The position numbers were made by a program, and so were the translations under genes. 64,000 nucleotides of DNA. It comes from an uncultured Opitutales bacterium (GTDB lineage: Bacteria > Verrucomicrobiota > Verrucomicrobiia > Opitutales > UBA953). Below, piece by piece: positions 1-64,000 of this stretch. The stretch is from NCBI GenBank assembly GCA_934675585.1, contig CAKUQY010000001.1:1-64000 (forward strand). Reading direction: 5' to 3'. The notes under the pieces were generated by a model, which was given only the letters and a program-made list of their open reading frames with translations, did no database searches and was not told the origin of the DNA. Each line of letters opens with the position of its first letter. The first letter of the stretch is position 1.

Positions 1-72
1 CAACGCAACTGTTAAAAAATTATATTCAAAAACAAATAATTAACTTTTATGCTTGCTTTTATCACAATTAAC

Positions 73-325
73 TACGGGAAAATTAAAGGAAACTAAGAAT
101 TTTTGTTTGTCGCCGAGGAAAGGTGAATTTTTCTCACGCAGATCTCGCAGATTGTGCAAATTTTATGGGAGGAGCGGCATCTTGCCGCTCCATTTTTGTT
201 ATTTTTTTTCGCAAACTCAAAGCGCCAACGGCGCGACTTATTTTACAAGCCCTAGGTAGCAAATAAATAAAAATTAGCCCAGAAAGCGCGACTCTCGCCA
301 CAAACACAAATCCCGCGGGAACGGG
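73..325. repeat. Dispersed intergenic repeat R1, inverted copy of 55030-55300
   Basis: This stretch matches the reverse complement of about 55030-55300 over most of its length. It holds a perfect small hairpin (GGAGCGGCAT cttgc CGCTCC region near 171-192) and blocks of the type AGATCTCGCAGATT. The only open frame (53-259) is matched by the same frame in the other copy, so it reflects repeat conservation and not a gene. Function unknown. The rest of 1-700 holds no convincing gene; 520-570 resembles 6985-7040 and 54820-54870. Confidence 0.7.
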
Positions 326-616
326 ACAATTTCAAAAGCGCTTCGTGAAAAGTGCGCGTTGCGCGATGAAAGCGCCTGCGGCGAAAAGGTTTTTTTGGGG
401 GGGCGTGGAACGCGCAATACGAATAACCGTGGGTTTTAACCCGCGGGAAAACAAATAACGACGCGCCTGTAAGGCGCAACTTCTCCGCGGGAACGGCAGG
501 CGCGGGAACAAGAAAAAAAAAGAATTTAAGAGCACCTACTCGCGTTTGCTCGCTAAAGAAAACAAAGAGAGTTTTTGATTTTTTAATCGAGAAAACAGAT
601 TTTTTAAATTTTGTGC

Positions 617-645
617 TTGCGTTTTTTTTTTTTGAATTTTAGAAT
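617..645 (+). promoter_or_regulatory. Promoter with poly-T spacer, PEP-CTERM gene 1
   Basis: TTGCGT (617-622) and TAGAAT (640-645) are 17 bp apart, a sigma-70-type arrangement. The spacer is mainly a run of 12 T. The same pattern lies upstream of the genes at 8528, 36135 (minus) and 54508 (minus). The start codon is 57 bp downstream. A change in the T run would change the spacer length. Confidence 0.6.
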
Positions 646-701
646 TTTTGTAGTTCTAAAAAATAACATTCAACAATAACCTAAATAAATATACACAAAA
701 T

Positions 702-1442
702 ATGAAAAATATTATTACAATAGCCACGCTCCTCGTTGCGGGAACGGCTTTCGCAAACGCCGACGTGACTACGTGGGACGACAGTCTCCCGAAAAATGTC
801 AGCGGAAAAGCAGTCGCATCGTGGAACGTCTCGTCTTCCGGTTTGACGTGGACCTCCGGCGTTGCGGAAAGCGTTATCTTCACAATCGACTATTCGAGCA
901 TCGATTTGTCGAAAAGTTATGCTCTCTTCTCGATCAAGGATTCCACTTACAACGGACTCACTTCCGTCGGGATTAAGGGCGGGAACGTTTTCCTCGAAAA
1001 TTGGAACGACAACACACCGACGGCGACGAGTGCGCTGTCGACTTTTGCCAGCGCCAAAAATTTGACTTTCGTCGTCTCTCGTTCGAGCAGCAACGACATG
1101 AGCCTTGCCGTTTACAAGGACGGGAGTTTTGATATGGCGGCGGCATCCTTGACCGGGAAAACCAATCAGTCCTTTAGAGGAAAAACGTGGTCGTCGCTTA
1201 ATTTCGGAGGAACGACGGACAGTTCATATTTCCAAAACGTCAACAACGTGATGCCGTCGAATGAGAATGCGGCAGAATTCAAATTGCTCGGCGCGGGCTA
1301 CACGGTCAATGCCGTTGCGACGACTGCCGAGCTCGAGAACTATTACTCCGCCGTCGTTCCCGAGCCGTCGGCGTTCGGTCTGTTGGCGGGATTGGGTGCG
1401 TTGGCGTTGGTTGGCGCGCGTCGCCGCCGTTCCCGCAAATAA
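702..1442 (+). CDS. PEP-CTERM sorted surface protein
   Basis: The 246-residue protein is probably exported and anchored or processed by an exosortase-type system. It has an N-terminal signal peptide (about residues 1-20, hydrophobic core ending in an ANA-type cleavage site). Its C terminus is canonical: VPEPSAFG, a hydrophobic helix, then ARRRRSRK. The middle is Ser/Thr/Asn-rich with no family I recognise and is probably beta-rich. The promoter with the poly-T spacer lies at 617-645, and a terminator with the iterated motif follows the stop. The 3' flank (1441-1640) is shared with the flank of the gene at 53810-54508. No exosortase gene is in this window. Function of the core is unknown. Confidence 0.85.
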   Translation: MKNIITIATLLVAGTAFANADVTTWDDSLPKNVSGKAVASWNVSSSGLTWTSGVAESVIFTIDYSSIDLSKSYALFSIKDSTYNGLTSVGIKGGNVFLENWNDNTPTATSALSTFASAKNLTFVVSRSSSNDMSLAVYKDGSFDMAAASLTGKTNQSFRGKTWSSLNFGGTTDSSYFQNVNNVMPSNENAAEFKLLGAGYTVNAVATTAELENYYSAVVPEPSAFGLLAGLGALALVGARRRRSRK

Positions 1443-1640
1443 GATTTTTTTCATATTGTTTTGGCGTTCCCGTGGGCTTGCTCGCGGGAATGTTTTTTTA
1501 CACCTATTGCGAGTAGCTTACGCTCGCTCACTAACGTTCGCGGGGATGTGCGGGAACGGTTTTTTTCGACTACGAATAAACGCTAATTTACGCGAAGAAA
1601 AATTTCAAGAGCGCTTCGCGAAAAGCGCGTTCCCGCGGGC
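1441..1640. repeat. Dispersed repeat R2 downstream of PEP-CTERM gene 1
   Basis: This is an inverted match to 53640-53805 and to parts of 55725-55900 and 54960-55045. Shared blocks include a segment reading GAGTAGCTTACGCTCGCTC and one reading CTACGAATAAACGCTAATTT. In both main copies it begins right after a PEP-CTERM-type gene, so it seems to travel with these genes. Confidence 0.7.
1465..1499 (+). terminator. Rho-independent terminator built on the iterated motif
   Basis: CGTTCCCG (1465-1472) pairs with CGGGAATG (1485-1492), followed by seven T. One arm is a copy of the iterated motif. Confidence 0.7.
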
Positions 1641-1701
1641 TTTAAAGCGCAATGTTTTCTTGCGGCTTCGCGCGTTTTATTTTAGAATAAATTTCAAATA
1701 A

Positions 1702-4158
<2,457 letters not shown>

Positions 4159-4182
4159 TCACTCACAACGGAGAAAATTACG

Positions 4183-5961
4183 ATGAATAAAAATTTGAAA
4201 TTCACTGTTCCCGCGATTCTTGCGGGTTTGGCTTTGGCGGTTTTTACGACAAACTGCGTCGCCATTGAAACCTGCAACAGCGAAAAATGCGTTCCCGCAA
4301 AAACGGTTCACGCCGCATTAGAAAAAACCGAAACCGCCGACGCGGTCGTCATCTCGGGAACGGGATTTTCCGCAACTTTTTCAAAGAAAACGGGAACGCT
4401 CGACGCGCTGGCTTACGGTGGCAAAAAAATCATCGTTGACGGCAACGGCCCAAAGCTCAACGCTTTTCGCGCCATCGTCAACAACGACGGTTGGGCTTAC
4501 GGCAAATGGTTCCGCGACGGTCTTTTTGATATGAAGCACCAAGTGCTCGGCGAACCTTCGGTCGCGATCAACGCCAACGGCACGGCAACGCTTTCGTTCG
4601 TCGTCCGCTCGCAAGGCAAAAACGAGGGCACGCTTCACGGCGACCCGCTGATTCAATACGGTAGCTCGACGAACGGCATTCCGACAAAAATCACGACTGG
4701 CCGCGAACTCGGCGAAAACGATTTGGCGTTCACGACGCACCAAATCTGGACCATTTACCAAGATGGCTCGATCGAGCTCGCCGCAAACATCACTTCCAAT
4801 AAACCTGATACGGACCTCCCGCGCCTCGGCTACACGATGGACGTTCCCGCGAACTTTTCACAGTTCACCTATTACGGACGTGGCCCACAAGAAAATTACA
4901 ACGACCGCGAATCGGGCGCGTTTGTCGGCATTTACAGCGCTCCCGTCGCTAAAATGATGACCAATTACACCAAGCCGCAAGAAATGGGCAACCACGAAGA
5001 CGTGCGCTGGTGCGCGTTGACGGACGCTGACGGGAACGGCGCGGTTTTCGTCGCAGGGAACGGCACTTTCTCCGCGCAAGCGTTGCCGGTGAAAGCGCTC
5101 GATTTGCTGTTCGCGTCGAATCCGTTCAAGCTCGACGAAAAAATCGCAAATTCGCAGGCGACCGTGCTCAATCTTGACGTCGGCGTTCGCGGGCTCGGTG
5201 GCGCAAGTTGCGGTCCCGACACAGAGCGCAAAGACAAGATTTTTGCCGCGCCGACCGATTTCGGCTTCATCATTCGCCCAGCATCCGCAAAAGCAGATTT
5301 GAGCAAAATCGCCAACGTTTCGCCCGCGGGCATCGTGCCGATTTCGATTACGCGCAACGCGGCGGGAGCGGTCGCCATCAATTCTCGCAAGCCCGGAGCC
5401 GAGATTTTCGTTTCGGTGAACGGCGCTCCCGCGAAAAAATACACGGAAACGATTCCGTTCAAAAACGGCGGAACAATCGCGGCATTCTTCCCCGAATCAA
5501 AAAATATCAAAACAGAAATCGCGTTCCCGAAAATCGAAAAAGTGCGCACGGCTGTTATTTTCGCGAACTCTGAAAACGGCGGTAGCGAAGTTGCGGCGAA
5601 TTTGACCGACAACGACACTTCGACGCTCTGGCACACGGCTTATTCCGTGACGCAGGCGGACTATCCGCACTGGGTCGATTTTGACATCGGCGAAGTCAAA
5701 AAAATCAAAGGCGTAACTTACCTGCCACGTCAGGACGGAAGCCCGAACGGCGACGTTAAAAGCTACGAAATCTTTGTCAGCGCCGACGGGAAAAACTGGG
5801 GCGAGCCAGTCGCAAAGGGCAATTTCAAAAACGACAAAAGCGAAAAGAAAGTTCTCTTCGCCGCGCCGCTCGACGCTCGCTACGTGCGTTTCCGCGCGCT
5901 GTCTTCGCAAAACGGACAAATCTACGCCTCAGGCGCTGAATTCTCCGTCCTCGAAAACTAA
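4183..5961 (+). CDS. Secreted beta-galactosidase small chain with F5/8C (discoidin) domain
   Basis: Carries the LacZ domain-5 (beta-gal small chain) region that completes the active site of the large chain. The signal peptide covers about residues 1-27. The domain-5 fold covers about 50-360, with YYGRGPQENYNDR, PQEMGNHEDVRW and GVRGLGGASCGPD. A linker follows, and a C-terminal galactose-binding-like F5/8 type C domain covers about 455-592 (DNDTSTLWHTAY, HWVDFDIG, ARYVRFRALS). The start is supported by GGAG 11 bp upstream, one of the few clear Shine-Dalgarno sequences in the window, consistent with translational coupling to the large chain. The F5/8C domain suggests glycan or surface attachment. 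It lacks both catalytic glutamates, so it cannot be a lone enzyme. Confidence 0.88.
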   Translation: MNKNLKFTVPAILAGLALAVFTTNCVAIETCNSEKCVPAKTVHAALEKTETADAVVISGTGFSATFSKKTGTLDALAYGGKKIIVDGNGPKLNAFRAIVNNDGWAYGKWFRDGLFDMKHQVLGEPSVAINANGTATLSFVVRSQGKNEGTLHGDPLIQYGSSTNGIPTKITTGRELGENDLAFTTHQIWTIYQDGSIELAANITSNKPDTDLPRLGYTMDVPANFSQFTYYGRGPQENYNDRESGAFVGIYSAPVAKMMTNYTKPQEMGNHEDVRWCALTDADGNGAVFVAGNGTFSAQALPVKALDLLFASNPFKLDEKIANSQATVLNLDVGVRGLGGASCGPDTERKDKIFAAPTDFGFIIRPASAKADLSKIANVSPAGIVPISITRNAAGAVAINSRKPGAEIFVSVNGAPAKKYTETIPFKNGGTIAAFFPESKNIKTEIAFPKIEKVRTAVIFANSENGGSEVAANLTDNDTSTLWHTAYSVTQADYPHWVDFDIGEVKKIKGVTYLPRQDGSPNGDVKSYEIFVSADGKNWGEPVAKGNFKNDKSEKKVLFAAPLDARYVRFRALSSQNGQIYASGAEFSVLEN

Positions 5962-5977
5962 AATTCAAAACCCTCAA

Positions 5978-6017
5978 AAACTCTCGGCAACGCGCTCTGT
6001 TCCCGAGAGTTTTTTAT
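5978..6017 (+). terminator. Terminator after the split beta-galactosidase operon
   Basis: AAACTCTCGG (5978-5987) pairs with CCGAGAGTTTT (6003-6013), then a T-rich tail. The loop end contains a partial iterated motif (TGTTCCCGAG). Confidence 0.75.
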
Positions 6018-6040
6018 TTTAACCCCAAAAAATTCGCACA

Positions 6041-6224
6041 ATGAAAAACACTTTCGCAACAGCCGCCGTTTTAATCGCCGCGGGAACGGCTCGGCGAAGT
6101 CGCGGAAAATTCCCGCAAAATTTTCGATTTGTGGACGCATAAGTGTTTCCGCATTTCAAAAAGCGTTCCCGCGCTCAAGCTCGAAATCAACGCGCACGGT
6201 GTCCGTCTGCTGAGATTTGAATAA
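6041..6224 (+). pseudogene. Remnant of a GH27-type alpha-galactosidase
   Basis: An ATG with a signal-peptide start (MKNTFATAAVLIAAGT) runs into a different frame that ends KLEINAHGVRLLRFE and a stop. DLWTHK...HGVRLLRF is the usual C-terminal strand pattern of GH27 alpha-galactosidases (a DLW(T) segment, then AHGV-LLR). Only the two ends remain, so nearly all the catalytic domain has been deleted. The junction lies at a copy of the iterated motif. Family assignment rests on this short C-terminal pattern and on the position beside a galactosidase operon. Confidence 0.55.
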
Positions 6225-6241
6225 TTTTGCTTTTTTCGCCC

Positions 6242-6802
6242 ATGAATCTTCCCGAAGCATTTCTCGTCGGTTTCGCGCTCGCGGTTGACACGATGGTCGT
6301 CGCGTTCGCCTACGGTTTAGCGATTCGCGAACGCCGCGGGAACGCCGCGCTCAAACTGGCGGGAACGACCGCACTTTTTCAATTTGCGATACCAATCGCG
6401 GGCTTTACGCTCACGTCGTTCGTTTACGATTATATCGAAGTCCGGGCGCCATGGATCGCCTGCGCCGTGTTTTGCACTCTCGGCGGGAACGTGATTTTTA
6501 ACGCGCTGCGCAACAACGGCCATTGCGAAAAGACAGACGCTTCGCTCACGCTGAAAACGCTGCTCGCAATCGGCTTCGCCACGGCAATCGACGCGCTCGT
6601 CGTTGGCGCGGGAATCCGTTGCGCAAACGCTTCGGCGACAAATATTCTCGTTCCCGCAAGCGTCATCGGCGCGACAACTTTTGCCTGCGTCATCGCCGCA
6701 TTTCACGCGACGAAACTCTTCCGCGCGTTCCCGCAAAAACCCGCCGAAATCGCCGCGGGAACGATTCTCATCATTTTGGGAATCGCCGCCGTGGTGATTT
6801 AA
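6242..6802 (+). CDS. MntP-like manganese exporter
   Basis: A 186-residue, six-helix inner-membrane protein of the MntP (DUF204) family, which exports Mn2+. The family pattern is clear: two repeats, each with a helix carrying an acidic residue (FALAVDTMVVAFAYG at about 10-24 and GFATAIDALVVGAGI at about 106-120), and length equal to E. coli MntP (188). I chose the ATG at 6242 over the upstream in-frame ATG at 6227 because MNLPEAFLVGFAL matches the family start. No yybP-ykoY riboswitch is visible in the short space upstream. Function rests on family membership. Confidence 0.8.
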   Translation: MNLPEAFLVGFALAVDTMVVAFAYGLAIRERRGNAALKLAGTTALFQFAIPIAGFTLTSFVYDYIEVRAPWIACAVFCTLGGNVIFNALRNNGHCEKTDASLTLKTLLAIGFATAIDALVVGAGIRCANASATNILVPASVIGATTFACVIAAFHATKLFRAFPQKPAEIAAGTILIILGIAAVVI

Positions 6803-7187
6803 AATTAGCGGGAAAAACAACCTTTGTCGCCACTAACATCGCTCGCTAACGCTCGCGTTCCCGCGAGAAAAATAAAATTCGTCGAAGTATTTTATTTGCT
6901 CCCCTAATCGTTTTCGTTAGAAAACGGCGTTAGCGACGACGATGATTGTTTCCTTTTATTCTTTTGCCACGGGAACGCCTAAAAGAGAAATTAAGAGCAC
7001 CTGCTCGCTCGTGCTCGTTAAAGAAACCAAAGAAAGTTTTGAATTGATAGTTGAAAGTTTTAATTTCAACTTTTATTCCCTACACCGCACGAGGTGTTCT
7101 CGAATTCTTTTTTGAACTGTTCCCGCGCGACATCAAAAAACTCTGTGTTTTCTGTGTTGAAATCTGTTAAATCTGTGTTCAAAAATT
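6803..7187. other. Gene-free stretch with repeats
   Basis: Contains three iterated motif copies, a block resembling 520-570 and 54820-54870 (AAATTAAGAGCACCTGCTCG), and an A+T-rich 7-bp-like inverted segment near 7045-7078. It lies between the convergent mntP-like and pyrC genes and no gene is visible. Confidence 0.5.
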
Positions 7188-8204
7188 TTACGCCAATTTC
7201 CAGCCGATTTGCGTTCCCGCGAAAACGGGAACGACTTGTTCGCCGTTGGGTAAATCGACCGTTGCGGGAACGTTCATCGGCTCGTTGACGAGCGTAATCG
7301 TTTTTTCGGGAATGTTCAGCCCGTAAATTTTGCGCGCGTTATCACTGACAAACGCTTGAAGTTTGTCGAGTGCGTTGTGCTTTGCAAAAAGTTCCGCGAG
7401 CGCGGGTAGCAAAATCGGTCCCGTAAAACTGCCGCCGAGCGCGCCTGCGCTTTCCTTGTTCGTTTTTAGATGCGGTGCGGAATCGCTGCCGAACATAATT
7501 TTCGCGTTCCCGCCAAACACCGCGGCTTGAATCGCCTCGCGGTCGCGCGGCAACTTAACAATCGGCTTGCAGAAAAGATGCGGATTCAGTTTGCCGCCCG
7601 ACAAATCATCGAGCGTAAACAGCAAATGATGTAGCGTTACCGTCGCGTAAAGATTTTCAAATTCGTCGAGCAGACCAAGCGTCCGCGCGTCCGAAATGTG
7701 CTCCATCACAATTTTCAGCCGCGGGAACGCCGCCGCCAATCGCCTATAAACGGGCAAAAATTCTGCCTCTCGCTCGAGCACAAAACCGTTGCTTTCGCCG
7801 TGGACCAACAGCGGCACGCCTAAATCCTGCATCGCTTCGAGCGCGGGAACGAGCGCGGAAAAATCGGAAATGCCGTTTTCGGAATTCGTCGTCACGCCCG
7901 CGGGATAAAGCTTCATCGCGAAAAAGCGCGGATTCGCCTTTGCGGCTTCGATGTCTCGCGGCGTTTGGCTTCCCAAAAACAAAGTCATCAACGGGCGAAA
8001 ATCCGTTCCCGCGGCGGATTCGATTTTTGCGCAATAAGCGTCCATCGCGTCGAGCGTATCGATTGCGGGAACGAGATTCGGCATGACGACCGCGCCCGCG
8101 AACTGCGTTCCCGCGACGTGCGCCGCCATTTGGCACATTTCGCCGTCGCGCAAATGCAGGTGCATATCAAGCGGTGAGTGGAGAGTAAAAGTTTGATTTT
8201 TCAT
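7188..8204 (-). CDS. pyrC: Dihydroorotase
   Basis: Cyclises N-carbamoyl-aspartate to dihydroorotate in pyrimidine synthesis. The 338-residue length fits the E. coli PyrC type. Metal ligands are visible: DMHLHLRDG near residues 13-21, the carboxylated lysine in KLYPAG near 98, HGE near 135, EHISDA near 174 and FGSDSAPH near 246. It is a stand-alone gene, convergent with mntP. The gene holds nine copies of the iterated motif, which encode AGT, VPA, FPR and GGNA in the protein. Confidence 0.95.
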   Translation of the reverse strand: MKNQTFTLHSPLDMHLHLRDGEMCQMAAHVAGTQFAGAVVMPNLVPAIDTLDAMDAYCAKIESAAGTDFRPLMTLFLGSQTPRDIEAAKANPRFFAMKLYPAGVTTNSENGISDFSALVPALEAMQDLGVPLLVHGESNGFVLEREAEFLPVYRRLAAAFPRLKIVMEHISDARTLGLLDEFENLYATVTLHHLLFTLDDLSGGKLNPHLFCKPIVKLPRDREAIQAAVFGGNAKIMFGSDSAPHLKTNKESAGALGGSFTGPILLPALAELFAKHNALDKLQAFVSDNARKIYGLNIPEKTITLVNEPMNVPATVDLPNGEQVVPVFAGTQIGWKLA

Positions 8205-8393
8205 TTTTCTATTTCTATTTTAACGCTATCAACAAAAACTTTTAATAAATATTTTCATATTTAAGTGCCATCGGCGCGTTTAATTTTAGCACAGGGCACA
8301 GCCCTGTGTAAGTCTAAAAAATAATCAGTCCCGAAGGGAGTGAATAAAAAACTTCGCGGGAACGCGGGAATGGCGGGAACGGGAACTTTTTAT

Positions 8394-8527
8394 CACCGAA
8401 TTGAGCCGAATTTTTCGAACGGTTTAACGAATTGTTTGGTTTTGGGACAAAAAACGCTTGCGTTTTTTTTTTTTGAATTTTAGAATTTTAAGTGTAAAAC
8501 AACATTAACCATCAATTCGTAAAAACT
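8394..8527 (+). repeat. Conserved 5' flank of PEP-CTERM cassette
   Basis: About 100 bp here is nearly the same as the reverse complement of 36168-36262 upstream of the gene at 35518-36135, including GCCGAATTTTTCGAACGGTT and the promoter. The remainder of 8205-8393 holds motif copies but no gene. Confidence 0.7.
8458..8486 (+). promoter_or_regulatory. Promoter with poly-T spacer, PEP-CTERM gene 2
   Basis: TTGCGT (8458-8463) and TAGAAT (8481-8486) are 17 bp apart, with 12 consecutive T beginning at the last base of the -35 box. AAAAAACG-CTTG-CGTTTTTT just before can also fold as a terminator-like hairpin, so the site may both end upstream transcription and start new transcription. Confidence 0.6.
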
Positions 8528-9304
8528 ATGAAAACCGTAATTCTAATTTCAACACTTCTCGCCGCGAGAACGCTCGCCGCATTCGCCGACGCACCGACGG
8601 GAACGTATATAGACGAAGACGGGAACAAGCAGAATATTGAGTTTAACGGAGGCTCTTATTTAGATTATTATAGTTTATCTTTGAAATCGGGAACATATAA
8701 GGATGTACGAATTAGATCGAACGACTCTAATCGTAGTATTCAAGTTTGGATTGGTTCGGGCGTTACTTTTAACGGATTTACTTTCAACGGCGTGGACGCG
8801 GGAACTGGAAGTTATTTTGGTGGTGATATAGGTTCGGTTCTTGGCGGGAATATTTCGTTTTCAAATGTTAAGAATACTAATATTTACAGCGAGTTGTCTT
8901 CGGGAACGCATTTTTCGATAGATTCAAATTCGGATATTTATTTTTATTCGAATGTTTGGAATATTGCGGCGGAGGATTTGAGCCAGTCGCTCATCGGTGG
9001 CACGGGAACGGTCGCAATGAATTCGTCAGACACGTTTACGTTGAATTTTCTCAGCGTGGAACTTTTGAAAGAGCAGACAATTAGTTTAGTTTCGGCGGAA
9101 ACGAAGGTTTCAAAACCTTATTCTGGCTTCGAAGCCATCGCGATTACGCTTAACGGGAAAGCGGTGAGCGATTATATTGCGACGCAAATTAATGGCGGGC
9201 GTGATATTTTGATCAAATACGTTCCCGAGCCGTCGTTTTTTGGTTTACTTGCGGGAACGCTCGCGCTGGCTTTGGCGGGAACGCGCCGCCGTCGCCGTAA
9301 ATAA
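8528..9304 (+). CDS. PEP-CTERM sorted surface protein
   Basis: 258 residues. The signal peptide covers about residues 1-20. The middle is Ser/Gly/Tyr-rich and reads like a secreted beta-strand repeat protein (SGTYKDVRIRSND, GGNISFSNVKNTN); I recognise no family. The C terminus is VPEPSFFGLLAG, a hydrophobic helix, and RRRRRK. The last 75 bp of the gene and about 300 bp after it are almost identical to the end of the inverted gene at 35518-36135, while the cores are unrelated. The codon choice in the core is A+T-richer than in the neighbouring housekeeping genes. Confidence 0.85.
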   Translation: MKTVILISTLLAARTLAAFADAPTGTYIDEDGNKQNIEFNGGSYLDYYSLSLKSGTYKDVRIRSNDSNRSIQVWIGSGVTFNGFTFNGVDAGTGSYFGGDIGSVLGGNISFSNVKNTNIYSELSSGTHFSIDSNSDIYFYSNVWNIAAEDLSQSLIGGTGTVAMNSSDTFTLNFLSVELLKEQTISLVSAETKVSKPYSGFEAIAITLNGKAVSDYIATQINGGRDILIKYVPEPSFFGLLAGTLALALAGTRRRRRK

Positions 9305-9680
9305 TTGGGGAACGCAATTTTTCGTTTCCGCGCGATTGATGTTTGTGGTGAGAGTCGCCCTTTCAGGGCTTGTGGTTTTTATTTTCTTTTCCCAGGGCTT
9401 CCCGCCCTGGGCTGAAATACGTCGCGCCGTTGGCACTCAAAAAGTGTTCACATCGAATAAAAAACAAACATAGATAAAACGTCATTCTTGTTCCCGATAA
9501 ATAAAATCCCAACAAAAAATTTGCGTAATTTGCTTAAAATCCGTGTCATCTGCGTTAAAACTAAACCTTTATTTCCTTCGCTTCCTTTTCGGTAAAAAAA
9601 ATAATCTGTGTAATTCGGGCAATTCGTGGATAAAAAATCTGTGCGTTCTGCGGAATCTGCGCGAACTTCAAAAAAAGACG
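9305..9680. repeat. Dispersed repeat downstream of PEP-CTERM gene 2
   Basis: Inverted near-copy of 35260-35517. Contains a CCCAGGGCTTC...GCCCTGGG hairpin, the block CCCAACAAAAAATTTGCG and the block ACCTTTATTTCCTTCGCTT. A more diverged copy is at 53320-53560. No gene. Confidence 0.75.
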
Positions 9681-9686
9681 TTCCCG

Positions 9687-10898
9687 TCAATATTCGATGA
9701 CTTCGCCGTTGGCGGCGGTAACGACAACTTGGTTGCGGGCGGGAACGGTCGAAGCGTCGGTGTGGCCGATGACTTGGGCTTGGATTTTCAAGCCATCTGC
9801 AAGCTGCAACACCGCGGGAACGTCGCGATCTTCAACATAAACTTCAAGACGCTGACCCATGTTGTAAACGCGGTGCATTTCGGCATTGTCGGTTTTTGAC
9901 GCTGCTTGAATTGCCGCAAAAATCGGTGGCGTTGGTAGCAAATTGTCCTTGATGTAGCGCACACCGTTCCCGAAACGAATACATTTTGTAAGCGCGCCGC
10001 CCGAATTGTGGATCAGCCCGTAAACGCGTTCGATCGGCAATTCTTTGAGCAAACGCAGCACGAACGGCGCGTAAGTGCGCGTCGGCGAAAGCAACGCCTT
10101 GCCGACCGTCAGCGACGAGCCCGGCAATTTGTCTTCCAAACGGTAAGGCCCGCAATAAACAAATTCGTTTGCAATATTTTTGTCGAATGTTTCTGGATAT
10201 TTTTCTGCGTAGTATTTGCAGAGCATTTCGTGGCGCGCGGAAGTCAAACCGTTGGACGAAATGCCGGAATTTTCAATCGGCTCGTAAGCGCAAGTTCCCG
10301 AAGAAGCGAGCGCGACGATGGAAAGTCCTGGGCGAATGCGATTAGCGTCAATCACTTTGTCGCGGCGCAAAATCGCGGTCGCGCAGGAATCGACGGTGCA
10401 AGTCGGCGTCAAATCGCCCACGTCCGCGGTTTCGCCGCCGCCCGAACGAATATCGACACCGTAATCGCGCAACATTTGCAAAAATTCTTCATTGCCTTGA
10501 ATTAAATGCGCGAGCACTTCGCCCGGAATCGCTTTCGCGTTGCGATTAATCGTGCTCGAAATCAGACAATTTCCAGTAACGCCGATGCAAAGCAAATCGT
10601 CGATGTTCATCACGATGCTGTCCTGCGAAATGCCACGATAAACCGACGCATCGCCGGTTTCTTTCCAGTAGAGATACGCGAGTAGCGATTTCGTTCCCGA
10701 GCCGTCGGCGTGCGTGCAGGCGCAAAGTTCGGGATTGTTCGTCAAAAAGTCGGGCATAATTTTGCAAAACGCACCCGGGAAAAGTCCTTTGTCAATTTTA
10801 TCGACGACCGCGTGAACTTCGTCTTTTGACGAGGAAACACCGCGCGCTGCGTAGCGTCCCACCGAACCCGATAAATTCTTATCATTTGCGTTACTCAT
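9687..10898 (-). CDS. purM: Phosphoribosylformylglycinamidine cyclo-ligase (AIR synthetase)
   Basis: Closes the imidazole ring in step five of purine synthesis using ATP. At 403 residues it is of the longer PurM type seen in Bacteroidota and related phyla. Recognisable features are the N-terminal GxxDSG-like region (THADGSGTKSLLAYLYW, about 62-78), the glycine-rich loop with acidic residues (DIRSGGGETADVGDL, about 151-165) and the C-terminal HNSGGALTK segment (about 298). No other pur genes are adjacent. The C-terminal extension is typical of this subtype. Confidence 0.85.
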   Translation of the reverse strand: MSNANDKNLSGSVGRYAARGVSSSKDEVHAVVDKIDKGLFPGAFCKIMPDFLTNNPELCACTHADGSGTKSLLAYLYWKETGDASVYRGISQDSIVMNIDDLLCIGVTGNCLISSTINRNAKAIPGEVLAHLIQGNEEFLQMLRDYGVDIRSGGGETADVGDLTPTCTVDSCATAILRRDKVIDANRIRPGLSIVALASSGTCAYEPIENSGISSNGLTSARHEMLCKYYAEKYPETFDKNIANEFVYCGPYRLEDKLPGSSLTVGKALLSPTRTYAPFVLRLLKELPIERVYGLIHNSGGALTKCIRFGNGVRYIKDNLLPTPPIFAAIQAASKTDNAEMHRVYNMGQRLEVYVEDRDVPAVLQLADGLKIQAQVIGHTDASTVPARNQVVVTAANGEVIEY

Positions 10899-10950
10899 AT
10901 CTTAAAATTATATTCTGCGGGAACGCCTTTCTCAATGGTAAAAATGGTGA

Positions 10951-11073
10951 ATGGTGTAGAGTGGAGAGTGGGGAGTAGAGAGAAGAAAATGCTGAAAGAT
11001 TTTTTAAGATTTTAAAACCGTTATTTATCTCTCCACTCCCCACCCTACACTCTACACTCCCCACTAAACACCA
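10951..11073. repeat. Inverted heptad-repeat element, no gene
   Basis: The left arm (about 10951-10982) is a run of 7-bp units of the form AGTGGAG/AGTGGGG/AGTAGAG. The right arm (about 11028-11073) is the same kind of units in inverse orientation. About 45 bp lie between. It could act as a hairpin between purM and the symporter gene. It resembles three other elements in the window with different unit sequences but the same 7-bp period. Confidence 0.65.
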
Positions 11074-11135
11074 AACAAAAAAAAACGTTCCCACGATTTT
11101 GTCTCGCGGGAACGCTTTTGTTTTAATTTTTCTGA

Positions 11136-13307
11136 TTACCAGAAAAGCACGTAAAGTGCGATAGTTGCGACTACCACAAATGCGCCAAACGCTTTTGCTT
11201 TGCCAGAACCTTCGAGTGGCACTTCGTTCTTTGCGGGAACGAGAATTGCTTGGCCACCGCGCGCAGCATTCCAAATCGTAAGCGCCGCGCCGATCAAGAT
11301 ACAAACGATCAAGCAAATCGACATACGGTTAAGGAACGCCATTTCCGGAATCGCCAATTTCAACGCGCCGTAAAGCACCACATTGACGAGGATTCCGAGC
11401 CAGCCAAACACGCGCGGGCATTTCGGCACAAAGAAGCCGAAGAGGAACACGCAAAGCACGCCTGGCGAAATGAAGCCCTGGAACTCCTGAATGAAGTTGA
11501 AAATGCCGCCGAAAACGGGACTGTTCAGGAACGGCGCGAGCGCCATCGCGATCAGCACGCAAACGACCACGCCGATTTTGCCGACTTTAACCAATTTTTC
11601 CGGCGATGACGATGGCACGAGCTTGTAATAAATGTCCATCGTGAAAATCGTCGAAGCAGAATTGAGCATCGACGCGAGCGATGAAACCACCGCGCCAAAC
11701 AATGCCGCGAGAACGAACCAAGTAACGCCTGGTTTCATCAATTTACGAAGCAATGTCGGGAACGCCGAATCGTAGTCAAAGCCAATGAGCTTTTGCGAAA
11801 CGGCAAGTCCAGGATTTTTCTTCTGCGCCTCGTTAATGAGCTTAAGATTCAAATCGGCAAGATTTTGCGCGTACGGAATGCGCTCGGCGAGCGTCGTCGA
11901 TTTGTTCTTGATGTCGGCATTCAAACTAATCCACGCTTTATCGATTTGTTTATAAATGCTTTCCTTTTCGCCCGCTGCGGGATCGTTGGGAAGTTTCGCC
12001 TGTTCAAACGCAACCTTGAAATTGTGGTCAAGAAGACCCTGAACTTTTTTGTTGTGCGTTTCGCAGTTTTGGAGCAAAAATTCGCCCGTCACAAAATACA
12101 TCGTTTTGTCCGCGTTCCCGCTTTGAACGACTGCGTTAATCGCCGCGTTGTTTTTCGAATCCGCGCTGTCTTTCAAATCATCGCGAAAAAGATTATAAGC
12201 AAGAATGCCTGGAATGACGACGACAAACGGAATGATCAATTTGAGGAACGCCGCAAAAACGATACCCATCTGACCTTCGGCAACGGACTTTGAAGCCAAT
12301 GTGCGTTGCATAATATATTGATTCAAACCCCAATAGAAGAAATTCGGAATCCAAAGACCGAGCAACAGCGCCGTCCACGGGATCGATGGATCGTCCGACG
12401 GACGAATCATGTGCAGTTTGCCGCCGATCGAGTTCATTCCCGAAAGCGCGTCGCCAGCGTTCAACTGGAGAAAACGACCGATCCCGCCCGAGTTCTGCAA
12501 ACCTTCAACCGTTGCACCCGAATTCGCCGCCGCCGACTGAATCAAGTGTTCAGGATTCGCGTTCCCGAGAGCCGTAATCGCAAAATATGCGACCACGCCA
12601 CCGCCGAGAATCAACGCCGAGCCCCAAATCAAATCCGTCCACGCGCAAGCTTTCAAGCCGCCAACGAAAACGTAAATCGCCGCGCAAAGCGCGATAATGA
12701 TACAGCCGACGAGAATGTTCCCGTCAACCGCCGTTCCCAGCATCGAAAGCGTGCCAAAATCAATTCCGGTTACGCCTTCGCTCCCGAAGAAAAACACCGC
12801 GATGCACTTCGCTCCCGCGAAAATAACGCCCGCCGTAGGAACGCCGACGAGAATAAGAAGCGTCGAAAGCGCCATAATCGTGCGGGAACCGAGATTGTAG
12901 CGCGTTTCCAAAAATTCAGGAATCGTGTAAACGCCACAGCGCAACAGTTTCGGCAAGAAGAAAAACGCCACCACGACGAGCGTGATCGCCGCGAGCCATT
13001 CGTAGCCGGCAATCGCCAGGCCCAGCCAGTCCGCTGCCTGACCCGACATACCGACGAACTGTTCCGTCGAAATGTTCGCCGCAATCAGCGAAAAGCCAAC
13101 GAGCCACCAGGAAAGACCGCGCCCGGCAAGAAAATAATCCGCCGCGCTGCTTTCTTTATCCTCACAGCCCTCGGCTTTCTTGGGCCGAGCTTTGTAGATA
13201 CCAAGTCCGATGACAGCCACGACAGCGACGACAAACAACACCATGTCGAGCATACTCATCGGATTATCCGCCGCGTTCGCGGCATTTGCGAGTATTGAAT
13301 TTAGCAT
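11136..13307 (-). CDS. Sodium:solute symporter (SSS/SGLT family)
   Basis: Na+-coupled uptake of a sugar or related solute across the inner membrane. The 723-residue protein has about 14 membrane helices. The family signature ADYFLAGRGLSWWLVGFS, followed by AANISTEQFVGMSG, is of the SGLT type, favouring a sugar or inositol substrate. A hydrophilic insert of about 140 residues (roughly 375-515, Lys/Asn/Gln-rich) interrupts the transporter before the last helices; the usual bacterial length is 500-600. The inverted motif pair at 13356-13397 separates it from pilC upstream. Exact substrate unknown. Confidence 0.85.
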   Translation of the reverse strand: MLNSILANAANAADNPMSMLDMVLFVVAVVAVIGLGIYKARPKKAEGCEDKESSAADYFLAGRGLSWWLVGFSLIAANISTEQFVGMSGQAADWLGLAIAGYEWLAAITLVVVAFFFLPKLLRCGVYTIPEFLETRYNLGSRTIMALSTLLILVGVPTAGVIFAGAKCIAVFFFGSEGVTGIDFGTLSMLGTAVDGNILVGCIIIALCAAIYVFVGGLKACAWTDLIWGSALILGGGVVAYFAITALGNANPEHLIQSAAANSGATVEGLQNSGGIGRFLQLNAGDALSGMNSIGGKLHMIRPSDDPSIPWTALLLGLWIPNFFYWGLNQYIMQRTLASKSVAEGQMGIVFAAFLKLIIPFVVVIPGILAYNLFRDDLKDSADSKNNAAINAVVQSGNADKTMYFVTGEFLLQNCETHNKKVQGLLDHNFKVAFEQAKLPNDPAAGEKESIYKQIDKAWISLNADIKNKSTTLAERIPYAQNLADLNLKLINEAQKKNPGLAVSQKLIGFDYDSAFPTLLRKLMKPGVTWFVLAALFGAVVSSLASMLNSASTIFTMDIYYKLVPSSSPEKLVKVGKIGVVVCVLIAMALAPFLNSPVFGGIFNFIQEFQGFISPGVLCVFLFGFFVPKCPRVFGWLGILVNVVLYGALKLAIPEMAFLNRMSICLIVCILIGAALTIWNAARGGQAILVPAKNEVPLEGSGKAKAFGAFVVVATIALYVLFW

Positions 13308-13355
13308 AATTTTGTTAGGTTAATAATTAAATTTAAATCGTCCGCAAAACAAATC

Positions 13356-13397
13356 GCGGGAACGATAAAGCTTTATTTTCAGCTTTCGCGTTCCCGC
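13356..13397 (-). terminator. Inverted pair of the iterated motif, terminator between pilC and the symporter gene
   Basis: GCGGGAACG (13356-13364) and CGTTCCCGC (13389-13397) are perfect inverses, with further pairing AAAGCT/AGCTTT inside. It lies directly after the pilC stop on the minus strand. The T tract is weak (GATTTGTTTTGC). Confidence 0.6.
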
Positions 13398-13410
13398 AAA
13401 ATATTTTTGG

Positions 13411-14628
13411 CTATCCTGCCATACGTTGAATAACCGAAATGATCGGCAAGAACATTGCCACAACAATCGTACCAACAATCACAGCCAAGAAAACAATGAG
13501 CAACGGCTCAATAATCGAAGTCAGCGCGCCGACGGCATTGTCCACTTCTTCATCGTAATTGTCAGCCACGCGCGAAAGCATTTCCGGCAATTGACCCGTT
13601 TCTTCGCCGACCTGCACCATCGAACAAACCATCGGCGGGAACACTTTTGATTGTTCCAAAGGCATGTAAAGCGTTTCACCGTCGCGAATGCGATCGTGCA
13701 CTTTTTGCAACGCTTCTTGCAAAACCGGATTCGAAAGCGTTTCCGTCGTGATTTTCATCGATTGCAAAATCGGCACGCCCGAAGCCATCAAAGTACCAAA
13801 CGTGCGCGCAAAACGCGAAACCGCAACAATTTGCAAAAATGAACCAATTTTTGGCGCGCGGAACATAATGCGCCCAAACGTATCTGAAACTTTTTTGATT
13901 TTAAATGCAAATTTAATGCCGAAAATCAGCCCCAAAATCACAAAAATCGTCGCGAACAAGTGCTCCCGCAAAATATTACCGAGCGACATCACGATATCGG
14001 TCAATGCTGGCATTTGGCCACCTTGCGACGCAATCATCGATTGGAACGACGGCACCACAAAAGTCAGCAAAACATAAACAATGACAAACGCCACCGTAAC
14101 AACCACCGTTGGATAAACCATCGCCGATTTTACTTTTTTCTTAATTTTGTCCGCCTTTTCTTGAAATGTTGCCAAACGGTCGAGCACGGTGTCGAGCACG
14201 CCGCCCGCTTCGCCCGCCTTAATCATATTCACATAAAGATGGTCAAACATTTTTGGATATTGCGTAAACGCATCTGAAAGCGAATTACCCGATTGAATTT
14301 GGTCGCAAATATTCGTCAACGCCGTTTTAAAATTGGGATCGCGCTCTTGCTCGCAAAGAATTTGGCACGCGCGCAACAACGGCAAACCCGCTTGCAACAA
14401 CGTCGCCAACTGACGCGTAAAAACCGTCAATTGCTCGCTCGAGATTTTTTTATTATATGCCTGACCCTTTTTCTTGGTAGTTTTTACAAGCCCTGTTTCT
14501 TCAATCGAAGAAACCATCAAACGTTGCGACATCAACTGCGCACGCGCTTGCTCTTCATTTGCGGCCTCAATCGTTCCCGCGAAAGGCTTGCCTGTCGCGT
14601 CAATTGCTTTATATTTAAATTTTGCCAT
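13411..14628 (-). CDS. pilC: Type IV pilus inner-membrane platform protein PilC (GspF family)
   Basis: Membrane platform on which the PilB and PilT motors act. 405 residues, the usual length. It has the N-terminal cytoplasmic region (FKYKAIDATGKPFAGTI), two GspF domains (about 65-190 and 270-395, with RQLATLLQAGLPLLRAC and GTLMASGVPILQSM) and three membrane helices (about 168-190, 215-240, 375-400). Last gene of the cluster pilB, pilT, pilB-like, pilC on the minus strand. No pilin gene is nearby. A GspF of a type II system is a possible alternative, but the adjacent pilT favours pili. Confidence 0.88.
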   Translation of the reverse strand: MAKFKYKAIDATGKPFAGTIEAANEEQARAQLMSQRLMVSSIEETGLVKTTKKKGQAYNKKISSEQLTVFTRQLATLLQAGLPLLRACQILCEQERDPNFKTALTNICDQIQSGNSLSDAFTQYPKMFDHLYVNMIKAGEAGGVLDTVLDRLATFQEKADKIKKKVKSAMVYPTVVVTVAFVIVYVLLTFVVPSFQSMIASQGGQMPALTDIVMSLGNILREHLFATIFVILGLIFGIKFAFKIKKVSDTFGRIMFRAPKIGSFLQIVAVSRFARTFGTLMASGVPILQSMKITTETLSNPVLQEALQKVHDRIRDGETLYMPLEQSKVFPPMVCSMVQVGEETGQLPEMLSRVADNYDEEVDNAVGALTSIIEPLLIVFLAVIVGTIVVAMFLPIISVIQRMAG

Positions 14629-14776
14629 AAAATTTTAATGCGAATTTACAAAAGGGGTTATTATTTTTTTATTATATGCGTTCCCGCAAAAGAAATCAAT
14701 TTTTTAAACACCCAAAAACCCGTTCCCGCGGAGCAACCCGTCGGGAACGCGCTTTCGGCAAAACCGAGTTTTTATA

Positions 14777-16456
14777 TTAGGTATATTTGAGCACTTCTTC
14801 GATCGTCGTGTGGCCGTCGAAAATACAGCGCAAGCCGTCTTGGCGAAGTGTGCGCATGCCGTTTTCGATAGCTTTTTGTTTGAGCACGAGCGTTGGCGCG
14901 CGGTGAGTAATCAAATCGCGAATCGCGTCGTTGATCATCATCAATTCAAACAAACCTTGACGCCCTTTGTAGCCCGAGCGATTACAAACCGAACAGCCGC
15001 GACCGTAATAAAATTGCTTGTCGGCGATTTCGATTGGGTCCACATTGAGCATACTGAGCACGGCTTGGTCGGGCTCGTAAGCCGTGCGACAATTTTTACA
15101 AATGTGGCGCAAAAGTCGTTGACCGAGCACGCCTTCGAGCGATGCCGCAATCAAGAATGGCTCGATTCCCATATCGACAAGACGCGTTACCGCGCCAGGA
15201 GCGTCGTTGGTGTGAAGCGTTGAAAGCACCACGTGACCCGTCAGCGCGGACTGCACCGCGATGCTGCCCGTTTCTTGGTCACGAATTTCGCCCAACATAA
15301 TAATGTCGGGGTCTTGACGCAAGAACGAACGCAACGCCGCCGCAAATGTCAGCCCAACTTGGTGATTGATCTGCACTTGCATAATGCCCTCGATTTCGTA
15401 TTCGACAGGATCTTCCGCCGTCAAAATTTTCACATCAATCGTATTCACTTCGCGCAACGCCGAATAAAGCGTCGTCGTTTTACCCGAACCTGTCGGGCCT
15501 GTTACAATGAAAATGCCGTTTGGACGATTTACAAGCGTGCGAATGCCCGTCATAATTTCGTCTGCCATCGTCAAATTTTCAAGGTCGAGGTTCACCACGC
15601 CTTTGTCCAAAATACGCAACACGACCGATTCGCCAAATTGTGTCGGGAGCGTTGAAACACGCAAATCGATCGCGCGGCCGCCGACGGTGGTTTTAATACG
15701 ACCATCTTGTGGCACGCGTCGTTCTGCGATATTCAGTCCCGACATCACTTTCACGCGCGCGGTAACGGCGTTGGCGAGCGATGCGGGAGGCGGCGTCATT
15801 TCATACAACGCGCCGTCGATACGGTAACGGATGCGGAATTCGCCCTCGAATGGCTCAAAGTGAATATCAGACGCTTTCGCTTTCACCGCTTCTTGCAAAA
15901 CCACATCGACGAAACGAATAATTGGCGCTTGGCTGGCGGAATCGTTGAGCGCTTTTTCGTCGTCGCCCGCGAAATCGAGCCCTGTCAATTCGCCAATCAC
16001 ATTGTCGAGCGAACTATTTAATTCGCCATAATGTTTAACAATCGCGTTGTCGATCAATTGCGGGTCGCCCACCAAAAATTCCACATCGCGATGCAAGATA
16101 AACGATAATTCTTCGCCGATTGAAAAATTGAACGGGTCTTTCGACAAAAAGCTCAATTTGTCGGGTGTCGCTTTCACAGGCAAAATGCCGTATTTGTGCG
16201 CTTGCTCTTGATTGATGAGCTTTAATAAATTAGGATCAATCGATTCGGGAATCTGCGGGAACGCCGCCACGCCCAAATGCTCGGCAATCATCGTCAGCAA
16301 TTCGTCGCGCGTGACATAGCCGTCATCTTCGAGCACGTCGGTGTACGGCTTGCCCGTTTCAATATGTTCTGCCCAAGCCTCATCAAGTTGAGGCTTGGTC
16401 GCCTTGCCAGAGTCGGCAATCAACGTCGTCAAAATTTCACTGTGTTCGTCAAACAT
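14777..16456 (-). CDS. Type IV pilus/type II secretion ATPase (PilB/GspE family), second paralog
   Basis: Hexameric ATPase driving pilin polymerisation. It has an N-terminal MshEN/GspE-II domain (about 1-150) and a C-terminal motor domain. Walker A is [10 protein letters not shown] (about 319), the Asp box is [21 protein letters not shown], the Walker B region is [12 protein letters not shown], the His box is LSTLHTNDA, and a four-cysteine zinc site is formed by CKNC and CSVC. It lies 149 bp from pilC and 44 bp from pilT. A second PilB/GspE-type ATPase is encoded at 17688-19406. One may serve a different filament; the sequence alone does not say which. Confidence 0.85.
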
Positions 16457-16499
16457 AATTTTTAAAAGTTATTTTTATATTCCCGCGGAACAGGTAATT

Positions 16500-17585
16500 T
16501 TAGTAGCCGATTTCGCGGAGTTTTTGGCGCATTTCATCGGGAACTTGCGCGTAGGTGATAGCTTCGCTGGAATCGATGATGCCGTCTGCGACAAGCGAGA
16601 GCAAATGTCCATCGAGCGTGCGCATGCCGATCGCGCCACCAGTTTGAATTTCGGAAGTGATGCGATAAGTTTTGTTATCACGAATGAGCGCGGCTGTCGA
16701 ATCGGTATTGACCATAATTTCATAGCCCGCAACGCGACCGCCACTTTTGCGACGGCAAAGCACTTGCGAAATAACAGCAACGAGCGAGGACGCTAATTGC
16801 ATGCGAATTTGTTCTTTAGTATCTGCCGGGAACGCATCAACAATGCGGTCCACCGTTCGTGCCGCGCCCGTTGTGTGAAGCGTTGCAAAAACCAAGTGTC
16901 CCGTTTCTGCCGCCGAAACCGCAGCGGTAATCGTTTCCAAATCGCGCATTTCGCCGACGAGAATAATATCTGGGTCTTGACGCAAAGCTGCGCGAATCGC
17001 TTCCGAAAAACTACCAACGTCGCGCCCAATTTCACGTTGCGTAACAACCGAGCGTTTGTGGTCGTGAAAATATTCGATTGGGTCTTCAATCGTGATGATG
17101 TGGCGCTCTTCGTTTTCGTTAATCCAATTAAGCATCGATGCGAGCGTAGTCGATTTACCCGAACCCGTTGGGCCCGTCACCAAAATCAAACCGCGTTGGC
17201 GACGAAGCAACGATCTCACTTTGTCCGGAAGTCCCAATTTTTCGAGCGTGAACATATCGTGCGGAATTTGTCGCAAGACGATCCCGTAAGCGTTTTCGTC
17301 GCCGTTCCCGCTGCGTGCTTTAAAACAGCTGACGCGGAAACGCGCTTTGTTGCCAAACGAAAAACCAAAATCGCAGCCGCCCTTGTCTTCCAAGCGTTTC
17401 AAATGATGCTCTGGTGTAATTTCGCGAACAAACGCTTCTGTTTCCTCAGGAGTTAATTGGGGACCGTCAACAGGCAACATGCTGCCCGAAATGCGCAACA
17501 CGGGCGCTTGGTCAACGTGCAAGTGCAAGTCTGACGCATTTTGTTCGACGACTAAATCTAAAAGTTCTGTAAGAGTGTAATTCAT
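16500..17585 (-). CDS. pilT: Pilus retraction ATPase PilT
   Basis: Powers retraction of type IV pili, needed for twitching and for DNA uptake in transformable bacteria. 361 residues. Features in order: N-terminal PAS-like domain ([18 protein letters not shown]), Walker [11 protein letters not shown] (about 134), the [20 protein letters not shown] motif typical of PilT, the His box [11 protein letters not shown], and a C-terminal part with the usual substitute for the PilB zinc site. It sits between the two PilB-type genes, which supports a retractable pilus and not only a secretion system. Confidence 0.93.
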
Positions 17586-17687
17586 AAAGTGGGAGGTGGA
17601 GCGACGGGAACGCGAAATCGCGGGAACGGGATTGGGATTGAGATTTTTTGAATTGGCGGGAACGCGAAAACGATAATTTCAACTTTC

Positions 17688-19406
17688 TTATTCAACGTCA
17701 ATCGTTGTCGAAAGCACTTCTTCGACGGTGGTAATGCCGGCAACGACTTTGCGAATGCCGTCTTCGCGCATCGTGCGCATGCCGAGATCGCGCACTTTGT
17801 GACGCAAATCAACGAGCGTTGCATTTTGGTAAATCATTTCTTGAATTTCTTCATTCACCATAAACAATTCAAACACGCCACGACGACCTTTGTAGCCCGT
17901 GTCATGACATTTTGCGCAGCCCGGTCCCTTGCGGAAATTCGCTTCCGTCAAATCTCCTGCCGTCAAACCAATTGCAATCAATTCTTTTTCAGAAGGCGTG
18001 TAAGGAGCGCCACATTCCGGGCAAATACGACGCACAAGACGTTGAGCCAAAACACCACGCAACGATGCCGAAACCAAGAACGGTTTTACACCCATATCGA
18101 CAAGACGCGGGATCGCGCCGGGAGCGTCATTCGTGTGCAAAGTCGAGAAAACCATGTGGCCCGTCAGCGACGCGTTCACGGCGATTTCTGCCGTTTCCAA
18201 GTCACGAATTTCACCAATCATGATAATGTTTGGCGCTTGACGCAACATCGAACGCAACGCCGACGCAAACGTCATTCCCACTTCACGGCGCACTTGCACT
18301 TGGTTAATGCCCTTCATTTGATATTCGACAGGGTCTTCAACCGTAATAATTTTGCGGTCGGGCTGGTTAATATAATTGAGCGCCGAATAAAGCGTCGTCG
18401 ATTTACCCGAACCTGTTGGACCCGTCACCAAGAAAATGCCGTCCGCGCCCGTGATAATTTTCATGAACACTTCTTGGTCGTCCGAGAAAAATCCGAGTTC
18501 CGGCAAGCCAAGTTTCAGCCCTTCTTTGTCCAAAATACGCATAACGATCGACTCGCCATAAACTGTCGGGAGCACCGACACACGCAAGTCCACCGCCTTG
18601 CTCGCCACTTCAATTTGAATACGTCCGTCTTGCGGAATGCGTTTTTCTGCCAACGAAACATTCGCCATCAGCTTCAAACGCGCCACAATCGACGCTTGCA
18701 AACGCTTGGGCGGATTCTCCACCTCTTGCAAAACGCCGTCAATACGATAACGCACGCGGAAACGTTTTTCCAACGGTTCCATGTGAATATCTGACGCCTT
18801 GCGACGAATCGCCTCTGTAATCAACAAATTCACATAACGAATAATTGGCGCGTCTTCTTCGGAAGCGTTTTTTTCATCGTTCCCGGGAATCGAAACCGTG
18901 GTCCCGTCGCCAAAAATTTCTTGCAACGCCGCGCTGCCCAATTCGCCCGAATTATCATACGCGGTAACAATTGCATCTTTGATTTCGTTAGGCGGTGCCA
19001 ACTGCACGTTGATTTGCACTTTCAGCACGCGCGAAAGTTCATCAACCATATCGGTATTCAACGGGTCGCCCACAACGAGCAAAAGTGCGTTCCCGTCAAG
19101 TTGCAACGGCAAAACATTATTATCTTCTGCCATTTGCTTGCCCACTAATTTGAGCGCTTCGGTCGTGGGGTGTACGTCTTTCAAATCGGGCGCGAGTTCC
19201 ATATCTAACTCGCTCGCCATCAAGCCCGTAATCTCTTTCCACGAAGTATAGCCCTTTTCTACGAGCAAATCCAAAACTTTCGAATCGACCTGATCGGCCA
19301 GCACGCCTTGCCCTTCAACATCTTGGCGCGCAACATCAATAATATCTGGCGTTACAACTTCATGGTCTTGAAGCAACTGAATTACAAAATCGTCAGCAGA
19401 AATCAT
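17688..19406 (-). CDS. pilB: Type IV pilus assembly ATPase PilB
   Basis: Pilus extension motor. 572 residues. It has an N-terminal MshEN domain (about 1-160) and a motor domain with Walker [11 protein letters not shown] (about 336), [45 protein letters not shown] and a zinc site CPEC/CAKC. First gene of the minus-strand pilus cluster. The upstream region (19407-20033) carries a heptad inverted repeat and a 14-C tract but no obvious promoter. Closely related to the gene at 14777-16456, probably by an old duplication. Confidence 0.88.
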
Positions 19407-19507
19407 AAATAAAATGAGATAAAACGCCGTCCCACAGGGGTTGTGGCTTTGGCAATTATTCTCATAAGTTTACCCGCAAAAACACGTTCCCGCAAACACA
19501 AAAACAA

Positions 19508-19572
19508 GTTAAGAGTTGAGAATTTATAGTTGAGAATTAAAAATTTGCAAACAACAACCTAAAATTCTCAAC
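19508..19572. repeat. Inverted heptad-repeat element, no gene
   Basis: The left arm reads in 7-bp units (GTTAAGA, GTTGAGA, ATTTATA, GTTGAGA, ATTAAAA). The right arm (about 19552-19572) is inverse (AAAATTCTCAAC). Interior about 12 bp. Confidence 0.55.
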
Positions 19573-19929
19573 GCTCATCACTGTCAAAAACGCATCGCCG
19601 CGGGAACGGGTTTTGTTTTTTTCATCACCGAATTAAACAAATTTTACGAATTTATTTTTCGAGCAAAAAACTCGGCGGCTTAACCGCCGACGCTTCGGCG
19701 CTTGGTTCTTCGGGCGAAAAATTTTAGAACCACCGCGAGAACAAACACCGATTGCGAGCAGCTCACGCCCGCTCATTAACATTCGCGGGAACGCGGAGAA
19801 AAATACATCATGGAAACGCTCAAAGCGACTATGACGATGACTATGACCGAGTTCGCTGAAATAGGTTTTGATTTTTTGTCATCGAATTAATCCTAAAAAA
19901 TCCTATTTCTTTCTATTAAACCTAAGGTT

Positions 19930-19943
19930 CCCCCCCCCCCCCC
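19930..19943. repeat. Homopolymer tract of 14 C
   Basis: Fourteen consecutive C (G on the pil strand), directly followed by an iterated motif copy. Such tracts are prone to slippage. It is more than 500 bp upstream of pilB, so any link to pilus expression is speculative. A sequencing or assembly artefact is also possible. Confidence 0.7.
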
Positions 19944-20033
19944 GCGTTCCCGCCAACGTTCCCGCGAATACTCAAAAAATCTTCAAAATCCTTTAATCAG
20001 TGGATTTTATTTCAAGCCCGTTCCCGAGAATCA

Positions 20034-20819
20034 TCAATTCGCTACATTCCATCCAACTGCGCGCGTCGTCGAAAACGCGTCAGCGCGAGCAGCGGAAGCG
20101 GCGCGGGAACGCACCGTTTTTGCGGGAACGGCAAGCAAACCCGTGCGCGGATCCACAAACTGCGTTGGCTGGAATTGCATTCCCGAAGACGACAACGCTT
20201 CGTTCACGAGCAATTCTTCGCCCGATTCGGAGCCAATGCGCCAATGCGTTTTACCCGCGGGAGCGTCGAGTGCCAAAATTGTCGAGCCGCCCGCAATCAA
20301 CAGCGCGCGCGGGAACTCCCATTCTTTCAAAATTGCAGCCATTTTATCGAGCGCAAAACCTTTGCCAATTCCGCCCAAGTCAATTTTTTTGCCTGCTCTG
20401 GCACATTCCACTTCTTGCTCGGCGGGATGTAAAATAAATTTTCCGAAACGATAATTTTCGTAAGCTGCGCGCCAATCTGGCATTTCATCGCAACAAAGTT
20501 TTGCGTTTTTTTTATAAAAATCAATGAGCGTTCCCGCGCAAACATCAAAGGCGTTTTCGGTTTCTTCGGCAATTTGAAAAGCCAATTGCAAACATTCAAA
20601 AGTTTCTGCCTGCACCCAAACACGCGTTCCCGCCGCCAACGCATTTACGCGCGCAACATCGCTCGACGCGATAAAATGGCTCAACAATTGCTCCAAACGC
20701 TTAAGTTCCCCAAACGCTTCTTCGGCGGATTGCGCGGCTTCTGCTTCGCGGGAACGCTCAACGTCGATGCGCAATGTCCAGCGCGTCGCCATCGCCACTT
20801 GTGTAAAATCAAACAACAC
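20034..20819 (-). CDS. apbE: FAD:protein FMN transferase
   Basis: Attaches FMN covalently to threonine or serine residues of target proteins such as Rnf or Nqr subunits. 261 residues, somewhat short. Family motifs: MATRWTL near residue 10 (the MGT-type start region), KIDLGGIGKGFALDK (about 143-157), the AGGS segment (about 175), SSSGMQFQPTQFVDPRTG (about 209-226) and ADAFST near the end. No signal peptide or lipobox is seen, unlike many ApbE proteins. The C terminus stops soon after the ADAFST motif. No target gene is adjacent. Confidence 0.85.
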   Translation of the reverse strand: MLFDFTQVAMATRWTLRIDVERSREAEAAQSAEEAFGELKRLEQLLSHFIASSDVARVNALAAGTRVWVQAETFECLQLAFQIAEETENAFDVCAGTLIDFYKKNAKLCCDEMPDWRAAYENYRFGKFILHPAEQEVECARAGKKIDLGGIGKGFALDKMAAILKEWEFPRALLIAGGSTILALDAPAGKTHWRIGSESGEELLVNEALSSSGMQFQPTQFVDPRTGLLAVPAKTVRSRAASAARADAFSTTRAVGWNVAN

Positions 20820-20829
20820 AAAATTAATT

Positions 20830-20909
20830 GAGAGTTTAGAGTTTATAGTTGAGAGCGTTTAGTTTGTGCTTTGCTAATTTTTAACTCGCAACCATAAATT
20901 CTAAACTCC
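20830..20909. repeat. Inverted heptad-repeat element, no gene
   Basis: The left arm reads GAGAGTT, TAGAGTT, TATAGTT, GAGAGCG (20830-20857). The right arm (20878-20909) is its approximate inverse (ACCATAAATTCTAAACTC). It lies between aroG-like and apbE genes and could act as a transcript-end hairpin. Confidence 0.6.
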
Positions 20910-20912
20910 CCT

Positions 20913-21980
20913 TTATTTTCTGCGTTCCCGCACGGCTTTTGCGAGTTCTTCGCAGATTTTTTCAGTGTCTTCAAGATTGATACAAGCGTCGGTAATCGAT
21001 TTGCCGTAAACGCAAGTTTTTGGGTCATAATCTTGGCGACCTTCCACGATATTGCTTTCAATCATCACGCCAACAATTGCGCGTTCGCCCAACGCAATGC
21101 GCTTTGCCAACTCTTGCGCAACAATCGGCTGACGCGTGTAATCTTTTTTACTGTTCCCGTGAGAACAATCAACAACAAGGTAAGGCGGCAATTTTGCTTT
21201 TTCCAAACGCGCCACCACATCATTGACAAATTCCGCGCCATAATTAGGTCCCGTATTCGAGCCACCGCGCAAAATCACGTGCGTATCACGATTGCCTTCG
21301 GTTTCAAAAATCGCCACAACGCCATCTTTGGTTACCGACGGGAACCAATGCGAATGGCGAGCCGCATTCACCGCGTCCACCGCCACTTGCGCCGTGCCAT
21401 CTGTGCCATTTTTAAAACCAATCGGCATCGACATGCCCGACGCTAATTCGCGGTGAATTTGACTTTCTGTCGTGCGCGCACCAATCGCGCCATAAGCCAC
21501 CAAATCCGAAATAAATTGAGGCGTAATCGGATCCAAAAATTCTGTCGCCGTCGCCACGCCCATTTCCGACAAATCACAAAGCAACTGACGCGCAATGCGC
21601 AAACCTTTATTGATTTGGAACGTGCCATCGACATACGGGTCGTTAATCAAACCTTTCCAACCCACCACCGTGCGCGGCTTTTCAAAATACGTGCGCATCA
21701 CCACAATCAAATCTTTAGCATATTTTTCTGCCAATTTTTTCACAAAATGCGCATATTCTTTCGCAGATTTAATGTCGTGAATCGAGCACGGACCCGTAAT
21801 CACAACCAAACGATCATCTTTGCCATTCAACACATCACTAATCTCACTGCGCGCCGTAGCCACCGTATGCTGAGCCAATTCCGTCGCGGGAATTTCATCA
21901 ATCAAATAAGCAGGAGTCAACAACGGTTTTTTTCGCAAAATGCGCGTGTCATCTGTAATCGTCTTTTTTTCGTTAGTCAT
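20913..21980 (-). CDS. aroG: 3-deoxy-7-phosphoheptulonate (DAHP) synthase, type I
   Basis: Condenses erythrose-4-phosphate and phosphoenolpyruvate, the first step of the shikimate pathway. 355 residues, as in E. coli AroG/F/H. Motifs: GPCSIHDIKSA (about 63), MRTYFEKPRTVVGWKG (about 95), the ATEFLDPITPQF region, IGARTTESQIHRE, GFKNGTDG and DCSHGNSKK. Which feedback-regulated isozyme it equals cannot be told by eye. The tRNA-Phe gene lies upstream at 22078-22153, a suggestive but unproven link to phenylalanine. Confidence 0.9.
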   Translation of the reverse strand: MTNEKKTITDDTRILRKKPLLTPAYLIDEIPATELAQHTVATARSEISDVLNGKDDRLVVITGPCSIHDIKSAKEYAHFVKKLAEKYAKDLIVVMRTYFEKPRTVVGWKGLINDPYVDGTFQINKGLRIARQLLCDLSEMGVATATEFLDPITPQFISDLVAYGAIGARTTESQIHRELASGMSMPIGFKNGTDGTAQVAVDAVNAARHSHWFPSVTKDGVVAIFETEGNRDTHVILRGGSNTGPNYGAEFVNDVVARLEKAKLPPYLVVDCSHGNSKKDYTRQPIVAQELAKRIALGERAIVGVMIESNIVEGRQDYDPKTCVYGKSITDACINLEDTEKICEELAKAVRERRK

Positions 21981-22077
21981 AAGTTCAAGTTTAATTTAAA
22001 TCCCCCGCAAATTCAATCATTTATCGTTCCCGCAACATAAAAACAAAAAGCGAGCCGACTTGCGACTCGCTTAAAAG

Positions 22078-22153
22078 TGGTGGTCAGGGGCGGAATCGAA
22101 CCGCCGACACGGGGATTTTCAGTCCCATGCTCTACCGACTGAGCTACCTAACC
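22078..22153 (-). tRNA. tRNA-Phe (GAA)
   Basis: The minus strand folds into a standard 76-nt tRNA. The acceptor stem GGTTAGG pairs with CCTGACC (one G-U), the anticodon loop reads CTGAAAA, the T arm contains GGTTCGATTCC, and the 3' CCA is encoded. The anticodon GAA decodes phenylalanine. Confidence 0.95.
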
Positions 22154-22263
22154 ATGTGTGTTTTTCTATTTAACCAAAAATAATTACCTCAGTCAAGTCA
22201 TTTTTTGCGGGAACACGGAAACGACAAATTTCTCACGCAGATCTCACAGATTTCACAGATTTT

Positions 22264-22402
22264 TATTTTTTGCGGGAATGCCACTCTTAAAACCTGAAGC
22301 GTTGCCCATTGATAACCCCAAGTAATTTTGAGCAACGCGAAAAATCACTTGGGGTAAAATCCCCAAACCCCAAAACCCGAAAGGTCTCCCAACTCGCCCG
22401 CG
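22264..22402 (+). repeat. Left arm of a 139-bp inverted repeat
   Basis: Imperfect inverse (roughly 80% by eye) of 23204-23341. It contains its own hairpin CCCCAAGT...ACTTGGGG (near 22316-22355). Together the arms bracket a decayed restriction helicase, next to tRNA-Phe. Confidence 0.8.
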
Positions 22403-22491
22403 GGAACGGGAAAACGCGCCCGAAAAATTAAGAATCGAAACAACGACGGCTTAGCCGCCAAGCTCATTTTTTTTACGAGACCTATTCTCCC

Positions 22492-23160
22492 CTACAAATC
22501 CACGGAAACTTTTTCAATCAAGTTCCACGTTCCCGCGTGTGGCTCCATTATTCCAGCTATATAATGTTTTTGGGAAACACGATTTAAATTTTCAACAAAC
22601 TCTGCAAGGGCGTTCAATTTATCTCGGGTGTCTTGTGATTCTTGAACACTTGTATTGCCACTTTTGGTATCAAAAATGCCAATGTCTCCATTTTGATAAA
22701 TCACGATCCAATCGGGATAAAATAGCTTTTTTGTATTTTCAATTGTTGAATAATATATAATTGAAAATCATCTTTCCCGCAACTACCATTTTTGTACCAA
22801 TATTCGACATTTTGATCATTTTCCCAATAGCGAATAAATGCGGTTTCGTTCCCGCGACCTTTTTGCGCGTAAAAATTAGTTTCGTCTGCATCTGTTTTAA
22901 ACGGCGTTGCCGAAATCTTTAAAATCAATTTCGGGTTCACGATATCAATAATTTCTTGCGACAATTCAGTTCCCATATTGCTGTGGCTTTCATCGACAAT
23001 CATTATGATTTTGCGCTCAACCTTTGCCGTATTTTCAAAAATATCTTCAAAATAAACGCCTGATTCTTTACATTGTTTTATATCCCTGGGACGACGCAAA
23101 AGCAAGCGCTCCTTGCCTTTTTTCTGCGCCAACTTTTGCCAATTAACAAATAGAATCTCG
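22492..23160 (-). pseudogene. Decayed restriction enzyme subunit (DEAD-like helicase/nuclease, Res type)
   Basis: Two adjoining frames read parts of one protein. Upstream part: EILFVNWQKL, a Walker B-type box IMIVDESHSNMG, and motif III ISATPFKTDAD. Downstream part in another frame: YPDWIVIYQNGDIGIFDTKSG, where the D...DTK pattern suits a PD-(D/E)XK nuclease, then a C-terminal tail. The N-terminal Walker A region, most of helicase domain 2 and the correct frame near 22720-22740 are missing. So it is a truncated and frameshifted Type III-like (possibly Type I-like) restriction subunit. Few iterated motif copies (three) and a low G+C content suggest later acquisition. No methyltransferase is nearby. 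Confidence 0.75.
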
Positions 23161-23203
23161 TTCCCGCAAGCGCGTTCCCGCGAGAGTGAAAAATCTTCGT
23201 TCT

Positions 23204-23341
23204 CACGGGCGAGTTGGGAAACCTTTCAGGTTTTTGGGGTTTGAGTTAACCCTCGGTGATTTTTCATGTTGCTCAAAATTACCTGAGGTTATCAATGGAC
23301 AATGCGTTGCGTTTTAAGAGTAGCGTTCCCGCAAAAAATAA
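23204..23341 (-). repeat. Right arm of the 139-bp inverted repeat
   Basis: Inverse counterpart of 22264-22402. Shared blocks include ACTCTTAAAAC, CATTGATAACC, TAATTTTGAGCAAC and CCCAACTCGCCCG. Confidence 0.8.
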
Positions 23342-23432
23342 GAATCTGCTCAATCTGCGAGATTTGCGTGAAAAACAAAAAAATAGAGCGGCAAAAATGC
23401 CGCTCCTCTAAAATTTGCGTTCCCGCAAAAAA

Positions 23433-24140
23433 TTATTCGAGTTCGTAAACGCAAATAACTTCCGCTTTTACCGTTTGTTTGCCCGCGGAAATCGGTGTTT
23501 CGACCGCCGCGTCGTTCATGAGCGCCGCCTTCATCAATGGGCGTGGCATAAAATCATTATGCACGCCGTTTTCGTTGATCGAAACAATTTTCCCCAGTTT
23601 CGCTCCCGCGGCGGCAGCCATGCGTTCGGCGATCGCGCGAGCGTTGCGGATTGCGCTTTCGCGCGCCTCGTTCATCGCGTCTTTGTCGTCAACGACAGAA
23701 AACGAAACATTCGAAAACTCGTTCGCGCCCGCCGTTCCCGCGATATCAATCGCCTCGCCCACGCGGTCGACATCGGCAATCGCGATTTGCATCGAATTAC
23801 GCACGCGGAATTTCTGCGGCTCCGAACCTGTAAGAGATTTGCGATTATAATTTTCTTCGCGGTAAATATTGTAGTTCGATGTCGTAATCGATTCTTTGTC
23901 GAATCCCGCCTTCACCAGCTCGTTAAAAACGTTCGTTGCGACTTTTGCGTTTTCGCGCAGTGCTTTGACCGCGGAAACATCGCGCGTAACGACGGCAAGG
24001 CGCACGACCGCCGCGTCGCTTTTCAAGACAACTTCGCCCGTTCCCGAGACCGTAATTCTGCGGTCATTATCCGCCAACGCCGTCAGCGCCATCAGCGACG
24101 ACAAAGCCAAAACTGCCAAAAGATTAAGAGATTTATTCAT
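23433..24140 (-). CDS. SIMPL (DUF541) domain periplasmic protein
   Basis: 235 residues, with a signal peptide (about 1-23, ending ALA-D) and one SIMPL domain. The usual features are ITVSGTGEVVLKSDAAVVRL near the N terminus, a central NVSFSVVDD strand, and a helix with ARAIAERMAAAAGAKLGKIVSINE. Members are widespread envelope proteins (for example E. coli YggE, linked with oxidative stress tolerance), but the biochemical role is not settled. Stand-alone gene. Confidence 0.85.
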   Translation of the reverse strand: MNKSLNLLAVLALSSLMALTALADNDRRITVSGTGEVVLKSDAAVVRLAVVTRDVSAVKALRENAKVATNVFNELVKAGFDKESITTSNYNIYREENYNRKSLTGSEPQKFRVRNSMQIAIADVDRVGEAIDIAGTAGANEFSNVSFSVVDDKDAMNEARESAIRNARAIAERMAAAAGAKLGKIVSINENGVHNDFMPRPLMKAALMNDAAVETPISAGKQTVKAEVICVYELE

Positions 24141-24187
24141 TTTTTTAATTTTTATAATGGGTTAATAAGCCGATGGCGCACTGTGCG

Positions 24188-25567
24188 CTATCTTAAAAAT
24201 AAGCGGACCAATTTGGCATAAATGTTTTTGTAAGGTTGGTAGCGCATTGGCAAATCGAGCCACGTTTTTTTGTCGAGCACGCTTTTGTAGTGCGTAAACG
24301 TATCAAAACCAATTTTGCCGTGATAAGCGCCCATGCCGCTTTCGCCAAAACCGCCAAAACCCATTTCCGTCGAAGCCAAATGCATAATGCAATCGTTCAC
24401 GCAAGCGCCGCCAAAACCGCAACGCTCAATCACGCGATCGGCGTTCCTGCGAGAACTCGTGTAAATGTAAAGCGCGAGCGGATGGGCCATCGCATTGATT
24501 TTCACAATCGCGTCGTTCAAATTTTCGTAAGTCAAAACTGGCAACACGGGACCGAAAATTTCTTCTCCCATCACAACATCGTTCCAATCGACATTGTCGA
24601 GTAATGTTGGTTCAATTTGTAGCGTTCCCGCGTTGGCGTTCCCGCCGTGCGCAAGTTTTGATTTATCGATTAACGCGCAAATGCGTTCAAAATGTTTTTG
24701 GTTGATAATTTTGCCGTAATTAGCGTTCCCGAGCGGTGCGTTCCCGTACTGCGCGACGATTTGTTTTTTCAATTCTGCGACGAGCGCGTTTTTGATTTTT
24801 CGATCACAAAAAATATAATCAGGCGCGACGCAAGTTTGACCACAATTCAAAAATTTTCCAAAAACAATGCGCTTTGCCGCGAGCGCCAAATCGGCAGTTT
24901 CATCGACGATGCACGGACTTTTCCCGCCGAGCTCCAATGTTACCGGAGTCAAAAATTGTGCGGCTTTTTCCATCACCAATTTGCCAACGGTTTTACCACC
25001 CGTAAAGAAAATGTAATCAAAATGCGATTCGAGCAACTCGGCGTTTTCTTGGCGTCCGCCACGAATCACCGCAACATATTCTGGCGGGAACGCTTCCGCG
25101 ATGATTTTTGCGATGATTTCACTCGTCGCCGAAGAATAATCGCTGGGCTTTAAAACCACAGTATTGCCCGCCGCCAACGCATCAATCAACGGGTCAATCG
25201 TCAGCAAAAATGGATAATTCCACGGACTCACCACCAACACCACGCCGTAGGGCGATGGCTTTTGATAACTGCGCGCGGGAAAATTAACGAGAGAAGTCTC
25301 CACGCGGCGTTCCCGCGAAAACATTTTGGCGTACTTAATCATATATGAAAGTTCCGAAAGCGCCATGCCGATTTCGCACATATAACTTTCAGTGGCGCTT
25401 TTGCCCAAATCGCTTTTGAGCGCCGCATTGATTTCATCTTCGCGCGCCAAAATGCGTTCCCGCAAACGTTTTAAAGCTTTCAATCGAAAATCAACATCCA
25501 AGGTTGTTCCCGTCAAAAAAAATGCCCGTTGCTTTGCAACAATCGCCTCAATTTCATTTTGGTTCAT
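24188..25567 (-). CDS. Aldehyde dehydrogenase, class 3 family
   Basis: Oxidises aldehydes to acids with NAD(P)+. The ATG at 25567 (MNQNEIEAIV) fits the family better than the upstream in-frame TTG or GTG starts; this gives 459 residues. Motifs: PWNYPFLLTIDPLIDALAAGNT, the catalytic glutamate in LELGGKSP, the catalytic cysteine in NCGQTCVAPDY, and the EEIFGPVLPVLTY segment. The C terminus ends with a basic/hydrophobic stretch, sometimes seen in membrane-associated fatty-aldehyde enzymes. Substrate not predictable here. Confidence 0.88.
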   Translation of the reverse strand: MNQNEIEAIVAKQRAFFLTGTTLDVDFRLKALKRLRERILAREDEINAALKSDLGKSATESYMCEIGMALSELSYMIKYAKMFSRERRVETSLVNFPARSYQKPSPYGVVLVVSPWNYPFLLTIDPLIDALAAGNTVVLKPSDYSSATSEIIAKIIAEAFPPEYVAVIRGGRQENAELLESHFDYIFFTGGKTVGKLVMEKAAQFLTPVTLELGGKSPCIVDETADLALAAKRIVFGKFLNCGQTCVAPDYIFCDRKIKNALVAELKKQIVAQYGNAPLGNANYGKIINQKHFERICALIDKSKLAHGGNANAGTLQIEPTLLDNVDWNDVVMGEEIFGPVLPVLTYENLNDAIVKINAMAHPLALYIYTSSRRNADRVIERCGFGGACVNDCIMHLASTEMGFGGFGESGMGAYHGKIGFDTFTHYKSVLDKKTWLDLPMRYQPYKNIYAKLVRLFLR

Positions 25568-25638
25568 AAAAATATGATAGTCCCAAAAACGCGTTCCCGC
25601 AAGAATTTGACGCTGGCGAAACTTTGCGTTCCCGCGCT

Positions 25639-25866
25639 TTACAACACGCGCCAATTACCATTGTTGGTCGTTCCCGTGTATTCAATCAATTTTGCATCGC
25701 TCAATTGTTTTAAATAATTGCGAATAGTTCTTGGGGCGAGTTCTAATAATTTTGCCAAATGATTTGCATTCACAAAATCTTTGGTTTTTATTAAGATTAA
25801 AATTTCTTGAAATGCCACGAGTGCCTTTTCTCGACTTGCGGACGCTTTAAAATTTTTAGCGAGCAT
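25639..25866 (-). CDS. Small winged-helix DNA-binding protein, probably a fragment
   Basis: 75 residues. NHLAKLLELAPRTIRNYLKQLSDAKLIEYTG has the helix-turn-helix and wing pattern of the C-terminal domain of AlbA_2/AAA_4-type regulators. Just upstream of the start (25866-25905) lie three near-tandem 12-bp units (TTCGTGCAAAAG), which in such proteins encode the approach to the winged helix. I therefore suspect the 3' end of a once longer gene. It could still be expressed. Confidence 0.5.
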   Translation of the reverse strand: MLAKNFKASASREKALVAFQEILILIKTKDFVNANHLAKLLELAPRTIRNYLKQLSDAKLIEYTGTTNNGNWRVL

Positions 25867-25990
25867 TTGTGCAAAAGTTCGTGCAAAAGTTCGTGCAAAT
25901 TTTTTGCCAAATATTTATGTTCCCCGCGGGAGAAAAAACACGTTCCCGCGACGATTTGCCACGGGAACGCATTTTTGAATTTCGCAGATT

Positions 25991-26692
25991 TTATTTTGCA
26001 GCTGCGAGCACTTTGCGGATTTCTGCCGCGGTTTCTTCGATGCTGCCGAGCGAATTGATTTTGTAGTACGGGAACACGCCGTCAAGGGTTTCGATTGGAC
26101 CGAGTGTTTTGTCCGCAAATTCTTTATAACGCACGAGCGTTTTTTCTGGGTCAACGTCGGTTGAGCGCACTGGCAAGCCCGCCGCTTGCATTTCGCGTCC
26201 GCGTTTTAATTGACGTTCGACAGATTCTTTTTCGCCGACGTAGAGCATAACCAAACCAAATTTTGTTGGTTTTGCTTGGGTTGCAGCCAATTTTTTAGCG
26301 AACAATTTCAAGCAAGCCACTTGACCCGCAGAGCGTGGGAAGCCGTCCACAATCACACCGTTCGCGTATTCGGGTTTAAGCAATGCGCGCAAAAGCAAGC
26401 CGAAAACGGTTTCGTCGTCAATCAATTTTCCCGTTGCCATGATTGCTTTCATTTCTGGCGTTTTGAACAAATCGCTCATCACGAGTGGTTGCGCCGTCAA
26501 GCCGAGCATCTCAAGAATGACCGGCGTTTGCGTTCCCTTGCCTGCGCCGGGAGCACCGTTCAGCCAATAAAGTGCTGGCGGGAACGCCAATTTGTCTGCG
26601 CCCAATTCTGCTTCGAGAGCCGCCCAAGCATTGTTAAAAAGCTTCACCGCGGCTGGATTTGTTTCGTCTGTTTCTGGATATTGATTACTCAT
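25991..26692 (-). CDS. Adenylate kinase-like nucleoside monophosphate kinase
   Basis: 233 residues. The P-loop GAPGAGKGTQ lies near residue 48, after an N-terminal extension of about 40 residues not found in standard Adk. DGFPRSAGQ (about 121) is the family signature for the NMP-binding side. R residues in RQLKRGRE fit the lid region. The lid is short, with no zinc cysteines. Probably interconverts AMP/ADP/ATP. The extension and low similarity in the lid make this an atypical member. Confidence 0.7.
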   Translation of the reverse strand: MSNQYPETDETNPAAVKLFNNAWAALEAELGADKLAFPPALYWLNGAPGAGKGTQTPVILEMLGLTAQPLVMSDLFKTPEMKAIMATGKLIDDETVFGLLLRALLKPEYANGVIVDGFPRSAGQVACLKLFAKKLAATQAKPTKFGLVMLYVGEKESVERQLKRGREMQAAGLPVRSTDVDPEKTLVRYKEFADKTLGPIETLDGVFPYYKINSLGSIEETAAEIRKVLAAAK

Positions 26693-26831
26693 AATCTATC
26701 CATTATAAATTCTCGCGCAAAAATTGACAAATGACTTTTTCGCGGGAACGCAAATTTTAAAATTCTTGCAGAGTCAAAAGCAAGCCCTGTATAATTTACA
26801 CAAACTTATTTTTTAAATCCAAAACAAAATT

Positions 26832-27815
26832 ATGCAAAACAACAATATCCGTCCAGAAACAATGGCGCGAATCACGACGCCCGAACTCGCAAAAGCTTTT
26901 ATCGAAGAACAGGTGCGCGAAGTGCGCGCGCAAGTCGGCGACAAACAAGTGCTTTTGGCGCTCTCTGGCGGCGTGGATTCTTCCGTCGTCGCCGCATTGC
27001 TCATTAAGGCAATCGGGAAACAGCTCGTTTCCGTTCACGTCAATCACGGCTTGATGCGCAAAGGCGAAAGCGAACAAGTCATCGAAGTTTTCCGCAACGG
27101 CTTGGACGCGAATCTCATCTACGTCGATGCGACCGACCGTTTTCTCAATCTGCTCGCCGGCGTTGCCGATCCCGAAAAAAAGCGCAAAATCATCGGGAAC
27201 GAATTTATCAAAGTTTTCGACGAAGAAGCGGGAAAACTCTCGGGAATTTCATTCCTGGCGCAGGGAACAATTTATCCTGACATTTTGGAAAGCCACGGCG
27301 TGAAAGCACACCACAACGTGGGCGGGCTTCCCGAAGATATGAAAATGGAACTCGTCGAACCGCTGAAACTGCTTTACAAAGACGAAGTGCGCGTCGTCGG
27401 TAAAGCGCTCGGACTTCCCAACAATATGGTGTTCCGCCAACCGTTCCCGGGACCGGGTCTCGGCGTGCGCTGTTTGGGCGCGATCACGCGCGATCGTTTG
27501 GAAGCGTTGCGTGAAGCGGACGCGATTCTGCGCGAAGAATTTGACAAAAACGGTCTCGCGGGAAAAGTTTGGCAATATTTTATTTCCGTTCCTGACTTTA
27601 AAAGCGTCGGCGTGCGCGACAGCAAGCGTTACGAGGGTTGGCCTGCAATTATCCGCGCCGTCAACACCGTCGATGCGATGACCGCGACAATCGAAGAAAT
27701 TCCTTACCTGGTGCTTCACCACATCACAAATCGCATCACGCACGAAGTCGAAGGCATCAACCGCGTTCTCCTCGACCTCACGCCAAAACCCGTCGGCACG
27801 ATCGAGTGGGAATAA
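26832..27815 (+). CDS. guaA: GMP synthase, ATP-pyrophosphatase subunit only
   Basis: Converts XMP to GMP. The 327 residues cover only the ATP-PPase domain (LLALSGGVDSSVVAALL near residue 38) and the C-terminal dimerisation domain (RQPFPGPGLGVRC near 198; end TPKPVGTIEWE). The glutamine amidotransferase domain that normally occupies the first 200 residues of bacterial GuaA is absent, and no remnant is visible in the 140 bp upstream. It must use ammonia or a separate glutaminase subunit, as in archaeal two-subunit enzymes. Confidence 0.9.
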   Translation: MQNNNIRPETMARITTPELAKAFIEEQVREVRAQVGDKQVLLALSGGVDSSVVAALLIKAIGKQLVSVHVNHGLMRKGESEQVIEVFRNGLDANLIYVDATDRFLNLLAGVADPEKKRKIIGNEFIKVFDEEAGKLSGISFLAQGTIYPDILESHGVKAHHNVGGLPEDMKMELVEPLKLLYKDEVRVVGKALGLPNNMVFRQPFPGPGLGVRCLGAITRDRLEALREADAILREEFDKNGLAGKVWQYFISVPDFKSVGVRDSKRYEGWPAIIRAVNTVDAMTATIEEIPYLVLHHITNRITHEVEGINRVLLDLTPKPVGTIEWE

Positions 27816-27836
27816 TTCCAAACAATTCAAAAAAAT

Positions 27837-27871
27837 CAGCAGAGCGTTCCCGCAAACTCTGCTGGTTTTTT
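27837..27871 (+). terminator. Terminator after guaA, with an iterated motif in the loop
   Basis: CAGCAGAG (27837-27844) pairs with CTCTGCTG (27857-27864), followed by seven T. CGTTCCCGC fills the loop. Confidence 0.85.
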
Positions 27872-27960
27872 TGTGCAAAATTATCAAACAACTACGCGGG
27901 AACGCGATTTTTATTTTTCATTGTCGCGGGAACGCGAAAATTGGAGTAAACTAAATCATT

Positions 27961-29394
27961 ATGGCAGAAAAAAAATCTACAAAAAAATCGCTCAAAGGCG
28001 TTTGTAAACGTGAAGATGCGGTAAACAAATTATCTGAAAAAGAAACGCTTGCGCTCGAAAATTACATCGAGACTTACATGCGTTATTTGGCGTATTCAAA
28101 AACCGAGCGCCGCGCGTATGCCGAAGCCGTTCGCTTGCTCGAAACCAAAGGTTTTAAGCCACTCGAAAGCTTTAAAACATTGAAAGCTGGCGACAAAGTT
28201 TACCGCGGCTATCATGGCAAAACACTGTTTGCAGCCGTCATCGGCAAAGACACGGTCGCAACGGGCGTGAATGTTGTCGGCGGCCACACCGACGCGCCGC
28301 GCATCGATTGCAAACCACTTCCATTAGCCGAAAAATCGGGTATCGCTTATTTTGACACGCACTACTACGGCGGGATCAAAAAATTCCAATGGGTAACGCG
28401 TCCGCTCGCGCTCTACGGCACTTGCGTCAAAACCAACGGCGAAAAAGTTAATATTTCGATCGGCGACAATCCTGGCGACCCGATTTTTATGATTTCGGAC
28501 ATTTTGCCGCACCTCGGACAAAAACAAAGCGGTTTGAAACTTGGCGACGCGTTCCCGGGCGAAAATCTCGATGTCATTGTGGGCTTAGCTCCCGTTCCCG
28601 CAAGCAAAGATGACGATGCGGTCAAAGAAAAAGTAAAGCTCAACATCTTGCGCATCCTCGAAGACGAATACGATTTGACGGAACAAGATTTGATGAGCGC
28701 CGAGCTCGAATTTGTGCCACAAGGTATGCCTCGCGAAATGGGCTTCGACCGCTCAATGATTTCGGGCTACGGCCACGACGACCGCATTTGCGCGTTCGCA
28801 GGGCTCCAAGCAATGATGGACCTCGCGGGAACGCCAAAGAAAACTGCCGTTGTTTTGCTTTGCGACAAAGAAGAAATCGGCTCCGTCGGCGCGACTGGCA
28901 TGGATTCGACATTCTTTGAAAACTCGATCGCCGAACTTTGCGTGCGCCAAGAAAAAAATTATTCGGACATTGTTGTGCGTCGCGCGCTCGAAGCGTCCTC
29001 GATGCTTTCGGCAGACGTTTGCGCTGCCGCAGACCCAATGTTCCCAGAATGCTCTTCGCCCAACAATATGGCAAAACTCAACGCGGGAACGTGTATGATC
29101 AAATACACAGGTTCGCGCGGGAAAGCGATGGCGAATGACGCTTCGGCTGAATTTGTCGGCAAATTGCGCGGTATTTTTGATAAAGCTAATGTCGTTTGGC
29201 AAATGGGCGAACTCGGTCCCGTCGATGTCGGCGGAGGAGGAACAATCGCGATGTTTATGTCGCGCTACGGCATGAACGTCATCGACATGGGAACGCCGTT
29301 GCTCAACATGCACGCGCCCTGCGAAGTTGCTTCAAAACTCGACACTTACATGACTTACAAGGCATACAAAGCGTTCTTTGAATTGAACGCATAA
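27961..29394 (+). CDS. M18 family aspartyl/leucyl aminopeptidase
   Basis: 477 residues, cytosolic zinc aminopeptidase. Metal-binding and catalytic segments are visible: GGHTDAPRIDC (about 100), THYYGGIKKFQWV, the DKEEIGSVGATGMDS acidic pair (about 302), and LNMHAPCEVAS near the end with the last histidine ligand. It releases N-terminal, often acidic, residues from peptides. Monocistronic between two terminators. Confidence 0.9.
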   Translation: MAEKKSTKKSLKGVCKREDAVNKLSEKETLALENYIETYMRYLAYSKTERRAYAEAVRLLETKGFKPLESFKTLKAGDKVYRGYHGKTLFAAVIGKDTVATGVNVVGGHTDAPRIDCKPLPLAEKSGIAYFDTHYYGGIKKFQWVTRPLALYGTCVKTNGEKVNISIGDNPGDPIFMISDILPHLGQKQSGLKLGDAFPGENLDVIVGLAPVPASKDDDAVKEKVKLNILRILEDEYDLTEQDLMSAELEFVPQGMPREMGFDRSMISGYGHDDRICAFAGLQAMMDLAGTPKKTAVVLLCDKEEIGSVGATGMDSTFFENSIAELCVRQEKNYSDIVVRRALEASSMLSADVCAAADPMFPECSSPNNMAKLNAGTCMIKYTGSRGKAMANDASAEFVGKLRGIFDKANVVWQMGELGPVDVGGGGTIAMFMSRYGMNVIDMGTPLLNMHAPCEVASKLDTYMTYKAYKAFFELNA

Positions 29395-29415
29395 TTTGCG
29401 TTCCCGCAAAAAATA

Positions 29416-29456
29416 AAAACGCGTTCCCGTAAAATTTTCGCGGGAACGCGTTTTTT
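29416..29456. terminator. Bidirectional terminator formed by an inverted iterated motif pair
   Basis: CGCGTTCCCG (29420-29429) and CGGGAACGCG (29441-29450) form a perfect 10-bp stem with A runs before and T runs after. It separates the convergent aminopeptidase and malate dehydrogenase genes. It is the clearest case of two motif copies used as a terminator. Confidence 0.92.
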
Positions 29457-29520
29457 ATCTACAAAAATTCCGCGGGAACGCGCACTTTGTCGTTCCCGCG
29501 GAAATTATTTTAAACTTAAA

Positions 29521-30519
29521 TTAGAGAGCTACGCCGAGCGCTTCAGCTGCGGTTGCGCGTTCTTCTTTAAGTTCTGCAATCGAAGCATCAATTTTTGCGC
29601 GAGCGAAATCGCTGATTGGAAGATCTTTAACGATTTCGTGGCTGCCGTCAGCGAGTGTGCGCACAGGGAAACCGGTGATAATACCAGGTTCTGTGCCGTA
29701 TTCGCCGTTTGACATCATGCAAACAGAGAACCAATCGCCAGCTGGAGTTGGCGTAACGAGTTTACGAACAGTTGCGAGCGCTGCATTTGCTGCCGAAGCT
29801 GCCGAAGAAGCACCGCGAGCTTTGATGACTGCGCCACCACGTTTTTGCACTAATGGAATAAATTCGTTTTCGAGCCAAGCTTTGTCCGTAATCACTGCTG
29901 TTGCAGGTTTGCCGCCGATCGTTGCGTTTGTGAAATCGGGGAATTGGGTCGATGAGTGGTTGCCCCAAATCGTCATATTTTTCACTTCGTTCACGTGAAC
30001 GCCAGCTTTTTCTGCGAGGAACGCTTTTGCACGATTTTCATCGAGGTGAGTCATCGCGAAGAAACGGTTTTCGGGAACGCCAGCAGCGTTGCGGCAAGCG
30101 ATCAAGCAATTGGTATTGCATGGATTGCCAACAACAAAAACATTAACGTCTTTCGCAGCAACCGCAGCAATTGCTTTGCCTTGACCCACGAAAATTTTGC
30201 CATTGATGCCGAGCAAATCTTTGCGTTCCATACCGTCTTTACGCGGAACCGAACCCACGAGCATACACCAGTTACAATCTTTGAAACCTTCCATTGGGTC
30301 AGAAGCAACTTTGATATCTGCCACGAGCGGGAACGCACAGTCGTTGAGTTCCATCACAACAGCTTCAACTTTGCCACGCATTGGCTCGATATCAACGAGA
30401 TTCAACGCAACAGGTTGATCTGGACCAAACACATCACCCGCAGCAAGGCGGAAAATGAGAGAATAAGCAATGTTACCAGCAGCGCCAGTAACCGCAACAC
30501 GAATTGGAGTTTTTGCCAT
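29521..30519 (-). CDS. mdh: Malate dehydrogenase
   Basis: 332 residues of the cytosolic-type MDH group. The NAD-binding loop is [11 protein letters not shown] (about 11). [16 protein letters not shown] holds the substrate-binding arginine pattern, MTHLDENRA lies near residue 160, and the catalytic histidine is in [12 protein letters not shown] (about 186). Interconverts malate and oxaloacetate. Monocistronic. Confidence 0.93.
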
Positions 30520-30734
30520 AGTTTTTTATTATTTTGAAGTTAATTTTTTGAATTATTAATAAGTATGAGCGTTCCCGCGAAAATAGTAAAGTAAATACTT
30601 TTTTAATTGAGAATTCAAAACTCGCGGGAACGCGCGGACGTATTCCCGTTCCCGCAAATTTTAGTTTTCGTTTTTTTAATTTGAAGAGCGTGGCGCAAAA
30701 TTATAAAATAGTCAGTAATAACAAATTAAAAAAT

Positions 30735-32522
30735 ATGCTTCGCACACACAATTGCAACAGTTTAACTATCGAAGACAACAACAAAACCGTAACACTCATC
30801 GGCTGGGTGGATACGGTTCGCGACCTCGGCGGCGTGCGCTTTGTAGATTTGCGCGACCGTGAAGGCATCACTCAAGTCGTTTGTCATCCCGACAATACCG
30901 AAGTGCACGAAATCGCAAAAAATCTTAAAGACGAATCAGTCATTCAAGTAACAGGACGCGTTACGATGCGCGAGCCAGATACGATTAACGAAAAGCTCAA
31001 AACCGGTAAAATCGAAGTCGTCGCCGACAAAATCGTTGTCGAAAACGTTTGCGCACCGTTGCCGTTCCCGATGGACGATGACAAGGCAGACAAAGTGAAT
31101 GAAGACTTGCGCGGCGAATTCCGCTTCCTCGACTTGCGCCGTCCCCGCAACATCAATTTGCTCCGCATGCGCGCAAAAGCTGGGCACGCGATTCGCAATT
31201 ATTTAGACAGCCAAGATTTCGTCGAAGTCGAAACGCCGACGCTCTTCAAATCGACTCCCGAGGGCGCGCGCGAATTTCTCGTGCCAAGCCGCATGAATCC
31301 TGGACAATTTTACGCGCTGACGCAATCGCCACAACAATACAAACAAATGTTGATGGTCGCAGGCATTGAACGCTATTATCAAATGGCGCGCTGTTACCGC
31401 GACGAAGATTTGCGCGCTGACCGCCAGCCAGAATTTACGCAAGTCGATATTGAAATGTCGTTCATCGACCGCGAAGATATTTACGCGCTCATCGAAGGCA
31501 TGCTCAAAAAAGTTTGGAAAGATGTGCTCGACATGGACATCCCAACACCGTTCCCGCGCATGCACTACCAAGAAGCAATGGACCGCTATGGCGTTGACAA
31601 ACCCGACACGCGTTTTGCAATCGAAATCACCGACTTCACCGATTTGTTTAAAAATTCAAGCTTCAAAGTCTTCAATTCTGTCGCCAACAGCGAAGGCGGA
31701 GTCGTGCGCGCGATCAACGCCAAAGGTCTCGAAGACATAACCCAAGGCGAATTGACAAATCTCGAAAACATCGCGAAAACGCTCGGCGCGAAAGGCCTTG
31801 CCTTCATCAAAGCGGCAAACGGCGAATGGAAATCTCCAATTTTGAAATTCTTCTCCGAAGAAGAAAAAGCCGCGCTCAAAGAAAAACTCAACATCGAAGA
31901 CGGCGACATCGTTTTCTTCGCGGCGGCTCCTTGGGAACAAGCATCGGCGATTCTCGGGCGCATTCGTCTTGAAGCCGCAAAATTGCTCCAAGCGCGTGGC
32001 AAATTGGTAATTCCAAAAGATAAATTCAACTTCCTTTGGGTCATCGAGTTCCCGCTGATGCTTTGGGACGAAGAGCAAAACCGCTATGTCTCGGCGCACC
32101 ATCCGTTCACGTCGCCGATCAAAGAAGACATTCCGTTGCTCGACACCAATCCAAAAGCGGTTCACGGCCAGCACTACGACATCGTTCTCAACGGCGTTGA
32201 ACTCGGTGGCGGCTCGATTCGTATTCACAATCCAAACTTGCAAAAGAAAGTTTTTGAAGACGTTTTGCAAATTCCAAAAGACGTTGTCGAATCGCGCTTC
32301 GGCTACATGCTCAAAGCGTTCAGCTACGGAGCGCCACCACACGGCGGGATCGCGCTCGGCTTCGATCGCTTGGTAACGATGCTCGCGGGACGCAACTCGA
32401 TTCGAGACCTGCTCGCGTTCCCGAAAACGCAACGCGGTCAAGACCTGATGGCAAACTGCCCGTCGCCCGTTACCGAACGCCAGCTCAAAGACGTTCACAT
32501 TCAAATTCGCGGCGACGAATAA
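30735..32522 (+). CDS. aspS: Aspartyl-tRNA synthetase
   Basis: 595 residues, bacterial type. N-terminal OB-fold (about 1-105), class II core with QSPQQYKQMLMVAG (motif near 192) and the motif 2 loop RCYRDEDLRADRQPEFTQ, the bacterial GAD insertion (about 290-405), and motif 3 GIALGFDRLV. The ATG at 30735 (MLRTHNCN) matches the family start better than the upstream in-frame start at 30681. Ends in a terminator. Confidence 0.95.
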   Translation: MLRTHNCNSLTIEDNNKTVTLIGWVDTVRDLGGVRFVDLRDREGITQVVCHPDNTEVHEIAKNLKDESVIQVTGRVTMREPDTINEKLKTGKIEVVADKIVVENVCAPLPFPMDDDKADKVNEDLRGEFRFLDLRRPRNINLLRMRAKAGHAIRNYLDSQDFVEVETPTLFKSTPEGAREFLVPSRMNPGQFYALTQSPQQYKQMLMVAGIERYYQMARCYRDEDLRADRQPEFTQVDIEMSFIDREDIYALIEGMLKKVWKDVLDMDIPTPFPRMHYQEAMDRYGVDKPDTRFAIEITDFTDLFKNSSFKVFNSVANSEGGVVRAINAKGLEDITQGELTNLENIAKTLGAKGLAFIKAANGEWKSPILKFFSEEEKAALKEKLNIEDGDIVFFAAAPWEQASAILGRIRLEAAKLLQARGKLVIPKDKFNFLWVIEFPLMLWDEEQNRYVSAHHPFTSPIKEDIPLLDTNPKAVHGQHYDIVLNGVELGGGSIRIHNPNLQKKVFEDVLQIPKDVVESRFGYMLKAFSYGAPPHGGIALGFDRLVTMLAGRNSIRDLLAFPKTQRGQDLMANCPSPVTERQLKDVHIQIRGDE

Positions 32523-32542
32523 TCCGCGTTCCCGCAAAAACG

Positions 32543-32580
32543 AAAAGCCGTTCCCGCAAAATTTCGAGAGCGGCTTTTTT
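32543..32580 (+). terminator. Terminator after aspS
   Basis: AAAAGCCG (32543-32550) pairs with CGGCTTTT (32571-32578) and runs into a T tract. The interior contains a motif copy. Confidence 0.85.
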
Positions 32581-32622
32581 CATTATTGACCGAAAAATTT
32601 TTCTTCAATAAACTTTTAAACT

Positions 32623-34122
32623 ATGGATCTCACGCCCGACAATTATCTGTTCATTCTGTCAATTCTACTTTTTACAAGTATTCTCGCGAGCAAAGTTTCC
32701 TCAAAAATCGGTGTCCCGATGCTGTTGCTGTTTCTCGGGATCGGTCTGGTCGCGGGACAAGAAATAAAATTCGAAAGCATGGAAACAACGAGTTTAATCG
32801 GCGAACTCGCGCTCGTTTTCATTTTGTTTTCGGGCGGTTTGGACACAAAATTTCGCGACATTCGCCCCGTTTTAACGCAGGGAATTATTTTGTCTTCGCT
32901 GGGAGTTCTCCTGACGGCGGCACTACTCGGGGGCGCAATTTACGCGCTGTCGCAACTGCCGTTCACGGGAGTCCACTTCACGCTCGCGGAATCGCTGCTT
33001 TTGGGCTCGATCGTTTCTTCGACGGACGCCGCTTCCGTTTTTTCGATTTTCCGTTCCCAACGCTCAACGCTCAAAAATAATCTGCGTCCCATGCTCGAGC
33101 TTGAAAGCGGCTCCAACGACCCGATGGCTTACGTGCTGACGATTTCTCTGACGAGCTTTGTCATCGCCCAAAACACGGGAGCGGCGAATCCGGAAATTCT
33201 CGCCGCGATTTACAATCTCGCCGTCAACATGGTCATCGGTGGCGCGCTGGGCTTTGCTTTCGGCAAACTCATCGTTTTCACGATTAACAAATCGCAACTT
33301 TACGTCGAAGGGCTTTATCCGGTTCTCATTCTTGCGCTGACCGCGCTTTCGTTCGCTACGACCAAAATGCTCGGCGGGAACGGCTTTCTGGCGGTTTACA
33401 TCGCGGGGCTCATTCTCGGGAACGCCAATTTCATTCACAAAAAATCGATGACCAATTTTTATGACGGTTTCGCTTGGCTGATGCAGCTGATGCTTTTTAT
33501 CACGCTCGGGCTGTTTGCGGATTTCGGCTCAATCAAAAAAGTTGCGCTCGTCGGTGTCATCATTTCGCTCATTCTCATTTTCGTCGTTCGACCGATCGCG
33601 GCGGGACTTTGCCTGTTCCCGTTTCGGCTCGATAAAAAAGATCTGGCGTTCGTTTCTTGGGGCGGGTTGCGCGGCGCCGTTCCCATCGTTTTCGCGCTGA
33701 TCCCGATCGCCGATCCCAATTTCAACGACGAATGCGCGAAACTCATTTTCAACATCGTTTTCTTCATTTCCGTTTCGTCGCTGATTTTTCAGGGAACGAC
33801 GCTTTTTAAAATCGCCGCCTGGCTCGGGCTCACAGAAAAAGACGCCACGCCCGCGCATTCTGTTTTCGACCGCGAAACCGAAGATCTCAACACTTTTATG
33901 AGCGATTTCGCGCTCAAAGCCGGCGACGCAGGCGAAAACAGCACACTGGCAGAACTCGCGTTCCCGCGCGGCGCGCTCGTCGTGATGATCAAACGCAACG
34001 AAAACTTTTTTACGCCGCGCGGGAACACAAAACTCGTCGCGGGCGACATTCTTCAACTTCAGGCGGACACGCCCGAACACCTCGAAAGCGCCAAAAAAAT
34101 TCTCCGCGGGAACGATTCCTGA
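32623..34122 (+). CDS. K+/H+ antiporter (CvrA/NhaP2 type, CPA1 family)
   Basis: 499 residues, about 12 membrane helices then a cytosolic TrkA-C (RCK_C) domain (about 410-499). ESGSNDPMAYV contains the essential acidic residue of the NhaP2 type. SWGGLRGAVPIVFAL is the conserved family segment. Role inferred: pH and K+ homeostasis with nucleotide or ligand gating through the C-terminal domain. Confidence 0.88.
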   Translation: MDLTPDNYLFILSILLFTSILASKVSSKIGVPMLLLFLGIGLVAGQEIKFESMETTSLIGELALVFILFSGGLDTKFRDIRPVLTQGIILSSLGVLLTAALLGGAIYALSQLPFTGVHFTLAESLLLGSIVSSTDAASVFSIFRSQRSTLKNNLRPMLELESGSNDPMAYVLTISLTSFVIAQNTGAANPEILAAIYNLAVNMVIGGALGFAFGKLIVFTINKSQLYVEGLYPVLILALTALSFATTKMLGGNGFLAVYIAGLILGNANFIHKKSMTNFYDGFAWLMQLMLFITLGLFADFGSIKKVALVGVIISLILIFVVRPIAAGLCLFPFRLDKKDLAFVSWGGLRGAVPIVFALIPIADPNFNDECAKLIFNIVFFISVSSLIFQGTTLFKIAAWLGLTEKDATPAHSVFDRETEDLNTFMSDFALKAGDAGENSTLAELAFPRGALVVMIKRNENFFTPRGNTKLVAGDILQLQADTPEHLESAKKILRGNDS

Positions 34123-34149
34123 GCCGCGCCGTTTTGCGTTCCCGCCAAA

Positions 34150-35112
34150 TTATTTTTCGGTGTCCGCCGTTTTCGCGGGAACGTAGCGTTTTAGTTGGAT
34201 CGAGTTCCAAATGTTGTGGCAAATCACGTAAAATGTTGGCCCAAGCGCAACGATCGGATTAAAAAATGCCAGCCCGACCCAAAGCATCAGCATCGTATTT
34301 TTCTGCCCGAGCGATTGCGAACATTCGCGCCGAAAGCGCTTTTCGCCCATAAAATAACCGCAGACAAAATGCACCGCGCACATCACCGCCGCCAGCGCGA
34401 AAATGCCCGCAATCTGCCCGAAAGTGATTCCCTCTTGACGCGCGATGTAGGCAGAACTTTGCGCGCAACAGTTGAAAAGCATAATCATCCAAATATAAAA
34501 CGACAAAAATTTATATTTGCGCGCAAAACGCATTCCCGCGTCCCAAAAATTGCGCAAAAACATTGACAGTAAAAACGGCGTTCCCACCACAAAAATCGCG
34601 CTTTTCGCCAAATCGAAAGTTTCAATTTCGTACTCGTTGCCGATCACAAGATGCACGAGCGGCGCGAGCGCAACCGCGACAAACAAATTAGAAAGCACCA
34701 CGCTCACGGTCGCGTAATCCGCACGCCTGCCGAGCAACGCGGTAATCACGGGAGCGGCATTCGCCGTCGGCGTCATCGCCATCAAAAACGCCATCACCGC
34801 GTAATTAAAATTTCCCGTAACCAATTTCACCGCCCAAAACATCACAACCGCAAATGCCACCATAAACGCCAAAATCGCAACGTGGCTCCAAGCAAACGTT
34901 TCCCGCGAAAATTTTACATCGATAAACGCCAAAAACAGCATCGTCATCACAAAATACGGTACGAGCGTTCCCGCGTTAATCGTTCCCGCAACCTGCTCCA
35001 CCGAAAAAAAATCCTGCGTCGAAGGAAACAAAAAAGGGAAAATGCAGCCAGCGACGATTGCACTCACCAAACACAGCATGCGGCGCGTTCCCGGATTAAT
35101 ATTAATTTTCAT
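34150..35112 (-). CDS. BASS-type (bile acid:sodium symporter-like) transporter
   Basis: 320 residues from the ATG at 35112 (the in-frame upstream start adds 12 unlikely residues). About ten membrane helices. TPTANAAPVITALLGRRADYATVSVVLSN resembles the crossover region of BASS/SBF family members. Substrates of such proteins range from bile acids to pyruvate and pantothenate. Convergent with the antiporter. Confidence 0.65.
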   Translation of the reverse strand: MKININPGTRRMLCLVSAIVAGCIFPFLFPSTQDFFSVEQVAGTINAGTLVPYFVMTMLFLAFIDVKFSRETFAWSHVAILAFMVAFAVVMFWAVKLVTGNFNYAVMAFLMAMTPTANAAPVITALLGRRADYATVSVVLSNLFVAVALAPLVHLVIGNEYEIETFDLAKSAIFVVGTPFLLSMFLRNFWDAGMRFARKYKFLSFYIWMIMLFNCCAQSSAYIARQEGITFGQIAGIFALAAVMCAVHFVCGYFMGEKRFRRECSQSLGQKNTMLMLWVGLAFFNPIVALGPTFYVICHNIWNSIQLKRYVPAKTADTEK

Positions 35113-35259
35113 CTCATCAATTCTACGCCAAGCGCCCGAAAAATTCAAGTCGCCGACGCTCCCAAAAACGCGCGAAAATTTTGCACGCGAACGAGAATTG
35201 ATTTTTAACGCATACCAAGCGAAGCGACATTGAACATTTCGCGGATTTTACGCAAATTG

Positions 35260-35517
35260 CACGGATTATTTTTTTAATCGCAAAGAAAGCGAAGGAAATA
35301 AAGGTTTAGTTTTAACGCAGATGACACGGATTTTAAGCAAATTACGCAAATTTTTTGTTGGGATTTTATTCGGCGGGAACAAACTTTGAGCGCTGAAAGC
35401 GCGACAGAATTAGCCTAGGCGCAAGCCCTGGGAAAAGAAAATAAAAGCCACGAGCCCTGAAAGGGCGACTCTCACCACAAACGCCAATGCGCGGGAACGA
35501 AAAATTGCGTTCCCCAA
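35260..35517. repeat. Dispersed repeat downstream of PEP-CTERM gene 3
   Basis: Inverse of 9305-9640 with long near-identical blocks, including the last codons of the two PEP-CTERM genes. Also related to 53320-53560. No gene in 35113-35517. Confidence 0.8.
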
Positions 35518-36135
35518 TTATTTACGACGACGGCGACGCGTTCCCGCCAAAGCCAGCGCAAGCGTTCCCGCGACCAAACCAAACATCGACGGCTCGGGAA
35601 CGGCAAAAAATTCAACCGACAGCGTCGTGGCGCCCTTGTCATAATCCAAAAAACAACCATCGACGCGCCCGTCCATACCAATTAAAATCGCGACATCGTT
35701 CCCTTTTGTAATTTTTTGAAGCACGGACGTAATGTCGATCGAAAGCATAGACCCATTTTGAGCTAACGTAAGCGAAGTTGAAACAAAACCAGCTTCCTGA
35801 TTTACGCTCTCAATAATTTCCTTTGCAATAGCTTCGTCCAAATCAGTATTTTCACGCTCCACCGCCCAAAATTTCAAATTGAAAGTGCCGAAAAAATCTT
35901 CCAAATAAATATTAAACGTCGCCGATTTAAGATTGCTAAAATCAAGTTCCGAAGCTTCAAACGTGTAAAATCCAGAATCTCGCTCCAACCAGGAACCCCT
36001 CAGTGCAATCGCGTTATCATCATACCAATATCCAAGATGAAAATTCCCCGCTTTTGCGTAATCCAGCGTTGTGGTGGCAAATGCGGCGAGCGTTCCCGCG
36101 GTGAGAAGAGAAGTAATAACAATAAGATTTTTCAT
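35518..36135 (-). CDS. PEP-CTERM sorted surface protein
   Basis: 205 residues. The signal peptide covers about 1-19. The core (TTTLDYAKAGNFHLGYW ... LDFSNLKSATFNIYLEDFFG ... SLTLAQNGSMLSIDITSVLQ) reads as a beta-sandwich and resembles the DNRLRE-type envelope domain seen in secreted proteins, but I am not certain. The C terminus is VPEPSMFGLVAG, a hydrophobic helix, and RRRRRK. Upstream and downstream flanks match those of the gene at 8528-9304, in inverted orientation. Confidence 0.85.
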   Translation of the reverse strand: MKNLIVITSLLTAGTLAAFATTTLDYAKAGNFHLGYWYDDNAIALRGSWLERDSGFYTFEASELDFSNLKSATFNIYLEDFFGTFNLKFWAVERENTDLDEAIAKEIIESVNQEAGFVSTSLTLAQNGSMLSIDITSVLQKITKGNDVAILIGMDGRVDGCFLDYDKGATTLSVEFFAVPEPSMFGLVAGTLALALAGTRRRRRK

Positions 36136-36168
36136 GGTTTTTATAGGTTAAGCTTAAATTGCCCTTTC

Positions 36169-36196
36169 ATTCTAAAAGTAAAAAAAAAAAACGCAA
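36169..36196 (-). promoter_or_regulatory. Promoter with poly-T spacer, PEP-CTERM gene 3
   Basis: On the minus strand TTGCGT (36196-36191) and TAGAAT (36174-36169) are 16 bp apart. The spacer includes most of a run of 12 T. The gene starts 33 bp downstream. Confidence 0.6.
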
Positions 36197-36329
36197 GCGT
36201 TTTTTGTCTCCAAAAGCAAACAATTCGTTAAACCGTTCGAAAAATTCGGCTTAATTCGGGGACAAACAAATTCCCGTTCCCGCTATTGGCTTGCTTTCGC
36301 AAAAAAACTAAGCTTTAATTTAAAAGACC

Positions 36330-38510
36330 ATGAAGCCCCTGATTTTATTTTTTACAATGCTTTTCGCGGGAACGCCTTTTTTGGCGGCAAACGGCTACGC
36401 GCTCGTTCCCGCGCCCGTTGAAATTAAAGCGAACGAAAACGATTTTTTTGTTTTAAACGCGCCAATGACAATCGCGACCGACGTTCCCGCGGCGCAATTT
36501 TCAGCCGATTTTTTGACAAAAAAAATCAACGGCAAACGTGTTCCCGCAAACGGAAAAATCGTTTTTGAAAAACTGAACGCTCCCGAAAAAATCAACGGCA
36601 ACCACGAGGGCTACACGCTCGACGTTTCCCGCGAAAAAATCACTATTCGCGCGCTCGACAACGCAGGATTTTTCTACGGCGCGCAAACGCTTTTGCAATT
36701 GCTCGATGACGAAAAAACGCGTTCCCGCGGCGCGCTTAAAAGTTTGCAAATTCGCGACTTCCCGCGTTTTCAATGGCGCAGCGTGATGCTCGATTCGGCA
36801 CGACATTTTCAGGATTTTGAATGGGTCAAAAAAATCATCGACCTGCTCGCCTCGCAAAAAATCAACACTTTTCACTGGCATCTCACCGACGATCAGGGCT
36901 GGCGCGTCGAAATCAAAAAATATCCACAACTCACAGAAATTGGCGCCTGGCGCGACGGAATAGGCTTCGGATTTCTTGAAAACGAAAGCGTTCATTACAA
37001 CGCAAAAAAACAATACGGCGGATTTTACACGCAGGAGCAAATCCGCGAAATCGTCGCTTACGCGCGGGAACGCAACATCACTATCATTCCCGAAATTGAA
37101 TTGCCAGGCCACGCCGTCGCCGCGCTTTGTGCGTTCCCGCAACTCGGCTGCACGGGCGGACCTTATGAAATTTGGCTCAAAGGCGGCGTTTCCAACGATG
37201 TTTTTTGCGCGGGCAACGACGAAGTTTTTGAATTTTTAGAAAACGTTCTTGAAGAAATTGCGGAGCTGTTCCCGTCAAAAATCATTCACATCGGCGGCGA
37301 CGAATGCTCAAAAATCCGCTGGCAAAAATGTCCGAAATGCCAAGCGCGCGTCCGCGATGAAAATCTCCGCGGGAACGCAGAATTGCAAAGCTATTTCGTC
37401 AACCGCATCGCAAAATTTTTGGTTTCAAAAAACAAAACAATCATCGGCTGGGACGAAATTTTGGAAGACGGCATCACGCCCGACGCGATCATCATGAGTT
37501 GGCGCGGGAACAGCGGCGGAATCAACGCCGCCAAACGCGGACATCGCGCCGTAATGAGCCCGACAAATTACTGCTATTTCGACTACTCGCAGGCGCGCAC
37601 GGGCGAGCCGAAATCCTTCGGCGGGCTGGTGCCGCTCAAACGCGCTTACGATTTTGACCCAACGCAGGACGTTCCCGCTGAATTTCAAAACAAAATTCTC
37701 GGCGGCCAGGCGAATCTTTGGAGCGAATACATGCCGAACGAAGCGCAGGTCGAATACATGCTCGCGCCGCGCATTTCCGCGCTCGCCGAAGCCGTCTGGT
37801 CGCCGCGGGAACGCAAAAATTACGACGATTTTTCAACGCGCATGCTCGAGCAATACCGCCGTTTTGAAAAAGCAAATTGGAACTACCGCAAACCCGAAGG
37901 AATCATCATTCGGCTCGGCGCGGGAACGCTCGTTTTCGATGCGGATTTACCCAACGCGACCATCGCTTACACGCTCGACGGCAGCGTTCCCGACGAAAAT
38001 TCGCCACGCATTCAAAGCAACGTCGCACTAATCCTCCCGCAAGACAAATACAAAATCGTTCGCGCGCGCGCATTTTTGCCAAATGGCACGCTCGGCAAAA
38101 TCAACGAACGCCACCTGAATTTTCCGAAAGCGCTCGTCGAAACGACGCTACTGCCCTACCAAAATTTCGTTCCCGAAAACGCCATCGACGGCAACCGCGA
38201 CAGCTTTTTTTGGGCGGACGCGAACGTTCCCGCGGGAACGACTTTCACCGCCCGTTTTGATAAGCCGAAACGCTTCGGCAAAATCAGCTGCATCACTGGT
38301 AAAAATGAAAACGGCGGAGGCGGCGACAAGGCAGAAAACGCGGTTTTGGAAATTTCGCCCGACGGAAAAACCTGGCAAAAAATCGCGACGTTCAGACGCG
38401 GCATCGCCCACGCGACCGTTCCCGCGGGAACGCAAATTCTCGCAATCCGCATCCGTTTTATCGAATCTCAAGACACCTGGCTCGTCATCCGCGAAATCGA
38501 AGTAGAATAG
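36330..38510 (+). CDS. Secreted beta-N-acetylhexosaminidase (GH20) with F5/8C-like C terminus
   Basis: 726 residues. Signal peptide (about 1-20), GH20b zincin-like domain (about 25-140, EGYTLDVS...GAQTLLQLL), GH20 barrel (about 145-495) with the catalytic pair in HIGGDECSK, then a chitobiase C-terminal-like strand domain (FDADLPNATIAYTLDGSVP) and a discoidin-like domain (about 600-726). Releases terminal GlcNAc or GalNAc from glycans such as mucin or chitin oligomers. The barrel holds the insert KCPKCQARV. Stand-alone gene. Confidence 0.93.
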   Translation: MKPLILFFTMLFAGTPFLAANGYALVPAPVEIKANENDFFVLNAPMTIATDVPAAQFSADFLTKKINGKRVPANGKIVFEKLNAPEKINGNHEGYTLDVSREKITIRALDNAGFFYGAQTLLQLLDDEKTRSRGALKSLQIRDFPRFQWRSVMLDSARHFQDFEWVKKIIDLLASQKINTFHWHLTDDQGWRVEIKKYPQLTEIGAWRDGIGFGFLENESVHYNAKKQYGGFYTQEQIREIVAYARERNITIIPEIELPGHAVAALCAFPQLGCTGGPYEIWLKGGVSNDVFCAGNDEVFEFLENVLEEIAELFPSKIIHIGGDECSKIRWQKCPKCQARVRDENLRGNAELQSYFVNRIAKFLVSKNKTIIGWDEILEDGITPDAIIMSWRGNSGGINAAKRGHRAVMSPTNYCYFDYSQARTGEPKSFGGLVPLKRAYDFDPTQDVPAEFQNKILGGQANLWSEYMPNEAQVEYMLAPRISALAEAVWSPRERKNYDDFSTRMLEQYRRFEKANWNYRKPEGIIIRLGAGTLVFDADLPNATIAYTLDGSVPDENSPRIQSNVALILPQDKYKIVRARAFLPNGTLGKINERHLNFPKALVETTLLPYQNFVPENAIDGNRDSFFWADANVPAGTTFTARFDKPKRFGKISCITGKNENGGGGDKAENAVLEISPDGKTWQKIATFRRGIAHATVPAGTQILAIRIRFIESQDTWLVIREIEVE

Positions 38511-38535
38511 CCCGCGGGAACGCGAAAAAAAAGTG

Positions 38536-38564
38536 TTGACATGAAAATAAAATTAGCATTGAAT
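38536..38564 (+). promoter_or_regulatory. Promoter of the methionine uptake operon
   Basis: TTGACA (38536-38541) and TTGAAT (38559-38564) are 17 bp apart. Transcription would begin near 38571, before the leader peptide. Confidence 0.6.
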
Positions 38565-38592
38565 TGAAAGCATTACAAAATTTTTTAAACAA

Positions 38593-38676
38593 ATGAATAA
38601 TTCAATCAACAATTTTGTCGCTGTGGCGATGATGATGCGCAAGGAGAAACTTCGCGCGTCGCTTGATTGTATTTAA
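38593..38676 (+). CDS. Candidate leader peptide with three consecutive methionines
   Basis: A 27-residue open frame, MNNSINNFVAVAMMMR... ending DCI. It lies between the promoter at 38536 and a strong terminator at 38708-38747, ahead of an operon for methionine transport. Three adjacent Met codons (38629-38637) would stall ribosomes under methionine shortage. TTCGCGC (38651-38657) can pair with GCGCGAA of the terminator's 5' arm. This is the usual layout of ribosome-mediated attenuation. There is no known family behind this call, so translation needs proof. Confidence 0.5.
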   Translation: MNNSINNFVAVAMMMRKEKLRASLDCI

Positions 38677-38707
38677 AAAAAAATCATTAAGTTGATACTC
38701 CAAAAAA

Positions 38708-38747
38708 CGGGAGCGCGAATGTTAGAGTTCGCGCTCTCGTTTTTTTT
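38708..38747 (+). terminator. Leader terminator (candidate attenuator) before the porin-met operon
   Basis: CGGGAGCGCGAA (38708-38719) and TTCGCGCTCTCG (38728-38739) form a 12-bp stem with an 8-nt loop and eight T. It stands 61 bp upstream of the porin start, so it would block the operon unless relieved. It does not contain the iterated motif. Confidence 0.85.
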
Positions 38748-38808
38748 ATTTTCATTTTTCTACCTACAAACAAACACAAACAACAAACTCACAAACAAAT
38801 TAAAAACT

Positions 38809-40026
38809 ATGACAAACACAACACAGATCAAAAAAACATCACTTCAACTCGCTGCGGCTTTTTTGGTTGCGGCTGCAATTAGCGTTCCCGCGACGGCGGC
38901 GCAAACTTTGAGCATTACGATTCCTGATGCTTCGACAGAAAAAGGCGCGCTTATCATTCGCAACAATCACGGCAAAGAGATTCTCTCGTTCACGCCGTCT
39001 GCCTACGCGCAAGTGCAATACATCAACGCGAGCGCCGACGGCTCGGGCAAAAATCGCAACGGTTTTGCTTTGCGCCGCACATCAATTACCTTGGCGGCAA
39101 AAATCGACCAACATTGGGACGGGCGCGTTTCGTTCGAATTTGACAGCAAAACTTCGGGCGGCATTGCCGACACGGGCTATATCGAATGCGCTTATGTTGG
39201 CTACACCAACGATTTTGGCTCGCTTAAAGTTGGCATACTCAAACCACATTTCTTGCAAGAAGAAATCACCGCCGCAATCGCATTGCCCGCTATTGAACGC
39301 TCAATCGCAACCAATTATCTCTCATCGCCAAGCGCTGAAGGGCCACGCGGACTTTCAGCGGCGCATATCGGCATTTATTGGGACGGCAATTTTGCAATCG
39401 ATTCTATCGCAAAAATTCGCTACGGCACCTCGCTCACCAACGCGGTGGGACAAGATTATGACGCGCGCTCAAACGATTTACAAATCACCGTTTACGCCGA
39501 AAGCAAATTTGATTTTGGCAAATCTGGCAAATTGACAACCGGACTTTCGGGTGTCGCAAACTACGGCGACGACGGCGCATTGCCCGGCACCCGCGCGGGA
39601 ACGGCAAGCGCACTGACCAACGCGGGAACGGTTTTTGGCATCGAGCCCTACTTGCGTTATTCAAATGGCAGACTCAACATTTTGCTCGACAGTTATTACG
39701 TCAACGGCGACGACGCGTCAAAAATTTCAGACACGTTTGCGGCAATCGGCATTGTTTCTTATCGCACGGAATTTAATTTAGAACCTGTTTTTCGTGTAGC
39801 GCGTTTGGCTGCAAAAACAAAAAATGCTGGCGTGCACTCGGGCTACCAATCTTACGTTCCCGCAAGCGACGAACACAGCAACGCGGTTACTTACTACTTG
39901 GGCGTCAATTATTATGCCAACAAACACGTAAAGTTGTCGGCTGGTTATGAATACGGACGCTACTTTGGCACGGGCGATTCTGATTCCTCGAGCGCGTTCC
40001 GCACGCAAGCCCAAGTCGCTTTTTAA
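38809..40026 (+). CDS. Outer-membrane porin (OprO/OprP-like barrel)
   Basis: 405 residues from ATG 38809; the longer frame from 38692 reads through the terminator and is not believable. Signal peptide about 1-30 (ATA-AQ). The barrel strands alternate (FALRRTSITLAAKIDQHW, YIECAYVGYTNDFGSLKVG) and the protein ends in F, as outer-membrane barrels do. Similar to phosphate-selective or general porins. Being first in an operon with MetNIQ, it may admit methionine or peptides to the periplasm. Confidence 0.75.
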   Translation: MTNTTQIKKTSLQLAAAFLVAAAISVPATAAQTLSITIPDASTEKGALIIRNNHGKEILSFTPSAYAQVQYINASADGSGKNRNGFALRRTSITLAAKIDQHWDGRVSFEFDSKTSGGIADTGYIECAYVGYTNDFGSLKVGILKPHFLQEEITAAIALPAIERSIATNYLSSPSAEGPRGLSAAHIGIYWDGNFAIDSIAKIRYGTSLTNAVGQDYDARSNDLQITVYAESKFDFGKSGKLTTGLSGVANYGDDGALPGTRAGTASALTNAGTVFGIEPYLRYSNGRLNILLDSYYVNGDDASKISDTFAAIGIVSYRTEFNLEPVFRVARLAAKTKNAGVHSGYQSYVPASDEHSNAVTYYLGVNYYANKHVKLSAGYEYGRYFGTGDSDSSSAFRTQAQVAF

Positions 40027-40065
40027 TTGTCAAAAAAATTTCTCACACTTAAATTTTTAACCACA

Positions 40066-41112
40066 ATGATTCGCCTCGAAAATCTTGTAAAAACATTTGG
40101 CACTGCGAACAAAAAAACCGTAGCGCTCAAAAATGTCAGTCTGCACGTAAAGCGCGGTGAAATTTTTGGCGTCATCGGTTTTTCGGGAGCGGGAAAATCA
40201 ACGCTCGTGCGTTGCATCAATTTGCTCGAACGCCCAGATTCGGGAAAAGTTTTTGTCGCGGGAACGGAACTCACGGCGCTTTCACCGCGGGAACTGCGCC
40301 ACGCGCGGGAACGCATCGCGATGATTTTTCAGCATTTTAACCTGTTCCCGTCGCGCACCGTTTTTGAAAATGTCGCGTTCCCGCTGCGTCATTGCGGTTT
40401 GAGCAACGCGGCGATTGAGCAAAAAGTGCGTTCCTTGCTCGAGCTTGTCGGGCTCGCCGATCGCGCCAGCGCGTTCCCGTCGCAATTGAGCGGTGGACAA
40501 AAACAACGCGTCGCCATTGCGCGCGCTTTGACAAAAAACCCGCAAGCCCTGCTTTGCGACGAAGCGACTTCGGCTCTCGACCCGCAAACCACGCGCTCAA
40601 TTCTCACATTGTTAAAAAAACTTAACACAGAATTAGGACTCACCATTATTTTGATTACGCACGAAATGAAAGTCGTCAAAGAAATCTGTTCCCGTGCGGC
40701 AGTTATGGAAGGCGGAAAAATCGTCGAAGAAAACGACGTTTTCTCAATTTTTGCTGCGCCACAAAGCCCAATAACCAAGCGCTTTACAGAATCGGCATCG
40801 ACACTTTCAAAAATTTACGAACTCATTCGCGGGAACGCCGATGTCATAAAATTGCAGCCAGGACAGTGCATTGTCCGCTTGCGTTATTTAACCGCGGGAG
40901 TTTCTGAAGCGCTGGTTTCTAAACTTTCGCGCAAATTTCAAATTGATATCAATATTATTTTTGGCGACATCGAGCTCATCGGGAACGTCCCGCTTGGCGG
41001 ATTAGTCGCAATCATCAGCGGGAACGCCCAAAACATCGACCACGCGCTCGCTTACACTCGTGAAAAACAAGTCGGTGTGGAGATTATTTCAGATGCAAGA
41101 ATTCATTTATAA
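40066..41112 (+). CDS. metN: Methionine ABC transporter ATP-binding protein
   Basis: 348 residues. Walker A GFSGAGKSTL (about 38), signature LSGGQKQR (about 140), Walker B ALLCDEATSALDP, and a C-terminal NIL (ACT-like) domain (about 265-345) that in MetN binds methionine and inhibits transport. The ATG at 40066 (MIRLENL) is preferred to the upstream TTG. Overlaps metI by 20 bp. Confidence 0.93.
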   Translation: MIRLENLVKTFGTANKKTVALKNVSLHVKRGEIFGVIGFSGAGKSTLVRCINLLERPDSGKVFVAGTELTALSPRELRHARERIAMIFQHFNLFPSRTVFENVAFPLRHCGLSNAAIEQKVRSLLELVGLADRASAFPSQLSGGQKQRVAIARALTKNPQALLCDEATSALDPQTTRSILTLLKKLNTELGLTIILITHEMKVVKEICSRAAVMEGGKIVEENDVFSIFAAPQSPITKRFTESASTLSKIYELIRGNADVIKLQPGQCIVRLRYLTAGVSEALVSKLSRKFQIDINIIFGDIELIGNVPLGGLVAIISGNAQNIDHALAYTREKQVGVEIISDARIHL

Positions 41113-41773
41113 AATTATTCCCAACGTGATCGACGAATACGCTCGATTTTTTCAAAGCATTTTAGACACCTTGCTAATGCTTTTTGGCGCGGGAACGCTC
41201 GCGTTTGTGCTGGGTTTGTCGCTTGGCGTTGGGCTCGTCGTCACTCAACGCGGTGGCATTTGCGAAAACAAAATTGTGTTTTTTATCATCGACAAAACTG
41301 TCAATTTATTTCGCTCGATTCCGTTTATCGTTTTGCTCGCTGCGTTGATTCCATTAACGCGCTTGATTGCGGGAACGGCGATTGGCGTTCAAGGCGCGAT
41401 TGTTCCCTTGGTTTTTGGTGCGACGCCATTTTTTGCCCGCCAAGTTGAAAGTGCGCTTGCGAGCGTTCCCGCAGGTTTAATCGAAGCTGCGCAATCAATG
41501 GGCATTTCGCCGACAGGCATTATTTTTCGCGTTTATTTGCGCGAATCAATCGCGTCTATCGCCCGCGCGACAACGATCACGCTTATTAGTTTGCTTGGTT
41601 TAACCGCGATGGCGGGAGCGGTCGGCGCTGGCGGCTTAGGAGATTTTGCCGTGCAATTTGGCTACCAACGCAATCACATCGACGCCACTTATGTTTCTGT
41701 TTTCACGCTGCTGATTATCGTCGGCATCATTCAATCACTCGGCGCATACATCGCCAAAAAAACAACACATTAA
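41093..41773 (+). CDS. metI: Methionine ABC transporter permease
   Basis: 226 residues with five membrane helices and the EAA loop (EAAQSMGISPTGIIFRVYL, about 145-163) that contacts MetN. The start at 41093 (MQEFIYKI) lies inside metN, so translation is probably coupled. The D-methionine/L-methionine specificity follows from the MetN and MetQ neighbours. Confidence 0.92.
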   Translation: MQEFIYKIIPNVIDEYARFFQSILDTLLMLFGAGTLAFVLGLSLGVGLVVTQRGGICENKIVFFIIDKTVNLFRSIPFIVLLAALIPLTRLIAGTAIGVQGAIVPLVFGATPFFARQVESALASVPAGLIEAAQSMGISPTGIIFRVYLRESIASIARATTITLISLLGLTAMAGAVGAGGLGDFAVQFGYQRNHIDATYVSVFTLLIIVGIIQSLGAYIAKKTTH

Positions 41774-41777
41774 ATTT

Positions 41778-42764
41778 ATGAACACTACAAACATTACAAT
41801 TCCAACAGGAAAAATTTTCATCGTCGGCGCAGGTCACGTCGGCTCTCACGCCGCTTACGCGCTTGCCGCAGAAGGGCTTGTCGGCGAAATCGCGCTCTAC
41901 GACATCGACCACGCCAAAGCCAACGCGCAAGCCGAAGACATCGCGGACGCCGTAACTTATTTGCGTTCCCGCACAAAAATTGTCGCCGCCGAAAATTTTT
42001 CAACCGCAAAAAATGCCGACGTGCTCGTTGTCGCTGCGGGACCGCTTCCCGATATTTCTGCTGGTGAAACCGACCGTGCGCAAAGTCTCAACCGCACGCT
42101 TGCAGTGTTTGACGACATTTTGCCGCAAATTAAAAATTCGGGTTTTGACGGCATCATTTTGAATATTTCAAATCCCGCCGATGTCATCACGCAATATTTG
42201 CAAGTGAAATTAAATTGGGCTCCCGCGAAAATTTTTTCAACGAGCACCACGCTTGACTCTGCGCGTTTGCGTCGCATTCTTGCGGGAACGCTTGGCGTTG
42301 CCCAGCAATCAGTTTCGGCGTTGATACTTGGCGAGCACGGCGAAGCGCAATTTCCCGCATGGTCGCAAACCAGCATTGGAGGCGAGCCGCTTTATCATTT
42401 TCTTAAACGCAATGCGGCACGGCTCGGGAACGTCGATTTAGACGCGATCGCCGAACGTTCCCGCGGCACAGGTTGGCGCATTCTTGGCGGCAAAGGTTCA
42501 ACCGAATTTGGCATTGGCATTAGCATTGTCGAAGTTTTGCGCGCGGTTTTTCGCGATGAAAAACGCGTGTTGCCAATTTCGGTTTTGCTCGAAGGTCAAT
42601 ACGGCCAACGCGATGTTTTTGCGAGCGTTCCCGCAATTGTCGGCGGGAACGGCATTGAGGCGATTTTAGAATTGCCACTCAACAAAAGCGAACTTGATTT
42701 GCTCGCAATCGCTTGCGACAAAATTCGCAATTTCGTTCAAAAAAGTTTAACTCACAAACAATAA
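41778..42764 (+). CDS. L-2-hydroxyacid dehydrogenase of the lactate/malate dehydrogenase family
   Basis: 328 residues. The Rossmann start is FIVGAGHVGSHAAYAL. The substrate loop reads AAGPLPDISAGETDRA, which has neither the Gln of typical lactate nor the Arg of typical malate dehydrogenase at the usual place, so the substrate is open. The catalytic histidine is in LILGEHGEAQF, and NPADVITQYL is conserved. Its position between metI and metQ and beside an aminotransferase suggests it reduces a 2-oxoacid such as 4-methylthio-2-oxobutanoate made from methionine, disposing of NADH. That is inference. Confidence 0.8.
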   Translation: MNTTNITIPTGKIFIVGAGHVGSHAAYALAAEGLVGEIALYDIDHAKANAQAEDIADAVTYLRSRTKIVAAENFSTAKNADVLVVAAGPLPDISAGETDRAQSLNRTLAVFDDILPQIKNSGFDGIILNISNPADVITQYLQVKLNWAPAKIFSTSTTLDSARLRRILAGTLGVAQQSVSALILGEHGEAQFPAWSQTSIGGEPLYHFLKRNAARLGNVDLDAIAERSRGTGWRILGGKGSTEFGIGISIVEVLRAVFRDEKRVLPISVLLEGQYGQRDVFASVPAIVGGNGIEAILELPLNKSELDLLAIACDKIRNFVQKSLTHKQ

Positions 42765-42783
42765 CAAACAAATCAATAAAACC

Positions 42784-43653
42784 ATGAAAACACTCAAAAC
42801 TATTCTTGTTTCAATTTTAACCGCCAGCGCGGCGCTATTTTTTGCGGCGTGCGGCAAAGAAGAAAGCGTTCCCGCGGGAGCGACGCTCGTTAAAATCGGC
42901 GTTGTCGGCGAAGCCAATCAAATGTGGCAACCTGTCATCGAGGCAGCCGCCAAAGAAAATATCATCATTCGTTTGGTAAAATTTTCCGACTACTCGATTC
43001 CAAACCGCGCATTAAACGACGGCGATGTCGACCTGAACGCATTTCAACACCACTCGTTTTTTGAAAAAGATAAAAAAAATCGCGACTTCGACCTCGTCGC
43101 AATCGGCGATACTTTTATCTCAACAATGAACATTTATTCTAACAAAATTAAATCCATCGCAGAGCTTAAAGACGGCGACAAAATCGCGATTCCAAACGAC
43201 GCCACCAACGGCGGACGCGCGCTCAAAGTCTTGCAATCGGCGGGAATCATCGACATTCGTCCCGAAGCCGGCGACACGCCCGAAGTGCGCGACATTACGG
43301 TCTATCTCAAAAAAGTAAAATTGATTGAAACCGATGCCGCCAATATTCCTGGCATCTTGCCCGATGTCGCCGCCGGAATCATCAATTGCAATTACGCGCT
43401 CGATTTTGGATTCAATCCCGACGAAGACGCAATTTTCAAAGAACAAGCTTCTGCCCATTCTACAAATTCGTTTTTTAACCTAATCGCCGCGCGTTCCCGC
43501 GACAAAAATAATCCAACTTTCGCGCGCATCGTCGAGCTCTACCAAACAATCCCCGGCGTTCCCGCAAGCTACAAACACGATTTCAAAGGCGCATACGTTC
43601 CCGCGTGGACCGCAACTCCCGCTAAATCGCCTTCCCAAAATCAACAAAAATAA
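42784..43653 (+). CDS. metQ: Methionine-binding lipoprotein
   Basis: 289 residues of the NlpA/MetQ family. Signal peptide with lipobox LFFAAC (Cys about 23). VKIGVVGEANQMWQPVIEAA is the N-terminal strand and helix, and DVDLNAFQHHSFF is the conserved substrate segment. Tail is Pro/Ser/Gln-rich. Captures methionine in the periplasm for MetNI. Confidence 0.92.
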   Translation: MKTLKTILVSILTASAALFFAACGKEESVPAGATLVKIGVVGEANQMWQPVIEAAAKENIIIRLVKFSDYSIPNRALNDGDVDLNAFQHHSFFEKDKKNRDFDLVAIGDTFISTMNIYSNKIKSIAELKDGDKIAIPNDATNGGRALKVLQSAGIIDIRPEAGDTPEVRDITVYLKKVKLIETDAANIPGILPDVAAGIINCNYALDFGFNPDEDAIFKEQASAHSTNSFFNLIAARSRDKNNPTFARIVELYQTIPGVPASYKHDFKGAYVPAWTATPAKSPSQNQQK

Positions 43654-43657
43654 AATT

Positions 43658-44821
43658 ATGAAAACGCTTTCTAATCGCAGCGCAGTTTTTACAGATTCCA
43701 TCATTCGCCGCATGACGCGCATTTCGCAACGCTACGACGCTGTCAATTTGTCGCAAGGTTTTCCCGACTTTGACCCGCCGCAAGCTGTGCTCGAACGCCT
43801 CGCGCAAGTCGCTTTCGAAGGTCCACACCAATATTCTCTTACTTGGGGCGCAAAAAATTGTCGCGACGCACTCGCCAAAAAATTTGAACATTTCGCGGGA
43901 ACGCCCATCGACCCCGAAAGCGAAATCGTCATTACTTGCGGCGGCACCGAAGCCATGATGTCTGCCGTGCTCACCATCGCAAATCCCAAAGACAAAATCG
44001 CCATTTTCTCACCGTTTTACGAAAACTACGGCGCAGACGCGATTCTCTCTGGAGCCGAGCCCATCTACATTCCATTGCGCCCGCCAAACTATGATTTTGT
44101 CGCCAACGATTTAGAAAACGCATTCCGCGCTGGCGCAAAAGCGCTCATTTTGTGCAATCCATCCAACCCTTGTGGCAAAGTTTTTACACGCGAAGAATTG
44201 CTCGCAATCCTCGCACTCGCCCAAAAATACGATGCTTGGATTATCACCGACGAAGTTTACGAACACATCGTTTACGCGCCGTTTGAACATATTTATTTTT
44301 CAACATTGCCTGGCGCGCGGGAACGCACCATCATTTGCGGCTCGCTCTCAAAAACTTATTCCATCACCGGCTGGCGATTGGGCTATGTCATCGCTCCCGC
44401 AAACATCATCGACCGCGCTAAAAAAGTTCACGACTTTTTAACCGTCGGCGCCGCCGCGCCACTACAAGAAGCCATCGTTCCCGCACTCAAATTCGGCGAT
44501 GAATATTATCGAGATTTGCAAAACAAATACACGCAAAAACGAGAATTATTTTTAAACGGACTCGACGCTATCGGCCTCACACACAACACCCCGCAAGGCG
44601 CGTATTATGTCATGGTGGACATTTCAAAATTTGGATTTGCGAGCGACCTCGAATTTTGCGAAACGCTCGCGCGCGAAGTCAAAGTCGGTGCCGTTCCTGG
44701 CTCAAGTTTCTTCCACGAAAACGAACAACGCTACATTCGTTTTCATTTTGCCAAAAAAGAAGAAACGCTCCGAGCCGCCCTCGCCAACCTCGCAACCATT
44801 CACGAAAGAATTAAACACTAA
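43658..44821 (+). CDS. Class I aminotransferase (methionine/aromatic type)
   Basis: 387 residues. The start region VNLSQGFPDFDPP and the PLP lysine in GSLSKTYSITGWRLGY match methionine:2-oxoacid aminotransferase (YbdL) and kynurenine aminotransferase relatives. NPSNPCGKVF binds the cofactor ring region. Four bp after metQ and last in the operon, so a role in deaminating imported methionine is likely. Confidence 0.85.
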   Translation: MKTLSNRSAVFTDSIIRRMTRISQRYDAVNLSQGFPDFDPPQAVLERLAQVAFEGPHQYSLTWGAKNCRDALAKKFEHFAGTPIDPESEIVITCGGTEAMMSAVLTIANPKDKIAIFSPFYENYGADAILSGAEPIYIPLRPPNYDFVANDLENAFRAGAKALILCNPSNPCGKVFTREELLAILALAQKYDAWIITDEVYEHIVYAPFEHIYFSTLPGARERTIICGSLSKTYSITGWRLGYVIAPANIIDRAKKVHDFLTVGAAAPLQEAIVPALKFGDEYYRDLQNKYTQKRELFLNGLDAIGLTHNTPQGAYYVMVDISKFGFASDLEFCETLAREVKVGAVPGSSFFHENEQRYIRFHFAKKEETLRAALANLATIHERIKH

Positions 44822-44885
44822 CGCGGGAACGCAAAAAATTAACCACAAAGAAATCGAAGAAAATAAAATTTGATTACACTAAAAA

Positions 44886-44928
44886 CGCGTTCCCGCGAGA
44901 ATCTCCCACGGGAACGCAATTTTTTTTG
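44886..44928. terminator. Bidirectional terminator built from an inverted iterated motif pair
   Basis: GCGTTCCCG and CGGGAACGC (about 44887-44917) form the stem, with A run before and T run after. Separates the convergent methionine operon and surface-decoration island. The same sequence recurs at 47714-47755. Confidence 0.85.
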
Positions 44929-44940
44929 TAATTATGAAAA

Positions 44941-45738
44941 CTAATCTTTCCAATATGCAACAATATCATGATGACCAACGCGCTCTTCTTCTGGCGGCAA
45001 TTTCATATAATCACCATAAATACTTTTTAAATAAGCATTATAATTTTTAATCGTTTTAAATTTTCGTCCTTCAAAATCAAGATCAATATATTCATCAAAA
45101 ACATTTGCATCAAGAATTTCTCGTGCATCATAACCAAAAACTAAAACACCACGAAAAACTGGAGATTTCTCATGAAATCGTGCGCAATATTTATTAATTA
45201 TTGCAGAAATAGTGTGCGCGGAAAATGGAGCCGAAAGAAATCGAATTGCAAGAACCGCGGCTTGCTTTACAATTGAATATTTTTTACTAAACAACGGAAT
45301 TGATTTGTACGTCGCAAAGCGAAATAAAAATTTTCTAAACGCCAATGTACTTTTTGTAGCCCAACCATTGTTTGGAAAATCATCAACAGGAAAAACATCA
45401 ACATAAACACTTTCGTGAGTAACGCCATTTTCAATAACAAGCGTCTTGTCGTTGTAGACTTTTGCGAATGTGTTCAAATATCCTTTATCATTTTTATAAT
45501 TATGGACAGAATAACCATTCATTTTAAAAGTGCTAACAAAACGCTCATAATCTGAACGCAACATCATAATATCAATATCATCATCCCAAGGAATAAAGCC
45601 CTTGTGGCGAATCGCGCCAATTAATGTACCGCCACAAAGAGAGTAGCGAATATTGTTTTTCTCACAAAAATCATGAACCTGTTGAAGAATATCAAGTTCA
45701 ATATTTTTGATTTCATTTAAATCTGTAATTTCTTTCAT
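44941..45738 (-). CDS. LicD family phosphotransferase
   Basis: 265 residues. LicD proteins transfer phosphocholine or another phospho-alcohol from a CDP donor to cell-surface glycans. The family features are LCGGTLIGAIRHKGFIPWDD followed by DIDIMM (about 37-62). Ends with VAYWKD. Its last ~25 bp and the flank are duplicated at the end of the other licD gene (47766-48560). It has no copy of the iterated motif and is A+T-rich, unlike the rest of the window, so it was probably acquired recently. Confidence 0.88.
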   Translation of the reverse strand: MKEITDLNEIKNIELDILQQVHDFCEKNNIRYSLCGGTLIGAIRHKGFIPWDDDIDIMMLRSDYERFVSTFKMNGYSVHNYKNDKGYLNTFAKVYNDKTLVIENGVTHESVYVDVFPVDDFPNNGWATKSTLAFRKFLFRFATYKSIPLFSKKYSIVKQAAVLAIRFLSAPFSAHTISAIINKYCARFHEKSPVFRGVLVFGYDAREILDANVFDEYIDLDFEGRKFKTIKNYNAYLKSIYGDYMKLPPEEERVGHHDIVAYWKD

Positions 45739-45740
45739 AG

Positions 45741-46781
45741 TTATTTATTTTTCAAAATTTCAATTGTTTCGCCAATTGCGTCTTCAAGCGTCCATTGCGG
45801 GAACCATCCGAGAGAACGCAATTTTCTGTCGTCGAGAATTGCGTTTTGAACAACGCTCGCACCGACATTTTCAATCGTGCTTGCCGTTGCTGTCGTCAAC
45901 TGCGTTCCCGCAAATTTTGCGCAAATCCCAGCAAAATCGCGCAACTGTAAAGCATCTCCAGAAACATTATAAACGTTCCCGCTAATGCCGTTTTGAAAAA
46001 CTGCAAGTAATCCCGCCACTGTGTCGGGAACATATCCAAACGAAAATTTTTGCGTTCCCGCGGACTTCAAAGCAATATCCGTTCCCGCGACCGCATTTCT
46101 CAAAAATTGCGCCGTCGCCTTGCTGTCTTCACTTGTCATTCTTGGACCAAAAATTCGCGACGGGCGCGCCGATACAAAATCAACATTTTTCATTTGTTTT
46201 GCAATTTGGAAAAGACATTCAGAAAGACGCTTGGCTTCGTTATAACACGCGCGAACCGTGTTGCAATCAAGATAACCGCAATCTTGTTCCGAAAACATTT
46301 CCTTCCCCAAGTTGTTAGTTCCATAAATTTCTCCACTCGAAAGGAAAAGTGTACGGGAACGCGGATTTTTTTCAGCAAGCGCAATTGTATTTTTTGTTCC
46401 TGTTAAAATCGTCTCAATCGTTCCCGCGGGATCGCTTCCATAGGCGACAGAATGAGAATTTGAAGCGCCGCAAACAATAAAATCAACGGGAAGATTAATT
46501 TTAAATTCTTCACGAACATCTTGTTCAATAAATTTTAAATTCGCGTTCCCGCAATGCTGCGGAAAGCGTTCCCGCAGCCGTTTTTCATTACGCGTAAGCG
46601 CCAAAATTTCAACGCCGACATTCGCGGACAAAAGCGCATCGATTAAAACCGTGCCAATTAAACCTGTTGCGCCTGTAATAAAAAACCGCTTATCGCGAAA
46701 TTTTTCAAAATCGAGAAATTTCACCGACAGCATTTTCTCAATCGAACGCTTGTAAAGAGGATGAGAAACAATTGTATTCAT
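45741..46781 (-). CDS. NAD-dependent epimerase/dehydratase (extended SDR)
   Basis: 346 residues. The nucleotide-binding loop is TGATGLIGTVLIDALL (about 37), and the catalytic YNEAK follows at about 180 in an Asn-x-Val-Arg context. Acts on a nucleotide-activated sugar or sugar alcohol for the surface glycan. Overlaps the cytidylyltransferase gene upstream by 4 bp and adjoins licD1, so these three are co-transcribed. About ten iterated motif copies, so it is likely an older resident than licD1. Confidence 0.82.
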   Translation of the reverse strand: MNTIVSHPLYKRSIEKMLSVKFLDFEKFRDKRFFITGATGLIGTVLIDALLSANVGVEILALTRNEKRLRERFPQHCGNANLKFIEQDVREEFKINLPVDFIVCGASNSHSVAYGSDPAGTIETILTGTKNTIALAEKNPRSRTLFLSSGEIYGTNNLGKEMFSEQDCGYLDCNTVRACYNEAKRLSECLFQIAKQMKNVDFVSARPSRIFGPRMTSEDSKATAQFLRNAVAGTDIALKSAGTQKFSFGYVPDTVAGLLAVFQNGISGNVYNVSGDALQLRDFAGICAKFAGTQLTTATASTIENVGASVVQNAILDDRKLRSLGWFPQWTLEDAIGETIEILKNK

Positions 46782-47500
46782 TTTTTCAAAATTAAATCTT
46801 CTGGCAAAGCGATCATCGCTTTAAATAATTCAACATCTTCGATATTTGTAAGTTTTAAACCATTTTTTTCAGACCCGACAACCCAATGTTGGTCGGCATT
46901 GATGACGCATTCGCATAAATCACAGGTCGCAACGGAATCTTTCAAATCGTCTTCCGTAGCTTTTTGATAAATATCCATCAAATTCTTAAAAAGATAAGTA
47001 TGCGGTGTTTGAGTACGAATTAATTCGCTTCGTTTATATTGAATTTTTTTCACACATTCACCGTCAAGTTTCATTATTACCTCTTTACATTTTAAACCCG
47101 TAACCGCATAGCCGTATTTTTTGCACGTTTCAATATTGTCGCAAATAATTTTATCTGAAATCAACGGGCGAACACCGTCATGAACAATAATGACAGAATC
47201 ATCGGGAATGCCCGATTCTTTTAAGCCGTTTAAACCATTACAAATGGATACTGGTCCTGACGAGCCGCCTTCAAAAACCCATTTTAACTTCGAAATATTA
47301 AATTGTTTTGCATATGCTTGAAGAATAATTTCCCAACCTTTTAAACAAACAACTGCAATCGAATCGATCAAATCGTTTTGCTGAAAAGCTTTTAATGTGT
47401 AAATGATAACGGGACATTCGTTAATTGTCATAAATTGCTTGGGAACGTCTTGCCCCATACGATTTCCAACTCCTGCAGCCGTAATAAGTGCGATATTCAT
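46778..47500 (-). CDS. IspD/TarI-like cytidylyltransferase
   Basis: 240 residues. ITAAGVGNRMGQDVPKQF is the start of the IspD/TarI group, and VHDGVRPLIS is also typical. IspD makes CDP-methylerythritol; TarI-type relatives make CDP-ribitol or CDP-glycerol for glycans. The overlap with an epimerase and the adjacent LicD favours the surface-glycan role. Only one motif copy. Confidence 0.8.
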   Translation of the reverse strand: MNIALITAAGVGNRMGQDVPKQFMTINECPVIIYTLKAFQQNDLIDSIAVVCLKGWEIILQAYAKQFNISKLKWVFEGGSSGPVSICNGLNGLKESGIPDDSVIIVHDGVRPLISDKIICDNIETCKKYGYAVTGLKCKEVIMKLDGECVKKIQYKRSELIRTQTPHTYLFKNLMDIYQKATEDDLKDSVATCDLCECVINADQHWVVGSEKNGLKLTNIEDVELFKAMIALPEDLILKK

Positions 47501-47567
47501 AAATATAAAAAAGTATTAATTTATTTCAACTTCTCCAATTGACAAATAAACCAATGGGTGCTTCTTT

Positions 47568-47735
47568 TCTCATAAAAATTATAATAAACTCAAAAAAAAA
47601 CTCGCAAGAGTTTTTTTATAAAAAAGACACAAAACTCTCGCGGGAACGGGAATTTGCGAGAATGAGCAAACAAAAAAGCGGCGCATGTAGATGCGTCGCT
47701 TTTTGAAAAACTGCGTTCCCGTGAGAATCTCCCAC
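47568..47735. repeat. Repeat unit of the surface-decoration island, copy 1
   Basis: About 165 bp nearly identical to 50608-50775, and it leads into a shared terminator. Contains, on the minus strand, a terminator hairpin (AAAGCGACGCAT/ATGCGCCGCTTT), then TTGCGA and TATAAT-like boxes 18 bp apart around a run of nine T (47578-47607). Placed directly upstream of the IspD-like gene. Confidence 0.8.
47578..47607 (-). promoter_or_regulatory. Possible promoter with poly-T spacer, IspD-like operon
   Basis: On the minus strand TTGCGA and TATAAT are 18 bp apart with nine T between. The segment AAAAAAACTC-TTGC-GAGTTTTTTT can alternatively fold as a terminator, so the call is weaker than for the PEP-CTERM promoters. 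Confidence 0.35.
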
Positions 47736-47755
47736 GGGAACGCAATTTTTTTGTA
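47714..47755. terminator. Terminator after licD2
   Basis: Same inverted iterated motif pair as 44886-44928 (GCGTTCCCG/CGGGAACGC), with T and A runs. Confidence 0.85.
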
Positions 47756-47765
47756 ATTATGAAAA

Positions 47766-48560
47766 CTAATCTTTCCAATATGCTTTGAACGCATGATGCG
47801 TTATCCGTTTTTCTTCAGGCGGCAACTGCATATAATCGCCGTATTGAGCTGTCAAATATTGATGATAATCTTTCATTGCGCAATATTCTTTATTCTCGAA
47901 AGGCAACATAATAATTTCATCCATTACCGATCGATTAAAAACTCCTGCGTTCGCGGAAACTTCAGAGATTTGTTTTGTCTGTCTTCCATTGAATAATTTT
48001 GGGAACGAGTTCATTGCACAAAGTATCAAACGCATTGGAATAAATGAAAAAAAGATGCGTCCAATTAAGAGAATTGCATTTTTCAAAAATGCGCGATCTG
48101 ATTTTATCGAAACATTTTTAAGAACTATAATTGCGTTTAAAACAGAAACCAATTTAAAAAACAACTTTCTTAAAAACAAATTATCGGGAACATTATCGAG
48201 AGGAAAAATGTCAATATTTACTCCAATTTTTGTTCTCACATTTACATATTCTTCAAGAATTGTATCTGTATTTTCAACCTTTGCAATATAATAAAAATAA
48301 TCTTTGCGATTTTCTAATGCACCAACAACAAATTTTGCTTTTTTAAACGGGAATACTCGCAAAAATTGTTCATAATCAGGACGCAACATATAAATATCAA
48401 TATCGTCATCCCAAGGAATATATCCTTGATGCCTAACAGCGCCCAACAGTGTTCCACATGCAAGAGAATATTTGATATTATTTTCTTGGCAAAAATTATG
48501 AACATAATCCAAAATGCCAATTTGAACCTCTCGTAATTCGTTTTGTGTTAATTCTTTCAT
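47766..48560 (-). CDS. LicD family phosphotransferase, second copy
   Basis: 264 residues, paralog of the protein at 44941-45738. SLACGTLLGAVRHQGYIPWD is followed by DDIDIYM, and the C terminus is FKAYWKD. Attaches a CDP-derived phospho-alcohol to glycan. Low G+C and only one motif copy. Follows a cytidylyltransferase-aminotransferase fusion, which probably supplies its donor. Confidence 0.88.
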   Translation of the reverse strand: MKELTQNELREVQIGILDYVHNFCQENNIKYSLACGTLLGAVRHQGYIPWDDDIDIYMLRPDYEQFLRVFPFKKAKFVVGALENRKDYFYYIAKVENTDTILEEYVNVRTKIGVNIDIFPLDNVPDNLFLRKLFFKLVSVLNAIIVLKNVSIKSDRAFLKNAILLIGRIFFSFIPMRLILCAMNSFPKLFNGRQTKQISEVSANAGVFNRSVMDEIIMLPFENKEYCAMKDYHQYLTAQYGDYMQLPPEEKRITHHAFKAYWKD

Positions 48561-48581
48561 AAATTATTCTTTATCACATTT

Positions 48582-48728
48582 TTAGTTACAATCAAAAACT
48601 TTTATTTGCGAATGCCACTGCTCCGAGCGCGGAGACAACAAACTTACAGGAACACCTCGAGAACTTGCCGTTCCCGCAATACAAATCCCAAGCGCGCCAC
48701 CACCACAAATCAAAAGTTTTTCACTCAT
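48582..48728 (-). pseudogene. N-terminal fragment of an NAD/NADP octopine/nopaline dehydrogenase-like protein
   Basis: A 48-residue frame begins MSEKLLICGGGALGICIAGT, a Rossmann GxGxxG-like start, and continues ASSRGVPVSLLSPRSEQW before a stop. The pattern resembles the first 50 residues of opine dehydrogenase-like proteins that often accompany LicD loci. The rest of the gene is missing. Located between the fusion gene and licD2. Confidence 0.55.
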
Positions 48729-48731
48729 AAA

Positions 48732-50540
48732 TTATGCTAATTTTTTTAGAGCTTCGACAAGCTTGTCGTTATCTGCTCGATCACGCACAGCAATACGAAT
48801 ATAATTTCTCCCATTAAAATTCTTTTTTGTCGAACAATCTTTGATGAGAATATTTTCTTTTTCGAGTAATTTTTCCGTTAATTCTGGCGCGGTGATTGTT
48901 CCAGTAAGTTCACACAAAAAATAATTTGCTTGCGATGGAATCACACGCAAAAATAAAATTTGTTTCAATTCGCGCTCGAAACGCTCACGCTCGGCGATGA
49001 AAAGTTTGCACGCCTTCGCGTAATCTTTTTCATATTTACCGAAAATTTGCATATAAAATTCTGCAAACGAATTGATGTTCCAAATCGCAACATCTTTTTT
49101 CATCGCTGCGATTAATTCCAAATCTGCCGACGCAAGCACGCTCAAACGCAAACCAGGAACGCCGTAAGATTTTGAAATCGATTTCATCACGCAAAGATTC
49201 GGATGCGCTTCCAAAAGATCGTTGTGCAAAAGCGTATTGTCTTCACCAACCGCGAAATCAACAAACGATTCATCAACAATCAGACGAATTTCGCGTTCCC
49301 GCGCCCACTTTGCCAAATCAAACAAATCTGCCTTGGAAATAAAATTGCCTGACGGATTGTCTGGATTGACAATCAAAAGCGACGCAATCTTTTTGTCTGC
49401 AAAATAATTTTTAATGTCTTCCACGTCATAAGCAAAATCAGCATTCTCTGGAACAAACACTTCAATACTTTCACGGGAACGACGATTATAATATTCTTCA
49501 AAACTCGGAGAAACAATGCCCAGCGTTCCCGCGAGATTTTCCATCAAGCTTTTGATCAATTCCGCCGCACCGTTCCCGACAATAATTTTGTCCTGACGCA
49601 CGCCGAAATATTTTCCTGCGAGCAAAGAATTTACCCCCATTCCCGACGGATACTCCGCAAGCAAAACATCAAAATTTGCCCGCATTTCATCACGCATACG
49701 CGAAGTCGGGAAATACGGATTCACCAAATAACAAAAATCAAGCAATTTCGGGAAACGCCAATAACCGCCGTAACGCTTGAAATATTTTTTCAAACGCGCT
49801 GCTCCTTCCGAAAAAATCGCTTCCGCAATATCCAAATCTTGCACGTCATCGATTTCGTACCAACGTTCGCCTTCGAGCGGGAGTGCCTTCAAATTCGCCT
49901 TGTCAATCAAGGTAATCACACGCAAAACTTGTTCATAATATTCGTTGTCGCCGAGTGCTTTCATATACGCATCGAGGAACGGAACATATTGGTTTATCGA
50001 AAATTCTCTACTAAATTTATAAATGTTGACCGTTTTATAATACAAATCAACATCTGAATAACAAAATGCCGCTTTGGGCACAAAATTTACAATGTCGTTT
50101 TGCTCATTAATACGCACCATCGTGCCATCCATCCATGTTTCATATTTAGAAACAAGCGCAAGATTTGGCTGCGGATTTTTAATAATTTTTTCCAAAACCG
50201 CATCCTCAACAATCAAATCGCTTTCAAGCAAAATCGTTTCTTCTTTGACAAGCCAATCTTTCGCCAACGCGAGCGAATAAATATTATTCGTTTTATCAAA
50301 AATCGGATTTTCAACAAAAACAACAGGCGTGCCAAAAAACGTTGTTTCAATATGTTGTTTTAAATTGTCGCCTTTGTATCCAACGACAACGATAATACGA
50401 GACAAATTCAATCTACCAAGTTGCCCAAGCATACGATCAATTAAGGGAACTCCGTTCACCTTAACCATACATTTCGTGTTGCCCCAAGTTAATTCTCCAA
50501 GACGCTTCCCCATCCCCGCTGCTAAAATAATCGCTTGCAT
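48732..50540 (-). CDS. Fusion of LicC-like cytidylyltransferase and PLP-dependent aminotransferase/decarboxylase
   Basis: 602 residues. Residues 1-240 form a nucleotidyltransferase (ILAAGMGKRLGELTW, NTKCMVKVNG, LLESDLIVEDAV) like CTP:phosphocholine or phosphonate cytidylyltransferases. Residues about 260-602 are a fold-type I PLP enzyme of the HisC/CobD group (GNGAAELIKS, NPDNPSGNF, VDESFVDFA, PLP lysine in SISKSYG). Fusions of this general kind couple making an amino-alcohol phosphate or aminophosphonate to its activation by CTP. A phosphoserine or phosphothreonine decarboxylase is one possibility, an aminotransferase another. The following licD2 would transfer the product. Confidence 0.8.
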   Translation of the reverse strand: MQAIILAAGMGKRLGELTWGNTKCMVKVNGVPLIDRMLGQLGRLNLSRIIVVVGYKGDNLKQHIETTFFGTPVVFVENPIFDKTNNIYSLALAKDWLVKEETILLESDLIVEDAVLEKIIKNPQPNLALVSKYETWMDGTMVRINEQNDIVNFVPKAAFCYSDVDLYYKTVNIYKFSREFSINQYVPFLDAYMKALGDNEYYEQVLRVITLIDKANLKALPLEGERWYEIDDVQDLDIAEAIFSEGAARLKKYFKRYGGYWRFPKLLDFCYLVNPYFPTSRMRDEMRANFDVLLAEYPSGMGVNSLLAGKYFGVRQDKIIVGNGAAELIKSLMENLAGTLGIVSPSFEEYYNRRSRESIEVFVPENADFAYDVEDIKNYFADKKIASLLIVNPDNPSGNFISKADLFDLAKWAREREIRLIVDESFVDFAVGEDNTLLHNDLLEAHPNLCVMKSISKSYGVPGLRLSVLASADLELIAAMKKDVAIWNINSFAEFYMQIFGKYEKDYAKACKLFIAERERFERELKQILFLRVIPSQANYFLCELTGTITAPELTEKLLEKENILIKDCSTKKNFNGRNYIRIAVRDRADNDKLVEALKKLA

Positions 50541-50607
50541 AATTTTTTCAGGTTTTATTTGATTTCTTCAATTGCACAAATGCAAAAGCGCCACTTGCCT
50601 TAAACTT

Positions 50608-50775
50608 TCTCATAAAAATTATAATAAACTCAAAAAAAAAAACTCGCAAGAGTTTTTTTATAAAAAAGACACAAAACTCTCGCGGGAACGGGAATTTGCG
50701 AGAATGAACAAACAAAACAAAAAAGCGGCGCATGTAGATGCGTCGCTTTTTGAAAAACTGCGTTCCCGTGAGGAT
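50608..50775. repeat. Repeat unit of the surface-decoration island, copy 2
   Basis: Near-identical to 47568-47735, placed upstream of the fusion gene and after cydB. The T run is 11 here and 9 in the other copy. The terminal motif pair is cut to half. Confidence 0.8.
50618..50649 (-). promoter_or_regulatory. Possible promoter with poly-T spacer, fusion gene
   Basis: On the minus strand TTGCGA and TATAAT are 20 bp apart because the T run is two longer than in copy 1 (18 bp). A spacer of 20 is outside the optimum, so this copy may be in a weak state. The terminator-like fold is also possible. Confidence 0.3.
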
Positions 50776-50783
50776 TTTAGTTT

Positions 50784-51818
50784 TTAATAACTATTCTCGT
50801 CGAGGGTGGTTTTTGGGGCGAAGGCGCGGTAAACGAGAAAATGATAAACCAGAACGAGTGGCACGCCGAGGAGCGCGACAACAAACATAATCAAAAGCGT
50901 TTTTTCGGAAGCCGAATCCGCAATCGTCAGCGAGTTTTCGGCAACGTCGGCGGGAACGAGATTCGGGAAAAGCCCCGCGCCGACCGTCAAAATCAAAAAC
51001 GCAATCGTCAGCGACGTTCCCGCGAACGCGAGTTTAAGCGTCTGCAAACGGAGAAAAATTCCCGTCGCGACCAACGACAAAATCGCAATTATCGGGAACG
51101 CGCCCAGCCACGGGAACGCGCGGAAATTTTCCGTTCCCGCGACGTCGCCAAAAAGCACCCACGCCGTCAGCGCGATGTAAAAAATCGCCGTCGCCGCAAA
51201 TTCTTTGGGCAAACGCAGCAAAATTTCAAAACGCATTTCGGGATCGCTGGTTTTCGCCATGAGAAACAGCGTTCCGTGCAAACGCAACAGACAAACGGCG
51301 AGAACGCCAGAAACCAGCGGGATCGGCTCGAGCAAGCCGAAGAGCCCAAGCCAGCCAGCATCGACGTTCCCGGCGGCATCAACGGGAACGCCCGTCACTA
51401 AATTTCCAAGCGCAACGCCGAGCAAAAGTGCGATGAGCGTGCTCGTCACGCAAAAAGCCCAGTCCCAAAAACCGCGCCAGCGCGGCGACTCGACTTTGCT
51501 GCGAATTTCGATCGCGACCGCGCGGAAAATCAGCACGCCCAAAAGCAAAATCAGCGCCGTGTAAAGTCCGCTGAAAACGCCCGCGTAAACGTGCGGGAAC
51601 GCGGCAAAAAGCGCACCGCCCGCGCCGAGTAGCCAAACTTCGTTCCCGTCCCAAACGGGCCCGATCGCATTGAGCGCGAGTCGGCGGGAACGGTCGTTTT
51701 TAAAATGCACGAGGCACGAGCCGACGCCCAAATCAAAGCCGTCAAGCAGCGCGTAGGCGATGAAGAGCACGCCGAGCAAGCCGAACCAAATTATTTGCAG
51801 ACAGGTAAAATCAGACAT
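50784..51818 (-). CDS. cydB: Cytochrome bd oxidase subunit II
   Basis: 344 residues with eight to nine membrane helices. LQIIWFGLLGVLFIAYALLD followed by GFDLGVG is the typical start. Partner of CydA in quinol oxidation and O2 reduction with high oxygen affinity. Starts 9 bp after the cydA stop. No CydX or CydDC is seen nearby. Confidence 0.93.
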   Translation of the reverse strand: MSDFTCLQIIWFGLLGVLFIAYALLDGFDLGVGSCLVHFKNDRSRRLALNAIGPVWDGNEVWLLGAGGALFAAFPHVYAGVFSGLYTALILLLGVLIFRAVAIEIRSKVESPRWRGFWDWAFCVTSTLIALLLGVALGNLVTGVPVDAAGNVDAGWLGLFGLLEPIPLVSGVLAVCLLRLHGTLFLMAKTSDPEMRFEILLRLPKEFAATAIFYIALTAWVLFGDVAGTENFRAFPWLGAFPIIAILSLVATGIFLRLQTLKLAFAGTSLTIAFLILTVGAGLFPNLVPADVAENSLTIADSASEKTLLIMFVVALLGVPLVLVYHFLVYRAFAPKTTLDENSY

Positions 51819-51827
51819 TTTTCAAAA

Positions 51828-53150
51828 TTATTTGTGAGTTGTGATTTTTTTGACGAAAACAACGACAAAAAGTGCCGCCAACGCAAGATAAACCAGCGTA
51901 AAGAAAACAAGCGAAAACGCAATCTGCCCGCTGGAAACATTCGTCGAAAACGCGTCGCTAGTGCGCAAAAGATTTTGCACGATCCACGGCTGGCGGCCGA
52001 CTTCGGTCGCGATCCAACCAAACTGATTTGCAATTTGCGGGAGCGCGGCGGCGGGAACGGCGGCGATCAGCCACCAGCGGCTCTCAAACAATTTGCCGCG
52101 CCACCACAAAAACAGCCCCAACACAACGAGCAACGCCATCGCGCCGGCGCAGTAAATCATAATGTGAAAACTTTGGAAAGTCAGCTGCAACGGCGGGCGC
52201 TCGTCGGCGGGAACGTCGTTCAGCCCCAGCAATTTGTTTTCGGGCGTTACCGTCAGACCGTTCCCAAGCATTACGCTGACAACGCCGGGAACGTGCAAGC
52301 CGTGAACCGTTCCCGCCTCTTCGTCAACCACGCCGACAATATGAAATCCCGCGGGCTCGCTCGTGTCAAACAGCCCTTCCATCGCGGCAAATTTTACCGG
52401 CTGGGTTTTTTCAAGCAAAACAGAACTCGAGTGTCCCGCCGTGAAAACAAGCGCGCAGGCGACCGCCGCGAAAACAAGCCCCGTTTTCAGCCCTTTTTTC
52501 GCCTCGGGAACGCAACGGTTTTTCAGCAATTGCCAGGCAGAAACCGCCACGACCAAAAACGCGCCCGTTGCCCAAGACGCCATCGTCACGTGCCAAATGC
52601 GATCGACCGCCGACGGATTAAACACCATTTCCAAAAAGCTGGTGATTTCGGCGCGCGGACCGTTTTCCGTTTCGACCAAATGATAACCCGCGGGCGTCTG
52701 CATCCACGAATTAGCGACGAGAATCCAAACCGCGCTCAAATGCGCGCCAATCGTCATCATAATCACCGAAAAATAACGGAATCCCTCACTCACTTTGCCG
52801 CGCCCAAAAAGCACAACGCCCAAAAAACACGATTCCATAAAAAACGCAAAAATCGCCTCAATCGCCAGCGGCGAGCCAAAAACGTCGCCGACAAAACGCG
52901 AATAGCGCGCCCAATTAGTGCCAAATTCGAACTCGAGCACAATTCCCGTCGCCACGCCGAACGCGAAAATCAGCGCGAACAGGCGCGTCCAAAATTCCGC
53001 CAGCCGCCGCCAGTCAGCGTCTTTGGTTTTCCAGGCGAAACCGTGAACAATCGTCAAAAAAACGCCCAAACCGATCGAAAGCGGCGGGAACAAAAAATGA
53101 AAGCCAGCAGTTATTGCAAACTGAATGCGCGCAAGTATTTCGGGGTCCAT
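51828..53150 (-). CDS. cydA: Cytochrome bd oxidase subunit I
   Basis: 440 residues, so of the short Q-loop type (E. coli CydA has 522). The haem-ligand region is RIQFAITAGFHFLFPPLS (His about 18), the conserved GRQPWIVQNLLRTSDA motif is near residue 385, and FEFGTNWARYSRFVGDVFG is present. Suggests a microaerobic or oxygen-tolerant anaerobic lifestyle, since no other oxidase is visible. Confidence 0.94.
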   Translation of the reverse strand: MDPEILARIQFAITAGFHFLFPPLSIGLGVFLTIVHGFAWKTKDADWRRLAEFWTRLFALIFAFGVATGIVLEFEFGTNWARYSRFVGDVFGSPLAIEAIFAFFMESCFLGVVLFGRGKVSEGFRYFSVIMMTIGAHLSAVWILVANSWMQTPAGYHLVETENGPRAEITSFLEMVFNPSAVDRIWHVTMASWATGAFLVVAVSAWQLLKNRCVPEAKKGLKTGLVFAAVACALVFTAGHSSSVLLEKTQPVKFAAMEGLFDTSEPAGFHIVGVVDEEAGTVHGLHVPGVVSVMLGNGLTVTPENKLLGLNDVPADERPPLQLTFQSFHIMIYCAGAMALLVVLGLFLWWRGKLFESRWWLIAAVPAAALPQIANQFGWIATEVGRQPWIVQNLLRTSDAFSTNVSSGQIAFSLVFFTLVYLALAALFVVVFVKKITTHK

Positions 53151-53319
53151 GCCAAATATTGTAAATTACTCGGGAACGCTTGACAATTAATAATTTCGCA
53201 AAAAACAATTTGCGTTCCCGTAAAAAAAATCTCGCCCGAAAAACCAAGAGCCGAAACATCAGCGGTTTAAACCGCCGAGTTCTTCTGCGGGAACGGTTTT
53301 TTTGAAGTTCGCGCAGATT

Positions 53320-53560
53320 CCGCAGAACGCGCAGATTTTTTATCCACGAATTGCCCGAATTACACGGATATTTTTTTTACCGCAAAGGAATCAAGGCTTG
53401 ATTTTAAGGCAGATTTAGAACAAATTTCACGGATTTTTATTTGAGATTTTATTCGGCGGGAACAAATTTTGAGCGCTGAAAGCGCGACTTCTTTCAACCC
53501 TGGGCTCACGCCCTGGGCTAATTCTGTCGCGCTTTCAACGCTTAAATTCCATCAAAAACC
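53320..53560. repeat. Dispersed repeat near the PEP-CTERM-like gene 4
   Basis: Diverged copy of the 9305-9640/35260-35517 family, with GGCGGGAACAAATTTTGAGC and a CCCTGGGC...GCCCTGGG hairpin. Followed by the block at 53563-53602 shared with 19895-19935. Confidence 0.65.
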
Positions 53561-53639
53561 CTATTTCGTCCTACTGAACCTATGGTTTTTCCATTTTCTG
53601 TTCCCGCGTTCCCGCGCTCCCCCAAAATAATTCGCGGGA

Positions 53640-53805
53640 ATTAGCGTTTATTCGTAGTTGAAAAAATCCCGTTCCCGCCCCTAAACCCGCGAACGTTAGT
53701 GAGCGCGCGTGAGCTACTCGCAAGCGGTGTTAAAAAACTCGTTCCCGCAAAGTTGCCTTCACGGGAACGCCAAAACAATATGAAAAATCTTTAAAGTCCG
53801 TTTTG
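53640..53805. repeat. Dispersed repeat R2 downstream of gene 4
   Basis: Inverse of 1441-1600 and direct copy of 55778-55900; includes CTACTCGCAAGCGGTG. Confidence 0.75.
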
Positions 53806-53809
53806 AAAT

Positions 53810-54508
53810 TTATTTTGTCTTGCGACGACGGTGAGCGCCAACCAACTCATGATAAACCGCATATTGACCTGCAGACAAAGCATTAACATCGGTAACATCA
53901 TTTACAAGAGTGTAGCCACTAACACTGATTCCCCTAAGATTATAACTAATCGGACCCGAATCCCAAGCAGGCGCATAAATAGTCGCGAGCGTAATTGTAT
54001 GCTGTCCTGCGCCGTATGTTGAAGCGTTAATGGTTGCGTTAAATGTTGCCGCTGTACTCTGCAACCACATCTTTCCACTGGACATAGTCAGCCCAAAATA
54101 GCCCTGAGAATCGCTCGTTACATCTCCGTAATTAAATGTAAAATTTCCCTTAAAACCGATAGCGTTTGTTCCTGTTACTTCATAACGTCCGCCCAAAAGA
54201 TTGAATATCGAACCTCCAAAATCCGCAGTGTTACCTCCCACAGTCGCAGAAACACTCGAGCCCGATTTAATCGTTACATTCGCGGCAGCAAACGCTCTAA
54301 AATCTGTTGATATTGTAATCGTTCCCGCGTTTTCTCCAATGATTGCCGTATCCTTATTACTTTGCGGGTAATAACTATTATTGAGATCCCAGTTGGAAGA
54401 AGTTTTCCACTTTTTATTTCCAGACGTTCCCGTCCACGTATATGTGTCCGCGCTTGCGAAAAGCGTTCCCACGGCGAGAATTGAAGTAATAGTAATAAGT
54501 TTTTTCAT
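53810..54508 (-). CDS. PEP-CTERM-family-like secreted protein lacking its sorting motif
   Basis: 232 residues with a signal peptide (about 1-20, ASA-D) and an autotransporter-like beta core (TWTGTSGNKKWKTSSNWDLN, GNAGT-type repeats). The promoter, signal peptide and 3' flank match the PEP-CTERM genes, but the end reads YHELVGAHRRRKTK. VGARRRR-type residues at the end of a normal tail are present, while VPEP and the hydrophobic helix are gone. Probably a deletion within the tail; the protein would then be secreted and not anchored. TWTGTSGNKKW is typical of PEP-CTERM/autotransporter-strand repeat proteins. Confidence 0.65.
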   Translation of the reverse strand: MKKLITITSILAVGTLFASADTYTWTGTSGNKKWKTSSNWDLNNSYYPQSNKDTAIIGENAGTITISTDFRAFAAANVTIKSGSSVSATVGGNTADFGGSIFNLLGGRYEVTGTNAIGFKGNFTFNYGDVTSDSQGYFGLTMSSGKMWLQSTAATFNATINASTYGAGQHTITLATIYAPAWDSGPISYNLRGISVSGYTLVNDVTDVNALSAGQYAVYHELVGAHRRRKTK

Positions 54509-54587
54509 GATTTTTTTTGATTTGTTAAATTGTTAAGGCGCGTGATTTGCGGGAAATCATTCCCAATAAATCGTTGACGCTCCCCCA

Positions 54588-54614
54588 ATTCTAAATTTCA
54601 AAAAAAAAACGCAA
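54588..54614 (-). promoter_or_regulatory. Promoter with poly-T spacer, gene 4
   Basis: On the minus strand TTGCGT (54614-54609) and TAGAAT (54593-54588) are 15 bp apart, with a run of 10 T overlapping the end of the -35 box. Shortest spacer of the four PEP-CTERM-type promoters. Confidence 0.5.
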
Positions 54615-54619
54615 CTAGA

Positions 54620-55920
54620 AAATTATTCCCGTTCCCGCGAGAACGGGAATTTAGTATTTCGCGCGGGAACGCGAAAGTGTTGCGGAGTCGCCAAGTGTTT
54701 CGCGGGAACGCGAAAGAGCGCGGGGACGGAAACGCGGGAGTTTTTTTTCGACAACGAATAAACGCTAATTTACTCGAATTATTTTTTTTGGGTGGGGCGC
54801 GGGAACGGGAACGCAAAAAAGAAATTAAGAGAACCTACTCGCTTCGCTCGTTAAAGAATTTAAAGAAAATTACGATTTTGTTTGGCAGCTTAAACCGCCG
54901 AAACTTAGAAACCTTTGTCCTTCGGGCGAGATTTTTTTCTACGGGAACGCGGGAACGGGAAAGGTTTTTTTTCAACTACGAATAAGCGCCAATTTACGCG
55001 AAGAAAAATTTCAAAAGCGCTTCGCGAAAAGCGCGTTCCCGTGGGATTGGTGTTTGTGGTGAGAGTCGCGCTTTCAGCGCTGATTTTTATTTATTTGCTT
55101 ACCCAGGGCTTGCGCCCTGGGCTAATTCTGTCGCGCCGTTGGCGCTTTGAGTTTGCGAGAAAAAATAACAAAAATGGAGCGGCAAGATGCCGCTCCTCCC
55201 ATAAAATTTGCACAATCTGCGAGATCTGCGCGAGAAAAATTCACCTTTCCGCGGCGACAAACAAAAATTCTTAGCTTCCTTTAATTTTCCCATAGTTGCC
55301 TTAGATGGAAAATTCCCGTTCCCGTGGCGAAGTTTTTTTTATTCACTCCCTTCGGGACTGGTATTATTTTTGTTTTACCCCCACACGCTCGCGTTCGCTC
55401 GCTTTTGTGGGGGTTAGCCATCGCGGGAACGCGTTCCCGCGATTTCAGTGCCTTCGGCACAAGTCAAGTTCCTATTTATTTCTACTAAACCTACGGATTT
55501 TCCATTCCCGTTCCCGCTCGCTCAAAAAAATCTGTGAAATCTGTCAAAAATCTGTTTCATCTGTGTTCAAAAAATCTCGCGCCCCATTCCCGCGTTCCCG
55601 TATTCCCGTGTTCTGTCGCGCTTTCAGCGCTTGGAGTTTGCGAGAAAAAATAACAAAAATGGAGCGGCAAGATGCCGCTCCTCCCATAAAAATCTTTTTG
55701 CCGCAGGAGCTTTGAACGCGGGAACGCGCTTTTCGCGAAGCGCTTTTGAAATTTTTCTTCGCGTAAATTGGTGTTTATTCGTAGTTGAAAAAATCCCGTT
55801 CCCGTTCCCTAAACCCGCGAACCTTAGTGAGCGAGCGTAAGCTACTCGCAATCGGTGTTAAAAAACTCGTTCCCGCAAAGTTGCCTTCGCGGGAACGCAA
55901 AAAATAAATTTGCGGGAACG
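54620..55920. repeat. Gene-free, repeat-rich region
   Basis: Holds several repeat copies: R2-like 54960-55045, R1 55030-55300 (inverse of 73-325), a second R1 part 55612-55695, R2 inverse 55725-55800 and R2 55778-55900. Each R1 copy carries the hairpin with GGAGCGGCAAGATGCCGCTCC. No gene is convincing, despite several short open frames, which match repeats elsewhere. Confidence 0.7.
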
Positions 55921-56745
55921 TTAAAATCTGCATTTGCCGCAATCGCGACAGCCGTTGCATTGGGCGTTGCGCGGACAAGTTGCGCAGCGCGGATTCATGC
56001 GCGGGAGCGTGGCGGGGTCGCTTTGCGGGAACGATAAATTGCTGCGCGCGGCTTGGACTTTTTGGTAAGCTTTGCAAATGTGAAACTCGCGCCCGTCTTT
56101 GACAAAAATATTTCCCGTTCCCAAAAAATCGAGCGGAACATTTTGGCGGGAACACTGGTCGTGCAAATCTTTAATCCATTCGTAATACAGCGGCCGCGCG
56201 CCGTCGTAATTTTCTCCGTCGGCGTAAACGAAATCGATTTTTTTCGTCACCAAATATTTTTCAATATCGACGGGACCGATAAACGGCGCGACAAAAACGC
56301 CTTTTCGCGGGAACGGCAAATCAAGCAAAATCGGCAAACGCTCGTCGGCGCGAATTTGATTTTCTGCCGTAACTTGTAGCGTGACATTGGGATAACCGTT
56401 CCCGCCCCAGTCCGCAGGCAGGCATTCCCGCACGCGATGAACGCGCTTGGTAATCAAATGAAATTCCAAATCAGAACGCGTTTTCATCATTTGCCAACAT
56501 TCTTCGCGCCAGGCGTCCGCCTCTTCAAGAAAAAAATCGCTCGTCAGGCAAACGTGAACAATTTGACCGCCAGAAATTTTGTAAGTTCCGTCGCGGGAAC
56601 GCAAAACGGGCAGATAAAATTTGCCTTTGACTTTGTAGATTTTAGCGCCGTCCTTCCCGCGTTGCTTGTCTAAAAAATACATGTAGCAATGCGCGCAACC
56701 TTCAGAAAATTTGCGACAACCGTGCCATGGATTCCAAATGAGCAT
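55921..56745 (-). CDS. DUF5131 (phage Gp37/Gp68-like) protein
   Basis: 274 residues. WNPWHGCRKFSEGCAHCY is the family start, a radical-SAM-like CxxC...C pattern without the canonical CxxxCxxC. FLEEADAWREECWQMM and HLITKRVHRV are also typical. The C terminus has a seven-cysteine cluster (CATC, CNGC, CGKC) that may bind metal or a second Fe-S cluster. Function unknown. Some members occur in phages, but no other phage genes are nearby. Confidence 0.7.
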   Translation of the reverse strand: MLIWNPWHGCRKFSEGCAHCYMYFLDKQRGKDGAKIYKVKGKFYLPVLRSRDGTYKISGGQIVHVCLTSDFFLEEADAWREECWQMMKTRSDLEFHLITKRVHRVRECLPADWGGNGYPNVTLQVTAENQIRADERLPILLDLPFPRKGVFVAPFIGPVDIEKYLVTKKIDFVYADGENYDGARPLYYEWIKDLHDQCSRQNVPLDFLGTGNIFVKDGREFHICKAYQKVQAARSNLSFPQSDPATLPRMNPRCATCPRNAQCNGCRDCGKCRF

Positions 56746-56795
56746 CGAAAAAATCTAAAACTTTTCCCCGTTCCCGAAACTGCGTTCCCGCGAAT

Positions 56796-58148
56796 TTATT
56801 CGCCGACAAGCAACGCGACCTGCGCGAGCGCTTCGAGATAATCGTAATACGCCGTGACGTAAGCCGCAGACGCTTTCGTGTGCGAAACTTGCGCGTCTGT
56901 GCGGTCAAGCGATGACGCTTTGCCGACGTTAAACTGTTCGGTAACAATCTCTAAATTCTGCGCCGCCGCAACTTGAGAAAGTTTTGCGACTTCCATTTGC
57001 TTGCGGGAACGCACCAGCGTGAGCGACGCGGTTGTCAGTTCCGCAAACAGATTTTGCTCGTAGGCGGCGACTTTGCTTCGCGCCGTCCGCAATTGCGCCA
57101 CCGCGTTTTCGATTGCGCGTTCATCGCGTCCGCCGTTGAAAACATTTTGCACGAGCGTTCCCGCGCCGATAATGTTCCAAACTTTCGGCAAATCAAAATC
57201 GTTGCCCGTCAGTGCGGCGCTCACATTAATTCCCAAATCTGGATACAAATCTGCGATTGTTTTGTCAAGATAAGCCGACGCGGCGCGTTCTTCCGCAAAC
57301 AGCGCGGCGAGCCCGGGTTCGCGTTCCCGCGCGAGCGCGACCAATTCGGGAACGTCCTCTTTGTAAAGTTTTAATTCGCCCTCGCCCAAATCATAATCGG
57401 GCGATTCCGCAAAACCGAGTTCGAGATTGAGATTTGCGCGCGCGATTTTGATATTATTCGCCGTTGAAATGCTTTCTAAAACCGCGTTGTTGTAATCGAC
57501 TTCGGCTTTTGTGCAGTCGTATTTCGTTCCCTTGCCGACTTCGTGGCGCGCGTTCATTTGCACGAGATGTTCCTTGTATTGCCCGACCGCCTGTTCCGCA
57601 ACGGCGTTCAACTCGACCGCCCGCCGCAATTCAAAATAAGTTTTCCGCACGTTAAAACGCACTTCGTTTTCAATTTGAATCAACTGTTTTTCCGCCGCGA
57701 TCAACTGTTCTGCCGCGCGCGCGTATTTCGCATCGGTTTTTCCAAAATCGTAAAAAAGCAAATTCATTTCGAGCGCGAGTTCGTTCGTTCCTGTCGAATG
57801 TCCGCTCTGATTATGCTTTGTCTGATTGTTCGTTTTTCGCGTGTAAGCCGCCGACGCGTCAACCGTCGGCAAATAGTCTGCATAAACGTCTTTCAGTGCC
57901 AATTGCGCCGCGATTACCGCTTGCTTGGCTTGAAAAATTTTAGGGTTGGCGTCGAGCGCAATCGCTTCAAGCTCTGCCAATTCAAGCGTTTTTCCAAACG
58001 CCTCAAATTCAAAAAACTGCGCCGTCCGCTCGCCACGCAAACGCTCGGGAACGCTCTGGTTCTGCACTTCCCGCGCATTGCGAACCGTTTCGCACGCCGT
58101 CAGCAAAAGAAGCGAACTAATCGCAATCGAAATCAAAATCTGTTTCAT
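56796..58148 (-). CDS. Outer-membrane efflux lipoprotein (TolC/OprM family)
   Basis: 450 residues from the ATG at 58148. Signal peptide with lipobox LLTAC (Cys about 19). Two repeats of long coiled helices (NVRKTYFELRRAVELNAV; ELTTASLTLVRSRKQMEV) form the periplasmic tunnel. With the RND pump and adaptor upstream it completes a tripartite efflux system. Order on the minus strand: adaptor, pump, outer-membrane channel. Confidence 0.9.
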   Translation of the reverse strand: MKQILISIAISSLLLLTACETVRNAREVQNQSVPERLRGERTAQFFEFEAFGKTLELAELEAIALDANPKIFQAKQAVIAAQLALKDVYADYLPTVDASAAYTRKTNNQTKHNQSGHSTGTNELALEMNLLFYDFGKTDAKYARAAEQLIAAEKQLIQIENEVRFNVRKTYFELRRAVELNAVAEQAVGQYKEHLVQMNARHEVGKGTKYDCTKAEVDYNNAVLESISTANNIKIARANLNLELGFAESPDYDLGEGELKLYKEDVPELVALAREREPGLAALFAEERAASAYLDKTIADLYPDLGINVSAALTGNDFDLPKVWNIIGAGTLVQNVFNGGRDERAIENAVAQLRTARSKVAAYEQNLFAELTTASLTLVRSRKQMEVAKLSQVAAAQNLEIVTEQFNVGKASSLDRTDAQVSHTKASAAYVTAYYDYLEALAQVALLVGE

Positions 58149-58203
58149 AATCAGCAAAAATTAATGAGATTTATTTTTTTAAGTTAACCACAAATTGCAC
58201 GAA

Positions 58204-61200
58204 TTATTTATATTTTCTAAATTCCAGCGGGGTATCGAGCTGTTTTTCGGGAACGTTTGCCTTGCGGACTGTTTCGCGCATTCTCGAAAAAAGCGAATAC
58301 AGAGCGGGAGCGAAAACGATGCCGATGACCGTCGCCAAAAGCATTCCGCTGAACGTCGTGACGCCAATCGCTCTACGCGATCCCGCGCCCGCTCCCGTCG
58401 CGATCACGAGCGGGAACACGCCGAACAAAAACGACCACGCCGTCATCAAAACCGCGCGGAAACGCAAGCTCGCTCCCATCAGCGCCGCGTCGTGAATATT
58501 GTAGCCGAGTTCGTGCGACTGCTTTGAAAATTCGATCATCAAAATCGCATTTTTCGCCGCCAAACCAATCAGCATCACCATGCCGAGCTGTGCGTAAACC
58601 GAAAGCGACAAATCCATAATCCAAAGTCCCGCGAACGCGCCCAAAATGGGAATAATCACCGTGATCATCACGGGCATCGGGATCGTCCAACTTTCATATT
58701 GCGCCACAAGAAAAAGATACGCGAAAAGCATCGCGAGCGCCATAATGACCGCAAGCTGACCCTGATTTTGGCGTTCCTGATAACTCTGCCCTTTCCATTC
58801 AAAGTGGAATCCGTTCGGCAATTTCATCTCGCTGAGTGCCTGCATCATTTCGCCAGAGGAAACTCCCGCGGCGGGCTGCACCGAAATATCCGCAGACGTC
58901 AGTTTATTAAAGCGCTGGATTTCTGTCGGGCCGACCATGTAGCGAATCGTCGCGAACGCGGAAAGCGGAACCATTTCGCCAGAAGCGTTCCCGACGAGAA
59001 TCGTGCGAATATCGTCTTGCGTCACGCGAAATGTTTTATCTACCTGCATTTTCACGTAAAACGCGTCGCCCTCGTAATTGAAATCGTTGATGTAAAACGA
59101 CGCTAACTGGCTTTGCAACACCGAGAAAATCGAGCTCACGGGAACGCCCAGCGTTTCCGCTTTTGTGCGATCGACTTCAAGATAAAGCTGCACCGTGTCC
59201 GCGTTGTAAGAACTCGACGCGCGACGCACGGTCGGCCAAGAATTGATTTCGGCGACAACGTTTTTTACGATTTTTGAAAGCTCAACCGCGTCAACATCGC
59301 CTTCGCCGCAAAGCACCGCCGAAACACCACCGACCGCGCCCAAGCCCATAATTGCTGGCGGCGTGAAGAAAATAATGTTAGCTTCGGGAATGTCCATAAC
59401 TCCTGTTTGCAGTTTTCCTACAATGCTCGAAAGCTGCGTTTCTTCGCTCGTGCGCTCGTCCCAAGGTTTTAAGCGCACAAATCCCATCGCGACGTGTTCG
59501 CCGTTCCCGCTCATCATCGAGTGTCCGGGCATCATCATCACGCCTTCAACGCCTTCGACTTTCATAATGCGTTCCCGCACGCGTTCAAGCGTTGCTTGCG
59601 TGCGCACGGTCGAAGCTCCCGGCGACAATTCGATATTCATCATCACCATGCCCTTGTCTTCTTCGGGCAAAAACGAACTCGGCACGACACTGGCGATTCC
59701 CCAAATTCCAAGCACCGCCAGCACAAGCAAAACGACCGTCAGCCAGGCGCGTTTTACCAGCAAATTAACAAAATACAAATAAACGTCCTTAAACTTTTCG
59801 ATAAACCAGTTAAACGGTTTGAACGGCGCGGGAACGCGTTCCGCTGGCGGACGCAAAATGAGCGCGCAAAGCGCGGGCGAAAGCGTCATCGCCACCACCG
59901 TCGAAAGCACGAGCGCGATACACATCGTTACCGCAAACTGCGTGTAAATTTCACCGACCATGCCGCCGTAAAACGCGAGTGGCACATAGCACGCGATTGT
60001 CACGAGCGTCGTCACAATAATCGCTCCCGTAATCTGTCGCATACTTTTGAGCGCCGCCTGTTTCGCGGAAAGCCCTTCCCGCACCATCAGCGACTGACAG
60101 TTTTCGACAACGACGATCGCGTCATCAACCAGCGAACCGATCACCAAAATCAAGCCAAACATCGAAAGCACATTGATGCTGTAACCCATCAAATACATAA
60201 ACGTGAACGTTCCGACCAGCGACACGGGAATCGCAATCGCGGGAACGAGCGTCGCGCGCCAATCCTGCAAAAAAACATAAGTTACCAAAACCACCAGCAA
60301 CAAAGCCACGATAATCGTAACCACAATCTCGTTCAAAGTTACCAAAATAAAGCGCGTCGGGTCGTTTGCAATGACGTAAGTTACGCCCGCGGGAAAACGC
60401 TCGGACATTTCTTCGATCACCGCTTTCACGCGGTTCATCGTTTCCAGCGCATTCGAATCGTTGTTGCGGTAAATCGCCAAGCCGCAGGATTCCTTGCCGT
60501 CGCAAACGCCGCGACCAGAATAAGTGCGCGAGCCCAACTCAACTCTGGCGATGTCTTTCAAACGCAAAATCGAACCGTCCTCGCTGGAACGAATGATAAT
60601 GTCGCCAAATTCATCCGCCGTTTTCAAACGTCCCTGAACATTGATTTTAAACTGTAAATATTCGTTCCCCTGTTCCGCGCCAAGCGTTCCCGCGGCTGCC
60701 TGAATATTCTGCGAATTGACCGCGCTCGAAATATCGTCAACCGTCACGCCCAACCCCGCCATGCGCAACGGGTCGAGCCAAATTCGCATCGAGTAAACGT
60801 CGCCGCCCATCACGTCTGCCGAAGAAACGCCGTCAACGCGCGAAACCGCGTCCGCAATCGTCGTCGAAACATAATTGTTAAGCTGCATCGACGTCATCAC
60901 CGAGCCGTCCGTAATGAACGAAAAAACGCCAAGCATATCGCTACTGCGCTTGCGGACGTTCACGCCGGTGCGCTGCACTTCGCTCGGCAATTTCGATTCA
61001 GCCGCTTTGATCGCGTTTTGCACGTTCACCATCGCGAAGTCATCGTTAACGCCAGTTTTAAAAGTAATGCTGCAACTGTATCTTCCCTCGTTCGTGCAGG
61101 TCGAAGAAAAATAAAGCATGTCCTCAACGCCGTTGATCTCCGAATCCAGCTGGGTCGCGATCACATCGCGCACCGTTTCCGCAGAACAGCCGGTGTAAGT

Positions 61201-61344
61201 GCAGCTCACATTAACCGAGGGCGGCGAGATTTGCGGATACTCCTCGACGGAAAGTTTAGTAATGCACAGCGCGCCAGCGATAAAAAGCACTAAACTCACA
61301 ACCGCCGCCAGCCGCGGACGCTCAATAAAAATACGCGAAAACAT
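58204..61344 (-). CDS. RND efflux pump inner-membrane transporter (AcrB/MexB family, HAE1)
   Basis: 1,046 residues. Twelve membrane helices in two halves, with large periplasmic loops. VDDAIVVVENCQSLM contains the paired aspartates of the proton relay, and the second-half lysine lies in the LAAKNAILMIEF segment. FIERPRLAAVVSLVLFIAGA is the typical start. Exports hydrophobic compounds or drugs by proton motive force through the TolC-type channel. Confidence 0.95.
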   Translation of the reverse strand: MFSRIFIERPRLAAVVSLVLFIAGALCITKLSVEEYPQISPPSVNVSCTYTGCSAETVRDVIATQLDSEINGVEDMLYFSSTCTNEGRYSCSITFKTGVNDDFAMVNVQNAIKAAESKLPSEVQRTGVNVRKRSSDMLGVFSFITDGSVMTSMQLNNYVSTTIADAVSRVDGVSSADVMGGDVYSMRIWLDPLRMAGLGVTVDDISSAVNSQNIQAAAGTLGAEQGNEYLQFKINVQGRLKTADEFGDIIIRSSEDGSILRLKDIARVELGSRTYSGRGVCDGKESCGLAIYRNNDSNALETMNRVKAVIEEMSERFPAGVTYVIANDPTRFILVTLNEIVVTIIVALLLVVLVTYVFLQDWRATLVPAIAIPVSLVGTFTFMYLMGYSINVLSMFGLILVIGSLVDDAIVVVENCQSLMVREGLSAKQAALKSMRQITGAIIVTTLVTIACYVPLAFYGGMVGEIYTQFAVTMCIALVLSTVVAMTLSPALCALILRPPAERVPAPFKPFNWFIEKFKDVYLYFVNLLVKRAWLTVVLLVLAVLGIWGIASVVPSSFLPEEDKGMVMMNIELSPGASTVRTQATLERVRERIMKVEGVEGVMMMPGHSMMSGNGEHVAMGFVRLKPWDERTSEETQLSSIVGKLQTGVMDIPEANIIFFTPPAIMGLGAVGGVSAVLCGEGDVDAVELSKIVKNVVAEINSWPTVRRASSSYNADTVQLYLEVDRTKAETLGVPVSSIFSVLQSQLASFYINDFNYEGDAFYVKMQVDKTFRVTQDDIRTILVGNASGEMVPLSAFATIRYMVGPTEIQRFNKLTSADISVQPAAGVSSGEMMQALSEMKLPNGFHFEWKGQSYQERQNQGQLAVIMALAMLFAYLFLVAQYESWTIPMPVMITVIIPILGAFAGLWIMDLSLSVYAQLGMVMLIGLAAKNAILMIEFSKQSHELGYNIHDAALMGASLRFRAVLMTAWSFLFGVFPLVIATGAGAGSRRAIGVTTFSGMLLATVIGIVFAPALYSLFSRMRETVRKANVPEKQLDTPLEFRKYK

Positions 61345-61351
61345 GATTTTT

Positions 61352-61378
61352 AACTGAAAACTGAAAGCTGAAAACTAT
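61352..61378. repeat. Left arm, heptad repeat flanking a four-helix-bundle gene
   Basis: AACTGAA, AACTGAA, AGCTGAA, AACTATA: 7-bp units. It starts 8 bp upstream of the RND pump start codon. Inverse of 61796-61822. Confidence 0.75.
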
Positions 61379-61382
61379 AAAA

Positions 61383-61741
61383 TTAGTTTTCTTGACTAAT
61401 ATTTTTCTTTTTCGTTTTTACACTTGATGAAAGCAATCGAGCAAGTTCTGAACAATCAACTTTTATGGATGAATATTGTTTTTCTGTTAAATACCCTGTT
61501 TCATAAAACAAATCTAACCAATAAGCCGTTTCGTTTGCCTCTTTTAGCGCAATGTTAAATTTACTTAAAAAATCTTTTGCACTTTGCGCATGATAAGCTT
61601 CTGCAACATTTGACCAATACTCGTGCCGCTCCGCAATAATTGTTCTGCAAGTTTGTAAAACTTCTTTTTTTCACAAAGATACTCGTATAATCGAATGATA
61701 CGAATAGCAAATGCCCAAGATTTTTCTTCAATTAATTTCAT
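61383..61741 (-). pseudogene. Four-helix-bundle (S23/IVP-like) gene with a frameshift
   Basis: The first frame reads KSWAFAIRIIRLYEYL, then LAEQLLRSGTSIG. The family continues NVAEAYHAQSAKDFLSKFNI, which is present one frame off, followed by ANETAYWLDLFYETGYLTE. Thus a base is missing near 61605-61612 in a short A run. Intact length would be about 120 residues, the normal size for S23/23S-rRNA intervening-sequence-type proteins. It sits between pump and adaptor genes, bracketed by 7-bp-period inverted repeats, as if the whole 470 bp was inserted. Confidence 0.75.
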
Positions 61742-61795
61742 ATAAAATTTCAACTTTCACCACGTTAATTTTTTACCTTTTAGTTCCTACCAAAA

Positions 61796-61822
61796 ATAGT
61801 TTTCAGTTTTCAGTTATCAGTT
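61796..61822. repeat. Right arm, heptad repeat flanking a four-helix-bundle gene
   Basis: Inverse of the left arm (AACTGAT, AACTGAA, AACTGAA, AACTATT read on the minus strand). It overlaps the end of the adaptor gene and supplies its last codons and stop (ACT GAT AAC TGA). Confidence 0.75.
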
Positions 61823-62892
61823 ACGACCACGTTTACTTTTTTCCCGGGAACGATTTTATGCGTGCCGTCCGTAACAATCCGTTCGCCCGCTTTCAAGCCT
61901 TCCGCAATGAAATAAAGATTTTTCGTTTCGCTCGCCAATTTGATGTTGCGCCGCGCGGGAACGTTGTTTTCATCGAGCACGTAAACATACGGACCCTCGC
62001 TGTCGTAAAGCATCGCCGACGGAATCACCGCGGGAGCGTTCCCGCAATCTTTCAAAACGATCACGGCAACCGTCGAGCCGGGAATCAGCGCGAAATCTTC
62101 GTTTTTAAACGAAACGTAAACCTGCACCGTGTCCGTCGAAGCGTTCGCGGTGTTGTCGATAAAATCGATCGTTCCCGCGAGCGGATATTCCTTGTCGTTC
62201 GCCAAAATCAACGAAATTTTCGCCTGTTTGCGGAACGTTTCCTCGTCGCCAAACAAATCTAAAAAATCGCGATTCGACAACGCAAAGCGCGCGCGAACGG
62301 GATCAAGCTGCACCACCGTCGTCAAAGTTCCGGTTGACGGCGTAACATACGTTCCCACGGGCGCTTTGTTCACGCCGACGCGACCGTCTGACCGAGCGTA
62401 AATGCGCGTGTTTTTCAAATCGTCTTTCGCAACGATCAAATCCGCTTTGGCAGCGGCAAACAACGCTTGGTTTGCTTCGTATTCAGCCAGCGCGGCGTCG
62501 AGTTCGTCCTGCGTCGAAACTTCCTTTTCAAAAAGCTGTTTCGTCCGCTCGTAATTTGCCCGCGAATAACTTGCCTGCGCCTTGTATTGAGCGACTTTCG
62601 CCTCCGCCGATTTTTCCGCCGCAACGTAACGAATATCGTCCAAACGGTAAAGTAGCTGACCTTTTTTCACGTAATCACCTTCCTTAAACGCCACTTCCAG
62701 CAAATCGCCACTCACGCGCGCGGTTACTGGCACTTCCGCCAACGAAACCACGCGTCCGGGATAACGCCGCGCGACGTTCTGCTTTGTCTCGACGACCGTT
62801 CCCGCCGCCACAGTTGCCAGCGCTTCCTGCGCGCTTGCGTGCGCGCAGACCAGAAACGCTCCGAGTAAAAACGAAACAATTTTCAATTTCAT
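61810..62892 (-). CDS. RND efflux periplasmic adaptor (AcrA/MexA family)
   Basis: 360 residues. Signal peptide about 1-21. VTARVSGDLLEVAFKEGDYV is the first lipoyl half, a coiled hairpin covers about 85-150 (QYKAQASYSRANYERTKQLF), NTRIYARSDGRVG is the second lipoyl half, and a beta-barrel with membrane-proximal domain follows. First gene of the efflux operon. Its C terminus was probably altered by the inserted element, since the last residues come from the heptad repeat. Confidence 0.92.
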   Translation of the reverse strand: MKLKIVSFLLGAFLVCAHASAQEALATVAAGTVVETKQNVARRYPGRVVSLAEVPVTARVSGDLLEVAFKEGDYVKKGQLLYRLDDIRYVAAEKSAEAKVAQYKAQASYSRANYERTKQLFEKEVSTQDELDAALAEYEANQALFAAAKADLIVAKDDLKNTRIYARSDGRVGVNKAPVGTYVTPSTGTLTTVVQLDPVRARFALSNRDFLDLFGDEETFRKQAKISLILANDKEYPLAGTIDFIDNTANASTDTVQVYVSFKNEDFALIPGSTVAVIVLKDCGNAPAVIPSAMLYDSEGPYVYVLDENNVPARRNIKLASETKNLYFIAEGLKAGERIVTDGTHKIVPGKKVNVVVTDN

Positions 62893-62945
62893 AAAAATAA
62901 TAGGTTTTTAAAAGTTAAACGCTTTTCAGTTCAAAAAGTTTCAAA

Positions 62946-64000
62946 TTATTTTCGCTTGTCAAAATAGCTCAATGCTTCATCAAGACCGCCCTCGCAGTCG
63001 CGGGAACGCCAAGCCGCCGCAAATATTTTTTTCAATTCTTCATCAATTTTTGTTTTTACGGGAACGCCGCGTTTTTTGGAAATTATCCGCACAACAGCTT
63101 GAAAATCAAAACAAATCGCCGCCAAAATATCGAGCAATAATTTTTTGACATTTTCAGAATTATCATCGTTGCATTCTTCAAATTTAATTTTAAAAAATTG
63201 AGAGCTCAACGCATCGATGCGCGCAAAAACTTTTTCGCATTCTTCCGCGGGAACGTCTTTTATCAAATCGTCTAACGCCGTTTCGGGCGCAAAAAATGCG
63301 CAATGCAGCAAGCTGCGATTTGGAATTTGCTTGCTGAACATACCGTCAATTTCGCCGAGCGCCAGCAACAAATCGACAATTTTTTCAATGGTTTTACGCT
63401 GCGCGGGAACGTCCAAATAAGTTTGCAAACCAATTTTAATATCCGCATTTTGCCCGATCGGCTCATTGACATTCCACGCTGCCGCTCCCGCAAAAACAAT
63501 CGACGGCAAGGCGATTCCAAAACTATTAAAATAACCCTTGTCGCCCCAAGTTGTCAGGAGCGTTCCCGCGGCTTGAAATTTTTTGGCGGCTTTGCAAGCG
63601 CGGCGAATATTGATTTCTGCCGCCGTTTCACGTCCAGAAAACGACAGCCAATTTGACGTTCCCGGCGCGAGCAAAAAATAATGTTTTCTGTCATCGGGAA
63701 GCGCCGCAACCACGCGCGCGCATTGTTCTTCAAACGGATGATTCGGCTCGTAGCCCCAAATCACGGGAACGGTCCTTTCGAGCATTTCGCGCGGGAGCGG
63801 TTCGTCGTTATTTTCTAACAAAACATCACCCCAAAACAAAACCGATTTTTCGTGCGCTTCAGCTTTTTTGATCAAGCGCATCATGTGTTCGACATAAACC
63901 GCGCGCTTGCCCTTTTTTTCGCAAAGATTTTTTGATTTTCCCAAGCCAAGTTCCCACGGCTCGTCCCCGCCAATATTAAACCACGACGAATGAAATTGTG
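62946..64000 (-). CDS. GH20 hexosaminidase, partial (5' end beyond the window)
   Basis: About 351 residues are visible. The in-frame start at 63944 (TTG) is not the real one; the frame continues to the edge and reads SWFNIGGDEPWELG, the GH20 catalytic D-E pair. Downstream parts include VLFWGDVLLEN, VIWGYEPNHPFEEQ, a region with PGTSNWLSFSGR, and an alpha-helical C terminus. This matches a GH20 subgroup with an extended C-terminal helical region. The signal peptide, if any, is outside the window. Confidence 0.75.
   Translation of the reverse strand, partial: QFHSSWFNIGGDEPWELGLGKSKNLCEKKGKRAVYVEHMMRLIKKAEAHEKSVLFWGDVLLENNDEPLPREMLERTVPVIWGYEPNHPFEEQCARVVAALPDDRKHYFLLAPGTSNWLSFSGRETAAEINIRRACKAAKKFQAAGTLLTTWGDKGYFNSFGIALPSIVFAGAAAWNVNEPIGQNADIKIGLQTYLDVPAQRKTIEKIVDLLLALGEIDGMFSKQIPNRSLLHCAFFAPETALDDLIKDVPAEECEKVFARIDALSSQFFKIKFEECNDDNSENVKKLLLDILAAICFDFQAVVRIISKKRGVPVKTKIDEELKKIFAAAWRSRDCEGGLDEALSYFDKRK

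What the first reader, a model, noticed from the sequence alone, without database searches (positions are those of the whole stretch)
1..64000. Very highly iterated 9-bp motif GCGGGAACG throughout the sequence
The core GGGAACG (and inverse CGTTCCC) appears far above chance: about 8 occurrences are expected in 64 kb on both strands for a random 7-mer, but nine are in the 1-kb pyrC gene alone, and most genes carry several. It is present in both orientations, in all reading frames, inside genes and between them, and it shapes proteins (AGT, VPA, GNA, FPR, RER). Such abundance is known for DNA uptake sequences of Neisseria and Pasteurellaceae and for HIP1 in cyanobacteria. I know of no such motif described for this lineage. 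Function is unproven: uptake, genome marking, repair or methylation are options.
Basis: partly seen in the sequence, partly recalled or inferred. Interest (0 to 1): 0.92.

Follow-up and report, generated by a model that had tools for sequence, protein, structure and literature searches.

The report
Gut bacteria's genome-wide 8-letter DNA tag
A small group of gut bacteria (Verrucomicrobiota) carries the 8-letter DNA word CGGGAACG thousands of times per genome and keeps it intact against mutation; it looks like an independently evolved "take up my own kind's DNA" label, but that function is not yet proven.

Summary
CGGGAACG occurs 287 times in the window (both strands), against 4-5 from order-1/2 Markov models; in genes 194, against 9.8±3.2 with synonymous codons shuffled. 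The conserved unit is 8 bases (97.4% identity, background 91.9%), not the 9-mer named. Six relatives (Candidatus Spyradosoma group, Opitutales) hold 5,192-6,550 copies in 1.6-2.1 Mb; outside this clade none searched comes near (79 family, 132 order, 387 phylum genomes). Copies arise mainly by substitution and are kept; one-mismatch versions are not. Two clade members appear to have lost the force. Orientation ignores replication direction. Inverted pairs look like terminators. No methyltransferase group of four families tested is in all six high-copy genomes. ComEC and pilus motor genes are present, but also in motif-free kin. This is largely the profile of DUS/USS uptake sequences, not of HIP1, Chi or KOPS. 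Best reading: an independent uptake-signal system. Uptake, receptor and transformability are untested.

The parts
1..64000 (.). 287 copies of CGGGAACG/CGTTCCCG spread over the whole window (mean gap 222 bases, largest gap 1514)
7188..8204 (-). pyrC (dihydroorotase), nine copies in 1 kb: an example of heavy load inside a gene
25941..25969 (.). inverted pair CGTTCCCG-13-CGGGAACG with A-tract left and T-tract right: terminator-like
29422..29448 (.). inverted pair with A/T tracts between the convergent aminopeptidase and malate dehydrogenase genes: terminator-like
44888..44916 (.). inverted pair with A/T tracts: terminator-like
47714..47742 (.). inverted pair with A/T tracts: terminator-like
53740..53769 (.). 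inverted pair of motif copies with an A-tract on the left only
55868..55897 (.). inverted pair of motif copies with an A-tract on the left only
13411..14628 (-). PilC/GspF-type pilus inner-membrane protein (one motif copy)
14777..16456 (-). PilB/GspE-type ATPase (one motif copy)
16500..17585 (-). PilT-family retraction ATPase: machinery an uptake system would use
17688..19406 (-). second PilB/GspE-type ATPase

Best explanation
CGGGAACG is the core of an uptake-signal-type sequence of the Candidatus Spyradosoma group (Opitutales). Proposed mechanism: a type IV pilus with a sequence-reading minor pilin binds DNA carrying the 8-mer, PilT pulls it in, ComEC carries it across the inner membrane, and recombination replaces the resident allele. 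Alleles with the word are taken up and fixed more often, so copies accumulate by point substitution wherever genes tolerate them, in both orientations, and mutated copies are replaced by intact ones. Some inverted pairs were co-opted as transcription terminators. Shown here: abundance, exact 8-bp maintenance, origin mainly by substitution, clade restriction in the samples searched, two clade members with decayed copies, terminator-like pairs, presence of pilus motor genes and ComEC. Inferred: uptake, receptor, transformation, drive.
For: Non-palindromic 8-mer at about 2,700-3,900 per Mb in six relatives. In 171 kb aligned between G004 and G006, exact copies are retained 1030 of 1195, one-mismatch neighbours 57.9% of 1189 and 60 composition-matched words 58.0% of 2584; one-mismatch copies face an exact partner in 9.7% of cases against 0.3-2.6% for eight control words. 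Footprint exactly 8 bp, flanks at or slightly below background. Orientation 619 to 669 over 420 kb whose GC skew is negative in 20 of 21 bins. Denser in intergenic DNA. Neighbouring copies 10-19 bases apart: 80 inverted, 28 oppositely inverted, 64 tandem, p 5e-10; 12 of 13 (window) and 21 of 41 (G004) terminator-like hairpins contain it. Two motif-poor stretches of G004 hold restriction or defence genes: 13 against 44 and 9 against 19 copies expected, though they were picked because their gaps were large. ComEC and PilT in all 8 clade genomes, 7-11 pilin-motif matches each. A small pilin strongly matched in 8 of 8 clade genomes (118 bits or more) and only weakly in 8 outgroups (26 bits or less). 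These resemble traits printed for DUS/USS (passages of PMC2397512, PMC1939737, PMC3630211, PMC13020248).
Against: No uptake or transformation data exist here. ComEC and PilT-like genes are also in motif-free relatives (ComEC in 73 of 79 family genomes; PilT in all 8 outgroups searched), and the decayed genomes G002 and G008 keep ComEC, PilT and the small pilin, so no machinery loss found here explains the decay. Small insertions differing between G004 and G006 are not poorer in the word (19 in 5.7 kb, 15 in 4.7 kb, that is 3.35 and 3.21 per kb, against 3.20 in shared DNA), unlike the printed absence in recently acquired neisserial genes. Prophage-like contigs carry it at 1.6-1.7 per kb. The small pilin's narrow range is weak evidence: another pilin of the clade gave a similarly short list (23 and 36 relatives, few named). 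Its fold match to FimU is not significant (E 0.098).
Confidence: 0.6

Rival explanations
1. HIP1-like: an orphan DNA methyltransferase or repair process marks the word and biases mismatch repair toward it, with no uptake role.
For: Density, exactness and spread resemble HIP1 (300-2700 per million in most cyanobacteria outside group C1; PMC4390886 section 2.2). HIP loss or replacement in single lineages is described there.
Against: The HIPs described are palindromes; this word is not. C5 methyltransferases (PF00145) were not found in G003 and G007; PF02384 and PF07669 not in G001. PF01555 is found in all six high-copy genomes, but the only match of G004 and the only match of G005 are unrelated (29% over 103 residues), so no one PF01555 group is in all six. 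One-mismatch copies facing an exact partner are spread over positions, mostly transitions. Draft genomes may lack genes; other methyltransferase families were not tested.
Confidence: 0.12
2. Chi- or KOPS-like site read inside the cell by a recombination nuclease or translocase, marking self DNA.
For: Exact GC-rich word; also on prophage-like contigs (26 and 18 copies against 1.2 and 0.8 expected), as Chi is on some phages (recalled).
Against: No orientation bias along 420 kb of G004 with steady GC skew (619 to 669); only this one contig was tested. Density is above that of known Chi and KOPS sites of similar length (recalled).
Confidence: 0.1
3. Binding site of an abundant chromosome-organising or regulatory protein, kept by selection at each site.
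For: Conservation of the exact word.
Against: Near-random spacing (CV 1.12 and 1.03); copies sit in coding sequence of most window genes as well as between genes; copies fell far below the other members' counts in two members of the clade.
Confidence: 0.1
4. Transcription terminators explain the word.
For: Inverted pairs with A/T tracts at gene ends.
Against: Pairs are a minority: 123 inverted pairs up to 20 bases apart in the samples of window, G001, G004, G006 and G007, which hold about 3,500 copies; 204 of 287 window copies lie in genes.
Confidence: 0.03
5. Composition, codon bias or mutation bias alone.
For: None found.
Against: Markov and codon-shuffle nulls; one-mismatch words are not favoured; samples of 48% to 63% GC share the same word.
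Confidence: 0.02

Closest known systems
DNA uptake sequence (DUS) of Neisseriaceae
   Same: Short non-palindromic word in thousands of copies, more conserved than its surroundings, present in terminators, with pilus and ComEC genes in the genome; flank preferences vary between species (passages of PMC3630211, PMC2397512, PMC13020248).
   Different: Unrelated sequence, different phylum, strict 8-bp footprint, higher counts per Mb (the highest DUS density reported in PMC3630211 is 5918 in 2.4 Mb, of a longer word), no demonstrated uptake or receptor.
Uptake signal sequence (USS) of Pasteurellaceae
   Same: Strict core plus weaker flanks, no chromosome orientation bias, present in terminators (passages of PMC1939737, PMC13020248).
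   Different: Unrelated sequence. The downstream T preference here is weak and may come partly from terminators (inference). The window's 9-mer count (209 in 64 kb) is about four times the density of the H. influenzae 9-mer (1471 per genome; genome size 1.83 Mb recalled).
HIP1 (GCGATCGC) and alternate HIPs of cyanobacteria
   Same: Density, exactness, lineage-specific loss (PMC4390886: abstract, section 2.2 and first part of the Discussion seen).
   Different: HIPs are palindromes matched by methyltransferases; here no palindrome and no methyltransferase group of four families in all six high-copy genomes.
Chi and KOPS (recalled)
   Same: Short, GC-rich, genome-wide.
   Different: No orientation bias on the contig tested.

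Membership tests
DUS/USS uptake sequences | Short non-palindromic word, genome-wide excess | tested here: met
[quoted passage not shown]
   619 to 669 on 420 kb of one G004 contig; whole-genome counts are of contigs in arbitrary direction and say little
DUS/USS uptake sequences | Exact copies conserved above surroundings, sited in permissive DNA | tested here: met
   conservation; permissive siting: denser between genes, flanks 0.86-0.93 identical around a 0.919 background, a small difference
DUS/USS uptake sequences | Inverted pairs used in terminators | tested here: met
   predicted hairpins only, no RNA data
DUS/USS uptake sequences | Scarce in recently acquired DNA | tested here: inconclusive
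   two restriction/defence stretches poor, chosen for their gaps; small strain-specific insertions not poor
DUS/USS uptake sequences | Competence machinery (type IV pilus, ComEC) present | tested here: met
   DprA and secretin not searched; also present in motif-free relatives
DUS/USS uptake sequences | Sequence-specific surface receptor (minor pilin) | not testable with these tools
   candidate pilins only
DUS/USS uptake sequences | Word raises DNA uptake or transformation | not testable with these tools
   needs cultures
HIP1-type iterated palindromes | Palindromic word | tested here: not met
   CGGGAACG differs from its complement CGTTCCCG
HIP1-type iterated palindromes | Matching methyltransferase in every high-copy genome | tested here: not met
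   PF00145, PF02384, PF07669 each missing from at least one; PF01555 present in all six but not as one group; other families not tested, genomes are drafts
Chi/KOPS | Orientation bias along replication arms | tested here: not met
   one 420-kb stretch

The most novel reading that the evidence does not exclude
The word is a genome-wide self-mark of a kind not yet described: neither an uptake signal nor a methylation target, but read inside the cell (for example by a nuclease or repair system), spreading to resident prophages too, and switched off in two members of the clade.
Probability: 0.15. Interest if true: 0.95.

Novelty: new variant of a known kind. Interest (0 to 1): 0.83.

Why it matters
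The papers seen here, in passages, treat DUS and USS as traits of Neisseriaceae and Pasteurellaceae. A third, independent case in another phylum, with an unrelated word, very high density and two apparent natural losses, would show that uptake-signal drive evolves repeatedly and would give a new set of species for finding receptors and for separating drive from benefit. About 3.6% of the bases of the window sit inside one 8-letter word, so this force shapes proteins and terminators as well.

Tried and rejected
Rejected: composition, codon and dinucleotide effects; insertion of a mobile repeat, since in the closest pair (G004, G006) copies missing in the partner are mostly same-length substitutions with indels at 0.9-1.5% against 0.9% for controls (in several distant pairs the indel share was above control, for example 12.1% against 8.1% for G004 to G001 and 15.3% against 5.8% for G004 to G008); Chi/KOPS by orientation; terminators as sole cause; methyltransferase pairing in four families.

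Led nowhere or misled: the over-represented CACCACCAACCC of G008 looked like a replacement word but is mostly clustered repeat arrays. A small pilin seemed missing in G002 but a direct search found it. A type II secretion-like pseudopilin cluster, kept in G002 and G008, fell outside the seven pilin matches of each high-copy genome; it gives no mechanism. The second pilin model was poor (mean pLDDT 55.6) and was not searched. The small pilin's best solved-structure match, FimU, is not significant. A first codon-shuffle run had two of 44 genes out of frame; it was repeated correctly.

Literature: searches gave listings of which no title or abstract shown reports such a word in Verrucomicrobiota; the one paper holding both 'uptake sequence' and 'Verrucomicrobi' was not opened. 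A letter search for the 8-mer returned 762 papers, 20 listed, none opened, so absence from print is not established.
Full report
WHAT IS THERE. The window holds 287 copies of CGGGAACG counting both strands, against 4.1 and 4.6 from order-1 and order-2 Markov models; order 3 gives 25.4, but its 4-mer counts already contain the motif. It is the most over-represented 8-mer; of 9-mers, GCGGGAACG has 209. A null that keeps every protein and the pooled codon usage gives 9.8 +- 3.2 copies in 44 genes against 194 seen. All 24 one-mismatch words together number 208. All six reading positions are used, and intergenic DNA is denser than coding DNA (8.84 against 3.74 per kb in the window; 4.48 against 2.92 in 420 kb of relative G004, longest-ORF genes). 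Genes for PilB, PilC, AroF and AspS carry few copies (0.6-1.6 per kb), some others 7-12 per kb (names); conservation of each gene was not measured.

WHOSE GENOME. No whole genome is held for the window. Its aspartyl-tRNA synthetase is 94% identical to an Opitutales MAG (RUI087) and 87-88% to seven other MAGs, one named Candidatus Spyradosoma merdigallinarum. These nine form one group in a protein tree (support 87/92) and in a DNA tree (100/100).

DISTRIBUTION. Genome-wide counts, both strands: G001 5322 in 1.6 Mb, G003 5434 in 2.0, G004 5192 in 1.7, G005 5274 in 1.8, G006 6550 in 2.1, G007 6161 in 1.6; the word read backwards 75-105 times. Two clade members are intermediate: G002 1362 in 2.1 Mb, G008 546 in 1.9 Mb. 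Of 79 family genomes, six are high, these two intermediate and 71 at background. Of 132 order genomes drawn, four are high, all of this clade; of 387 phylum genomes drawn, three, again of this clade. Elsewhere the highest I read off is about 250 per Mb (983 in 4.0 Mb).

MAINTENANCE. In high-high pairs, copies survive more often than CGNNNNCG controls: G004 to G006 91% of 194 against 60% of 936, G004 to G007 75% of 47 against 29% of 287, window to G004 11 of 18 against 19% of 142. With 171 kb aligned between G004 and G006 (91.9% identical), exact words are retained 1030 of 1195, one-mismatch words 57.9% of 1189 and composition-matched words 58.0% of 2584. One-mismatch words face an exact copy in 9.7% of cases, against 0.3-2.6% for eight control words. 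The conserved stretch is exactly 8 bases, 97.4% identical, with the four bases on either side at 86-93%. So the force sees the whole word, and copies come and go mainly by substitution.

TWO LOSSES. Copies of G004 are no better kept than controls in G002 (19.8% of 106 against 22.5% of 715) and G008 (10.2% of 59 against 13.2% of 395), yet copies still present there coincide with G004's (21 of 29 and 6 of 10). In the outgroup G009 none of 16 G004 copies is intact. Trees of AspS, PilB-PilT-PilB and ComEC (the last without the window) place G002 and G008 inside the clade among high-copy lineages, but their positions differ between genes and some forks are weak. The simplest reading is an ancestral state rich in the word and two losses; separate rises from a lower ancestral level are not excluded. 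The machinery lost was not identified: ComEC, PilT and a small pilin remain.

ORIENTATION, PAIRS, ISLANDS. Over 420 kb of one G004 contig, with GC skew negative in 20 of 21 bins, the orientations number 619 and 669, and spacing is close to random. In 1.10 Mb, neighbouring copies 10-19 bases apart are inverted (CGTTCCCG..CGGGAACG) 80 times, oppositely inverted 28, tandem 64. Of 28 intergenic inverted pairs placed in the window and that contig, 23 touch a gene's 3' end and 16 have an A-tract before and a T-tract after. A simple hairpin-plus-T search found terminators at 13 of 34 transcription-unit ends in the window, 12 with the word, and at 41 of 209 in the G004 contig, 21 with it. A 14-kb stretch of G004 with RexA-like, HsdR N-terminal, Mrr and methyltransferase-fragment genes has 13 copies against 44 expected, and a stretch with a type I methyltransferase gene 9 against 19; both were picked for their gaps. 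Against this, small strain-specific insertions are not poor in it.

PHAGE. Two IMG/VR contigs with terminases 99-100% alike (L362 = L430, and L431), bearing terminase, portal and tail genes, carry 18 and 26 copies (order-2 expectation 0.8 and 1.2); 21 distant relatives carry none, at 30-35% GC. L431 also holds a FabG-like gene and frames without a phage match, so it may be an integrated prophage. Prophages thus seem to gain the word, which fits residence in the chromosome but also an intracellular self-mark.

MECHANISM. The traits resemble those printed for DUS and USS: high conservation in permissive places, no chromosome orientation bias, presence in terminators, lineage dialects (passages of PMC2397512, PMC1939737, PMC13020248, PMC3630211). 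A HIP1-type process is less likely: no palindrome, and no methyltransferase group of four families is in all six high-copy genomes. The machinery an uptake system needs is at least partly present: pilus ATPases and PilC in the window, PilT and ComEC in all eight relatives, seven pilin-motif matches in each high-copy genome; DprA and the secretin were not searched. One pilin of about 131-143 residues is strongly matched in all eight clade genomes and only weakly in eight outgroups (best 26 bits; one, in G144, spans residues 10-127 at 30% identity). It has 23 relatives at E 0.001 among 5.8 billion proteins, three named, all Opitutae or Opitutales; but a second pilin gave a similarly short list of 36, one named, and the fold match to FimU is not significant. 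The receptor is a guess.

VERDICT. Real, strong, lineage-specific, and not seen in the listings and passages searched. It behaves like an uptake sequence on most sequence-level tests run here, with mixed results for acquired DNA and no explanation yet for the two losses; membership needs the uptake assay. The densest DUS in the paper seen is 5918 in 2.4 Mb, a longer word, so the comparison of density is approximate.

Noticed in passing
L008, L088-L093, L140-L149 (genome G008): Clustered copies of CACCACCAACCC, often 17-19 bases apart: 159 copies of ACCAACCC in 169 kb (about 940 per Mb), against 0-25 per Mb in seven other samples.
   Followed up: partly
L428, L429 (G002, G008): A second, type II secretion-like cluster of four pseudopilins is present in the two motif-poor clade members; the seven pilin matches of each motif-rich genome leave no second cluster of four.
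   Followed up: partly
window 55102-55146: Acido-Lenti-1 RNA, score 43.3 over the cut-off 37.
   Followed up: no
window 1744-5961: LacZ-type beta-galactosidase split over two adjacent open frames.
   Followed up: no
L168:1995-14026 (G004): Defence-type island with RexA-like, HsdR N-terminal, Mrr and ankyrin-Schlafen genes, poor in the word.
   Followed up: partly
L431: Compact phage-like gene block (terminase, portal, tail) beside a FabG-like gene, carrying the host word.
   Followed up: partly
window 14777-19406: PilB-PilT-PilB here are more like those of motif-poor G002 and G008 than those of motif-rich G003-G007, so these pilus motor genes do not track the word.
   Followed up: yes
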